This document shows, in pieces, positions 1-64,000 of a DNA stretch of 64,000 nt (its first letter is position 1; every line of letters starts with the position of its first letter). The translations under genes and the position numbers were made by a program. The notes below the pieces were generated by a model. It had not been told where the DNA came from. It saw nothing but the letters and a program-made list of their open reading frames with translations, and searched no databases. The stretch is from the NCBI GenBank assembly GCA_946699065.1, contig CAMPDV010000093.1, positions 768,902-832,901 on the forward strand. The letters are read 5' to 3'. This DNA comes from Loxodes magnus (lineage: Eukaryota > Ciliophora > Karyorelictea > Loxodida > Loxodidae).

Positions 1-2160
1 ATAAATAGTTTATTAAATATTTATTATCTCTAGAATAAATTATTTACCATAATTAAAATAAGAGAGTTCTTATTAAATCTAAATAATCCTAGCTAATTAA
101 AGCATTAAACTAAGAGTATTCAAAAGATTTATGCTTAGTTGGTAGATATTTATATAAGCCCAGGAAATGTCCTAATACTAATAAATTTTACTTCTGCTAG
201 CTATTTCCTAAGCAAACATTATATAAAATATTTTTATTTGAAATAATTAATATTAAAAGAAATTAAAACTATAAGCATCTTAAAATGCTTTTATTGCTTT
301 AGTAGAAGTATAAAAGTATAATGTATAAACAACAATTATGAGAATATATGAATAATCAATAGTGACTGACTAAAAGAGTTTATTAATACTAATTAAACTA
401 AAAGGAAAATTAATTAAAAACCAATTTATCTTTAGTAAATACAATTTAAATTAAGATATCAACTTAGAGCATTTTAGATAATTTCTATATCTTATATTGC
501 CAGATCTTTATTATATTAGTATATGTGAAAGCAAAATAGTTTAAGAATTAATAAAATTTGATTGTGGAGATTTATAAATGGAGATAATTAGCAACTATTA
601 AAATACACAATAAGGAAGAGAGTATTTTAATGGTAAAGAAGTAATATCAGCAAGATCATTGATACTAAAGAAAAATCAAAGATATATTTATTTATGAGAA
701 CATTTCGCTATGTTAGAGAATTTGGAACAGTATATAGCTACTAGAGCTAAGATTAAAAAATCTTAATTATATAGCTATCTAAAATTATCTAGTTTAATAT
801 TTTTTCGTCTTATAGCGTCAAAGATCTTCAAATATTGCAAAGAGAATTTAGGCAAAATATCCTATTCTTAGTAAATTAAAATCAATAGCCTATTGTATAA
901 ACTAATATACTATATAAATCCCCTTAAAATATAAGATTTTTTTAATTTCAACGATCTGAAAGAATTTTATTTAAGTTTAAGACAGTTTAATCTATCAATT
1001 TTTAAGATTAGATAATTATTAATACAAGTAATTAATAATATCTAAAGACTAATAAAGAGTATGAAGCTATTAATAATAAGAATAAATATAAATGATATCA
1101 GCTTTAAATTTTCCTTTTATTCAAATATTAATTTTTATTTTTAAAGCTATTAATTTATTTTATTTTACTATATCTAAGTGTATTTTAATCTAAATTAATA
1201 TTTATAATAATTAGTTAAAATCAGGTTTAGCCAAAAATTATCTAAATTTAATTTCTCCATATTAAAGAAACATAATCATAATAATTTTACATTTTAACTA
1301 GAGTCTCTCATTTATGTTTATTCACATTAACTTAAATAGTTTTAATTTTAATCAGCAAGATTCTAAGTTAATAGTTTCTCTGTAAAGCTTTATAAATGTT
1401 AAAGTATTAATTATTATATAAAGGATAGCTTATTTAAAATAAACTAATTATAGTGATATAATTATAGAATTAAAAATCTATAATATAATTATATAGATGG
1501 CTAGTTATTATTAATCTTTCAAGTAATAATAGCTATACTTATAATTAGCATATTATCATAATTAGCAAATACACTTATACAAGCTTAAATAACTTTTATC
1601 CTTTCTATCTCCTTTTATTATTATTAATATACTCATTTCATATAAATTTTAAAATGCTTATAATTTAAAAAGGAACCTATTAAATAGAGACTAATATATT
1701 AATTAAACTATTAGTAGAGATACCATAGCAAATAAACACTCACACATAGAATAATAATTAATCTAAATTTAGTAATTTAATACATTTAATAGTAAGCCTT
1801 TATTAATAATGCTATTATACTAAACTATTCTATCTTTCATTAGAAATAATTAAAAAATAAATCTAATAACTAAGCTATATTTAGAATATAAGCAATACAT
1901 TTATAAAAATAATTAATAGAAACTTTAAATTTATATTTAAAGAAACATTTATATAATTATACCTTTAAGGATTAAGCTTAATAAACATTTAAATAATCAA
2001 CTAAATATATTTAGATACCTATTCTTAGTGTAAGTATCAATACACTCAGTTATTTCTTTCTATTTTTACTTTTATACAGTCATCATTATTTTATATTTAA
2101 ATACCTTAATAAAATAAATACCCTTTATACCTCTATAAGTACTAATAGAATTACCTTAAT
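1..2160. other. AT-rich DNA with one possible coding remnant
   Basis: No rRNA, tRNA or clear gene is visible. On the + strand, the frame starting near base 497 gives a protein-like stretch to about base 770 with reasonable Asp, Glu, Gly and Ala content when TAA/TAG are Gln and TGA is Trp. No start, stop or family could be recognised. With nearly all codons read as sense, an open frame alone means little, so this is only a possible remnant. Confidence 0.3.
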
Positions 2161-2460
2161 TTTTCCAGGGTAGTCGCGATACTCTGTTATGCCGGGGGCG
2201 GGACAACGTGCAGATGGCGAGTTTGGGAGGTGGGCAGAGGGAGTCATCAGGCTAATTCAGAGTTTGTCCTAGTCACGTCAGGGAATGGCATCGGGACTTC
2301 ATGGAAGTGATGTGTCGAGGCTGTTAAATAAAGAGGGACCACCTCAGGCTGGAAACAGATCAAGGAAAACTCTCCGTCCTTGATAATGGCGGGATCAAAG
2401 ACTCCACATAGTCCGACTCTGCTCACCCACTAAACCACGAGCTCCACATCTTCATTTTGT
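2100..2460 (+). ncRNA. GC-rich island, candidate non-coding RNA gene (copy 1)
   Basis: A sharply GC-rich segment (about 2167-2450) sits in very AT-rich DNA. Its left edge and the roughly 90 bases before it match a second island at 14285-14470: both have CCTTAATAAAATAAA upstream, then AGAATTACYTTAATT, then a shared core GCGATACTCTGTTAYGC. The conserved upstream block followed by a shared start and divergent body resembles a promoter plus a structured RNA. A small hairpin is present (ATCAAGGA paired with TCCTTGAT). No tRNA, 5S or spliceosomal RNA signature was recognised, so the RNA call is inference; a mobile-element end is the alternative. Confidence 0.35.
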
Positions 2461-2992
2461 TTAAATAAACTATAAATAAGAAATAGCTAAATAGAAGTAT
2501 TTAAGTGAGTTATTAATGAGATAGTAGATAATTAAGCTTTTATTAGTACCTTTAAATTTATTATTTTTAGAATTCGATAAGCTGAAATAATAAAGATCTA
2601 TTAATTTGATTCTATTCAAATTAAAGTTTTATATTATAAGTATAACATGAATAAATTATTAGTTTGCTATGAAGAATTTTATAAGCTAAATTTATAATAA
2701 TTATACATAAAATTATGTATAATAATTGAACAAAGAAAAGCTATAAGAAAATTAAGCCTTAGTATGCTAATATTTGTTGTGAAGATAAAAATAAAAATAT
2801 GCTCAGAAAGTATTTGGAATTAATTCAAGAAAATAGAAGAAATCGTTCTAATTATCAAGGATATTACAAAAAACTTATTCTTCAGATTTTAATATTAAGA
2901 ATAACCAGAAATATTATGTTATGGCCAGCAAAGTATGGAATAAATGATAAGCAAAGAAAATTAAAATAAATTAAATTAAATTAAATTGATCA

Positions 2993-3560
2993 ATGCAAAA
3001 ATTACAACCTTTAAAACGAAATAAAGTTCTGGATAAATATAATTTGAATATTTAGCTGGACTAAGGTTATTTAGAATCTAAACAATTTTCTTAGGAAGAA
3101 ATTAGTTAAAAGTAAATAGATTTTTGATTTGAAAAATATTCAATACTTTCAAAAACATTAAAGCTCAATGCCAATTCGTTTTAAGAACAAATGTAGAAGA
3201 ATCCGAAATAAAAAAATTATAAAAAATAAAAGCTTCTGCACCTAAATCCTCAATTAGCAAATTGACATATTTTTAAGATTTGCTAAAAGCAAAACTGTAT
3301 AAAGAATTTATTAGCAAAGAAATTAAATTTCTTTCTTTAAAGATATAAGAATCTATTATAGATATGAAAAAGTCTCATAAGGATACAGTTTAAAGTTGCT
3401 ATTCTCCTAAAAAGGTTTATGATTTGCCAATAATTATTAAAATAAATTAATTAGCAATCTAAATTTTAAAGTTATAGATAAAAAAGAATAATATATAGTA
3501 AAGGATGTAAAGAAGTTATCTAAAATGAATATTTAATTCTTAAAATTTAATAAAGAAAAG
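2993..3560 (+). pseudogene. possible coding remnant, unknown, convergent with the giant gene
   Basis: Starting at ATG 2993, the frame read with TAA/TAG as Gln is hydrophilic and protein-like for about 65 codons, including a TGA-coded Trp in the context DFWFEKY. Near 3190 the better-looking frame changes, giving a second protein-like stretch ending around 3540. This suggests a frameshifted or spliced gene, tail to tail with the giant minus-strand gene that ends at 3678. No family recognised. Low-complexity composition makes the call uncertain. Confidence 0.3.
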
Positions 3561-3677
3561 CAAGTATTAAATTAAATTTTAAGTATAGCTTTCTATTAAT
3601 AGCCTATTTAAGATAATAATTAAATCTATATGAAAAATATTTAAAGAAAAATCAATTCTAATTTATTTAAGTTTTTA

Positions 3678-6600
3678 TCAGTCATATCTATTACTATTGT
3701 TTGGTACTTTTCCTTCTTCTGTCTAATCATATAGCTAACTATCTTCTATTTGCTTCTCATAATTTTATTCGAAGCAATCAAATTCTGATCTGTAACTTTC
3801 TTTATCTAATTTAATTTTAAACTATTGCATTGGATTTTCCTAAAATGCTTAAATTTTTTCGGGTTAAAAAGTTTAAAAATTACATAGATTCAATTAAATT
3901 TTTCTTTTAATTAAGTTAAGCTAACTTTAAATTTCTTATTTATTATTTATCTAATTAAGTGTTTCCTCACATTTCATATTAAGATCTTTAGTTTCTCTTA
4001 GATCGGAAAATAATTCATCTTCGATGTCTTCTACTATTAAAAATTTATTTAGCCTTTATATATCTACTTATTTTTAAAATTATTAGATTTATTTCTTTTT
4101 ACTTTTTGCTTTTATAGTTTATTTATTGCTTCAAAAATCTATTTCTTTTATATCCCTTTAATTTTCTGTTATCATCCTATATTTGCTAAGAAATGCTTTT
4201 ACTGTTTAGTTTCAATATTACTGCATAGGTAAGTTGATAGCGATGTGATGATAGAGCTGATAAATAGAGGTATGTATTAAGAGTGATGATTCTAGTTACT
4301 TCAATAACTGAAATAGGGTTGAATCTTTAAAGAGTGAATATAGTTTCTTAGTATGCTTATTATCTTAATCTAAATCATAGTATTGAACTTATTATTATTT
4401 TGCTCATTTAGTTTGGTTACTTTTTTGTTTAGAAGCAAGTTGCTCCCATTTGTTAACTATCTGTAGTAGGTTAATTTGATTGTTGAAGCAAGTTAATTTA
4501 GTATAGAATTTGAAAGATTTCTATTACAATTCATATCCAAACTCCACTAAAACTAGTCTAAGTCATATAACTAGGAAGTAGCAATTTACTGATACAAGCA
4601 GTATAAATACAAATACATCTACTACTGGAAACTTTTATCCAGACTCGAAGTAAATTCCAGAATATAAGATGAAAGCTGAAATTAATAGGTAAGTGATTTC
4701 TAAGTGATTGATTTCCTTTTTAGAGTAAGGATTGAAAAGTAACTAGAGAATGATACAAGCAAGTATTACTAGGATAAGACATCAGAACTAAAATATGAAA
4801 GTAGAGTTCTATAGAAAGATAAATACCATTGATATCAAAAACTTCTCATACATTTTAATGAATTCTCAGTAGTAAAACTATTCTTTATACCCTATTGTTA
4901 GAAACCCTAACTATGACTTTATCTTAATACTCTTTATTTATCTTCTATGCTTATACAGATACACTACTACAATCAAAGGAACACCAAAGGCATAAATCAG
5001 TAAACTTGGAAGTGCAAATCTTAATACGAACTTAAGATGGTCTCCTTGCCAGCACTCTATATTAGTATATGAATTAAGAACAAAATGATCTTTAGAAATG
5101 CTATAACAACTGAAGGCAGTAAAAATAGTCAAGTTAAGGTTAGTACTGATTTAGAAAAAGGAGACACTTAAAGTAGTGATTAGGATAGATTGATTAAAAG
5201 GTTTGCATTTAAGTATTGATCATAAGAAAAGAGTGAAAGTACTAATAAGTAGAATGATAATAGGCATACTGATAATACTTATGACTTTATAATAATATCT
5301 TTACTCTTCTTAATACAAAAGACAATCAAATCTAAAGATGCTTTGAGTTACTGCTGTATATTATCCATTTATTTGGAACCAATCTTTGAAAATGTGTGGT
5401 CAGTTAAATTTAAAGTTAGAGATTAAGGTTGAGAATTACATATAATTAGTAAATATTTTGAAGTAAACTCCATAGTATTAGTCTTATTAATAGGCTGATT
5501 TTAAAGTTTAAGTGACTAGATAAATCAAATAAAGAATGAAAATAGTAACAACAAATGATGATATTATTGATTGTTATGTCTTGTTCAAGCATTTTTAGCA
5601 TTCGTTATTTTCATTCTTAGTATATTCTTATTCACATACATCACATAAAGTACCACTATAACCTTATGCACAGGATTAATTTCAGTTAATACTATTTTAA
5701 AGTGATTATCTTTATTATTAATCAGTAGTTTTGAGATAGGAAGTAACGAATTAATTAGTTAATGGAATTCCCTTACATGCTATAAAATTAGGACATTAAT
5801 GAATTTCTTGACTGCTTTAATTTTGTCTCCAATATCCTTTATTAGGAGTAACTAAGTCACTACCATGGCATTTTGCTCCTTTCATGCATTCTTTACAATG
5901 ATTTGAGCTGAAAGAATACTAACCATAAAGGCAGTTTTAGCAATATTTAGAATCTACTAGAATTTAACCTTAAAGACATTGCTACATTTTAACTTAAGAC
6001 TAGATTGAATTTATAGTTCCTTGAATTAAATGATCAATAGCGTTAGTTTCTATATCTAGTTGTATTAAAGTTCCAGGTAAAGCATTTATTATGATATCAG
6101 TTACATTAAAAATACCCTTATTTGCAAATAATCTTGTTTTACCTGCTAATTCAGCTTCTTTCGATGTAATAATAAGAGTTGACTGATTATTAGTTTTGAC
6201 TACTTAACCAAAGTAATCAGTTATGTAATAAGTAGTATTAGAAATAGGAAATCCAGGTAACTAGTCAGTAATAATTCTGTGAGAGTGATTGCAATGATGA
6301 AATACATCAGAAATAGAAGAATTAGAGAGTTAGTAAGCAAATGAAGCTAAATGATTTCCATAGTAAGCATAGTTATCTTTGAATAAAGAGCATCATTCAT
6401 TATCCTTTATTTCAGGAATAAAGACTGGTATAGTTCCTTAGAAGGAAATAGCTCCTCCTTCACTAAGTGTATTAGTAATTTTATTGTTTATGAATGAGTT
6501 TTTTTCTATTATATAGCTACAGTTCTATTCACAAACCAGTCTCAGAGCTCCTCCCTTCGATATTTTCTCCTCACCTTTTATTTCATTCTTTTCAAAACTG

Positions 6601-9600
6601 TTTTGAAAGAAATAAATATTCCCATTCTCAACATATCCAGCCCCTCCATGCTTTGAAACTATACAATTATCAAAAAGACTCTCACTTATATAATGTTGTT
6701 CATGTTTTCTATTAAAAATAGTAAAGCAAGCTCCATATTAAGCTTTTTAATAAGAACATGTACAATGTGACATATTCATTTAAGAATTTAAGATATATAA
6801 AGCAGAGCCATAAGTTAGTAAACTTTATCCATTCTAAAATGAAGTCCAGCTTATATCTAAAGTACTTTCTTCACCATAAATAGAAGTATTGAAATATTCT
6901 TCTAAAAGGCAATTTCTCATTATTAAAGTTGAACTTTTCATGCAAACAATAGAACCATAATCATTAGAGCTGATGTTTTTAAATGAACTATCATTAATTT
7001 CTAACCTTGATTAACTAGCATAAATTAGTCCTTTTTCATCTTCCATATTATTGAAATTACTAAACTCTATATTCAAAGACGAGTTTTATAAATAGATACT
7101 ACTTCCTTTACTTCCTATTCTATTGCGAAATGTTGAATTCCTAATGCTTATTTAAGATTTAAAATCACTCGAAATAAAAACTCCTTATTCTCCTTCTTGA
7201 TTTTCAAAAACTGAATTCACAATCTCAACACTAGCATTCCAAGTCATTATTCCAGAAGTGATGGTCTATACTTAATTTCCACTCATAGTGACATTTCTAA
7301 AGTAAAGATTACTTTCATAACAGAAAATAGTGGATGATAATGCCTGATTATTGATTATTTGAGTATTTAATATTTAACTTAATAATATTTAAGAATTTCA
7401 TAAGCTGATCATTCCCATTTAACTAGCATTGTTATTCTCAATTATTGAGTCTTTTATACAAAACTTGGAGCTCTAAGCATCTAAAAATGTTCCGCTAACA
7501 ATTATATTATTTGAAAATGCTGAATTATGTATAGTTAAAATACTATTAAGTTACATAGATCCAATTCCTCCATTATCATTACCTAAATTAAACTTGCACT
7601 CAATAATTAATAAGACTAATTAAGAATTTTATATATGGAATACTGCTCCTACTAATGCTTCATTATACTCCAAGTTATTTTATAGAATTCTTATATATGA
7701 TGAGTCACCTTTTATAATTCCACCTATAGTAGCTTTGTTTTAAGTAGCTATACTTTATTATATTATTATTTGTGTCTGATATAAACTAAAAACTCCTCCA
7801 TATATACCTGAGTTATTAAAGAATGTACAATTATCTATCAATATTTCATCTTTACTTGACTCTATAACTCCTCCAGAAAATGTTGCTACATTAGAGTTAA
7901 AAATACTCCTTTCTACTTAATAAACTGATACTTAAGAATTGATACATGATCCCTTTAATCCTATATTACTATCAAAAGTAGAGTTCTCTATTATAGCGTT
8001 AGCATATTTCATGAGTACAATGAATCCCTAGCTAGCATTGTTTAGTTCTATAAAACTATTAGATAAACTGAAGTTTTTGTTCTAAGTTTCAATTAAAGAT
8101 CCTATTTTAATACTATTATTGTAAAATTAGCTTTCTCTAATACTTATTTATGTGCTCTTTGTTTCTATTATTCCAAATAAAGCTTAGTTTTCTATAAATT
8201 AACTTTAATATATACTAAAGTTCTATAACTAGTAAGCGTAATTAATGGAATTCCCAATGTTATTATTGAATATGCATTGATAGAAAGATAGTTAGTTTGA
8301 TAGTAATACTTGTATTATATTTCCATCATTTGAAGTATTATTGTGAAAGAGAATAAAACTAAGAGAGGCATTAGAATTTATTAGCTATATAATAGATCCT
8401 TTAGTTACTTTGTTTTATATAATTTAGCTTTTTTATAACTCTAAATTCACTTAAGACAAGTACATTACTGTACCATCACCTTCATAGCTTTTTAGCGTTA
8501 TAGTGTTTACTATAAAAACCTAAGAATTCTCTGCATAAATGATTCCACCTCTTAATATAGCTTGGTTGCTTGCAAAGTTACTATTTATTATAGAAGTATT
8601 TGAATCTATTGAATATAAGAACCCACCATATTTGGCCGTATTATTTGAAGCAATTAATTTGTCTAATGATAAAATACTTTACTCCAAGTACACACTACCA
8701 CCACTATTCGAAGCACTGTTATTTAAATTGATAATATTCTACATTTTAATATCTGATAAAATGGAGTAAATAAATGCTCCATTAGTAGCATCATTATCTT
8801 ATACATCGATATTTTCTAAATTAGCTGTGCAATTATATAGAAATATAATTCCTTTTTATTTCGCTTCGTTTGTGTAAATTTTCAAATTATAGGCAGTTAA
8901 ATTTAATTATGAGAAATATGCAAAGGCTCCTTAATCTGCTTTATTATCCCTAGCTGTCAAATTTAACATTACTGTTTGCAATTCTTTAGAATATTAGTCC
9001 ATATAGAAAATTCCTCCCTTTTATTTAGCTTGGTTTTTTTAAAAATAACTATTTTAAATGGAATTAATTCTTGAATGCTAGGAATAAAAAAATCCACCAT
9101 CATTGTTTTAAGCTATATTTTCTATAGCTATAATGTTTTCTATGCTTTCGACTATAGAATTTTGGAGATAAAAAGCACCACCCTATAATTCTTTGACTTA
9201 GTTAGACTTGAGATAGCAGGTTTGGATAAGCAAAATTTAAGATCGTATGAGACTTATTGCTCCTCCATTTAAATCTACTGAATTGTATCCAAATTAACTA
9301 TTTTTTATAAACTAAAGTTAAGATTATTCAATGTACATAAAGCCACCACTTCCTAATAGTGCTTTATTTCTTAGAGCAGAAATTCATTCCATTTGAGCTA
9401 AAAAGGAAGAATTTACAAACAAAGCTCCGCCGTTTTGTTGATTTACTTAATTTTCTTCAAAGTTACAATTGCTTAATTAAGTTATTTGAGAGGAAATTAC
9501 ATTCAGTGCTCCTCCAGAAAAGCCTGCTTAATTTAAAAAAAAAGTAACATTTTATATTCGATTTATTTCTGCTGTTTCCATATATATACTTCCTCCATTT

Positions 9601-12600
9601 TACTCTGCTCTATTAGAAATAAAATTTATATTTTCGATAGAAGTTGATATATTTACTTCTTTTAGCATGAACACTCCTCCTGCAATTTTCGCAAAGTTTT
9701 AATTAAATTAATTATCCTTTATCATTATAATTTTTGAGTTTCATGCATACATAAATCCTCCATTTCCTCATGTCGCTTTATTAAGTCATGCAGTTATATT
9801 TTATATAATCATAAGGCTTGAATTTTATACATATAAAGCACCTCCATTTTAATAGTCACAAGTATTATTTATAAAGGAAGAGTCACTTAATTCTGAAATA
9901 TTAGAACCAATAGAGTAAAGCGATCCTCCATAAAGAGAAGCCTCATTTTAACTAAAATTGCAACTTTTAATAACTTCAATTCTTGATAGATTAAAGAAAA
10001 AGCTTCCTCCATTTTATCTTGCTTGGTTCTCAATAGATTCAATTTTGCTTATAAATTATATTTGTGATTGATAGGAGTAAAAAAATCCTCCATCAGTCTA
10101 GTATGCTCGATTTTCAAAAGCATTTAATGACTCAATTATTGAAATAGATGAATTGTACGTTAAAATTGCTCCACCGCCTTGTTGAAATGCTTGATTTCTT
10201 TCAAATATACAATTTATTAACTATGTCACTTTTGAGCTTTTAATATAAATAGCTCCTCCTGATAAAACTGCTTGATTTTAATAAAATTTAGAATTAGAAA
10301 TTCTATTAACTTCTACCCTTTCCATATAAATACTTCCTCCATACTAATTTGCAGTATTTTAATTAAATTATAAGTTATCAATTTAAGTTAAATTTTTAAT
10401 ATCTTGAAGTATTAAAGCTCCTCCGTTAAACCTTGCTTAATTATATTGCAACTAATTATCTATTATTTAATCTATGCTTGAGTTTTAAGCATAAAGGAAT
10501 CCTCCATTTCCATTAGAAGCTCAATTTTCAGAAGCATTAATATTCTATATTATTTGAATGGATGTATTAAAGATAAATAAAGCTCCTCCATTAATCTAAG
10601 TAGCATTATTTTAGTAAAAGGAAGAATTGCTAAATATTGAAATATTTGAATTGATGAAGTAAGCTGATCCTCCTGAAAATTAAGCTTTATTTTAGTTAAA
10701 AGTACAGTTTTACATTAATTTTATTATGGAATTTTCAAAATAAAGGCTTCCACCATCTTAGTCTACTGAATTAGATACAAGATCATTATTTTTTATATTA
10801 TTAATTTAAGTAAATTTTGTATAAAGAAAACCACCAAAAAAAAGTGCATAATTTGAGTTTGCATAAGTTTTTTCAAATAATTCAAGTTCAGAATCTTGCA
10901 TGAAAATAGCTCCTCCGTTTTAACTAGCTTGGTTCCCAATAAAATTGTTTATTTAAATAGAATTTATTTTGGTTCTGTTTATAAATAGACTTCCACCTTA
11001 TCTTGCTGCGTTAAAACTAAAGGTATTATTAATAAATAGAGAAGCATTTTATATTTCATTACAAGCAAAAACTCCTCCATTAAACGCAGCTTTATTTTTG
11101 CTAGAATTGTTGTTTTTTATCTAAAGATTTTTTATGTTCTACGCTCATAAAAAGCCACCATCTCCTTAATTAGCACTATTTTATTATATTAAATTAGATT
11201 CTATTGAAACTTCTTCTGAGTTTGCTATAAAGATAGCTCCTCCATTATATATACAACTGTTTTCTTAAAATGTATTGCTAGATATCAAGTAAAATTATGA
11301 TGATTAAATGAAAATAGCTCCTCCTTATTAAGCATTATTATTATTAATCGTGTTATTATAAAATACTAAGACTTTTGAGTTAGATATTAGGTAAAGAACA
11401 CCTCCTTTCTAATTTGCTACATTTTGACTAAATTTACAGCTTCTTACTTAATCAATAATTGAATTTTGGAGAAATAAAAATCCCCCACTTCCAATCACTG
11501 ATTTACTTGAACTGGAATATACACTTTCCATAACTATAATTTTTGAATTGTAAGAAGCTATTGATCCTCCATTGGCTTACTCGCATTTATTTTCATCAAA
11601 TGAAGTCTTCTCGATAGAGGAAATGTTAGAATTATTTAAATAAATAGCTCCTCCCGAAATTAAGGCCTTATTTAGTTAGAATTAGCAGTTATATATTTTG
11701 TTGATTTGCGATTTTTCTACATAGATACTTCCTCCTTTTAAACCAGCTATATTTTCTTAAAAAATTGATCCTAAAATTGTGTTGTTTTAAGAAAATATAA
11801 GAACAATAGCTCCACCATGATAACCTAAGTTTCTATAAAAGAAGCAATCTTCAATATGCATCTATGAATTTTCAGAATAAATGACTACTCCTTAAATCCT
11901 ACTATTAATGCTAGAGATATTCTAAATGTTCTTAATGTTTTCGTTTTACTAAATAAAAGCATAGGTAGAGATATTAAAATTGTTTTAGAATTTAGAACTT
12001 TAAATTAATAGCGAACTATTTCTTAAAATAAGTAAACTTAAATCTACATAATTGTTGATGAATTGAGAAATATACATATTAAGTGAGCTATTTTCACTCA
12101 AAATAAGGTCTCCAGTAATTTATGTAAAATTACTATTTTTAATTGTAATTTTTGAATTTTCCATATAAATAGCTTGCTTATTTTCTTAGATTTAAATACT
12201 AGTCATAGTAAAATTGGTTATTTCTACAGTGCTATTTACTATTTAAAATATTTATTAGTAGTAAACATCAAATTGCTATATGGTTACATTAGTTAATTTA
12301 AGAGTTGATTCTTATAATTAAAAAAATTAATAGTTAAACTTCCAATTGCAATCTCCGTCACATGAAGAAATATAGCCAGAGATTGTTATGTTTTTTAGAA
12401 TTAGAATGTCCCTTTTTAGTTTAATAAAAATAGCTGGACTTTATATTATTAGTTTTGCATTTTCAGCTGTATTATAGCACATATATTAATAGAAATAGTA
12501 TTAATAATTGCAATCATATGACTGTATAGTTACATTTTTAGAACTATTTCATAAATAATCTCATCTTAAAATCTCACATGAATTTTCCGAGTAATCGTAA

Positions 12601-12851
12601 TCTTAAGGGTCACAGAATAAATAGTGGGAATGGAGAGACAGATATATTATAATATTCGATTTCTCCTTTTAATATAAAAGAGCTTCTAGCAAAGAATTGT
12701 ATAAATTAGTCTCATCTATTTAATTTTCCCCGAATTATTGATAGTAATTTTCTTCATTTGTTACAAAAATTTCCTCAACTTAGGCAAACAATTAAAAAAC
12801 AAAGCAACTGAATAAAATTGCATATAGATTCATAGCGCACTTTGAAGGCAT
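3678..12851 (-). CDS. giant beta-helix/multi-pass membrane surface protein
   Basis: One uninterrupted frame of 3057 codons if TAA/TAG are Gln and TGA is Trp; sampled codons from start to end all sit in the same phase, with no frameshift found. It opens with a signal-peptide-like segment (Met at 12851 or 12833, hydrophobic LYAILFSCFVFQLFAQ). Next come about 2,000 residues of short repeats carrying GG(A/S/F)(I/L/F)(Y/F) turns and Asn-rich strands, typical of parallel beta-helix adhesin-like proteins. A Cys-rich part follows (around residue 2322, ending GYWRQN), then a multi-pass membrane region (about 2560-2760) and a charged cytoplasmic tail. TGA falls where this kind of membrane region has Trp: FYY[W]EFIK (4866), YFLVI[W]LRLV (4563). 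I infer a large cell-surface protein; ligand unknown. The stop is taken as TGA at 3678-3680, followed by TAA. Confidence 0.85.
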
Positions 12852-12861
12852 TTTTAAAGTA

Positions 12862-13110
12862 ATTAATTTAAAGAGCTTATATACAGTTAAAACTAATAGT
12901 TACAAAAACTATTGAATAGGATTATACTTTACTTTTCTTTACTGATATTATCTTTAATTTAAACTTATTGCAAAAGCTTTTAAACTTCTTTCTTTTATTT
13001 TTTAATTAAAAAATTTTAAAACTTGAAGTTGATTTATATTTCATGTCTTTAGTGCTAAAATTAAAAAAAATATAAAATGATGAAAATTATAAAATTTAAG
13101 ATTATAAAGA
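12862..13110. promoter_or_regulatory. short AT-rich upstream region of the giant gene
   Basis: The roughly 270 bases between the giant gene start (12851) and the stop of the next minus-strand gene (13121) are AT-rich with long T/A runs. They must hold the 3' end of one gene and the promoter of the other. No specific motif was recognised. Confidence 0.3.
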
Positions 13111-13120
13111 TAAAAGCCTT

Positions 13121-13980
13121 TCAACTAGTCTAATATACTTATATATGAAGTTAGAATTTTTCTCTTTTTATAGAAAAAATTGAGGTTATTTAAGGTTTAA
13201 ATTTCAATTGTGAATAAGAGCTTCAGGATTAATTATTTAATAATGCTAAAATGCTCGTAAAGAAACAATTTAGATCTAAATTAAGAGACCCACCCATTTC
13301 CTTGAGGATTAAAAATTAAATATCCTGGAATTAAATCATAGTGGCTAACTATTATAATCTTTTATTCCAACTACCTTTTCTTTTACTCATTTAATTCTTC
13401 TTATTTGAGTCTGCTATCCTTTTAGCTTTTTAGGCTGGTTAAGCATATTCTAATTAGCACTAGCTAAGCTTATAATTTAATTCTTCATAAAGAATCTAAT
13501 TTTCTTTATCTTTTATCAAAAGAATAATGCACTTATCAACCTTAAGGAATTATTCAAATCTGTTTGAATCTGGATTCTGCAAGAGTTTTCGTAAATTAGT
13601 TAAATTATTTAATGTAATTTCCAGAAAGAGGGGTATATTTCTTTATTACCAGCTTTTAATTTTTCCAAACTAACTATATTATTATTCTATTTCCAAGACT
13701 TACTTTATTTAACTTTCAATTATCTAAATGCTAGCAGATACTCAAGCTAATTATCAAATTTCTTAGTAATCAATTAACTTATTTCCAAAATTTATTAATT
13801 TTTCCTATATTTTTGAGTTCCTAAGATTCAAATTAGACTGTAAGAGTGAGCGAAGCAAAATTTTATAGATACAATTAGAAGAAAATACATAATAAATTGG
13901 GAAATTTACTAAAATGTAGATTGTCAAGATATAGACTTCGAATTTAAGAAAGTGATTTGCTTGCCTTTTAATTTAATAAA
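13121..13980 (-). CDS. hypothetical protein, unrecognised, N-terminus uncertain
   Basis: From about 13800 down to a TGA at 13121-13123 the minus strand reads as a clearly protein-like sequence with TAA/TAG as Gln, for example NPDSNRFEQFLKVDK and KENQILYEELNYKLSQ, with charged and aliphatic residues in normal proportion. TGA codons within LIDYQEI[W]QLA[W]V are best read as Trp. Upstream of about 13700 two frames look equally coding-like, so a frameshift or a small intron is possible and the start is not fixed. It lies on the same strand as the giant surface gene, 270 bases upstream of it. No domain recognised. Confidence 0.5.
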
Positions 13981-14284
13981 AGACTAAAGACTTTAATACA
14001 TATCAAACACATATTTATTTAATTCTTAATCTAAATAATAGTAAAAGCATAATTTATATCTTCAATTTATCTCTCTAAAGGTTTTAAATATAAGCATGAT
14101 TGATTGCTTTAGTTATATCTCAATTAGTTAAATTTACTAGCAATTAGAGGCTTTTTTAGATAGATAATAATTAAGACTCTATTTGAGTTATTATTCTTAT
14201 TTATTTATGTATTATTAACTAAGCATGCTATGCTTTTTAAAGCTTTTTATTAACATCTTACTCATTTGTAGTCCTACTATAATT

Positions 14285-14470
14285 AAAACCTTAATAAAAT
14301 AAAGAGTTTTTGTTCCCTTTTAAATAATACCAGAATTACTTTAATTATCCGGAGTAGTAGCGATACTCTGTTACGCTAGCAGCGGGGTATGTAAGGGCTT
14401 GGTTAGTGGCTGTACGTGGAGGGGTTACTCTTCTCGTACGGTTACTAGCCAGGCCCTTACATTTTACCTT
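14285..14470 (+). ncRNA. GC-rich island, candidate non-coding RNA with 26-bp hairpin (copy 2)
   Basis: Shares the upstream block and core GCGATACTCTGTTAYGC with the island at 2100-2460, in the same orientation. Its distinctive part is an inverted repeat: arm 14391-14416, loop of 18 bases, arm 14435-14460. All 26 positions pair as Watson-Crick or G-U, so the stem is unbroken as RNA although the DNA arms differ at five sites. That pattern favours an RNA stem over a DNA palindrome. Function unknown; it could also be an end of a mobile element. Confidence 0.45.
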
Positions 14471-17400
14471 TAAAGATAAATTTATTTATAAAAAATAATT
14501 TTTATATTGTTTAATTTTTAACTAGCATGAACAAATGAGAAGAATGATATTAGTTTTAAGATTTTTATATCTAAAATATAATAACTTCTCAATCCAAAAG
14601 CTATTGCTAGTTTAATAGTGTACTAAGCTAATTTATTATCTTCAATTTATAGTTAATTCTTAAAATATAGATAGAAATAAATAATTAAGCTTTGGTAAAT
14701 TTCAATTCTTAAAAACCTTATTTTAAATCTTTTACCTCTTTTATAAAGAATATATAAAAACCCTTATTAAAATATTAATGTTGATTAATAATGCTTATCA
14801 ACTCATTTACCTTCAAATCTTTAGTAGATTAATAAATATAAGTTTTTTCTTATCTATCAAAGCTAGAAATTAAGAACTTAGTTATATTTTCTTAGTCTTA
14901 AGAAAGATATTTAAAAGCTTTTAGTCCTTTATTATGTTTCATAAAATAAGCTAGTTGATCAATAGAAGATAAGAGGTTATGAGAAGCTTAAACTTAAATG
15001 CTAGCAAATTCTTAGATAATTAGATTCATTAAGTAAAGAGTAGCTTTAGAATCAAAGTATGTGTTATTAACAAATCACATGGAGGATTTTGTAAAAAGGA
15101 GTAAAAATAGCTTCCACTCATATAAAAGAGAGATTAATAATCAAAGCATCTTCAAATAAAAAGATTATAAGAAGCTCTAACTATAAAATAAGCTTTATAA
15201 CATTATTTTAGACTGCTAAATAAAAAGCTCAAAGCTTTATCTTATACCTTTTAAATTATATTTTAAGTCACTCAAGAACTCTAGCTTTTTAAATATATTT
15301 TTATAATTATTACGCTTTAAGAGTTGACAATCACGAAATAATTTCAAAAAGCAAATGCTTATGATAGGCTTAAAACTTAAATAAAAATGATTGCTACTTT
15401 TATTTTAAAATATCATAATATCTTAAATTTTAATAAAATATAAGGTGAGCATTTATCCATTTAGTTATTTGCCTTTATTTAGTTAGATGATCTAATGGTA
15501 GAAAATAGATGTACTAAATTATAAAAATAAAGTGTTTGAGTAGATAAATATATCAAATAATTAATTTAAAATATTCTAACTTATCTTAGTAAGAAGATGC
15601 ATATAATAAAGAAATATATAACTAAAATATAAAATATCTAGATACTCTTATTAAACAATTTATGATCCTTTTATTTACACAAATATAATTTAAACTTATA
15701 ATTCGAAAACAATCAAATCAAGAAAATCCTTTGAAGGGCAAATTAAAAAAAGCAGCACAATCTTTTTAAATAGCTTTATGACCACATTGCATGATAAGAT
15801 TATAGCCTTACTAGCCAATTATTATTGCTTTATCCTAAATAATATAATAATATATAAATTATACTTATAAGCTTCCGAATATAATTTGATTTATCTATTC
15901 AAATATATATTTATTATAATTTTGTATTAAATATTAATAAATTCCTATGTAGTTAATAGCCTCATTTGTATAGTTAATAAAGCCTAGCTTTATATATTTA
16001 CTATTTCTATAAGTTATTTATAAATAAAGTCTTCAAATTTTATTTTATATCTTCTTTATTTCTCTCCCTATAAAAAAGAGGAAATATGATATTAAAAGTT
16101 AAAAAGGAGCAATATGCATGCTAATAGATTCTATTTATCTCTTCTTATCATTTAAATAATCTAAAATTTCTTTGCTGGCACTTACATATTTTGGTTAAAT
16201 AAAATCTAATATAGATGATTATTATTAAAGGGAGCTATTTATAAATATACTAATAAGGGAGAGCTTTATTATTTATTAATCTACCTTAGTTAGTTTATTA
16301 AATTTAGGTGCAGAAAGAATTTAAAGTGTATGATATATCATAGCTAAATATATAACTATCTAACAATAGATAATTATACTTATATTAAAAGTTTAAACTA
16401 TAGTCACTTAAACATAATAAAAGTTTATAGCCTTTAGTAAGTTATTTATATCATTATTATGCTTTGCAATCAATAAGTACAACAATTTAAATAACAAAAG
16501 CCTAAAGTGTTAAGAATTAAGTATTTAAAGATTTAAGAATCTAATATCATTTGTTTAAAACTTTAAGGCTTAAATCCATATATTTCAAAATGAAAGGGCT
16601 TATTAACTTTCATCCTTATAACTCTAAATTACTAAAACTTATTTTATATTAGATTTAGGTTTGTAAACTAATATCAATATCATTTAAATTAATAAAAAGA
16701 TACTTTATTAGTCTTTTGAAACGATATGGATATATACATATAGTTTTGTTTTAGTTAAAACTCTATTCTAAAAAGATAAATAATTTGATTTTATTCTAAT
16801 TATAACCTTTATATCGTATATTTCTATACGAATATTCATAAGTAAAGAAATATAATTTCTTCAAGTTTTATAATAAAACATTTATACGCTAGTAAGCTAG
16901 GAGAACTAGTGATAAATGAAAATAAACTCTATTTATTGAACCAAAAGAAATTAGTTGATATAATTAAAATTTTTATTATAGAGCTCTTATAAAAAGGAAG
17001 GGCAATGTGATTTATAATTAATATAGTCGCTATGTTTAGCTGATATTATAATAATTTATTATTGCTTAATTATTGCATAAATTTACCTTGCTTAAGTTAA
17101 AATTTATTCTTTTTTGCTTAGCAAAAACTAAAATTTCCTATAAAAGATTTATTATACACTGTTTGATGATATTTCACTGAGATTTAATTTGATTTAAGAT
17201 AATCAGTCAGTATATTAAATAAGGAAAATTAATAATTAGTTCTTTTAATAAAAGTTAGATTTGTATATAAACAACTAAGTAGTCATTTAAGTTATTATGA
17301 GGAACATACCTTTTGTTCGAAATATAATTTTAAAAAAGTGCAATTAAAGTAGCTTTTTAAAATAATAAGAATCTAATAATATAGTTAAATAAAGCTTAGT

Positions 17401-20374
17401 AAGATTATAATATACATCTACTAGATAAATAGTTCTATTTTATAATAGATGATATATATAGTAATGTAAGCTTTTAATATTTCTTTCTGATATAAGTATA
17501 ATTATCTAATTTATCCTTCTTATTTTATAATTATACTTTTTCTAATTTATAAAAATAGCATATTCTAATTTAAATTGATGCTCTTCGAAAAGGTATATTT
17601 CAAGACTTTGTATAGAAATAAATTGATACTTATTATAAGCTTCACATTGGCCTAACTATGAATAAATAAAAGTTTATAAAGATATAAACTAATTAGCAAG
17701 AATCTAAGAATTACTTTATTAGAGTTTAATAATTTACAAATCTTAGGTTTTTAAACTTAGAATTAAGAAAATAAAATATTTAGAAGTGTTAGATTATAGA
17801 AATAAATTAAATAGTCAAGAGTTTAGAAATTTAAATTTCTATATTTCGCTTGATACTTTAGTTTGCATAAATAAGCTAAAAGAATTAGAAATAACTTTAG
17901 CTGCAATATCACTTAATGCATTAAAAGCTTTCAAATTTATTAATAATTTTCATTATAATTTAATGCTAAAAGCTCACTAGCATAATAAAAATGATACAAA
18001 GAATTCTATTAAGGTATTAACTCTAAATTTAGCTTTTTAATTTATTTAAGCTTTATATCCATAAATATTATAAAAATTAATTTTAAGCCTAAAAGGTTAC
18101 TTACAGGCTAATAAACCTTAGAAGGAGACAATCTGTCATTCGTAAATTCATAGCTTATTATAAGAACCTACATAGAAATAGTAAATAGAGTTTGTAAAGC
18201 TAAATAATAAAAATAGATCTAAAAGAATAAAATATTAATAACCTTATATTCCTCAATTTGCAGTTCAAAGTATATTAAATAAATTATAGATCTATGCTAA
18301 AATGCTTATGCAAGAGCCAAGAGAGATTATTAGGAAATGCAAATAAAAGTAGTAATTTTAAGTCAAACTTAGCTATTTTAAAATCCTTGTAGATATTTAT
18401 TCCTTATTAAATAAATTTATCTTCTCTAATATAGCTGAAAGAGTTAATTTATACTATTTCAATTATTTATTTTAAAACTTAAATAATATAATTTGATTAA
18501 GAAGTTTTCCTTTAATTTTGATATTAGATTTTAATTTCTACAACTATATTAATTAAAAATAATTTATGATTGATGTGTTTTTTGTAATGAGCTAATTATA
18601 ATAAAATAGCTAGCATTATTTAATTCTAACTATAAAGAGAAATTTAGATCCAAGTAGATGTAAATTTTTTATAGCTAATAATTTTTTGAATGATAACACT
18701 ACTTAGTTTACTATTAATACTCCAAGCGAGACTAAATAATCTTATATTCCTCTAATGGAAAAATTTTGATATATTATTAAATTTCTTTAAATCTAAATTA
18801 AGAGTTGCATAGTCGTGATATGGTAAAAATCCAAGCTAGAAAGATAATTAAAGGTGCTTATTAAGATAAAATAAAAAACTATAATTCAAACTTATTTAAT
18901 AAGAAAAGTATCTTTATTTAAGATAATCTTTACTCTTACTTCAAGCTATAATCAATATTTTAGATATATATCACATACATTAATATCATTGAAGGTATTA
19001 AATTTTAAATAGAATGATATATAAGAATAAAAAGGAATTAAAATTAGCATCATTATTATACCTTATACCCATTTAAACTTCCTTATTTATTAGTTATTTT
19101 TATCACTAGCAAATAAATTAAATTGTATATTAGATTTTATATTCTTATTATTAAACTTATATAAAAGACTAAAGAGTTGGCTATTTAATAAAACTAGTGA
19201 AATTAAATAATCGATAATAACTAGGAATAAATTCCTACAATAGCAAAATAATAATAAATTTAATTTAAATTAAGGAAATTAATAAGATATAATCTATTAA
19301 ATAATTGTATAATAGAAACAGTTCTGCTTAGATATTAGCTATATAATCTAACTATAGCTATGATATAATGTAAATTTAAAAAAGGTTTATAAAGTTCTTA
19401 TTTTGCTTTATTTAGCTAATATATTTCCTAGTTAGTTAGTCATTAGATTAATAATTATAATCTTATCATTTCTATTAATATAGACATAGCATTATAACTC
19501 TTAAGAATGATATTCTCATATAAATAGATTTGTAAATTTTCTAGTTTATTTAATTTTAATAGTTATTATATCTAAAGCTATTTGTTTATATTTCTCTATA
19601 AACTCTTTAAATTAGAATAGAGATGCTAATTACTATAATAATTAAACATAATAAGCTTATCTTTAACTATTTAAAGTAGACTTATAAGTTTCATTGGTAT
19701 AAAACTGATTATATTAAGTATGCTTATTAGTATGTGCTTATTTAGGATAAAGCAACTTTTGACCTTAGAACTTATTTTACCTTTTAGTTAAGCATAAGGA
19801 ACTTTAAGCATTTTATTCTAAAGATATATCTAAATTTTTAAATAATATAATAATGCAAGGAAATAATTATCTTACATTTTATCTAAGTTGCTTTTAATAT
19901 GGGTAAATCTAAGTTAGGAGAGATAATTTAGACTATTTTACAAAGAAATACTTTAATTCTATAAAAATACGTCTAAATAAAATGAAAATGAAGAAAAGAA
20001 AGCATAGTTGCAAACAAATTCTTGTTTCAAAGAAAATTATAAAAGATGAGAGGCAATTATTACTTGAATACATTTTTTAGAGCCAAACTTTTTAAATTGG
20101 TTCTATAATTATTACCTTACTTTTTCCGTTAAATAAAATAAAAATAAATAACTTGAGTAAATTAATAATTACCCTTATAAATGGAAGATGATAGGATAGC
20201 CTCTATAAAGATATTAATTGATGATTTCTCATTAAGCTTAAAATTGTATTAGAGTAATTTAAACTATTTGGCTACTATATTAACACATAAATAGATTATA
20301 TAAGCTTTGCATAATTAAAATAATATCCTAATTATCCTTTTTCACATAAATCAATTATTTAATAATTAAATAAA
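14471..20374. other. gene-poor AT-rich stretch
   Basis: About 5.9 kb with no recognised gene, RNA or repeat array. The frame from 17786 stays free of obvious interruption for a long way, but its translation is dominated by Ile, Leu, Asn, Lys, Tyr, Phe and Gln, as any AT-rich DNA gives under this code, so I do not call a gene. Homopolymer runs are shorter than in the intergenic DNA at 26700-31300, and AGCTT/AAGCT-type words are frequent. Confidence 0.5.
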
Positions 20375-21196
20375 ATGGCACCTAAGAAATAATAGACCTC
20401 TATTAACGAATACTTGAAAAAATAAGAATAACCTAATTTAATTGAAGAATAGCCTTAATAAGATAAAGATTAATAATCTAAGGAATCCTTTGCATAATCA
20501 GTTCAGCAAAGGATATCAAATATCCAATATGACTTGAAAAAGCAAAGATAAAAAATAGAAAATTTAGAAAACTTACTAGAAAAATTAATGGAATAATTAA
20601 ACCTATAATTCCCATCCATAGATAAATCATTAGATAAAATCTAATCTTAAATAGTAATTAAATTGGAATAAATTGATAAATAATTTAACGAAGTCCCTCA
20701 AATGTTCAAATTTCATTTTTCTTAAATTGAATATCAAATAAAGCAACTTTAAGAAAAACAAGAATAATAACAAGTAATAATTTAAAAATTATAAGATTAA
20801 TAAGATTAATAAGATTAATAATCAAATATCACAATGGAAATCGAATCGGAATTCTAATAATAAGAAATAAATAAGATCAATTATTATCGCAAAAAGATTC
20901 GGTGCTATTTATGCTAGAAAAATCATTGCTGGAAAAAATGCTGGAAGAAACAATAAATTGAAAAAATTAGCAAGTAATAAATATTAGACTAACTTTTCAG
21001 AATATGACCAACAAGAACAGGATAAGTATACAGAAAGAAATTCTACAACTCAAGAAACAACGAGTTTTATAAAAATGGAAGAAGAAACTATAACGATAAT
21101 TAGTGGATGAGGGAGAGACAAGGATGGCGGACTAATGTAGTCCTACGCAGTCCTTTAGTTCAGGAAAGAGCAGGAACAAAAGCAAGTGAACCCTGA
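20375..21196 (+). CDS. LINE ORF1 protein (gag-like, zinc knuckle), copy 1
   Basis: An intact 273-residue frame from ATG 20375 (starts MAPKKQQTSINEYLKK) to TGA 21194-21196, with TAA/TAG as Gln. The N-terminal half is Gln/Glu/Lys-rich and predicted to be coiled coil; about residue 176 onward comes a CCHC-type knuckle, RCYLCQKNHCWKKC (C-x2-C-x3-H-x4-C), then a basic Asn/Arg-rich tail. This arrangement is typical of nucleic-acid-binding ORF1 proteins of non-LTR retrotransposons. It resembles the protein at 29055 in start, order of parts and knuckle. No ORF2 follows, so this is a partial element. Near the end, GGACTA-ATG-TAGTCC forms a small hairpin with ATG in the loop. Confidence 0.75.
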
Positions 21197-24100
21197 AGCT
21201 CTTTTCTAAGACTATAAACTTAATTTTATCCTTTATCCTTTTTTAGTAAGAAAACCATGAGGTAGAAATATCTCTTGCTTATAGTTATTCTCTAATAGTC
21301 TAATTTATAACAGAAGAATGTATTAAAATAAAAATTTGGGAGTTAATCATGCTTTAATTAAGGTTTTTGAAAAAGACTTAACGACCCTAGTTATCAACGA
21401 AGTAAAGAGAGCTATATATAATAAAAGGCAAAATTTTTGTAATAAGGGTAAATTGTATATAACTATATTAAGTTAATTCTAATCGTTTGCTATAAAATAA
21501 ATAGCATCTAATTATACTTTCATATACTACCTTCATTATACTAACCAAGATAAATCTTAAGAACTATTTAACTTTTAAGATTTTGATTTAAAAGATTATA
21601 AAAGAGAAAATATTAGATAATTTCTAAAGAGAGTATCCTTTTTAATATTATCTTAATCTTTTTAGCTTAAAAAGACAATCAAATGATAGAGAATAAAAGG
21701 CATGACTCTTGGGGTATCTATTGATTTAAGATTATTTAATCTGTATAAGAGTATCCATATATTAAAGATTTGCTAATTTTAGGATAAGGAAGTGAGTTTT
21801 TTAAAAATAAGTAATAAATTTGATATTCTCTTGCTATAATAAATTTATCGCCATTGATGCGTAAAGAGCTTTTAGTTGATTTTCCTATTTTTAAATAATT
21901 ATTAAATAAGAAAGGCATACTTCAGAATAAATGTATAAAGAGAAACTTTCTTAAATAAATAAAGAATATCTTATTAGTAATTTGATGAGAAAACAGTATA
22001 AGTAGAATAGTCAAGTATTCATAGCTTTATTTCTAAATTATCTACTTTTAATATGAATGTTAAATATAACCTTTCAATCTAAGCTTTATTTAACTATTTG
22101 CTTTATTTCATTTCTAAATGCATTTTGTTGGGTCTATTCAATAATATACCTATATATAAAGGACTTTATTTAAATAATTATATCTAAGTGACTTTCTTAA
22201 TTTTTAATTGAGCAAAGTACTTAAATATAGAGTTAGTTAGTTATTTAAATCATATTTAAAGTTTTCCTTATTATAATATCATATAAATGAAGATAAAAAG
22301 CCTTTAAAGTCTATAATGTGCTAGTTTATTATTAAATAGACTTTCCTTTCTTGTTTATTACTAAATTACACTTATTTTATACTTTTGTCTGTTTATATAT
22401 AAATATATCTAGATTTTAGCTATTTAGTTGGATTTATTATGAAAGAAAAGGAAAAAGAAATAGATTTAAACATTATAATAGTTTGATAGGGATAACTTCA
22501 TTTAGCCTATTAATCTACCTAAGTTAAGTATATTAATTTAATATTTAAGGAAATAAATAGTTTAAGAAGTGTAGGATAAAAGAACTAGTTAAGCAATACA
22601 CTAGTTTTAAGCTTTATTTCTATACTTACTTGATATTGCTTTATAGCAGTTTGAAAATTATAATAAATTAGCTAAAACTGCAATTTTATTTATACAACGG
22701 GAGTTTGCAAATTATCCTAGCTTTATTTTAAAATAAATTGATGCTACTGTTTCAGTTATAATCAAATAAAAAGCAACAAACAGAATTATTTTTAGATATT
22801 AAACTCTAACTTTAGTTTCTTAGTGACTAAAGATAATCTTAGTAAGCACTAAATTCCTTTATCATAATAATATCATAAATTCTAGAATTTATTTAGATGA
22901 TAAAGCTTATTCAAATTTATATACTTATATAAGCCTTTATTTTATAATAAATCAATAGCTTTTGCTTAAGAATAAAGACACTATAGTTGTTTGAATGAAT
23001 AAGTATTGTAATGAATGCTGTTAATTAACTGCTTATTTTTCTTATAGAGATATATTATTATGTTTAAGTTTATACCTTTAAGCTTATTAAGTTTTAAAAA
23101 ATCTAACTATTAGCTGACTTATCACAGATGATAAGCAAAACTAAGCAGATTGAAACATAAAGATAGTAAGATATAAGCAAGAAAATTCTAATAGCTATAT
23201 AATAAGCAGCTTTCTCTTAATTAACTTACTTAAAAATTTAGATTCAAATAGTTCTAAGTTAAACCTTTTAAAAGTATATTACACTTATTTAAGCAGACTA
23301 GAGTAAACTTGAAAGAACTTATAGCCAGAGTAAAGCTTAAAATAATTGAAAATCTAAGATATAAAATACAAATAGGTGTTAAATCTAAAATGAATATAGC
23401 AGGCTTTTATTTATTATTATTTATATAATTACTCTTTATTTACATTACAGTTTATTTATCACTATTTTATTTATGGCTATATTTTAGATAAGGATAGAGA
23501 GATTTATAATAAAATAATTTTAAGATATTGGAAAATATACTAAAATATTATTTAAAAAGAGATAGCTTCAGATATTAATATCTATTAGGAAGTAAAGATG
23601 AAGCAATAAGAATCTGAATACTTGAACCTAAAATTATTTGATATGAATTATTTAATTTATTAATAAAGAATTCCTTATTTCTTAGGTAAATCTCTAAATA
23701 GCTTGTGATTAAGTAGCAACAAATCTTAAAAATAAATAGCTGAAGCTATTTTAAAACTACTCAAAAAGAGAAAATCAAATACAAATATTTAAAAGCTTAT
23801 TAAGTTAGTAGTTACTCAAATATATAAACCTTTAGATGCTTATTTATAGAAATTTTATTTTTTCCAGTTTATTTTGTTCTTAGGAAAATTATAGAAAAGT
23901 TGATATACTTGAAAAGGCATTTTGTTACACTGATTTAATAATCTTGAATAAATTGCTGAAATAAAGGAATAAATAAAAAACTTTTCTTTTTCAAAGTTTA
24001 ATCAAAATCTTGTCCTTTGATATTTCATTAGATTTATAAACTACTTGCAAAATTTAAAATTTTAGAAGCTTTTAAAATCTAGTTTATGTTAGCACTGTTT

Positions 24101-26000
24101 TTTGGAAGTAAGGAACCTAACTCTTTTAAAGACTTTGAATGAATTTGTAGTTTATTGAAAATTTTTACTTACTGATATCAATTTAAATACCTTAGTAGTT
24201 CTAATAAAGCATTCTATTAATTCTTTGGTTTGATTCTAAATTAAATTTCTGATTTTTAAATAAAATCTAAAAGTAGAAGCTAGTCAGATTTCTTTTGATT
24301 TACTGGGCAAAAATAGTGACTTTCTTATATAAACAATAGTAAAAATACATTTCATATTAATTAACTATTCAGTTAATTCCTTTTATGAATTAACTCTTAA
24401 ATTTAAGCTATTTGTCTATCTTTAATATAATACATAAGTATTTCACATAATAAGCTTTTTGAAATAAGAATTTAATATAAAAGAGCAAGCAGTTAAATAG
24501 TTAAAGCAAAACTTGAATAATTTAGCAATATGAATGCTTAAATCAGAAAACATTTATTATAATTTTAAATTTTAATTAATATACAAGGATATAGTTCAAT
24601 GGCTAACTGCTTATATTAGTTATCTATATATTTTTAAATATCTTAATTCAATTAAAAACAATATAACTAGGAGTCTCTTAGTAGTTTGTGGTATAAGGCT
24701 TTAAAGTGCTTGCTTAGAGTTGTTGATTTTTATAGTAAGATGATTAAACTAATAACTACTTAATTTAAAGCTTATAAACTAAGCATTAGTCTAATTATTA
24801 TTGTAATTTACACAAAGAATAAAGAAAAATAGGATATTTATAGTGATTTAAACTAAGGAAGGTTTATAGTAGCAATATAGATTAGATTGAGTAGTATTTA
24901 ATTACTTAATGAATCTTAAGTTAGTTGCATAAACTGCCTTTAGCTTTATTATTATTTGATAAAAAGTTAAAATGACTATCCTCCTACTTATTAAACTAGG
25001 AATGGTTAATTTATTAGTCTTTAGTGTTTTATATTAATAAGCATAATAAATTAGTTTCTTTTTGTAAAGAAATGCTTATTATTAAGCTTTCTGATTATTA
25101 AAAAGGCTAGATGTTTATTTGTTGTTTCCTAAGCTATTTGATTATTAAGCTTTAGTTAAACTTTTGTAATAATTTTACTATTTATAATAGTCTAAGTCTC
25201 TAATCTCTTATTACTTCAATTTTAATTTCTAGCTCTATAGTTAAGAGTTAGATATCTTAAAGAACTTAATCTTAGTTTAAAAGTAAATTTAGCTTACAAA
25301 GCTATCTTAGCTAATGAGGCTTAAGAATATTTAGCTCTTTGCTATATTTTATCTCGCTAAAGCCATTTATAGTTATACTCAAATTTAAGCTTCAACTTTG
25401 TTTGTGCCCAATATTTTTATTAATAGGCTTAAATACCATTACTGTAGACTCTGAGATTATGCCAAGCTACAACATCAGGTTTAAATCTTTTATTTTAGGA
25501 ACTCTTGGTTAGAAGTAAAGTGATAAGGAATAAACTTTATGGATACTCTTTGTTTAGATGTATGATTCTAAGATAAATAAGCTAGAATTTATTTAGGTAA
25601 GCTTAATTATTAACTTTATTTTAAGTCTAAACAGCACAATAATGGAGATTAGCCTTTTTAAGAAACATACGCTATCTTAATAATTTGATATACAAGTTAG
25701 ATAAAATGAATTATAGGTATAAATCTTAGAGTATATTATTTAAATTTTTCCTTTAATATCCTAATTAAAAAAACAAGAATCTTAATAAATTCTAATATTT
25801 TAGATTCTATAGGAATGCTAGACTTATTTATAATTAAGATTGATAGTTGTTATAAAATTATTAATAAGTCGTACTTAAAGTGCTTTATAAATAAATAGAA
25901 GGTTAGGAGTTTGCTTAAGCTTTAGCCTAATTAATAATTATATAAAGTAATTATTTTAGTAACTTAGATGTTTAAAGTTAATTAATTGCAATGGATTGCT
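21197..26000. other. gene-poor AT-rich stretch
   Basis: No firm gene. On the + strand about 21340-21450 gives a short protein-like stretch (VFEKDLTTLVINEVKRAIYN) that may be a decayed exon. On the - strand 21736-21918 there is a 60-codon frame with no recognised family. The rest resembles 14471-20374 in composition. Confidence 0.4.
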
Positions 26001-26029
26001 AATTTGATAAAAGCTTAAGAAATTAAATT

Positions 26030-26600
26030 TACTTTTAGAAAATTAATTGGTTTGTCCTCGATAGTTCAATCTTTTAAATATTATTGTATCTCTCATTCGG
26101 AATTATCTTATATTATATAAATAAAAATTTTATTCTGTTTTGTGCTTCTTAAAAACAATTAACTATGACATAAGCTTCTTTCTATATCAATAATCTTCAA
26201 TCCTTTAAATTAAATTAATAAGTGTTTGAAATATATCAAAAGGCTTTTCCTTAATACTTGTTTATATTTAGAAATTCCCAAGTTTCTTACTCTATAAGTA
26301 TTAGTTCCTTTATTTTCTAAGATTTCATTTTCCTTTAAGTTATAATCTTTAAAGTATTTTCTTCATGCTTTTGATTAATTTTTACATTTCGTCTTTTTTC
26401 TTTTAGAGTTTTTGGTTAATTTCATTTTTATGTTTTCTAATTTCTACAGATCCATAGTAATTTTACCTTCTAATGAAGAATTTGACTATTCTTATTTCTA
26501 CTGTTATTTCAACATTTATTTCACCAAGCTTAACTTTATATTTCTAAGTTCGTTCTTTGAAAGGCGCAAAAATTGTCCACTTTTTAACTTAAAAAAATTA
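26030..26600 (-). CDS. possible hypothetical protein, lysine-rich
   Basis: The minus strand reads as a basic, protein-like sequence (for example LEGKITMDLQKLENIKMKL, then KENEILENKGTNTYRVRN) with Gln from TAA/TAG and Trp from TGA in KA[W]RKYFKDY and SE[W]EIQQYLKD. An ATG lies near 26545. It ends in AT-rich DNA without a clear stop. No domain recognised; it may be a transposon remnant like the ORFs nearby. The + strand frame at 26412 is its shadow. Confidence 0.4.
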
Positions 26601-26609
26601 AATAATTAA

Positions 26610-27600
26610 GGTGGAATGGTACAAGCATTTAAAAAGCTTATATAATTTAAACTAAACTGTTTCTTAAAAGCTAATTCAATATTAAACTAATAAATTTTAA
26701 ACATTTTTACATTAAAATCTCATGTATAATTAAACTTTACTATTTAAGAATTTTCAAACGTAATTTATTTACAATAATAATAGAAAATAAAATAAAAAGA
26801 TGTTTATATATTTATTCTCTATTAAAATATTTAAATCTATTTTAACTAGTTATAAATAAAATTTAAACTAATATTTGTTTATTCTTAAATTTTAATTAAA
26901 TTAACTTAAAAGTTAAGATATAAAATTTAGTCTGCTTTTAATTTTTTACTAAAGACAATATTTAAATTTAGATTTATTATCTTTATTTTTCTATTGTAAT
27001 TTCGAATATAAAGTAACTTTTATTTTTTTCGTGAAATATTAAGAAAAAAATAAAATGGAAAATTAAGGTCAAAATGTGTTCACATTTCTCTTGAAAAATT
27101 TGATTAAAAAGTCTAAGTGTACCTAATAGAATGTAATATATGTTATGAAAATTGCTTTAATTTTTAATTTTAGTGCAATTAATGAAGATTTTCAATAAAA
27201 TCTCTCATCAATTTATTAATATGGATTTATTTTACAGGAAGTAATTTAAATCCTGAAAATTAATAAATCTTAGTGATTTAAAAATCCAATTTGCATTAAT
27301 GAATAAAAGAATGAAAGAGATATTTGTCTGCAAGAAACTTAATAAATGCAGATTTCGTGAGAAAAAGTAAGGCTTACTTTAAAATTTAAAATAATTTGTA
27401 TTTACACTTTTTTTTAATTATATACATTAGCGTATTTTTTGTAATAAATTTTTTCAGAACTTTAAGGAGATAACATAAAATTATTAAGAAAAATTAAAAC
27501 AAAAAATGAGATTTTGAACTCAAATTGGTTCATTTTTCAAGAAATAAAATAAAATTTATAAAATATAAATGCTTATAACTACATTTATATAAATAAATAA
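26610..27600. other. intergenic, homopolymer-rich
   Basis: Very AT-rich with long A and T runs; no coding signal seen. It lies downstream of the minus-strand LINE tail that ends near 27600. Confidence 0.5.
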
Positions 27601-28420
27601 ATAATAAATAAACTTGATTATAGAGCGCGTAGCACCTCGTTGATGCACAGCTCTTTAATAAATGTTTCAATACATATCTATTTCTTCAAGTAAGCCTTCA
27701 GGTAATAGAAATTCTTCTCTTATTAGTTCCATATCTTCATCATTTTCTTCTTCATTATCTCTTGTTCTTCTGTCTTCTATCTATCTACGTTTTATTGATT
27801 CTTTGTTACAAGCGTCCATTATTTTTTTTTACATACTTTGCTAATTTTCGTTTCTAATTCTTTTCTTCTTAATCAAGCTTTTATAAACTCATAAAAACTA
27901 TCCTTTTCCTTCTCTATAATCTTTTCCTATTTCTTTTTTTCATTCAATTTTCTTTTCTAAGTATCCTTTTTTTCTTTTTTCTAATATGTTTTTGATATAA
28001 TCTTTTATTATCAAGTCAGTTTCAGCTCTTTTTTATTCTTCTTAAGTTCTAATGAATTTTTCGAATTTTGCCGTACCTCATATTATATCAAATAGTTCCA
28101 TTCCTTGTCTTTCTACTCCTATTGTTCTTAACTTTCAAATACATATTTATCTACTTTCTATGTATTCTGAGCATTTTTCTATGATATGCCTTTCGTTTTC
28201 TCTTACATCATTACAGAAAGGGCATTTGCTTATCACAACTAGGTGTCTTTCTTTTAAACAATCCTGGCTCCAATTACATCTCGTTCTTATTCTAAATATG
28301 TAGCATATTTCTTCTTTTCTATTTTTATTGTATCTCAGGTAGTTGGGTGGTCCTACTACATATTCATCAAATCATGTTTTTCTATACTGTAGAGTTGTTA
28401 TCATTTACTCCTTAATAATA
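27600..28420 (-). mobile_element. LINE family 1, ORF2 3' part and 3' hairpin tail (copy A)
   Basis: Minus-strand C-terminal end of a non-LTR reverse-transcriptase protein. It carries the typical C-terminal zinc motif CPFCNDVRENERHIIEKC (C-x2-C-x8-H-x4-C), then a long Lys/Glu-rich coiled region. Three in-frame TGAs (in DII[W]GTAKF, IE[W]KKEIGK and IKA[W]LRRKE) are also TGA in copy B. Past the coding part, on the minus strand, comes a GC-rich tail at about 27622-27655 that can fold (GAGC at one end, GCTC at the other), followed by TTTATTTATT-type DNA. The catalytic domain is absent, as expected from 5' truncation. Confidence 0.75.
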
Positions 28421-28429
28421 TTTAGAAAA

Positions 28430-29054
28430 ATTAATTTGAAAAATGTGAAAATTTTAGCAAAATTATCAAGCATTTAAAAAGATTGTAATGAAAATTTAAA
28501 TGATTTTTAAAATTAGAAAAAAATTGTAGATTATCGTTTTATACTACCAATGATTTTTAAATAAATTTAATTTATTTATATAAATTTAATTAAAAATAAT
28601 GAAATTATATTGTATTTTTTTTAATTTTGAAAAATTCAATTTTAAACAAAAGCTTTTTAATTTTATTAATTTTAATTTTTTTAAAATATTTTTATTTGAA
28701 AACAAAAGCAATAAACCTAATAAAATTTAAGCAAGTTATAATATAAAATTACTTTATTTAAAAATATATGGTAAAAGATATAATCTCATAAAAATAAAAA
28801 ATAAAAAATTTTATTTAGAAAATAAAAAAATTATATTAATTTATCTACACAAAAAATTATTTCCAAAAAATCAGACATATTTCCTTTATTTTTAAATTAG
28901 GATTATTAATCTCTACTTTTTTCTGCTATCGAAAAATGTTTAGTTTATTCGACCAAAAGTTTTAGGTAATTTAAAAATTAGCAGAAGAAAATAAATATTT
29001 TTTCGTTTAAAAACCTATTTAACTCATTTTCTCTTGTTTATTACAAAATATAAA
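28430..29054. other. AT-rich spacer upstream of a LINE ORF1
   Basis: Homopolymer-rich, with no coding signal. It separates the divergent LINE ORF2 fragment (minus strand) from the ORF1 at 29055 (plus strand) and could hold the latter's 5' untranslated region. Confidence 0.4.
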
Positions 29055-29789
29055 ATGGCTTCTAAGAAATAACAGAACTTTGAACAAAACATTTAAACAG
29101 GAAAATTCTCTAAAAAATAAAAAAGCGAAATAATTACAATGAGTGAAAGTGAGAAATATGATTGATATGACGAACATTAACCACTTGGAAATCCAGAATT
29201 AAAAAAACTTCCGACACAAACTCAAATATAAATATTATCTAAGTCATTAAAAGAGTTTATGTTTAAAAATAGATACCTCACTGATAAAGTAGAAAAATTA
29301 GAAAAACTAATAACGTCTTTACTTGAGAAACAATATTAATCATCATAAGAAATAGAAAACAAGCTGGAACAAAGAATTCTTTAAATTTAATAATAAATTC
29401 AGGTTACGCCATTTTCGTTTTAACAGAATTAATCAGATCCTATGGAAATAGAAAATGAAGCCTCAAATTAAAATAAACAGTAAACGTTTATTTAAAATAA
29501 GTAGTAAATTTAAATTAAATAAGTGTTACAGGAATAATAGTTTAAAAGAAGAATAAAATGCTACGTGTCCAATAAATAACACCAATGAAAATACTGCTAC
29601 TAACTAAGCGAAATTTAAAGAAAGAATAAATAAGATATTTTTAGAAAACTATTTAGGATATATCCAACATAAAGCGGAAAAATTTATAGAAAAAAATTCT
29701 TTAATTCAAATCTTAATCCTTGGATAAATAATTAGGACTACGTGCAAGATGAAAACTATTCAGAATATTAAAGGATGGTGCGCTAATGA
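29055..29789 (+). CDS. LINE ORF1 protein (gag-like, zinc knuckle), copy 2
   Basis: A 244-residue frame from ATG 29055 (MASKKQQNFEQN) to TGA 29787-29789. It has a coiled-coil-like middle (VEKLEKLITSLLEKQ), a Gln-rich spacer and then a knuckle CYVSNKQHQ[W]KYC, where the second Cys is replaced by Ser and the Trp is encoded by TGA. The equivalent Trp in copy 1 (HCWKKC) is TGG, an internal clue that TGA means Trp. A second in-frame TGA lies at KYD[W]YDEH. The downstream GC-rich stretch resembles the one after copy 1, including a short stem around AATG. The altered knuckle suggests a decaying or diverged copy. Confidence 0.7.
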
Positions 29790-29859
29790 AGTGCTACACC
29801 GCCTAACTAAGCCTAGTAGAAATTCAAGACAAACTAATGGAGACAAGCTGATAGAATAG

Positions 29860-30425
29860 GTCAGATGGTTGACTACTAAGGCTTTAACAAAGCTTTTAAA
29901 CTTTTTTTTAACTTAACTTTAAAACTAATTTCACTGGTCGCTTTTTTTTCTAAAATTCTAGAAATATTTTTAAAAATTCTTCTTTTATATGCATTTTTTT
30001 CTAAAATATTTAAATTCTTTTATCTCATTTACATATAGAAGAAAATATGTTTTATTTATTTTTATTTTTACTTTTAATTTATTTCTTTGATAAGATACAA
30101 ATTAAAAAAAAATTTAAATTTGTATCTAACTTTTTACTTTCTGAAAGTAAATTTTTTTAGTAATTTTGTAATATTTGTTTAATTTTTAATTTCCAATTCA
30201 TATTTTTCTTTCTTTAAATAAAAGATATAATCATTTTGCAAATATTATGTTCTATAAAACGTGGAACTAAAATATTAAAATTTAGTTCTTCTTTCTATCA
30301 TTTTTTAAATGCTTTTTCCTCTCATTATTTTTAACACTTCGAAAATCTTAATATTCAAATTTGTTCTTTTATCTAAAAAATATTAAAAAAACAATCTACA
30401 AAATTCTAAAATTATTTAAGTTTTA
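29860..30425. other. AT-rich spacer
   Basis: Homopolymer-rich sequence with no feature recognised. Confidence 0.4.
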
Positions 30426-30429
30426 TCTA

Positions 30430-30690
30430 TTTTCTTAAAATTATATAAATAAATTTATGTTCATTTCTTTTAGGTTATTTAATCAAAATTTAAAATATTT
30501 GGAGAGAAAAATTCTCTCTAAAACAATTGATAGCATTTCTATTTTTGGTTTTTTATACTTTTTATATTTTTTCTCACCTACATTTACTTATAACGAAATT
30601 TTAATTTTCAGTTCGTACCTAATAGCATCTGATATAAAACATTTATCAAAAAAGATTATTTTATCTTTCCAAAAATTAATTTTTTTTACT
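30430..30690 (-). pseudogene. possible coding fragment, unknown
   Basis: The minus strand gives about 80 codons of protein-like sequence (DKIIFFDKCFISDAIRYELK, then VGEKKYKKYKKPKIEMLSIV) with better charge balance than the hydrophobic + strand frame at 30457, which I take as its shadow. No start, stop or family is clear. Confidence 0.3.
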
Positions 30691-31354
30691 TAATTTATTT
30701 CTTATATTTTTTAACTTTTGAATTAAAAATATGATTTAATTAATTAACCGTAAAATTTAGCTACTCTTTAGATTTTTAAAATAAAAAAAATTGAACTTAT
30801 ACTTCAATAATTTAAATAAATTATATTAAATTGTTTTAATAATTTATCATGAAAATCTTTCATAATTATTTTAGACTTTTTAAAGATTATATTTTAGTTA
30901 TCATAGAAAAAATGTTAATACAACATAAGATTTAAAATTGAAAAATCTCTGAGCAAAGGAAGACTTTTAATACTGTTTAAATTAAAAATTTTCATTTGCA
31001 TTTAATTAAAAAATAGTTGCTTTAACTTTCTCATTTATTTTTTTAAACAAAATTAAATTTTTAAATGTATTTATTCATCTTAAATGACTTTTAAATTACA
31101 TCTTCCCATTAAGATATTTACACTTATGTTATTTATATAACTTTAGTTTAAAAGTATTGTAATATATTTTACTAAACCAAAATATAAAACATTAAAGATT
31201 TAACATTTGATTTTTTAAATCTATTAAATATATTATTTTTATTGTTATTTCGTACTATTTCCACTTTTATACAAAAATTAGATATTTAAAAATTTTATTT
31301 TTAACTTAATTCATAAATTTTAAAATTTTAAATCTTAAACATATTCCAGGTTTT

Positions 31355-32803
31355 TCAACTCGCTATCTTCCACTTTCTAACCGTATTATCTTAACTTCCC
31401 GAGATTATCCACTTGTTATCCTTACTTATCACTACACTCCTTACTACAGATGTATGACCTTTCAATGTATTCATGCATTCCCCGGTTTAGAAATTCCATA
31501 TCTTTATAGTTTTATCATAGCTACCTGAAATTATTCTCTTGCTATCGTGTGTTAAGATTACTGATTCGATCGAACCTGAGTGGCCATTTAAAGTTCGAAT
31601 ACATCGACCAGTTAGAAAGTCCCATATCTTTATCGTTCTATCTAAACTTCCCGATACAATTCAGTTCTGGTCACTTGATATCGCTACAGATCTCACATGA
31701 CTCTTATGACCTGTTAAAGTTCGAATACACCGTCCTGTTGAAAAGTTCCATACCTTTATCGTATCATCATAGCTTCCTGAAACAATTCATTTCTGATCAT
31801 TTGATATAGTTACTGAAGTTACCCAATGGGTATGACCCAACAAAATACTCTAATTTACAAAAATTTAATTCTCTTCTTAGGTACTATAATTGTCATAATT
31901 TATTTATTTAATCTAAGTAGAATTCGCTAATAGATCAAAATTCTTTAAATCTTACTCCCTTGTCTAGTTTATTAGATTTTTTATTTAAAGTGCTTACTCA
32001 TTTATATCTTTTTCAGTATTTATCCAACTACTTTCATTTTACTCATTTTTTACAATTATAAGCTATGCTATATTCTTATATGAATTATCTAGCTTGCTAA
32101 ATACATATCAATTTTATTAAAGTAATTATTAAATTGCTAGACTCATTATATTCTCTATTTTTATTTATATCTCTTATATTAATTAACCTTTCAAACTAAT
32201 TAAACTTATCTAGCTATCTTTCTCAGAGTTCTTTACTTACTCATTCTCTTCTAAAATTGCTCAATTGCGGTTTTTCACCTAAAAAATTTTATTTATTAAT
32301 TGGGTAAGATTTTGATAAAAAAATTCTAACTTAAAGAATATTTATTAAGTTTGCTATACTTACTATTAGCTGATTATTTTTGATATAGTTTCTATCTTGT
32401 CTTTTATGTCTTAACTTTCTTAACTTACTAGCATTTTTGTTTCACTTTAAATCTGTTTAATATAGTTTAAAATAAATTCATTAGTAATCGTAGCCTAGCA
32501 AATCTATATTTTATCCTTTATATCTATCATTAGCTTCTTTATCGATTCTAACTTATCTTATAAGTTTATCTTTTACTAATTACTTTCATTCAAATAGTTT
32601 TTCATGTCTTCTTAATCTTCTTTAATTAGTACTTTAGCCTAAAAAGTAATAAATGCTATCAATATAATGAACATAACAATCAAACAATCTTAAAGGTTTT
32701 TTAATCTTTTTTCTATTTTTTAAACTCTTTAAGTTTGATATGTTTATTATTACAAATTCTAGAAGAAATCTCTCTCATAGATAGCATATTAAATGCTTTC
32801 CAT
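31355..32803 (-). CDS. coiled-coil/WD40-repeat protein with a membrane segment
   Basis: Intact 482-residue frame from ATG 32803 to TGA 31355-31357. Order: N-terminal Gln-rich region, one hydrophobic segment about residues 45-62 (IVMFIILIAFITF), a long coiled coil (about 70-320), then four WD40 repeats. The repeats show the GH...SV.IS.D......SGS.D.TIK.W pattern. In repeats one and two the strand before SGS reads DQK[TGA]IVSGS and DQN[TGA]IVSGS; in repeat four it reads DNKWIISGS with TGG. This pairing inside one gene is strong evidence that TGA is Trp. Two more TGAs lie in NRN[W]AILEE and QQN[W]YVFS. The final TGA follows the last WD strand (VRKWKIAS) and precedes AT-rich DNA, so it is likely the stop. 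Probable role: membrane-anchored scaffold; partner unknown. Confidence 0.85.
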
Positions 32804-33365
32804 TTTCTTATTTAGTAATTCCATACCTTTATATGCCTATAATTAGAAAAATGGATACATTCAAAATTTTGTATCATAAATTGTATTTTTTATTATTACG
32901 AAAGAATTCTTAGCAGTTCTGGTAATGGCAGTATAATAAAGAAAAATTATTATCTTTTAAACTAAATACTTTAAAAAATAACCCAATTAAAGAAGACACA
33001 ATAAAAAGAGTGACCTAAAATAAAAGATTGTAAGAAGAAAAATTTCATAAAACTTAAGAAAAAGCATAATCTTAAAAAATAAGCATTCTTCGAAGTTTTC
33101 CTTTACTATTAAAAAAAGCCATTTTATTTATGTAAAAATTGATTCTTTTAAAATAAATAAAAGTAATTTAAAAAATTTGAAGTAAAACAATAAAAAGTCA
33201 AAAATATGCAGCAATTTTAAGCATAATTTTTATTTAAACTCGAAAAATATCTATGATTATTAAAAAGAACTAAATATTTCTTGAGACTAATTAAATATAC
33301 AAAAATAGTATAAAAGAACTCAATAAAAAACAACAAAAATTATGAAATAATTGCTTTTCTTCAAA
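32804..33365. promoter_or_regulatory. upstream region of the WD40 gene
   Basis: AT-rich, A-run-rich sequence between the WD40 gene start and the minus-strand ORF1 copy. No defined motif was seen; it must contain the WD40 gene promoter. Confidence 0.3.
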
Positions 33366-33369
33366 ATCT

Positions 33370-34135
33370 CAGTTTAATTAGGTAATTATTAATTTAAAAA
33401 TAGTTTACTTTCGGCTAAAAGTTTTTAAAGATTCTAAGTTTCTTTTTCTGTGAATTCGTTTGTCTCTAGTCCATTAATTCTTGTTTTATGTGTCAGGAAA
33501 CCCCGTCGATCGAAGGATAAAAGCTGACGCATTATGTCAGATAGAGCATCAAATTGCTCTTCGTATTTTCTTTAGTTGAAACATTTCCAACATAGATGCC
33601 ATCGATTTTTGCAGATGAAGCATATTTTTTTATATTTTTTATTTTTTATTCTTGTTTTTTTTCTCTAATTCAATTTGAAAGCAAAGATTCTTCGCAGATT
33701 CTTGTCGAAATTATTCATTTTTTCAATCTTTGCATTTATTTGGTCTTTTCTCTCACAATTTTTTGTCTTGCTCAAGAAAATCTCAAATATCATTTTCCAA
33801 TACCTAAATTCTTTTTCTCCACCATTTGTTGCCCTGCTGTGTTTCTAAATTATTTTCAGAAGTACGATATTTATCTAAAATGTTGATCACAAATTCTTCT
33901 TTTATAGCTTTAAATCTTCTTCCAATATTCAAACTCTTAGTATCAGTGTTTAGATTCGGTCTAGCATCTAAATTGGAGCCATGTTTTACATTATTTCTGT
34001 TCCAATTAGTTCTATTCTGTTCCGTCTTTAAAGTGGCTTACGCAGAGATATTAATTTATTCAATTTTAAATTTTAATATTCTTTGGCAGAGTTACAGTGT
34101 CTCATATATATCACTCTTTTCTCCTTTAAGTAGTG
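33370..34135 (-). pseudogene. LINE ORF1-like protein, copy 3, frameshifted
   Basis: Minus-strand coding sequence ending a few bases before the rDNA homology begins. The N-terminal part (rich in Asn and Arg, for example NRTNWNRNNVKHGSN) continues into a Lys/Glu/Trp-rich region with three TGA-coded Trp (NDI[W]DFLEQ, KL[W]EKRPN, KD[W]KNEQ). After a frameshift in an A-rich run near 33645 comes an intact CCHC knuckle, CFICKNRWHLCWKC (C-x2-C-x4-H-x4-C, about 33585-33632), then an acidic tail. The knuckle class matches the ORF1 proteins at 20375 and 29055, though the flanks differ. No ATG was fixed because the 5' end is truncated against the rDNA. Confidence 0.65.
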
Positions 34136-34170
34136 ACTAGAAGAGTGTCAAAACTCTAGAATTTTAAAGA

Positions 34171-34545
34171 ATATGGCCTCTTTAAAATAAGACTTAAATT
34201 TTAAGACAATAGTTGGTCCTATATACCTACAGATGTCCAAATGACCTGGGCTAACGCTCACTACACTGATGCAGCAAATGAGATCCTAAATGAAGCTACT
34301 CGACAACATCGTAGATAGGATTTACCTTTGCAATTCTTGGTCATCAAATTTGAATTCCTTGTAAGTGAAGCCATCGGCTCGCACTGATTAAGTCCCTGCT
34401 CTTCATATGCCACCCGTTATTCCTACCGATTTTGAGTGATCAGGTGAATCTTTCAGACTAAAAGGAAGTTAAATTAACCTAATCACTTAGAGGAAGGAGA
34501 AGTTGTAGCAAGGTAGCCGCATATGAACATGCGGATGGATCATTA
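34171..34545 (+). rRNA. SSU (18S) rRNA, 3' end only, divergent
   Basis: Begins at a match to the segment before the conserved AGATGTCC and GACCTGGGC blocks and ends at the usual GGATCATTA. Recognisable blocks include CTACACTGATGCAGC, TCCTACCGATTT and CTTAGAGGAAGGAGAAG. About 1.4 kb of the SSU is missing at the 5' side, where ORF1 copy 3 abuts. The normally near-invariant decoding region (TACACACCGCCCGTC in most eukaryotes) reads CATATGCCACCCGTTA. The last helix keeps its pairing through a compensatory change (CCGCAT with ATGCGG). Most likely a decayed gene, possibly one that diverged under constraint first. Confidence 0.85.
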
Positions 34546-34643
34546 ACATTAAAAAAGCTAAAAAGCTAAAATCTATTTATAGCTTTATGCTTTTTTTATT
34601 AAATTGAATATATAAACATAAAGAAAAATCCAAATGATAAAAG
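34546..34643 (+). other. internal transcribed spacer 1 (remnant)
   Basis: AT-rich spacer between the SSU end and the 5.8S homology; position only, no conserved sequence. Confidence 0.6.
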
Positions 34644-34790
34644 CCTAGCTTCTGACATCGATCAATGACTTTGTGAAGCGCGAATTTCATCGCGAATGTC
34701 AAGAATTGACGAGTCTTCAGATTTTCCAACGCAACATAAACCAAGAGAAAATCAAGGAAAGTTCCTTTCGGTATATAATAGAAAAAAATG
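34644..34790 (+). rRNA. 5.8S rRNA, divergent
   Basis: Recognised by order and by short blocks: GCGCGAATTTCATCGCGAATGT in place of the usual AACGCAGC...AATGCGATA block, then the GAATTGAC and TCTTCAGATTTT...AACGCA positions. The 5' portion is poorly conserved, so the start is approximate. Lies between SSU and LSU in the normal eukaryotic order. Confidence 0.7.
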
Positions 34791-35701
34791 AATACTTATA
34801 AGAATTCTCTTATTAAGAGAAAAAATGAGTATATGTATTTTGATTAATGAGAAGCAAGATAACCCGCTGAACTTAAGCATATCAGAAATATGAAGAAAAG
34901 AAATAATAAGGATGGCCTTAATAACGGTGAGTGAAACAGTCAAAGTCCACTTTTAAATCTTCTTAAATGTAATCTAGTGAAGAAAGGTATAGATTTAATT
35001 GGACCTAAGTAGTGAGAAATGACAAATCATGAATGGTGATAATCCCAAGAGTTTTAATTAGATTGAAAACCAAACTTTCTAAGAGTCGGACAGCTTGGCA
35101 TTGCTGTTCAAAGTGCGTCTTAAATTCTTCGTAAGGCTAAATTTGTCCAGAGCTTGATAGTGCACAAGTATTGTGAAAGAAAGATGAAAAGCACTTTGGA
35201 AAGAGAGTTAAAAAACCTGAATTGGAGAGAAAAGCTTTACGTTTATAATAAGTTTGTGCAAAACTTTGAAAATAATTATTCCAAAGATATATTTGATTGA
35301 CCTTCCCGTTCTTGAATTTTAGGCCAAAAAGTCTATGCATATCGCGGGACTTTACATGAAAATGTATAGGCGAATCGAAATGACCTCAATCATCAGTAGA
35401 GATTCGTAAGTGGATTAAGCGAAATGGCTGGGGTCTAAAATATGCCTAGATATGCTTGGGCAGGATAAAGCTGGGGAAATTTTCTCAAAGTTCTATCATG
35501 ATAGATGGGATTTTTAAAACATTAAAGCCAATGCTCACAAAGAGGTCACAATTCCTCCTATAAACAACATTAAATTGGGCTCAGTAACATTTCATAAATG
35601 AACGATTCAAAATATAAATTACATAATGGGCTAGTATTGGCAATCAGGACTAGCGATGAGAATCAGCCTGAATCAGAGTAAAGGTGACAGAGTTCGTCTA
35701 T

Positions 35702-35715
35702 AAGTAAAAGCATTA
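35702..35715 (+). repeat. 14-bp direct repeat, left flank of insertion (target-site duplication)
   Basis: AAGTAAAAGCATTA, repeated exactly at 36675-36688, bracketing the non-rRNA insert. It looks like a target-site duplication made when the element entered the LSU gene. Confidence 0.75.
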
Positions 35716-36674
35716 AGTATTAAAAAAATGGAAAAAAACCCGGGAATCTAAACCTTAAATTCTAACCTTAAAGATCAATCTTAAGTCTCAGTTAACTAAC
35801 AAGAACCAAGAATTCAAAAAGAGATAAATCTACTCCTGTTAAGGATTGGGAAATAATGAATTTCCTACCAAACTAAAAAAGCTTGAGAAACTCCTCGAGC
35901 AAGACATTATTTAGCTTTATTCATTAATTGAGAAAATTAATACCGAAATATAGATCCTTAAGACGGAAAACTTGAATCTTTGGCTTCTTTTTTAATATAG
36001 AAAAAAAAGGAAGATCAAGACTTGGCAAGTAAAGTTTATTTTTAAATTTAAGCTTTAGCTTCTTAATTTGAACTATTAGAAAAAAACCTAATAGCAAATC
36101 AATAGAAAATTAAAGAAGAAATTAGATTACCAATCAAAAAAACTAACCTCAAAGAGTTAAGAGGGAAATTGAAAAAATGTAAACAGAATCAAATTTTAAT
36201 TCAAGCCCTTAATAAAACGTTGTTATTGTTGTCAAAAGGCTGGAAATTTTTGGAGGTAATGTCTGAAGTGAAGAAGTGTGCTTGAGCAGCACCGTAAAGA
36301 ATTTGGAACATCGAGGAGGCAAAATTGTAACTACTTTTGAGGTATTTACAGAAAGAAGCTGATATTAGATGATTCAAGTGTGACACTAATCAAACAGGAT
36401 CTTGGTAATTAATAGTAACAGAATAAATAGCATTAAAAGGATAACAATGACCTTAGAATTTGTTTAGAGAAGCTGGAAAAAAATTACAAGAAGATGGGAG
36501 AACAATTTTATGAGCTTATTGAAGAGAAAGAAGAACTATCTCAGTTTGAAATTGATTCAGATGAAGAAAGTACAGTTGAGTATTCGATACAAAAACTTTT
36601 ATTGTCTTTTATTTGAGGAAATATTTCCTCTGATTAAAGATGACCCTAACCCTTATAGTTAAAATTAATTAATA
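35716..36674 (+). mobile_element. gag-like retroelement fragment inserted in the LSU gene
   Basis: About 960 bp with no rRNA similarity, flanked by 14-bp direct repeats. From ATG 35728, and after one frameshift near 35855, one frame can be followed to about 36615. It has a coiled-coil start (KLKKLEKLLEQDIIQLYSLI), a basic region, then a knuckle-like CYCCQKAGNFWRQC (C-x2-C-x4-Asn-x4-C, His replaced by Asn), then LILDDSSVTLI, weakly reminiscent of a retroviral-type aspartic protease core but with DSS for DSG/DTG. It ends in an acidic coiled coil. Four TGAs fall in frame, some perhaps Trp. The protease idea is weak inference; the knuckle is seen. It could be an ORF1 of another LINE family. Confidence 0.6.
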
Positions 36675-36688
36675 AAGTAAAAGCATTA
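36675..36688 (+). repeat. 14-bp direct repeat, right flank of insertion
   Basis: Exact second copy of the repeat at 35702-35715; rRNA homology resumes right after it. Confidence 0.75.
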
Positions 36689-38235
36689 GTTCATTTGACA
36701 GTAAGATGATGACCATAGCATTTGGAACCGTCTAAGGAATGTGTAAAAACTCATCTACAAAATGGGCTAGCCTTTTAAGAGGAAGCTGTGAAAAGCGGGA
36801 CTGAACTCTGCCTTCTGGTATAGGAGGGCATAGTATCTGCATGGAAGTTATTCTGTAAAAGTTGTGGAGCAGGTCCTACTGCAGATCTTGGAGGTTGTAG
36901 CAAATATTCCAACGCCAATTAAGAAGACGGAAGTAGAGAAGGTTTTCATTAGAACGCCCTGAATTATAAGTCACGCGATTCTAACCTTACGAGGAAAAGA
37001 ATAAAATATAATTCTTAAACAATTACTAATAGTGGTGATTTAGTATATCGCAATATGTAAGGGTTGGTCCTGGGGAAATTTATCTTGTCTGTCTAACACA
37101 CATGGAAATCCATAATGATAAGAGAGGCGTGATGTATGGAAGAGTATTACATTGTATGTAATGTCAGGAGCACCAACTAAAATTCCTAAATTTGCGGTAT
37201 ACAATATGTAGTAGTATTACAGGATCTATGCCTCAACAAATATCCAAGGTTAGCAGCTTCTAGTCAATAGTTAATATAGACAAAGGAAATCGGTAAGTTA
37301 AATTTGTAACTTCGAGAAAAAGATTTGCTCTGAGGACCAGGTAGAAGTTTCCACTAGAGGGATTGTGTGAATAATTTTCACGGAAGTGGAAGTTTAGCAA
37401 CCATGACCGAAGGTGGTCGGCCCTGAGGTGAATAACCACTTCAGAACTGGAGCGGTAGCATTAATCCGACTGTTTAACTAAAACAAAGAAATGTGAAGCT
37501 GATGTGTTAACATAAAGCCGCGTTTACTTATTAAGTTCTATTAGATATTATTTCTACCCAATGCTTGAATGTCAAGGTGATGAGATTCAAAGAAGAGAGG
37601 GTAAACGGCAATAGTAATTATGAATCTTTTAAGATAGCTTGACTACTCTTCGTCTAATTAGTGACATTCATAAACATAAAAATGAGATTTCTACTGTATT
37701 TATCTATTATCTAGAGAAGTCATAGCCAAAAAACTCTTTTACCATGTAGTAACTTTCTAGCAATATAATTGGTGTGAGAAACCACCTGATGGAGCGTTAT
37801 TTTTGTTAAAAGAAAATACAGCTATCGTAAACCAGTTAAGAACTCGCAGTTCAAAAGGAGAAAAGCTGAGTTCATTCAACTTCTCAGTGTCAGGATGAAC
37901 TGGGAAATTATGGTCTATCAATTCTTACTTTTTGCGAGTTTAAACCAGAAGCATCAGAAAAATTTACATGGGTAACTTGCTTGTGGCAGCCAAGTACTTG
38001 TAGCCACGTTGTTTTTTGATTCTTTGATGTCAGCTCTTCCTATCATTTTAAGTAGAATTCTACCAAATAAAAGATTGCTAATCCGTCAAAAGAGAACAAG
38101 AACTGGGTTTATAATGTTGTGAGACAGGATTTTTACCCTAATAACCACCGAGTCGACGATAGCCTAGCTCAGTACAAGAAAATCCGTTGGTCCAAATCTC
38201 TGGCATCTTCATTGGTTAAGCAGCCCGTGTTGCTA

Positions 38236-38965
38236 CACTACCTGAGACAATAAAAGCAGAAATGAAAAAATATGCTACGTACTTAGAATAAAGAATGAGA
38301 TGTAATGGATACAAGTATTGCTTGAAAGAAAAACACCTAGTTGTGACAAGTCAATGCCCTTTCTGTAAAGATGTAAAATAAAATAAAAGGCATATCATAT
38401 AAAAATGTTCAGAATACAATAAAGGAAGATAAATATGTATTTGAAATCTAAGAGCAATAGGAGTAGAGATAAAGAATGGAATTATTTGATGTAATATGAG
38501 GTACGGCTAAATTCGAGAAATGAATTAGAACCTAAGAAAAGTATAAAAGATCTAAAGCTTTCTTGATAATAAAAGATGATATCAATGATATACTAGAAAA
38601 AAGGAAAAAAAGAATACATAGAAAAAATTTTGAATGAAAAAAAGAAATAGGAAAATATTATAGAGCTGGAAAAGGTCAATTTTTATGAGTATATAAAAGC
38701 TTGATTAAGAAACGAAAATTAGTAAGATATGTAAGAAAAAATAAAGATGCTTGCAATAAAGATTTAATAAAGCATAGATAGGTAGAAAACAGAAGAGTAA
38801 GAGATAATGTAGAGGAAAATGATGAAGATAATTAAGTAAGAAAATAATTTAATTGCCTAAAGAATTTCTGAAGAAACAGACATATATTGAAGTATGGAAA
38901 GAACTGAGCACCAACGAGGTTCTTTATGCTCTATAAATAAATTTGTTTCTTATTTTTTTTGTTAA
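38236..38965 (+). mobile_element. LINE family 1, ORF2 3' part and tail (copy B), joined to the LSU
   Basis: Directly continues from the truncated LSU: the words ACTACCTGAGA fit both the rRNA and the LINE, so the junction lies in a short shared sequence. The protein end carries CPFCKDVKQNKRHIIQKC (C-x2-C-x8-H-x4-C), then a Lys-rich coiled region, closely related to copy A. TGA is conserved at the same three codons as copy A. The tail at about 38905-38935 (GAGCACCAACGAGG...ATGCTC) matches the tails at 27622-27655 and 51500-51540. 5' truncation and insertion at a 3' rDNA position fit target-primed integration. Confidence 0.75.
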
Positions 38966-38969
38966 AATT

Positions 38970-39110
38970 TTAACTGTGAAAGGGGGTTCTGAATCTGTGG
39001 CCTCTCAAACGTAAGCGAGTACCATATCACTATACTTAGTAGTCCTCCATCTTTGAACTTTTAATACGATTTTTAAATTTTTTAAGCTTAGAGGAAAAAA
39101 AGAAAAAAAT
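38970..39110. other. GC-richer junction segment
   Basis: Between the + strand LINE tail and the - strand LINE ORF2 lies a less AT-rich stretch (38975-39050). On the minus strand it begins ATGGAGGACTACTAAG, similar to the GC-rich segment following ORF1 copy 1 (ATGGCGGACTAATGTAG). It may be an ORF1/ORF2 boundary remnant of the same family. Confidence 0.35.
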
Positions 39111-39114
39111 CGAA

Positions 39115-41335
39115 TGATCATGGAAGAGTCTCAGCAAATCATAAGACAAGCTTACTCTCATGTATACAACCCAAAGTTAATATCTAATGGTTTACAAATC
39201 TATTTTACCAAGTTGTATGTGATAAGCCTTCCTCAGTATTCATGTTTACATCTTTTATGCTGCTTCTATTTTATTCTCCATGCGTTTTTTCAAAACTGAT
39301 GTTCTCTTATTATATGACCTAGATACTAAAAAGTCTTTTATCTTTTGGTCCTTAAATTTCCTATCTCGATAGTAATTCCAATTTTTCTCATTTACTATTT
39401 TCTGCTGCTTTTCATATCATTTATTTTGCTTTATCTGCAATTTCCGATTTGTACTTTTTTGCCCATGAGGATTAGTGCTTTTACTTAGTTTGCTTATTTT
39501 TTGAATTGTTTTCTTAATTTTATGTTAAATTTTTGATTACTTCCTCTAATTATACCAATTTATTTATTAAGACTAGGTCATCTTCGTATGCAAAACATCC
39601 TGCATATATTTTTTATGTTCATCCCTCTTCGTTTTTATAGTCTTTTGTAATTTCTAGCTTTTAATCTTCCAAACTATGAAGAAGTCTTGCTATTATCAAG
39701 TTAAATAGTCTAGGCGACATTATGCTTCCCTATTTTAGCCCTTTATTTGTCGCGAATGATTTTACTATTTAATAATTTATTTTCGGTTTAATTTCTTCTT
39801 CACAGTAAAAGTTTTCTAGAAGTTTATTATCTATTATAGTACTTTTAGATAGTTTAGGATCTATCATATATGTTTTCTTTGCACTGAGTCATAGGCTTTC
39901 TTAATATCGACGGATATTAAAAAAACATCTTTTTTGTTCTGCATTAATCATTCCTATACTGTTCTTAGTTGAAGATGTATAGTGCTCATAATTTTCCTTT
40001 TTTTGAAATCATATTTGTATTCTCTTTCACCATTATGAAGATATTCTTACAATTGCTAGAAAATTCATGTGACTACAATTTTTAAAGCAAGATTCAATAA
40101 AGAGACTGGTCTATAGTTCATTTGGTTCATCTATCCTCCTTTTTTGTTTATTAATATTATGTATTATTATTTCATTTCCTAAATTATTACTCCCTCTTAA
40201 ATCATCTTAACTATCATTTTGCAAGTTATTTTTATTAACTTTTTCCATCTGCTAAAATTGTTCCTATTTATAATACATCAGGTCCTGCAGCTTTTCATTT
40301 CGCCAATTAGTTTATGCTTTCTCAAATTTAATACTTATTTACCATTTTTTTTAATTTAAGGATTTGGTTGATAACAATGTAATCACCATCTTCATATATC
40401 TACTATCATTCATCCCTGAAAGTCTTAGCTTCTTCTTTTGATAAGGGTACTCGCTAATTATTTTTTCTATTAAGCAGATTTTTTAGTTTCTTCCACATTT
40501 CTGTTAGGTTTCCTTTATTTACATTGCAAATAATTAGGCTAAGTTAGTTTCTTTTATCTTTTTTTCTTGATTAAATGTATTCTTGTCTATCTATTTCGTA
40601 TTCTCTATATTCCTCGTTTTATTGATTTTCATTTAATTCTTTGTTGTTCTTTACTTTTAATTTTAATTGTTTGCTGCATTTTCTGAAAATTTTATTACAC
40701 TATTTTGTTGTTTCTGAGTATTTATATATTTTTTTAATGTTTTAACCGTTACACATACCATTTAAATTTTTTTCTCATATTTTTTCTTTCATCATTTATT
40801 AGTCTATGTACTGTTTAGGTTATCAATTTCTTCTTCTTAGACAAAAATCTTTCAAATTATTCTTAGATTTTTATTATCTTTATTAGTAAGTAATATATTT
40901 CTGTTACCTTTTATGTTTTCTAAATTATTTTCCGATTTTTATCTATATAATACAGGTCCTCGGTCCCCTATCACGTATGAGTAATAAAATCACTTTTTAT
41001 TACTTTTTCTCTAATTATTTCTTCAATTACAAAGTAATCTATTTTATATTCATTGTTTTAGTTAACAAAAATACCAATTTCAGTTGAGTATAAGCATATT
41101 AAATTATTCTGTTCCATGAACTGTAGCATTCACTTTCCAGTAGAATTGTTTATTTTATTAACCATTTCTCTAAGTGCATATTGAAATCTCCTATGATCAT
41201 TGCATTAAGTCCTTTTTTTATTGCTTATAGTTTAAATTAATTCACTAAATTATAAAAAGTTTCATAATACTCATTGTCATTTGCAATAGGTGCATATACA
41301 CCTTATAATAAAATATAATTCATTACTCGCTAATT
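39115..41335 (-). pseudogene. LINE ORF2: AP endonuclease and reverse transcriptase, frameshifted
   Basis: Minus-strand polyprotein. Near 41190 it shows the endonuclease core IIGDFN preceded by YAPIANDNEYYETFYNLV. Then come KAAGPD (about 40285), YRPVSLLN, motif A SVDIKKAYDSV (about 39890-39915), motif B GLKQGSIMSPRLFN (about 39710-39750) and motif C AYEDDLVLI (about 39575-39600). The Gln of motif B is encoded by TAG. TGA appears as a probable Trp in KHI[W]QIL and EEG[W]TQKI. At least three frame changes break the gene, and the N-terminal endonuclease half is missing, as in 5'-truncated LINEs. It encodes DNA nicking and target-primed reverse transcription; this copy is dead unless the indels are assembly errors. 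Confidence 0.75.
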
Positions 41336-41689
41336 TTGAAGATACCAAGTATTATTTAAATAAAAAAGTAATTAAAAAACTTATAATTAACAGTCATCAA
41401 AGAACTAAAAATGTTTAAAGTAAGGTATTAAAATATATAAGTACGTAAAAATATATCGTATATTAATTAAATTTGTTTATTATAAAAGACTATAAAAAAA
41501 TACATAACAGTTTTATTAATAGAAATAATATCTGAGATAAATTCTTAACCTACTAATGCTCTAGATATTAATTATTCATTATCATATAGGATAACTAGTA
41601 GCTAAAATTAATCAAAATAATTAAATATTTTAATGAAAATTCAATTTAATAAAAAATAGAATAATTATTCGCCTCTAAAGAAATAAATT

Positions 41690-42093
41690 TTAAACTAAAG
41701 AGAAAAGTGGCGAAAAAATGTTGAAGATACAATAGAGATAATGATAGTCAAGTTTAAAGTAAAGTTACGATCAGACCTGTAAAAATAAGAGAACCAAAAA
41801 ATTAAATTGACTAAAGACTTCAAAATAAACAAGATGAAATGTAAGAATTATTCAAATGCATGAAGAAAGAACTTTAAATTAAGAAGAAATAATCAGAGAA
41901 CTAAAGAATAACAATGAATTAGAGAACAAAAGAAGAGAGAACAATTTTACTGCAACAAGAATGGAGATATTTATTGAAGGAAATGTACCTAAATTTGGAA
42001 GAATTCAAGAATAATTGGACTATGGGGAGAAGATAGCAAGAACTTAACAATCAAGAAATCTTAAACTACCAAACTTATTGTAAACTCTAGTGA
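41690..42093 (+). pseudogene. ORF1-like C-terminal fragment
   Basis: A protein-like frame ending at TGA 42091-42093. It starts KRKVAKKC[W]RYNRDND, like the end of the zinc-knuckle region in the ORF1 proteins of this window, then continues with Gln/Glu/Lys-rich coiled sequence (LLQQEWRYLLKEMYLNLEEF). No start codon or full knuckle is visible, so it is the 3' part of an ORF1-type gene or an unrelated coiled-coil gene. Confidence 0.45.
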
Positions 42094-42099
42094 TGCCCT

Positions 42100-42780
42100 T
42101 CTGTTAAACAACTTAAATAATAATTAAATAAATTTTTTTTAATCTTATAAGAGATTTAGATGTATTTTATGAGCTTATGAAGATTTTAAATTTGTGAGCA
42201 TACTATTTAAGTTAAAAAAATAATGCATTTATAGATTTTTTAATATTATTTTTAATTATTAATTTAATCTTCTTATCTAAATAGAAAAATAATAAAATAT
42301 TGAAATTTGAAAATAATTTAATGTATTAATGCTTGAAGCTAAATAAATTAAATAAATTATGATTAAAATACAAAACTTATATCTAGTAGCTTAATTTTTA
42401 ATAATTATTTTTTAATTACCAAAGAAAAATTATTAATTTTAGTAAAAAGTTTATTAAATATATTTTGCTTATTTTAAGCTTGAAGATGTTTGAAACAAAA
42501 ATATTTATATTAAAAATTTAGCGTAATCTTAAAATCATTCTATTTTATTTTAAGAATCAAAATATAACAAAAATAGAAAATAAGTTTTATTTATTATTGA
42601 AATTACTTTGATCTGATTAATTAGATGTTTAGTATCTTAATTTTATTTAGATTATATTTTTATTCTTTAATTTTTTAAGTTAAGGATTTAATTAGCAATA
42701 ACTTATTTTAATAAACTTTGTTAAGAAAATATATTTTTTATTTATTAAGATATTAATTAAAAAAAGGAGGGATTAAGATT
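42100..42780. other. intergenic AT-rich
   Basis: Long A/T runs, no gene or RNA seen. Confidence 0.5.
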
Positions 42781-42789
42781 TTTAAAAGT

Positions 42790-43530
42790 TTTTTTATACC
42801 TCATTCCTTATGATAGACTCTAGTTGGGTCCAATGTCTTTAAGGAGCTCATCTTGGAAATTATTCGACTTTTGTAGGGGCTTGAAGTCTATAATCAAGAA
42901 TATTCATTCATCAAGCAAATAGGTCTTTGTTTGCAGAAACTGATTAGTAAAATAACTTCGCTTTATCCATTATATCTGCCAAGAGGCCATTCAGAGAATG
43001 TAGCACAATAAGAACTTGGAAAATCTAAAATTCAAAAAGTTAATAATTAATTAATTTTTAATATTTCGATGCATTTTTTAAAATTTATTAAAAAAATGTT
43101 TATGGATTTAAATAAGAAAAAATTTAAGAGTATTATAAAGTTAGTTTTTCAATAATTTGCTTATTCATTTTATCTCTTATTTATTTTAGAATCTTATAAA
43201 ATTATGAAAATAAATGAAATGCTAAAAAAATGTCCATCAATACATTTTATGGTTTTTGAAAAAATAGTGTAAAGGCTTAATAATTTATTTATAAATTATT
43301 ATTAAAGTATAAATTAAATTTTTATTTACATACAATTCAGTATTATAACTTTTAATTTTTATCAGACACACATTCCTCTAAAGAGAATCCATTGCCAAAT
43401 TTGAATTAAATATCGGACTTTTCCAGTTTATTCTAGAAAATATAAATATTAAACTAAAATAAGAATGGACATCAAATAACCTACAAGGTTATTTATAGTA
43501 ATAATCCATAGTTGAATTGATATTTAATAA
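42790..43530 (+). pseudogene. gene fragment(s), unrecognised
   Basis: Around 42835-43050 a less AT-rich segment reads as NVFKELILEIIRLLQGLEVY and continues to LYLPRGHSENVAQQELGKSK, well-balanced protein sequence with TAA/TAG as Gln. A second protein-like stretch at about 43370-43520 (KENPLPNLNQISDFSSLFQK) could be another exon. No start, splice sites or family could be fixed. Confidence 0.4.
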
Positions 43531-43797
43531 ACTTTTAATTTAGAATATATTTATCAATTTTAACCTTATTTTTAATTCATTTTAGATTTCAAATTTTGAA
43601 AGCTTAGCTTATTTTATTTTTTAAATGAAACTAGAAGTATTAAAATAATTAATAAATAATTAATAAAAAGTAAAAATGATTAGTTGTTTAATATATCATA
43701 TAATTAAGTTTTAATTTTAACTTTATGTTCTTTCAATCACTAAAATTAAATTTTAACTTTTAAATCAAAATAATTAAAAAATAGCCAAATAAAATAA

Positions 43798-45465
43798 ATG
43801 TATATTTAGTAGTGTCTAAAGTGTAAAAAATCTAAGAAATAGACCAGATTTACATCCACTCATCTAAATTAAGGTCGTGATTTATGCAAATAATGTGCTT
43901 AAATAAAATCAGCGAATAATGAATCTCAACTTAGCGAAGCTTGCAAATAAAAAAAAAATAAAGATTTATAAGATTAGCGAACTTAATTAAAGGATACTCC
44001 TTAAAGTTTGCACAAATTTTAAGATTTAGCATCTGAATTTTTCTGTTAAAAGCATTTTAAATAGTCTTTTGCAATATGCAAAATAGATAATTAATTGATA
44101 TGTAATGATTGTAATGTTGAGGATCACTCAGGTCACTAATTTTAAGTATTGATAGATAATTTAAAAGAATTAAGAGACTAAACTGAGTAAAATTTATAGA
44201 ATTTTAAGTAATAAGCAAATTTAAAATAAAAATTAGAAGATTACTAAAATTAATATAATAAATCACAATAAGAAGTATAAAAATCTCTAAAAGTTATTTA
44301 AAATTTATAATAATACTTTTAGCAAATGGTTTAGAGAATATGTGAAGCAGAATTAAGAATGTTTTTTAAATTACAATAAGAATACTAATAAAAATTAGGT
44401 ACAAGAAAAGAACAGCTAGATAAGTTGATTAATGAATTAGCAAAAGTTGAAGAAATGAGTTCTAATTCATTTTAAAATTGTAAAAATAGAGAAGAACTTT
44501 TGTAATCGCTAGTTGGAAAATTTTAATAATTTAAGTAAATAGAAAATGAAAATTAACTTGAATAATAAGAGTAACTGGATGATAAAGAATTGGAGTAAAA
44601 ACTAAGAAATAAAATTATACAAATCTTAAGCATATGAATATAGGAAAAAAAAAAAATCCCTTACTTGTATTATCGTAGAATAACTTACAACTCAAACGAA
44701 CTATAAAGCTTTAATCTTGCTATCAATAAATTTTCTCTTAATAATGTTGTAAATTTGGATTCAGTAACTGAATGTTAATCTTTTTCATTATAACTATCTG
44801 ATAGTAACTTAGTAATAGCTGGTGGATTTCCTAAAAGCAATCACCATAAATATATGACAATAATACAAGAATAATAAATAAGTAATAAAATAAAACTAAT
44901 AAACCCAAAATGCATTCCATCACTTGTAAATGACAATAATAACTTTATTTACATTATAAATGGAGCGGATTCTAATAAATGCTTAACAAATAATTGTGAA
45001 GTATATGACATAAAAAGGGATAAATAAATTCAAATAGAAAATCATATATTTTCTTTTGCTTTTAATGGAGTTTGTCTTGCTTTCGATTCAATTTATACAT
45101 TTGGAGGAAAAAAAGCACGAAAAGAAGTATGCTGTTATGATATAGAAAGAAATGAATGGATAGAAGAACAATAATAAATGCCTAATCACGGGGCATGAAG
45201 TGTATCAACTGTATGAGTATAAGAAAACGAAAAAATGATGCTTTGAGATAATCAGTCTCATTTATGGGGAACATATATTTACGACAGAGATAAATTTATA
45301 AAAGAGGGAGAAGCATTTCCTTCATAGTATATTCCTTATTGATTTTGGTATAATGGAATAAATGAGTAAAAAAGAATTTGAATGTACTCTGCTCATCCAA
45401 AGGAATAAAATGATATATATTGGTATGATTTATCGCATGGAAAAGAATGGAAGAAAAATATTTGA
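43798..45465 (+). CDS. B-box zinc-finger/Kelch-repeat protein
   Basis: 555-residue frame, no frameshift, from ATG 43798 to TGA 45463-45465. The N-terminus has paired Cys (CLKCKK...CKQCAQ, about residues 6-35), then a B-box-like CQKHFKQSFAICKIDNQLIC...CNVEDHSGH (about 79-110), a Gln-rich coiled coil (115-280) and a C-terminal Kelch-type beta-propeller half. The last includes IYTFGGKKARKEVCCYDIER followed by NEWIEEQQQMPNHG. TGA occurs as Trp in SI[W]IQEKK, HGA[W]SVSTV[W]VQEN, MML[W]DNQS, IPY[W]FWYNG and KRI[W]MYSA. The last TGA, before AT-rich DNA, is taken as stop, but it too could be sense. TRIM-like architecture suggests a protein-interaction scaffold; no RING ligase motif is certain. Confidence 0.8.
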
Positions 45466-45759
45466 AATATTTTTATTTTTATTTAATATGAAATTAAAAA
45501 TATCTAAAAGTAAGGAAAATAAAACTAAAAAATATCATATATTTAATTATTAAGATAAATCAGAAATTTTATAACTTAATTTTTATTATATTTTATAAAT
45601 TTTTAATAAAAACTAAGAAAATTTTTAAATATTAAAAATATAGTTGATTAGATATATTTGAAAAATAAAAAAATTAAAATTAAATTTTTATTTTCTTTAA
45701 CTTTTATAAAAAAATATATTTAATAAGAAAAAAAACGTTAATTAAAAGATAAATTAAAT

Positions 45760-45840
45760 TAAAAAAAGGTTATTAGGATATTATAGAGGAAATTAAAAAA
45801 ATGTTATTAGGATGTTATAGAGGAAATTAAAAATGTAAAA
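45760..45840 (+). repeat. short tandem duplication
   Basis: Two near-identical copies of TTATTAGGATRTTATAGAGG plus an A-rich stretch lie side by side (about 45770-45835), a 34-bp tandem duplication. Confidence 0.6.
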
Positions 45841-45871
45841 ATATAAAAAAGGATAAAATAATTATTTTGCA

Positions 45872-46200
45872 ATGAAAAGGAAGTATATATACAAATATGT
45901 TCAAAAGATCCTCAATATTCCAAAATATATAATGAAAACAATAAGAAGAAACGATAAAATTAAAGAGTAAATAAGAAAGAAAATTAAGTAATAGCAAAGA
46001 AAAAATTACGTTAAGACTAGGATAACTTTATAGTAAAATAGCATTTCTGTAAAAGAGGATATATAAAAAATTAGTCATAATTAAAGCCTAGGTATAAGCT
46101 CAACTATTCATTGGGTTTTGGGAATCACTGAAGATCTGTGCAAAATAGTTGAAGCACCTCCAAAAGCCAAAAAATTTACTTTATCTTAAGTTTATTAAGA
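45872..46200 (+). CDS. possible small protein, frame uncertain
   Basis: Two overlapping frames both look protein-like. The frame of ATG 45932 gives a basic N-terminus and then ISHNQSLGISSTIHWVLGIT and EDLCKIVEAPPKAKKFTLSQ. The alternative frame gives KDPQYSKIYNENNKKK and LNYSLGFGNHWRSVQNSW. The region 46075-46160 is clearly less AT-rich than its surroundings. A T-run follows at 46205. An RNA gene is possible: CAACTATT and AATAGTTG could pair. Confidence 0.35.
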
Positions 46201-46209
46201 AATTTTTTT

Positions 46210-46930
46210 TTTTCTAATTTGTATTTTTCGTATTTTAATAAATTAAAAATTTTATTAAAAAACCATATGTACTCTACTTTATTTATATAATTGTTTGATT
46301 TAATTACTTAACAAATTTTTTTTAAATAAATTTATTTGTTGTAGTTTATAGAAAACCATAGGATCTAAAATAAAATAAAACTAAAACTAAAAAATTACAG
46401 AAATTCAGTAATCATAAATTTGATATAAAATTTATAAGAAATGCCTTTTTATAAACTTGCAAAGAAAATGTTTTAAGATAGCTTTTTAATTTAACTAAAA
46501 TAAATGTTTTGTATTAAAATTTTAATTATATTATAAAAATCTTTAAATAAAATAAATTAATAAATTAAATTAAAGTAGAAAATCAAAAAAAAACCAAAAA
46601 TTAATAAATTCAAATTTATTTAAAAGAAAAATGAGGCATTCATTTATCAAAATTTTTATACTGATTACCAAGAAAATTATAATACAAATTTTTATTACTT
46701 CCCTATGAAAATGTTCTTTAAAATTTAATATTAGAATATAAATTGAGAATAATAATCTAATAAATTTAAATTAATTAAATGAAAAAAATGGAAAGTAAAA
46801 TAAGGAATTTAGTAAAAAATAAAATATAAGATTAAATAAATAATTGAAAAATAAAAATTCAAAAGAAACAAAGAAAAAATAAAAATAAAAATAAAGTAAA
46901 TACTATAAAAAAATCGATAAAAAAATTAAT
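46210..46930. other. intergenic AT-rich
   Basis: A/T homopolymer-rich, no feature recognised. Confidence 0.4.
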
Positions 46931-46934
46931 TAAG

Positions 46935-49745
46935 CAAAAAAATGTTTTTTTTCGACTCGAAGTTTGAAAAACTTTAGAAAATGTTATGTCTTTCTCTAAG
47001 AATGCAATTAACTCTGTAAAGCATTTTTGTCTTCTGAGAAAGGCCGTCAAACCTCGTACTAAAATAAAAGTTTACTTAAATTTTGTTGAAAAAATCGCGA
47101 CCATAATAGAAGCCAAAATTTATGCAGCTAAAGCATATATTTCCGATTTTTTTTTCATTATTTAATTTTTAATCCATTTGAAGTATCAAGCAAATTGAAA
47201 AATTGTCTCTGCTAAGAATCATTATGAAACATTCATGTATTGTTTATTTTATTTAAACCAAGTGTTCTTTGAATGCTCAAAATCTTGAAATCAGTGTTCA
47301 GAAAAAGTTAAGGAAAAACATAAAGATCTTAGCAAAAATGAATAAATAATGTTTAAACAAGCTAAGAATCTAATAAACCCAAAAATTCGTAATTAGATGA
47401 ATTTTAACTTTAACTAACAACAGCAATTTGAAAATTGGGAAACTAACGTTTTTGATAAACATTCGAAAATAAGTAAGATAAATTTTGACTTCTCAAATAG
47501 AAAAATAGATGGAATATTTAGAAATAAATCTTTTATCTTAAATTAGGAATTAAGTCATTTATAAAATATGCCTCTTTTTACGTGATTTGAAATTAAAAAA
47601 ATTATATCTTGGCTTGCAAATAATAAAGCTACAGGTAATGAGGGTCTAAAGCTCAGCTTATTAGATATGGAGGTTAAGATTTGCATTAAATTATTACAAG
47701 TTTCATTAATAACATGCTTAGAACATTTAAAATACCTAATGTAATGAAAAAAATAAACATTCTTCCGATTTTCAAAAAGGGAAACAAAAGTAATTGATGT
47801 AATTGACAACCTATCGCTTTATTGAACTATCTACTTAAAATTTATGATAAAGCACTAACATAAAGATTTTAACATTATATTTATGAACGAAGCACTTTAC
47901 ATCCAGCCTAATTTGGATTTATTCGTAAACGCTCCACTATTTAGAAAATTTGAACTATTTAGTAAATTATAAACTTGCATCGTAGATGATCTCATAAAAT
48001 GTAATTATTGCTACTTTAATAGATGTAGAAAAAATGTTTGATAGCATATCTAGGAAATTACTTTTTGATCATCTTAGAAGACTTAGGTTACCTTTGACCT
48101 AATATGGCACTAGAATCTTTTTATGATAATGTTGATGCTAAGTTTATAATGATGGATATCTTACAAGAACAATTAAATATAACAATGGATTACTATAAGG
48201 AAGTAATCATGCACCTGTACTTGCAATTTTATACTATGATATTGTTATAAGATATTTAGAAGATAATCAGAAGAAATTAGGATTTCAAATATTATCTAAA
48301 ACTTTCGTATAACGAGCCTTTGCTGACGAATTAATCCAAATATCATCTTCCTAGAAAAATGCCTAAAAATTATTACAAGCTACATCTACAGTTTTTGATT
48401 GAGTAAAACTTACAATTAATGTAGATAAATGTGAAGTAATAGAATTCTTGAAAAAAAATCAATGAAAAGAAAGCTAACTTTCTATTACTCTAAAGCTCAA
48501 TGGAATTCTAATTGCTTAAAAAGATGAAGTTATTTAGAATATTTGCTAGGATAAAATAAAATTACAAATTACATTGTACAGAAGTAGCTACCAAACACAG
48601 AGTAGCTAGTTAAAAAGCTACTGCAATACTTTTAAATATGGATTAGCATCCCCTCTCAGCTTCAAAACTCTTTGTAGAACTTTTGTTTTGCCTAAAGTTT
48701 AATATGGAAGTAATATTACTCCGTGAGTTACTATTTCTGGAATTAAAGGAATAAAAAGCAAGATAGCAAAATCGTAAAGGTTTATTTCAAGATGGGCGTT
48801 TAGATCTTAAGAATTCACATTCAATGATTCATGCTTTATTGACTTAAACTGGCTTCCTTTTACACATAAGGTAACTAAAAAGTTAATGCACTTTTATTAA
48901 AAATTAGTATAATACAGCAAAGAAAATCCTAACTCAGACACTGCTTTTTTATTAGAAAAATGCACTAAATTTAATTTACCATACTAGGAACATATAAAGA
49001 GATGTATCGATTTGTATAATTTTGACATGTCACATGTTTAAAGTAATATGGATTTTTATAAACTCACGGAATAAAAAATAAATTCTTAATGGAATGTCTC
49101 TCTATAAATACACTTATGCCAACAGCAAAAAGAATTATAGCTAAATAGAAAATAATTAAAGTGTATTTCCTGAAATTACTTACACTAAATATAATAAACA
49201 CTATATTAGAGAGACTATTTCCATCTATAAACTAAGAAATTTTTCTTATAATTTTCAATAAGAACTCAGTAATTGCTACATTAACGTTAGAAATAGCATT
49301 ATTTGCTTATGTGGCTATGACTTTGATGAAACTGATCATATTTTTTATTGCTAATACTATGCAGATATTATTGAGGAATTCGAAAGTCATAAAGTTCTTA
49401 AAGAAAAAGACAAAGAGAAACTAATTCTTTATGACTAAAACTATATAAGCAAATATCTTTCAAAAAATCAAATTCCTAAAATAGACAAATTAATCAAAAA
49501 TTTTAGTTCCAAATTACTAAAAAAGCGTCTTGAAATGTTTAAACTACAAGATGAGTTGTTAGAAGAGTTTCTAGAAGGAAAAAAAAGAAAAATTTCATCA
49601 AGAAAATAAATAAAAATATATGATAGTGAAAGAACAAGAAGAAGCTTGATTGACATTTACAAATTTTTATCTTTCAACATATTTTTAATATTTATAGTCT
49701 AAGTTATATCTATTGCAACTATGTCTCAATATTCTTAAATATGAA
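46935..49745 (+). pseudogene. LINE family 2 ORF2: reverse transcriptase, frameshifted
   Basis: A reverse-transcriptase protein distinct from the minus-strand one. In-frame from ATG 46986 (or upstream) to about 47690, reaching the fingers motif WLANNKATGNEG. After frame changes: PIFKKGNKSN[W]CN[W]QPIALLN (about 47760), HPAQFGFIRKRST (Gln from TAA), motif A TLIDVEKMFDSISR (48015-48050), motif B GLLQGSNHAPVLA (Gln from TAA, 48187), motif C AFADELIQI (48316-48340), where the second catalytic Asp is Glu, then FD[W]VKLTINVDKCEV. A C-terminal zinc motif CLCGYDFDETDHIFYC lies at about 49304-49351, followed by a basic coiled tail. No endonuclease core was seen upstream. At least three frameshifts mark it as dead or misassembled. 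Confidence 0.75.
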
Positions 49746-49779
49746 AAACTATAATATTTTAATTAATTAATTGGAAATC

Positions 49780-50990
49780 ATGCAGCTTAGATCATTAAGA
49801 GCTTTAATAGATGAACTTTTTTGTGCTTAAAATCGAAATCCTGGAGAATTAACTGAATTTCCTTAAACTACAATACTATATGTGATAACGTATGTTAATG
49901 TTCAGAAGAAAATTGCTTCTAAACTAAAAATCAACATTGGATGGATGAATATGTCAATTAACAAAGAGGAATAACTATATATTTGAAACATAACTCAAGG
50001 AAGGTAATGGAGGTACTACAACTTCATGACGACATAATAATACAAGATAACTGAAAAGGAATAGATGGAAAATTAATGATAAAAAGCGATAAAGTTCCAT
50101 AATGATGTAAATTCCATTACACGAATGTAGAATATGATCACCTGCAAAAAATTAGACTGAATTAAATGAACAATTCATACAAGGAATACCAAACTATCCA
50201 AGATTCAACAAACACAGAAAACAGGAAATATGATACTTATTTAGGCAACGGGCCAAATGTAATGGATTAGCATAGGCAATGAAAGAAAAAAATCTAATAG
50301 AGAGTGAAGCATGCTAATTCTGAAATTATAGAAAGGAAGATGAGATCCATATAATAGAAGATTGCAGATAATACAAAGAAGAAAGAGAATAGTTAATAGA
50401 AAATATCACGAACGTAATTATCAGTAATAACTAATAAAAATAAGCCTTCTTAAACCTCAGGTTCGAAGAAATAGTGTGAGGAAATTACAAATTTGAAAAT
50501 TTGATACGAACTCTACAAGTAATCAAAAAAAAGAAATAGATTGTCACATTAAAAATTTTCTGCAAGATATATAAAAGAAAATAAAATGGGGTTATATTTA
50601 AAAAATTCTTCCTTATTAGAAAAAAACGGTAAAGACTATAGAGCAGGATCCAACGAGCATATTTGAATTTATAATCATTTATCAAGAGGACAAAAATAAA
50701 AATATTATTTAGCAACTTTATAACAATTCTAAGAAAATGTAGAAAGGAACTTGCGATGCCCTCAGAAAAGACTAACAGATAGCTTAACTATCTAAAGACA
50801 AATGAAAGAGTTGAAAAAGTAATAGATATAAATAGAATTCTACTGTTTTAAAAAGACCTAATGATGGAGATTGACTCTAACTATTCAGATCAGGATATAA
50901 TGAATCTATTGGAAGAAAATTTAGAAGATTCTGGTCTGATAAGATAATTTCCAAGAATACTCTTACTTTTGATTTTCTCTTAATTTGTGG
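49780..50990 (+). mobile_element. LINE family 1, ORF2 3' part (copy C), degenerate
   Basis: From about 50150 the frame matches the C-terminal zinc region of copies A and B: YLFRQRAKCNG, then CQF[TGA]NYRKEDEIHIIEDC, where TGA replaces the second Cys of CPFC. It continues through EEIV[TGA]GNYKFENLIRTL, whose TGA is in the same place as in copies A and B, and on to a Lys-rich coiled end (about 50950). The part before 50150 (MQLRSLRALIDELFCAQ at 49780) looks coding but is in another frame. The typical 3' hairpin was not found after this copy. Amino-acid similarity to A and B is low, so it is a diverged lineage. Confidence 0.6.
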
Positions 50991-51039
50991 TCAAAATATC
51001 AACGGTGAAACCACGTAAATTAATTGATTGGTTAATTCA

Positions 51040-51455
51040 TTCATAAACTCTTTCTTCAAAATTTATAGTTTTTTTTTTGACTTTTTGATTTTTTTATCTT
51101 AATCGGTTGTTAATTTATACACTTTTTTTTTAATTACTTTTAAATTTCGATTTTTTTTTTCGTTTCATTTATAACTTTCTTATGTTGTCGATTTGTATGC
51201 CTTTTATCATCTAAAACAAATTTAATTTTTTTATTGTTTATTTCTTTTTCTTTTAAGATTTCTGATAATTTCCTTTTTCAATCATCAATTTTTCTGTTTT
51301 TTCTCTATTATAGCCCTTTGAGTTTATAATTTTTGCTTATTTTCTTTTTTTCGCGGCCTTATATTAATTTCTATCTGATTTGTTTACATGCTTTAAGTGT
51401 TGTTAGTCTGATCTTATGAAGTACTTCAAAAAGTATTTAATTTTCTTTAATGGGA
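51040..51455 (-). pseudogene. coding remnant, Lys-rich, possibly transposon-derived
   Basis: Minus strand, protein-like frame (FEVLHKIRLTTLKACKQIRQ, then IDD[W]KRKLSEILKEKEINN and FVLDDKRHTNRQHKKVINE) with Gln from TAA/TAG and one TGA Trp. It lies directly beyond the LINE-type tail at 51500-51540 and may be the target into which that element inserted. No family recognised. Confidence 0.4.
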
Positions 51456-51489
51456 GTAAAGTTTTATTGTTATTTTTTTAGTTAAATAA

Positions 51490-51860
51490 ATAAATTGGAT
51501 TATAGAGCGCATAGCACTCTCGTTGGTGCGCAGCTCTTTAAATTAATTTTATTTAATATCGAAAAAAAATTTATGTCTCTCTGTCCCTGTTTTCCCTTCC
51601 TGCAGTACGTCCCTGCAATTTTTCCTTCCAAAGCATAGGATGCGATATGCGATTACGGGTACATTTCCCCGACCTATAATGAAGAAAGTTTCCTTTTGGC
51701 ATTCAGAGTTCTTCAGCTTATTACATCGTCTTTCTCTTGTCATTGATTTCTCTTTCTCCGATTTATCCTCCGTCTGCGCTTATTTTTTAGTTGCTTTATG
51801 TAGCCTCCAAGCAGCATCCTATGGAAAGGGCTTTCCACCCTATCTATATTTTAATAGTTA
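51490..51860 (-). mobile_element. SINE-like element with LINE family 1 tail (candidate)
   Basis: On the minus strand a GC-richer body (51860 to 51560) runs into the same 3' tail as LINE copies A and B (GAGCTGCGCACCAACGAG followed by GTGCTATGCGCTC at 51500-51540), then TTTATTTATT DNA. The body has no resemblance to the ORF2 end that precedes the tail in copies A and B. A 64-codon frame (51549-51743) and a + strand frame are present but look like chance in higher-GC DNA. The body holds a perfect 14-bp palindrome GGAAAGCCCTTTCC. Sharing only the tail is the hallmark of SINEs moved by a LINE. The promoter boxes were not identified. Confidence 0.5.
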
Positions 51861-51869
51861 ATAATTCGA

Positions 51870-52360
51870 TTTTATTTTATTTAGTCAGTTATTAGTCTTT
51901 ATAAATTCTTAATGTAAGTTAAAAATGAATTAAACTATCTGTTTATATTTGTACTTTTTTTAAGTTGTAATTTCTTCGATTTATTGTGGTATTTTATTAT
52001 TTTTTATATTTTAAGCTTATTCTATAATATTAAAGTCTCGAATATTTAAGAAACACTTCAAGTTTTTTTTCAGTTCATTGGGAAGTTATTGTTAAGTTTA
52101 ATAAGAATACTATTTTTTAAAAGATGACGTGGTTGTAAATATATTATTTTTCATATTTATTATTATATTTTATGAGTTTTATAAAAGATGTTTTTGATTT
52201 CATCCAATTTTTTGTTTAATTTATATATTTATTTTTTTAAATAGTTTTTATCGAATATATGTACATATATTTTTTTTTTCATATTTTAATTGATTTGTAT
52301 ATGTTTTTGTTGATAGTTATAATTTTTTAAATTTCCATAATAATCTTTATTTAGAAAAAA
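51870..52360. other. intergenic AT-rich
   Basis: T-rich runs without a gene or RNA signature. Confidence 0.5.
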
Positions 52361-52366
52361 AATTAG

Positions 52367-52711
52367 ATGTTGGCTGTTGTCAGGAGAACCATTGAACATT
52401 TGGTGTAGTGTATACTACATTGCAAGTAATCTCTCATAATAAATGACATCCCAAAAAGAATGGACAAATTAGGAAGAGATAACCCTAACTTTCTTAAGTA
52501 TTCTCACAAGATGTATAAACGTTTTACTTCCATGCCTACTGATGACTTAATAATTATGCTTATTTGGACCTTTTATAGGAGGATAAGTGCATTTAATTTA
52601 AGAGTCGAGATTCATATTTAATAAGAAGATTTCCCATATATTGAAGGTGACGTATCTTATTATGATAATAAAATTATAACAAGAAACATGTAAACATTTT
52701 TCTTAATATGA
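52367..52711 (+). CDS. hypothetical protein, about 114 residues
   Basis: From ATG 52367 (MLAVVRRTIEHLVQC) to TGA 52709-52711, a well-balanced protein sequence with several charged stretches (IPKRMDKLGRDNPNFLKYSH, then LRVEIHIQQEDFPYIEGDVS). If that TGA is Trp, it runs on for about 12 credible residues (NINYKSTAHKGSANN) into T-rich DNA. The lower AT content than the flanks supports a real gene or gene fragment. Family unknown; a transposase or integrase fragment is conceivable but no catalytic motif is visible. Confidence 0.5.
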
Positions 52712-52749
52712 AATATTAATTATAAAAGTACTGCGCATAAAGGAAGTGC

Positions 52750-53108
52750 TAATAATTTTTATTTATTTAAATTTTTTTATCTCTTTGTATTAAAGTCATT
52801 AAATTTTTATCATTATGTTTTGCAATTTAATTTTTTTATAGTATTTAAGATTTTTTTTCTTAAATATAATATTTGCAGATTATCTTAGTTTATTTCTAGA
52901 ATTATTTACATTTTCGTTTTATATATATAATTTTTTTAAATTCATAATACTAAAATATTTTGTGTAACATAATAGTTTTTTAATTATATCTTAAAAAAAT
53001 TTTAAATTTTTTTATGTTAAATCTTTTTTTTTTAAATAATAAAAATATTTTATCAATTTTTATTTCAATATAATTAGTTTCTATATACTAAAATTTTTTT
53101 AATCTTTA
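52750..53108. promoter_or_regulatory. upstream region of the RING/WD40 gene
   Basis: Very T-rich; no defined element. It ends with AATCTTTATAA just before the ATG at 53112. Confidence 0.35.
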
Positions 53109-53111
53109 TAA

Positions 53112-55467
53112 ATGGATAACAATCAATGTCCAAACTGTGAAGAGTAATTTGATTAAGACAAGCGAGTGTCTAAACAATTACCGTGTGGTTGCATTTCATG
53201 TTTGAAATGTCTTAATTTCCTATTTAAACTTACAAAAGAAATTAAATGTGTCTTACATAACTAAGTCTATAACATAAATCCTGAAGAGTTACAAGGACAT
53301 CAAGTTTAAGAACAAGTCCAGTAAGAAGTACCGCAGCAATAAGAAACAATAATTGATCAAGTACTAATCAATGAGTAGTTCAAGTGGTTGAAATATTATT
53401 AAGTACACAAGTAAAATTACTCTAACACAATAAGAGAAATAATTGAGGACGTTTCTTAGCTTATGAAACATATCCAATCGTTATCAGTAATTGAAATTTT
53501 TAAATCTATAATAGATAAAGTTTCTCTTAGTAACAACAAAGTTTAAAATCTACTATAACGATTAACTGAACTGCAAGCAGCAAATCAGTTGCAATAAGAT
53601 TAAGCCTAAAGAATGGGCTAATAGTAAGTAAACTAACAGTAAAATGGTCAAGTATAAGAATAGTTTAAGTAAATCTTACATGAGATAGACGAACTAAAGA
53701 GAGAATAAAACTAACAAATGGACATTTAAATCTTGAGAACCAATATCTAACAATGCTTGTTCAACGTCTTCAATTATCTAAGAGAGAATGCCAATGGTCA
53801 GTAATTAACATTAAGTCAGGCAGAGTAGTTAGTATAAAAGTTTTTCGAGCAATTTAAGTTTATCAGAGGACATATTTAGTCATAAAGCCTAGTTGTGCAA
53901 TAACAAAGTTAAATAAAATCGTAAAATACCGATCTCTAAATTAAAAAAGAAATTCAAAATATCTGTTAAGAATAATAAGAGTAAGAAATCACTTAAAAAT
54001 AAAGACAAGCTATAGTTCAAGCTAAAGAATCTTCTGTCTAGTTTGATATTTCGCAAAATCGAATAAAAATCATCGACGGCAAAGCCTTAGTTTCTACAAT
54101 GGAATAAAAGCTAAAAAATATTTAAAATAGCTTCAAGTTTGATAATAATGTAATTTAAGTTTGCTAATAATAAGCAAACTTAATCATGCCTATAATTCCA
54201 AGCCCCTCTAATCTATTAATTAATAACTAACTATAGTACGCCAATTAAAACTTAACAAACATAGACCTATCTAATGCAGATCTCTCGGACACCACCTTCA
54301 CAAATTGTAACTTCGCCAATTCTAATTTAACATCAACCAACCTCAGAAATACCAAGTTCCTCAACTGCGACCTATCCAATGCTAACCTTACCTCAATATC
54401 TTCCGAACACCCTCACATCTTCACTGGACACTCTGATCATGTCACCTCCGTGGCCATCTCTTCAGATGCCAACTTAATAGTATCTGGATCTTATGACAAA
54501 ACTCTAAGACTCTACAACATAGCCACAGGTACCTGTAAGACCATGAGTGGTCACAACGGTTGGGTATATGCTGTGGCTATATCCAGTGATTCAGAGTTCA
54601 TCGTATCGGGAAGTTAAGATAAGACGGTGAGACTATGGGACGTCAAGACAGGTAGCTGTAAGACCATGAGTGGTCACACTAGTTATGTATATGCTGTGGC
54701 TATATCCAGTGATTCAGAGTTCATCGTATCGGGAAGTTATGATTAGACGGTGAGACTATGGGACGTCAAGACAGGTACCTGTAAGACCATGAGTGGTCAC
54801 ACTAGTTATGTATATGCTGTGGCTATATCCAGTGATTCAGAGTTCATCGTATCGGGTAGTTATGATAAGACGGTGAGACTATGGGACGTCAAGACAGGTA
54901 CCTGTAAGACCATGAGTGGTCACACTACATTATGTATCATCTGTGGCTATATCCAGTGATTCATAGCTCATCATATCTGGATCGGATGACAAAACAATTC
55001 GTTTATGGAACTCAAGAACATAATAATGTACAAGGTATTTTCGGGTCATACTAATCTTGTCTTTTCGGTAATATTCTCAACTAATAACAAATTTATTTTA
55101 TCTGGATCTGAGGACAAGAGTATAAGAATATGAAATATCAATAATGGATAGTGTATCTGTGTACTATTGGGTCATACGGACACTGTGGGTAGTTTATCAT
55201 TATCTAGGGACAATTAATTGGTTGGTATCAAGTAATGGAGCTCGTTCCTATAAGCTAATCAAAAGATTACAACATTCGAAGATGAAACTTAGGAAGGATA
55301 TTGAATGGAGTGGATACTAATAACTAGTAACAGGTAAGTTCAAATTTACCACATTTGTTTAGACTGACTGGAGCAAAGTATATGCTGACTATGGATTGCG
55401 TTTTTAGAATTGTGTACTGGCTAATACTAAAATGAGTGTGGAGGACAAGTAGAGATACATCAGGTGA
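53112..55467 (+). CDS. RING-like/pentapeptide/WD40 protein with small intron and indels
   Basis: ATG 53112. The N-terminus is a RING-like zinc site, CPNCEEQF...LPCGCISCLKCL...KCVLHN (residues 6-50), then a long Gln-rich coiled coil, pentapeptide repeats (LSNADLSDTTF and similar, about 380-430) and WD40 repeats. Three WD units are almost identical 126-bp copies (54552-54930). A +1 shift near 54928 and a -1 shift near 55030 (ACAAGG where ACAAAGG is expected) bracket one WD repeat out of frame. Next, SIRI[TGA]NINNG puts TGA at the WD Trp. A 29-nt GTAAGT...TTTAG segment (55334-55362) looks like an intron, since removing it keeps the frame. A one-T deficit near 55410 precedes the end MSVEDKQRYIR. 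Possible signalling scaffold; indels may be assembly errors. Confidence 0.7.
54552..54930 (+). repeat. three near-identical 126-bp WD40-coding units
   Basis: Each unit encodes 42 residues spanning one WD blade (GHT..YVYAVAISSDSEFIVSG, then YDKTVRLWDVKTGTCKTMS). The copies differ by only a few bases, much less than the flanking WD repeats, showing recent duplication or gene conversion. Confidence 0.85.
55334..55362 (+). other. probable 29-nt spliceosomal intron
   Basis: Starts GTAAGT and ends TTTAG. Removing it joins frame 0 upstream (ITSN) to frame 2 downstream (LTGAKYMLTMDCVF), which resembles the end of WD40 proteins. Length fits the short introns of several ciliate groups. Confidence 0.5.
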
Positions 55468-55689
55468 TCTATTGGGAGTATAACTATTTAAACTAATTAA
55501 TTTTTACATTTAAGAATATTAAAATTCTCCAAGTCTTTATTATTATTAAGTTCGTTCTTCTTAATATTATTATTTTAAGTAAAGGAAAATTTTCAAAATT
55601 TTGTATTTTTTTCTAAGTCTTTCTTTTGAACTTAAATATTTTTTTAATAAATGTTAAACTTATATAAAACAAAGTATTAGATTAACAAT

Positions 55690-56045
55690 CTAAATTTTTT
55701 TAATTAAGTATTATTAAAAAAGTTAAAACCAGAGTTAAAATATTTAAATTTTTTCGGTTTTAGGAAAAATTTTTGAGATATGTACTAAAGTAAAAAATTT
55801 TAAATTTTCTAGTCTTAGTAAATTTTTTTGAAGTCCGTACTAGAGTAAAAATATTTAAAGTTTTCCGGTGTTAGGAAAAATTTTTGAGGTATATACTAGA
55901 GCAAAAAAATTTTAATTTTCCAGTGGCAGAAAAATTTTTGAGGTATATACTCAGCCAAAAAATTTTAAATTTTTCTAGTATTATAAGTTTTTAGGAGTAC
56001 GCACTAAAGTAAAATTTTTTAATTTTTTAGTATAGTATTAGTTTT
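55690..56045 (+). repeat. degenerate tandem repeat, about 65-70 bp unit
   Basis: About five diverged copies of a unit with GAGGTATATACTAGAGYAAAA followed by a T/A-rich half and TTAGGAAAAATTTTTGAG. No coding sense. Confidence 0.65.
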
Positions 56046-56220
56046 TTGAGTCATGTGCCGTTGCAATTTGTTTTGTATAAAATTTAGTTACGTTCGTTAT
56101 AATCTTTTTATTATATACAACTAAGCATAATGTGCTTTTAAAAAAGGAAAAATTTCGTATACAACATTTTTTTGATAGAGTATTAAATTTTTCATGAGTT
56201 AGAAGCCCCGAAAATGGCAA

Positions 56221-57200
56221 AAAGTGTGAAAGCCTTTTTTTGCTCAGCGTTTTACACTATAGGGCCGAGTTGGGACGGAACAAGCTGGGGGATTTCGGGA
56301 TTAGTAGAGGGTCAGAAAGGAATAAAATTTTTAAGGAAAAAGTTTTAAAGTAATAAAGGTTTTAGAAAAAATGTGAATAAAAAAAATTAAGACCATTTTT
56401 TGATATTGGTTTTGAAAATTTTGATATTGGTTTTGAAAATTTTGATATTGGTTTTGAAAATTTTGATATTGGTTTTGAAAATTTTGATTTTGGTTTTGAA
56501 AATTTTTGATTTTGTATTTCGGTTTTTAAGATTTAAGTTTTGGTTTTGAAAATTTTGATTTTGGTTTTGAAAATTTTTGATTTTGTATTTCGGTTTTGAA
56601 GATTTAAGTTTTGGTTTTGAAAATTTTGATTTTGGTTTTGAAAATTTTTGATTTTGTATTTCGGTTTTGAAGATTTAAGTTTTGGTTTTGCAAGCTTTTG
56701 TTTTCTTTTATTTAAAAATTTTCGATTTTGGTGCGTGATAAAAATTTTAAGAATTGGGTTTTGATATTTTTTGATTTTTAGAGCTAAATGAAAGGCGAAT
56801 AAGAGTATTTAAAGCATTAAATTGTGAAAAATTTAATTTTGTTTTTTTGCTCAGCTTTTTACACTGCAAGACTTTTTTCGGACGGAACAAACTGGGGGAA
56901 ATCGGGATAGATAAAGGTCAGAAAGGAACAAATTTTCCAAAAAAGTTAAAAAATAAAAAAGGGTTTTGAAAAAAAAGGGGGAAAAAATTAAAGCATAAAA
57001 TTTTCGATTTTGGTTTCGAATCATTTTGATTTTGGGTTGTTCTAATTTTTTTTGAATTGGGTTGTGATAATTTTTTTGATTTTTGGAGTTAATAAAAGTA
57101 AAAAAAAGATCATGTTCAGCCATACATTGCGAAAAATTTAATTTAATTTTTTGGAAAGTTTTTGACTACGATACCTTTTTCGGACGGAATGAACTTTAAA
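56221..57200 (+). repeat. duplicated module with internal 21-bp and 71-bp repeats
   Basis: A module beginning TGCTCAGC, then TTTTACACT and a GC-richer GACGGAACAARCTGGGGGA, occurs at 56241 and 56848 (607 bp apart); a third partial copy (GACGGAATGAAC) lies near 57181. Between them are five copies of the 21-mer GATATTGGTTTTGAAAATTTT (56400-56480) and then a 71-bp unit marked by TTTGTATTTC at 56511, 56582 and 56653. Together with the satellite to the right this is a repeat-rich chromosome segment. Confidence 0.75.
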
Positions 57201-57880
57201 ATATTTTAAAACAAAAAATTTAAAAACGAATCTTTATTCGTTTAATGAATATAAGATATCTGAAAAAAATAAAAATGTTTTCAAGATGAAAAAAGTGAAA
57301 ATGCAATTTTGGCGTAAGAGTTTAGTTCTATAGGAGAATTTGAGAAGGAACAAAGAAGAAAAGAATTTGGGTATAAAAAAAATTGAAAACTTAGTAAAAA
57401 AATTTTAACTATCGTAAAATAAAATCTAAAAAAAAAACTTAATAAACTAATTATGTCATATATAGCTTTCGAAAAAGACGAAAATAGAAACCATTAATAA
57501 CATATAAAAAATTTACAAAGTTATCATATAGAAAAAATATAATAAAAAAACGAATCTTGTTTATTTCATTATTTAAAAAGAACAAAATAAGATAAGCTTA
57601 AAAAATGTTTGTTGAGAAAAAAAGTAAAAATTACAATTTAATTTATAAAAATTTAAAATCATTAACAAAATAAATTAAAAAAAAAATTAAAGATCTTGAA
57701 ATTATAAAACAAAAAAAAATAATCTATTAAATGAATAATTTCCAAAAAAATAATAAAATTAAAATAATGAATGTATGCCAAGAAAAGCAATAATAATATT
57801 TATTGACAATAAAAGGAAACCAACTAAGAATTACAAGAAACGAATATAATAGAAATTTGAAAGTTAATAAAAAAAAAAGA
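57200..57880. other. AT-rich transition to satellite
   Basis: A-rich sequence without a recognised gene; short purine-rich words near 57880 lead into the satellite. Confidence 0.5.
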
Positions 57881-60800
57881 AAGAAAAGTAAGAAAAGAAG
57901 AGTAGATTCAGTTTTTAAGTGTTGAAGCTTTGATAAGAGTAAGTAGTTAGTTTTAAAAGTAAAGTGAAGAAGATAAGTAAGAAAAGTAAGAAAAGAAGAG
58001 TGATTTCAGTTTTTAAGTGTTGAAGCTTTGATAAAAGTGAGTAGTTAGTTTTAAAAGTAAAGTGAAGAAGAAAAGTAAGAAAAGTAAGAAAAGAAGAGTG
58101 ATTTCAGTTTTTAAGTGTTGAAGCTTTGATAAGAGTAAGTAGTTAGTTTTAAAAGTAAAGTGAAGAAGATAAGTAAGAAAAGTAAGAAAAGAAGAGTGAT
58201 TTCAGTTTTTAAGTGTTGAGGCTTCGATAAGAGTAAGTAGTTAGTTTTAAAAGTAAAGTGAAGAAGAAAAGTAAGAAAAGAAGAGTGATTTCAGTTTTTA
58301 AGTGTTGAAGCTTTGATAAGAGTAAGTAGTTAGTTTTAAAAGTAAAGTGAAGAAGATAAGTAAGAAAAGTAAGAAAAGAAGAGTGATTTCAGTTTTTAAG
58401 TGTTGAGGCTTCGATAAGAGTAAGTAGTTAGTTTTAAAAGTAAAGTGAAGAAGAAAAGTAAGAAAAGAAGAGTGATTTCAGTTTTTAAGTGTTGAGGCTT
58501 CGATAAGAGTAAGTAGTTAGTTTTAAAAGTAAAGTGAAGAAGAAAAGTAAGAAAAGAAGAGTGATTTCAGTTTTTAAGTGTTGAAGCTTTGATAAAAGTG
58601 AGTAGTTAGTTTTAAAAGTAAAGTGAAGAAGATAAGTAAGAAAAGTAAGAAAAGAAGAGTGATTTCAGTTTTTAAGTGTTGAGGCTTCGATAAGAGTAAG
58701 TAGTTAGTTTTAAAAGTAAAGTGAAGAAGATAAGTAAGAAAAGTAAGAGTGATTTCAGTTTTTAAGTGTTGAGGCTTCGATAAGAGTAAGTAGTTAGTTT
58801 TAAAAGTAAAGTGAAGAAGAAAAGTAAGAAAAGTAAGAAAAGAAGAGTGATTTCAGTTTTTAAGTGTTGAGGCTTCGATAAGAGTAGGTAGTTAGTTTTA
58901 AAAGTAAAGTGAAGAAGAAAAGTAAGAAAAGTAAGAAAAGAAGAGTGATTTCAGTTTTTAAGTGTTGAGGCTTCGATAAGAGTAAGTAGTTAGTTTTAAA
59001 AGTAAAGTGAAGAAGATAAGTAAGAAAAGTAAGAGTGATTTCAGTTTTTAAGTGTTGAGGCTTCGATAAGAGTAAGTAGTTAGTTTTAAAAGTAAAGTGA
59101 AGAAGAAAAGTAAGTAAAGTAAGAAAAGAAGAGTGATTTCAGTTTTTAAGTGTTGAGGCTTCGATAAGAGTAAGTAGTTAGTTTTAAAAGTAAAGTGAAG
59201 AAGATAAGTAAGAAAAGTAAGAAAAGAAGAGTGATTTCAGTTTTTAAGTGTTGAAGCTTTGATAAGAGTAAGTAGTTAGTTTTAAAAGTAAAGTGAAGAA
59301 GATAAGTAAGAAAAGTAAGAGTGATTTCAGTTTTTAAGTGTTGAGGCTTCGATAAGAGTAAGTAGTTAGTTTTAAAAGTAAAGTGAAGAAGAAAAGTAAG
59401 AAAAGTAAGAAAAGAAGAGTGATTTCAGTTTTTAAGTGTTGAGGCTTCGATAAGAGTAGGTAGTTAGTTTTAAAAGTAAAGTGAAGAAGAAAAGTAAGAA
59501 AAGAAGAGTGATTTCAGTTTTTAAGTGTTGAAGCTTTGATAAAAGTGAGTAGTTAGTTTTAAAAGTAAAGTGAAGAAGATAAGTAAGAAAAGTAAGAAAA
59601 GAAGAGTGATTTCAGTTTTTAAGTGTTGAAGCTTCGATAAGAGTAAGTAGTTAGTTTTAAAAGTAAAGTGAAGAAGATAAGTAAGAAAAGAAGAGTGATT
59701 TCAGTTTTTAAGTGTTGAGGCTTTGCCAAGAGTAAGTAGTTAGTTTTAAAAGTAAAGTGAAGAAGAAAAGTAAGAAAAGTAAGAGTGATTTCAGTTTTTA
59801 AGTGTTGAGGCTTCGATAAGAGTAAGTAGTTAGTTTTAAAAGTAAAGTGAAGAAGATAAGTAAGAAAAGTAAGAGTGATTTCAGTTTTTAAGTGTTGAGG
59901 CTTCGATAAGAGTAAGTAGTTAGTTTTAAAAGTAAAGTGAAGAAGAAAAGTAAGAAAAGTAAGAAAAGAAGAGTGATTTCAGTTTTTAAGTGTTGAGGCT
60001 TCGATAAGAGTAAGTAGTTAGTTTTAAAAGTAAAGTGAAGAAGATAAGTAAGAAAAGTAAGAAAAGAAGAGTGATTTCAGTTTTTAAGTGTTGAAGCTTT
60101 GATAAGAGTAAGTAGTTAGTTTTAAAAGTAAAGTGAAGAAGATAAGTAAGAAAAGTAAGAGTGATTTCAGTTTTTAAGTGTTGAGGCTTCGATAAGAGTA
60201 AGTAGTTAGTTTTAAAAGTAAAGTGAAGAAGAAAAGTAAGAAAAGTAAGAAAAGAAGAGTGATTTCAGTTTTTAAGTGTTGAGGCTTCGATAAGAGTAGG
60301 TAGTTAGTTTTAAAAGTAAAGTGAAGAAGAAAAGTAAGAAAAGTAAGAAAAGAAGAGTGATTTCAGTTTTTAAGTGTTGAGGCTTCGATAAGAGTAAGTA
60401 GTTAGTTTTAAAAGTAAAGTGAAGAAGATAAGTAAGAAAAGTAAGAGTGATTTCAGTTTTTAAGTGTTGAGGCTTCGATAAGAGTAAGTAGTTAGTTTTA
60501 AAAGTAAAGTGAAGAAGAAAAGTAAGAAAAGTAAGAAAAGAAGAGTGATTTCAGTTTTTAAGTGTTGAGGCTTCGATAAGAGTAAGTAGTTAGTTTTAAA
60601 AGTAAAGTGAAGAAGATAAGTAAGAAAAGTAAGAAAAGAAGAGTGATTTCAGTTTTTAAGTGTTGAAGCTTTGATAAGAGTAAGTAGTTAGTTTTAAAAG
60701 TAAAGTGAAGAAGATAAGTAAGAAAAGTAAGAGTGATTTCAGTTTTTAAGTGTTGAGGCTTCGATAAGAGTAAGTAGTTAGTTTTAAAAGTAAAGTGAAG

Positions 60801-63800
60801 AAGAAAAGTAAGAAAAGTAAGAAAAGAAGAGTGATTTCAGTTTTTAAGTGTTGAGGCTTCGATAAGAGTAGGTAGTTAGTTTTAAAAGTAAAGTGAAGAA
60901 GAAAAGTAAGAAAAGAAGAGTGATTTCAGTTTTTAAGTGTTGAAGCTTTGATAAAAGTGAGTAGTTAGTTTTAAAAGTAAAGTGAAGAAGATAAGTAAGA
61001 AAAGTAAGAAAAGAAGAGTGATTTCAGTTTTTAAGTGTTGAAGCTTCGATAAGAGTAAGTAGTTAGTTTTAAAAGTAAAGTGAAGAAGATAAGTAAGAAA
61101 AGAAGAGTGATTTCAGTTTTTAAGTGTTGAAGCTTTGCCAAGAGTAAGTAGTTAGTTTTAAAAGTAAAGTGAAGAAGAAAAGTAAGAAAAGTAAGAGTGA
61201 TTTCAGTTTTTAAGTGTTGAGGCTTCGATAAGAGTAAGTAGTTAGTTTTAAAAGTAAAGTGAAGAAGATAAGTAAGAAAAGTAAGAGTGATTTCAGTTTT
61301 TAAGTGTTGAGGCTTCGATAAGAGTAAGTAGTTAGTTTTAAAAGTAAAGTGAAGAAGAAAAGTAAGAAAAGTAAGAAAAGAAGAGTGATTTCAGTTTTTA
61401 AGTGTTGAGGCTTCGATAAGAGTAAGTAGTTAGTTTTAAAAGTAAAGTGAAGAAGATAAGTAAGAAAAGTAAGAAAAGAAGAGTGATTTCAGTTTTTAAG
61501 TGTTGAAGCTTTGATAAGAGTAAGTAGTTAGTTTTAAAAGTAAAGTGAAGAAGATAAGTAAGAAAAGTAAGAGTGATTTCAGTTTTTAAGTGTTGAGGCT
61601 TCGATAAGAGTAAGTAGTTAGTTTTAAAAGTAAAGTGAAGAAGATAAGTAAGAAAAGTAAGAAAAGAAGAGTGATTTCAGTTTTTAAGTGTTGAGGCTTC
61701 GATAAGAGTAGGTAGTTAGTTTTAAAAGTAAAGTGAAGAAGAAAAGTAAGAAAAGAAGAGTGATTTCAGTTTTTAAGTGTTGAAGCTTTGATAAAAGTGA
61801 GTAGTTAGTTTTAAAAGTAAAGTGAAGAAGATAAGTAAGAAAAGTAAGAGTGATTTCAGTTTTTAAGTGTTGAGGCTTCGATAAGAGTAAGTAGTTAGTT
61901 TTAAAAGTAAAGTGAAGAAGATAAGTAAGAAAAGTAAGAGTGATTTCAGTTTTTAAGTGTTGAGGCTTCGATAAGAGTAAGTAGTTAGTTTTAAAAGTAA
62001 AGTGAAGAAGAAAAGTAAGAAAAGTAAGAAAAGAAGAGTGATTTCAGTTTTTAAGTGTTGAGGCTTCGATAAGAGTAAGTAGTTAGTTTTAAAAGTAAAG
62101 TGAAGAAGATAAGTAAGAAAAGTAAGAAAAGAAGAGTGATTTCAGTTTTTAAGTGTTGAAGCTTTGATAAGAGTAAGTAGTTAGTTTTAAAAGTAAAGTG
62201 AAGAAGATAAGTAAGAAAAGTAAGAGTGATTTCAGTTTTTAAGTGTTGAGGCTTCGATAAGAGTAAGTAGTTAGTTTTAAAAGTAAAGTGAAGAAGAAAA
62301 GTAAGAAAAGTAAGAAAAGAAGAGTGATTTCAGTTTTTAAGTGTTGAGGCTTCGATAAGAGTAGGTAGTTAGTTTTAAAAGTAAAGTGAAGAAGAAAAGT
62401 AAGAAAAGAAGAGTGATTTCAGTTTTTAAGTGTTGAAGCTTTGATAAAAGTGAGTAGTTAGTTTTAAAAGTAAAGTGAAGAAGATAAGTAAGAAAAGTAA
62501 GAAAAGAAGAGTGATTTCAGTTTTTAAGTGTTGAAGCTTCGATAAGAGTAAGTAGTTAGTTTTAAAAGTAAAGTGAAGAAGATAAGTAAGAAAAGAAGAG
62601 TGATTTCAGTTTTTAAGTGTTGAGGCTTTGCCAAGAGTAAGTAGTTAGTTTTAAAAGTAAAGTGAAGAAGAAAAGTAAGAAAAGTAAGAAAAGAAGAGTG
62701 ATTTCAGTTTTTAAGTGTTGAAGCTTTGATAAGAGTAAGTAGTTAGTTTTAAAAGTAAAGTGAAGAAGAAAAGTAAGAAAAGTAAGAAAAGAAGAGTGAT
62801 TTCAGTTTTTAAGTGTTGAAGCTTTGATAAGAGTAAGTAGTTAGTTTTAAAAGTAAAGTGAAGAAGAAAAGTAAGAAAAGAAGAGTGATTTCAGTTTTTA
62901 AGTGTTGAAGCTTTGATAAAAGTGAGTAGTTAGTTTTAAAAGTAAAGTGAAGAAGATAAGTAAGAAAAGTAAGAGTGATTTCAGTTTTTAAGTGTTGAGG
63001 CTTCGATAAGAGTAAGTAGTTAGTTTTAAAAGTAAAGTGAAGAAGAAAAGTAAGAAAAGAAGAGTGATTTCAGTTTTTAAGTGTTGAAGCTTCGATAAGA
63101 GTAAGTAGTTAGTTTTAAAAGTAAAGTGAAGAAGAAAAGTAAGAAAAGAAGAGTGATTTCAGTTTTTAAGTGTTGAAGCTTTGATAAAAGTGAGTAGTTA
63201 GTTTTAAAAGTAAAGTGAAGAAGATAAGTAAGAAAAGTAAGAAAAGAAGAGTGATTTCAGTTTTTAAGTGTTGAGGCTTCGATAAGAGTAAGTAGTTAGT
63301 TTTAAAAGTAAAGTGAAGAAGATAAGTAAGAAAAGTAAGAGTGATTTCAGTTTTTAAGTGTTGAAGCTTCGATAAGAGTAAGTAGTTAGTTTTAAAAGTA
63401 AAGTGAAGAAGAAAAGTAAGAAAAGTAAGAGTGATTTCAGTTTTTAAGTGTTGAAGCTTCGATAAGAGTAAGTAGTTAGTTTTAAAAGTAAAGTGAAGAA
63501 GATAAGTAAGAAAAGTAAGAGTGATTTCAGTTTTTAAGTGTTGAGGCTTCGATAAGAGTAAGTAGTTAGTTTTAAAAGTAAAGTGAAGAAGATAAGTAAG
63601 AAAAGTAAGAAAAGAAGAGTGATTTCAGTTTTTAAGTGTTGAAGCTTTGATAAGAGTAAGTAGTTAGTTTTAAAAGTCAAGTGAAGAAGATAAGTAAGAA
63701 AAGTAAGAGTGATTTCAGTTTTTAAGTGTTGAGGCTTCGATAAGAGTAAGTAGTTAGTTTTAAAAGTAAAGTGAAGAAGAAAAGTAAGAAAAGTAAGAAA

Positions 63801-64000
63801 AGAAGAGTGATTTCAGTTTTTAAGTGTTGGGGCTTCGATAAGAGTAAGTAGTTAGTTTTAAAAGTAAAGTGAAGAAGAAAAGTAAGAAAAGAAGAGTGAT
63901 TTCAGTTTTTAAGTGTTGAAGCTTTGATAAAAGTGAGTAGTTAGTTTTAAAAGTAAAGTGAAGAAGATAAGTAAGAAAAGTAAGAAAAGAAGAGTGATTT
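57880..64000 (+). repeat. satellite array, 89-98 bp unit with 1412-bp higher-order repeat
   Basis: More than 6.1 kb, about 60-65 head-to-tail copies, continuing past the window end. Each unit has a fixed part (GTGATTTCAGTTTTTAAGTG, TTGARGCTTYGATAAGAGTA, AGTAGTTAGTTTTAAAAGTA) and a purine-rich part built of AAAAGTAAG and AAAAGAAG blocks whose number varies, giving units of 89, 90 or 98 bp. Variant markers recur exactly 1412 bp apart: AGAGTAGG at 58881, 60293, 61705 and at 59453, 60865; CTTTGCC at 59721 and 61133. A later copy is 81 bp longer. No ATG was found in the units on either strand, so the array cannot encode ordinary proteins. Such structure is typical of centromeric or subtelomeric satellites. 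Confidence 0.95.

Follow-up and report, generated by a model that had tools for sequence, protein, structure and literature searches.

The DNA analysed here, a stretch of 64 kb referred to as the window, is almost certainly nuclear DNA of the karyorelict Loxodes magnus that uses NCBI genetic code table 27, with UAA and UAG for Gln and UGA for Trp within genes and for stop at gene ends. The reading of UGA as Trp in L. magnus has already been published; the fresh detail is a strong amplification of the tRNA-Trp genes thought to read UGA. The macronuclear (MAC) assembly of the species, 706 Mbp, is assigned to table 27, in which UAA/UAG is Gln and UGA is Trp, or stop where it lies towards the end of the transcript, and UGA is given as the sole stop (PMC11441545). 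The earlier note on this DNA had claimed that TGA is read as Trp beside TAA and TAG as Gln, and this was supported by Trp columns in a giant gene and in kinase domains and by Gln-enriched TAA/TAG columns. Table 27 was recoverable from this single 64 kb window and could then be confirmed genome-wide, the genome searched comprising 705,730,643 bp in 7843 contigs.

Sense TGA codons in the window and in kinase domains

Scanning the window with table 11 produced no ORFs of at least 150 amino acids, so gene prediction by standard methods would yield little from this DNA. No tRNA gene was found in the window by the composition, ORF, tRNA and repeat scans. The window is situated at the end of contig C93, and its features are as follows.

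3678..12851, minus strand: giant beta-helix membrane protein gene, from ATG 12851 to TGA 3680-3678, 3057 codons
3678..3680, minus strand: presumed stop codon (TGA) of the giant gene; the closest sense TGA lies 151 codons and the closest TAA 29 codons upstream
4563..4565, minus strand: in-frame TGA within FLVI[W]LR, where 3 of 4 homologues carry Trp
4866..4868, minus strand: in-frame TGA within FYY[W]EF, where 4 of 4 homologues carry Trp
5400..5402, minus strand: in-frame TGA within FN[W]PHI, where 3 of 4 homologues carry Trp
31355..31834, minus strand: WD40 repeats from the C-terminal portion of a gene, with TGA 31357-31355 as the presumed stop
39300..41300, minus strand: another LINE relic, divided among several frames as judged by eye, motif B Gln = TAG 39732
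43798..45465, plus strand: kelch-type gene with a Cys/His-rich N-terminus (by eye), TGA 45463-45465 taken as stop
47699..47998, plus strand: upstream reverse transcriptase piece in a different frame, N[TGA]QPIALLN, TGA 47804-47806
47953..48445, plus strand: LINE reverse transcriptase relic (RVT_1, 9.4e-14)
53100..55290, plus strand: RING-like / pentapeptide-like / WD40 gene, domain names given by eye

The giant gene, the product of which matches Pfam Beta_helix (3e-29), showed no frame change over its 3057 codons. Its frame included 19 TGA, 166 TAA and 43 TAG codons (209 TAA/TAG altogether) and 7 TGG; TGA made up 0.62% of the codons, and 34, 88, 88, 41 and 54 TGA were counted in the five alternative frames over this length. 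The motifs FYY[TGA]EF and VI[TGA]LR, to which the earlier note had pointed in this protein, were present at 4868-4866 and 4565-4563 of the minus strand. TGA codons were masked as X before the protein was aligned to its four homologues (P0001-P0004). Within the last 840 codons, seven of the nine TGA could be aligned to at least three of the four homologues, and three of these seven fell on Trp columns, of which there were seven among 597 (hypergeometric P = 3.4e-5). The remaining four were placed in Leu-, Tyr-, Leu/Met- and Thr/Met-type columns, which counts against the Trp reading. Also in the beta-helix part TGA was often found, by eye, in variable, Gln-like positions, and this too counts against it.

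Introns as the origin of the in-frame TGA were dropped because the three best TGA are located within conserved stretches. The reading as a germline-only pseudogene region was also dropped; canonical germline-limited elements are reported to be lacking in L. magnus. A coding score for which the giant gene served as training set recognised this gene well and the others poorly, because it had learned the composition of one protein.

The Trp effect was much stronger genome-wide, in kinase domains, than in the giant gene. Thirty kinase loci from elsewhere in the genome were cut out of 136 matches, and each was oriented by its kinase motifs, in agreement with the listed strand in all 30. In these domains 13 of the 21 TGA were found in columns with a Trp majority. 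The other eight speak against the Trp reading: in seven cases no residue held a majority in the column, and one TGA fell in an Ile column. The mean Trp share of the TGA columns was 0.59, Trp being 72-fold above background, and the best column included 22 TGG, 7 TGA and one Tyr. The comparison of TGA columns with homologues, proposed earlier as a check, revealed a Trp preference in both data sets. Gln was the most enriched residue at the TAA columns (6.3-fold) and at the TAG columns (7.5-fold against background), although its mean share there was just 0.09–0.10, lower than those of Glu and Lys; the enrichment of Glu was about twofold.

In the gene with WD40 repeats at 31355..31834, one repeat column consisted of TGA 31789, TGA 31663, AGA 31537 and TGG 31411. 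The kelch-type gene contained six in-frame TGA and five TGG. In the RING/WD40 gene, the frame changed by eye near 54.92, 55.03 and 55.2 kb. The TGA reported at the Trp of its WD motif is real; its position is 55131-55133 instead of 55129-55131. A degenerate rDNA copy lies nearby, at 34.2-38.3 kb.

Several independent genes had been claimed to stay in one frame only if TGA is a sense codon. This holds for the giant gene; the reverse transcriptases turned out to be frameshifted relics, not open genes, with their motifs scattered by eye across several frames. The usual ADD motif of reverse transcriptases is replaced by FADE in one of the relics. The relic at 47953..48445 is frameshifted relative to the upstream piece and has TAA 48196 as its motif B Gln and a TGA at 48400 (FD[W]VKLTINVDKC). 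Together with TAG 39732, motif B thus bears TAA or TAG at its Gln in both relics examined, as previously described. The N[TGA]QPIALLN motif was likewise present, starting at 47801 on the plus strand. The TGA codons of these relics are nevertheless weak evidence, as the elements are frameshifted and one of them carries FADE. A protein search with one reverse transcriptase piece gave 352 candidates, none of them at E ≤ 0.001, and the Trp columns of the reverse transcriptases were therefore judged by eye only.

Gene ends and comparison with other codes

The ends of the giant, WD40 and kelch-type genes were placed by the loss of homology and the drop in GC, not from transcripts, and all three were TGA; none was UAA or UAG. 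The GC content of the flanks was 9–14% in comparison to 24–36% in the coding parts (14 and 26%, respectively, for the 3' flank and coding part of the giant gene). The nearest UGA codons were 151, 102 and 28 codons and the nearest UAA codons 29, 12 and 19 codons from these ends. In the karyorelict code of table 27, sense UGA and UAA are both depleted over roughly the last 20 codons ahead of the stop (PMC11441545). Sense UGA was absent over this distance at all three placed ends, and UAA at one of the three; in two of the three genes a TAA was present less than 20 codons from the codon taken as stop, contrary to the published depletion.

These two TAA codons, at distances of 12 and 19 codons from the respective ends, were the sole difference from table 27 as known from Loxodes magnus and Parduczia sp. 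In the window as in that code, UAR is Gln and UGA is Trp within genes, and here UGA stood at the three placed ends with sense UGA at least 28 codons away. The common ciliate code (table 6) shares UAR = Gln, but there UGA is only a stop; the kinase and giant-gene columns show it to be a sense codon here as well. In the Blastocrithidia code UGA is Trp, a tRNA-Trp(CCA) with a 4-bp stem is present as here, and in neither case was a UCA form found; UAR is Glu in that code, whereas here the enrichment of Gln was strongest and that of Glu only about twofold.

The earlier note had suggested a code of either the karyorelict or the Condylostoma type, and the former, table 27, was the better of the two, although the ends placed were few. 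The Condylostoma magnum code (table 28) likewise uses all three standard stops as sense codons with identical amino acids, so that UGA = Trp and UAR = Gln fit both codes equally. As UAA and UAG also terminate in Condylostoma, while the placed ends here were TGA in three of three cases and no stop other than UGA is given for L. magnus (PMC11441545), table 28 is hardly credible for the window. It is equally improbable that the genes are decayed copies in which TGA codons are mutational stops of an ordinary ciliate code in which TGA is never a sense codon. The frame changes in the LINE relics and towards the 3' end of the RING/WD40 gene, as well as the degenerate rDNA copy, would agree with decay, but the giant gene remained in one frame throughout, TGA shared a WD40 column with TGG, and TGA was concentrated at Trp columns both in the giant gene and in the 30 kinase domains, which come from loci across the genome.

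Amplified tRNA-Trp genes

Under the table 27 reading, UGA might also be read by a tRNA-Trp(UCA), its nuclear gene having been missed by the patterns, or the tRNA being imported from mitochondria or produced by anticodon editing. The patterns were rigid, and 100 of the 142 places matched by the looser one were listed, which leaves some room for such a gene. No tRNA-Trp(UCA) gene, for which a search had been recommended, was found by pattern: none of the 53 distinct sequences (hand count) among the 100 listed folded as tRNA, the reversed control matched at 190 places, more than the true pattern, and the strict pattern gave none while its control gave one. A UCA tRNA therefore appears unlikely.

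The tRNA-Trp(CCA) with a 4-bp anticodon stem had 124 exact core matches in the genome and the 5-bp form two. Among the 100 listed of the 124 matches, 48 were located in contig C67 in units of about 187 bp and 52 in contig C148 in units of about 241 bp. Loxodes has, or appears to have, the 4-bp-stem tRNA-Trp(CCA) (PMC13092985, PMC12005148), and no description of short-stem tRNA-Trp arrays of Loxodes was found in the literature searched.

Within a gene, UGA would be read by the short-stem tRNA-Trp(CCA), outcompeting the release factor eRF1, and in the vicinity of the poly(A) tail the factor would win and UGA would terminate. The short-stem tRNA mechanism in this scheme is attributed to Kachale et al. 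2023, and the context-dependent termination is the model of Swart et al. 2016, who left open which tRNA-Trp reads UGA in Condylostoma. It is possible, though as yet a tentative suggestion, that gene dosage sets the balance between Trp and stop, the rare 5-bp form serving UGG and the hugely amplified 4-bp form UGA, with its abundance keeping UGA in sense mode except near the poly(A) tail. With the arrays it becomes possible to test whether UGA is held in sense mode by the quantity of short-stem tRNA-Trp and not by structure alone.

A first tRNA-Trp(CCA) pattern, with too narrow an A-box, matched 13 places, in which ARAGORN found no tRNA. At least one of the 17 distinct listed CCA-pattern sequences (hand count) was not tRNA-like. 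ARAGORN identified samples of both the 4-bp and the 5-bp forms as tRNA-Trp, and Rfam recognised them as tRNA. The 27-43 mismatch was present in the tRNA-Trp(CCA) genes, as 27A.43C and 27U.43C.

Sense reading of TGA, TAA and TAG

The earlier note had claimed that TGA is a sense codon, probably for Trp, beside TAA and TAG for Gln. This holds: TGA falls on Trp columns both in the window and in kinase domains across the genome, and Gln is the most enriched residue at TAA and TAG. The in-frame TGA codons quoted in its favor are present in the sequence, including that of the WD repeat, which lies at 55131-55133 and not, as had been given, two bases away at 55129-55131. The LINE reverse transcriptases also cited as support should not count as evidence, because the elements are broken. 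The code observed here is already published for Loxodes magnus, which is almost certainly the source organism. Under table 11, the 64-kb window contains no ORF of at least 150 aa. The regions concerned are:

C93:768902-832901: the window, at the end of contig C93
12851 (ATG) to 3680-3678 (TGA), minus strand: giant gene for a beta-helix membrane protein, no frame change
54525-54981, plus strand: 123-bp WD40 repeat unit, 3.7 copies, 94% match, directly before the frame changes

The giant gene includes 19 TGA, 7 TGG, 166 TAA and 43 TAG codons in frame, and Pfam identifies right-handed beta-helix repeats in it. A protein search (2445 candidates) found four homologues of its C-terminal part. These were aligned with the last 840 codons with TGA masked as X, so that a Trp reading could not bias the alignment. 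Seven of the nine TGA codons could be aligned to at least three homologues, and three of them hit Trp columns (5402, 4868 and 4565), of which there were seven among 597 (P = 3.4e-5 for the placement). The other four hit columns of Leu, Tyr, Leu/Met and Thr/Met type. Without masking, three of five TGA were on Trp columns (591 columns, P = 1.0e-5). In the beta-helix part, outside the homologue alignment, TGA frequently stands at sites that by eye are variable and Gln-like, which could come from TAA (Gln) and TGA (Trp) being one transition apart.

Of 5592 first-look candidates in the Pfam kinase search of the assembly (705,730,643 bases, 7843 contigs), 136 were scored, giving 136 matches. The 30 best-scoring loci were aligned after masking of all three stops. 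Selection by score and a search that translates through stops make this sample non-random. Among 21 TGA codons, 13 were in columns with mostly Trp in the rows with standard codons, one in an Ile column and seven where no residue had a majority. Trp had a mean share of 0.59 at the TGA columns, or 72 times background. The best column included 22 TGG, seven TGA and one Tyr, and is presumably that of the conserved DxWS Trp. For TAA (117 codons) and TAG (67 of 68 codons) Gln was the top-enriched residue (6.3- and 7.5-fold, respectively), its mean share being just 0.09-0.10. Aligning TGA columns against homologues, as the earlier note had proposed, revealed a Trp preference in both the giant gene and the 30 kinase loci.

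Around 31.5 kb, one repeat column of a WD40 gene reads TGA, TGA, AGA and TGG over four repeats, and the four WD Trp are all TGG. The repeat at 54525-54981 is a recent expansion within its gene.

Gene ends and release factor eRF1

Three gene ends were placed by loss of homology together with a fall in GC, and all three are TGA (3680-3678, 31357-31355 and 45463-45465). The 90 bases past them have a GC content of 14, 11 and 9%, whereas the coding parts have 26, 36 and 24%, respectively. The closest upstream sense TGA lies 151, 102 and 28 codons away, and the closest TAA 29, 12 and 19 codons. In the published pattern of the karyorelict code (NCBI table 27), UGA and UAA, not UAG, are depleted over about 20 codons before the stop (PMC11441545); here TGA depletion fits at all three ends, but that of TAA at only one. 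The giant gene has TAG at 15 and 19 codons before its end.

The first eRF1 domain had three matches in the genome:

Contig C2: L074, the best-scoring match
C196:19713: L075, an eRF1 gene
C196:54613: second match on C196, with a score almost equal to that of L075

The NIKS motif is absent from the inspected stretch of L074. The usual eukaryotic eRF1 motifs are TASNIKS and YxCxxxF, while L075 has RAQNIKS and FLCENTF, changes that, judged from sequence, would fit an eRF1 ignoring UAR. PMC4967479 reports no obvious tie of individual eRF1 changes to codes; it proposes a model in which codons are read as sense by default, with termination imposed by transcript ends. The L075 translation is free of internal TGA; at its end three TGA fall within six codons, as if these were back-up stops.

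tRNA genes

A search for tRNA-Trp(UCA), also suggested by the earlier note, gave none among the matches listed. The loose pattern matched 142 places against 190 in the control, and none of 53 distinct sequences was tRNA-like (hand count; 100 of the 142 places listed); the strict pattern had no match in the genome and one in the control. For Condylostoma, PMC4967479 reports no tRNA-Trp(UCA) in the nuclear genome.

The tRNA-Trp(CCA) pattern matched 171 places and its reverse six. Five of 17 distinct sequences (hand count; 100 of the 171 places listed) had tRNA D- and anticodon stems, and two of these five form arrays, on contigs C67 (~187-bp units) and C148 (~241-bp units). Both have a 27-43 mismatch (A.C or U.C) and thus a 4-bp anticodon stem. 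Two sequences on C110 have 27U-43A and thus a 5-bp stem; the stem of the fifth, on C48, is likewise 5 bp long. Samples from C67, C148 and C110 were identified as tRNA-Trp(CCA) by ARAGORN and as tRNA by Rfam. The 4-bp core had 124 matches in the genome and the 5-bp core two, counts that cover exact matches, so that variants of either form would escape. C67 has 48 of the 100 listed 4-bp matches and C148 has 52, including one that stands outside the array in opposite orientation. The repeated loci are:

C67:482309-491186 and C148:157310 to at least 169435, among the matches listed: tandem arrays of tRNA-Trp(CCA) with a 4-bp stem
C64, C78, C103, C158 and other contigs of the same assembly: tRNA-Lys(UUU) loci

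No description of tRNA-Trp tandem arrays was found in the literature covered, namely the main text of PMC11441545, from which the word tRNA is absent, and the titles and abstract openings of papers from a search on the subject. The general tRNA search scored 63 of 42786 candidates. All 22 loci run through ARAGORN, out of 30 tRNA loci, contained tRNA-Lys(UUU), some adjoining tRNA-Ala(UGC), and on C103, C158 and C78 the matches recur at even intervals of about 527, 1752 or 1753 bp. Arrays may thus be a general feature of this genome and not peculiar to Trp, as tRNA-Lys and tRNA-Ala, too, occur in clusters or repeats.

Other features of the window

34200-38260, plus strand: degenerate rDNA copy with the SSU 3' part, LSU and, by eye, a stretch resembling 5.8S

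The SSU score of this copy was 141.7 bits from 34001 and 80.3 bits from 32300, and it was unlisted in the whole-window scan; the LSU score, 375.4 bits, is low for a full-length match. By eye, the copy starts within the SSU and continues into a LINE 3' fragment. Some base pairs close to the 3' end of the SSU are apparently kept through two-sided change, also by eye, and others are flagged as non-standard. Three similar broken pieces with a Cys/His motif, at 28100-28500 (minus), 38299-38450 (plus) and 50100-50400 (plus), look by eye like LINE 3' ends, and one of them adjoins the rDNA relic.

A GC-rich SRP RNA gene is present at 2180-2414 on the plus strand (Rfam Protozoa_SRP, 66.5 bits against a cut-off of 65). 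At 57877-64000 a satellite of 65 copies of ~98-bp units (188 and 286 also fit), strongly C-poor and with a GC skew of ~0.79, reaches the contig end.
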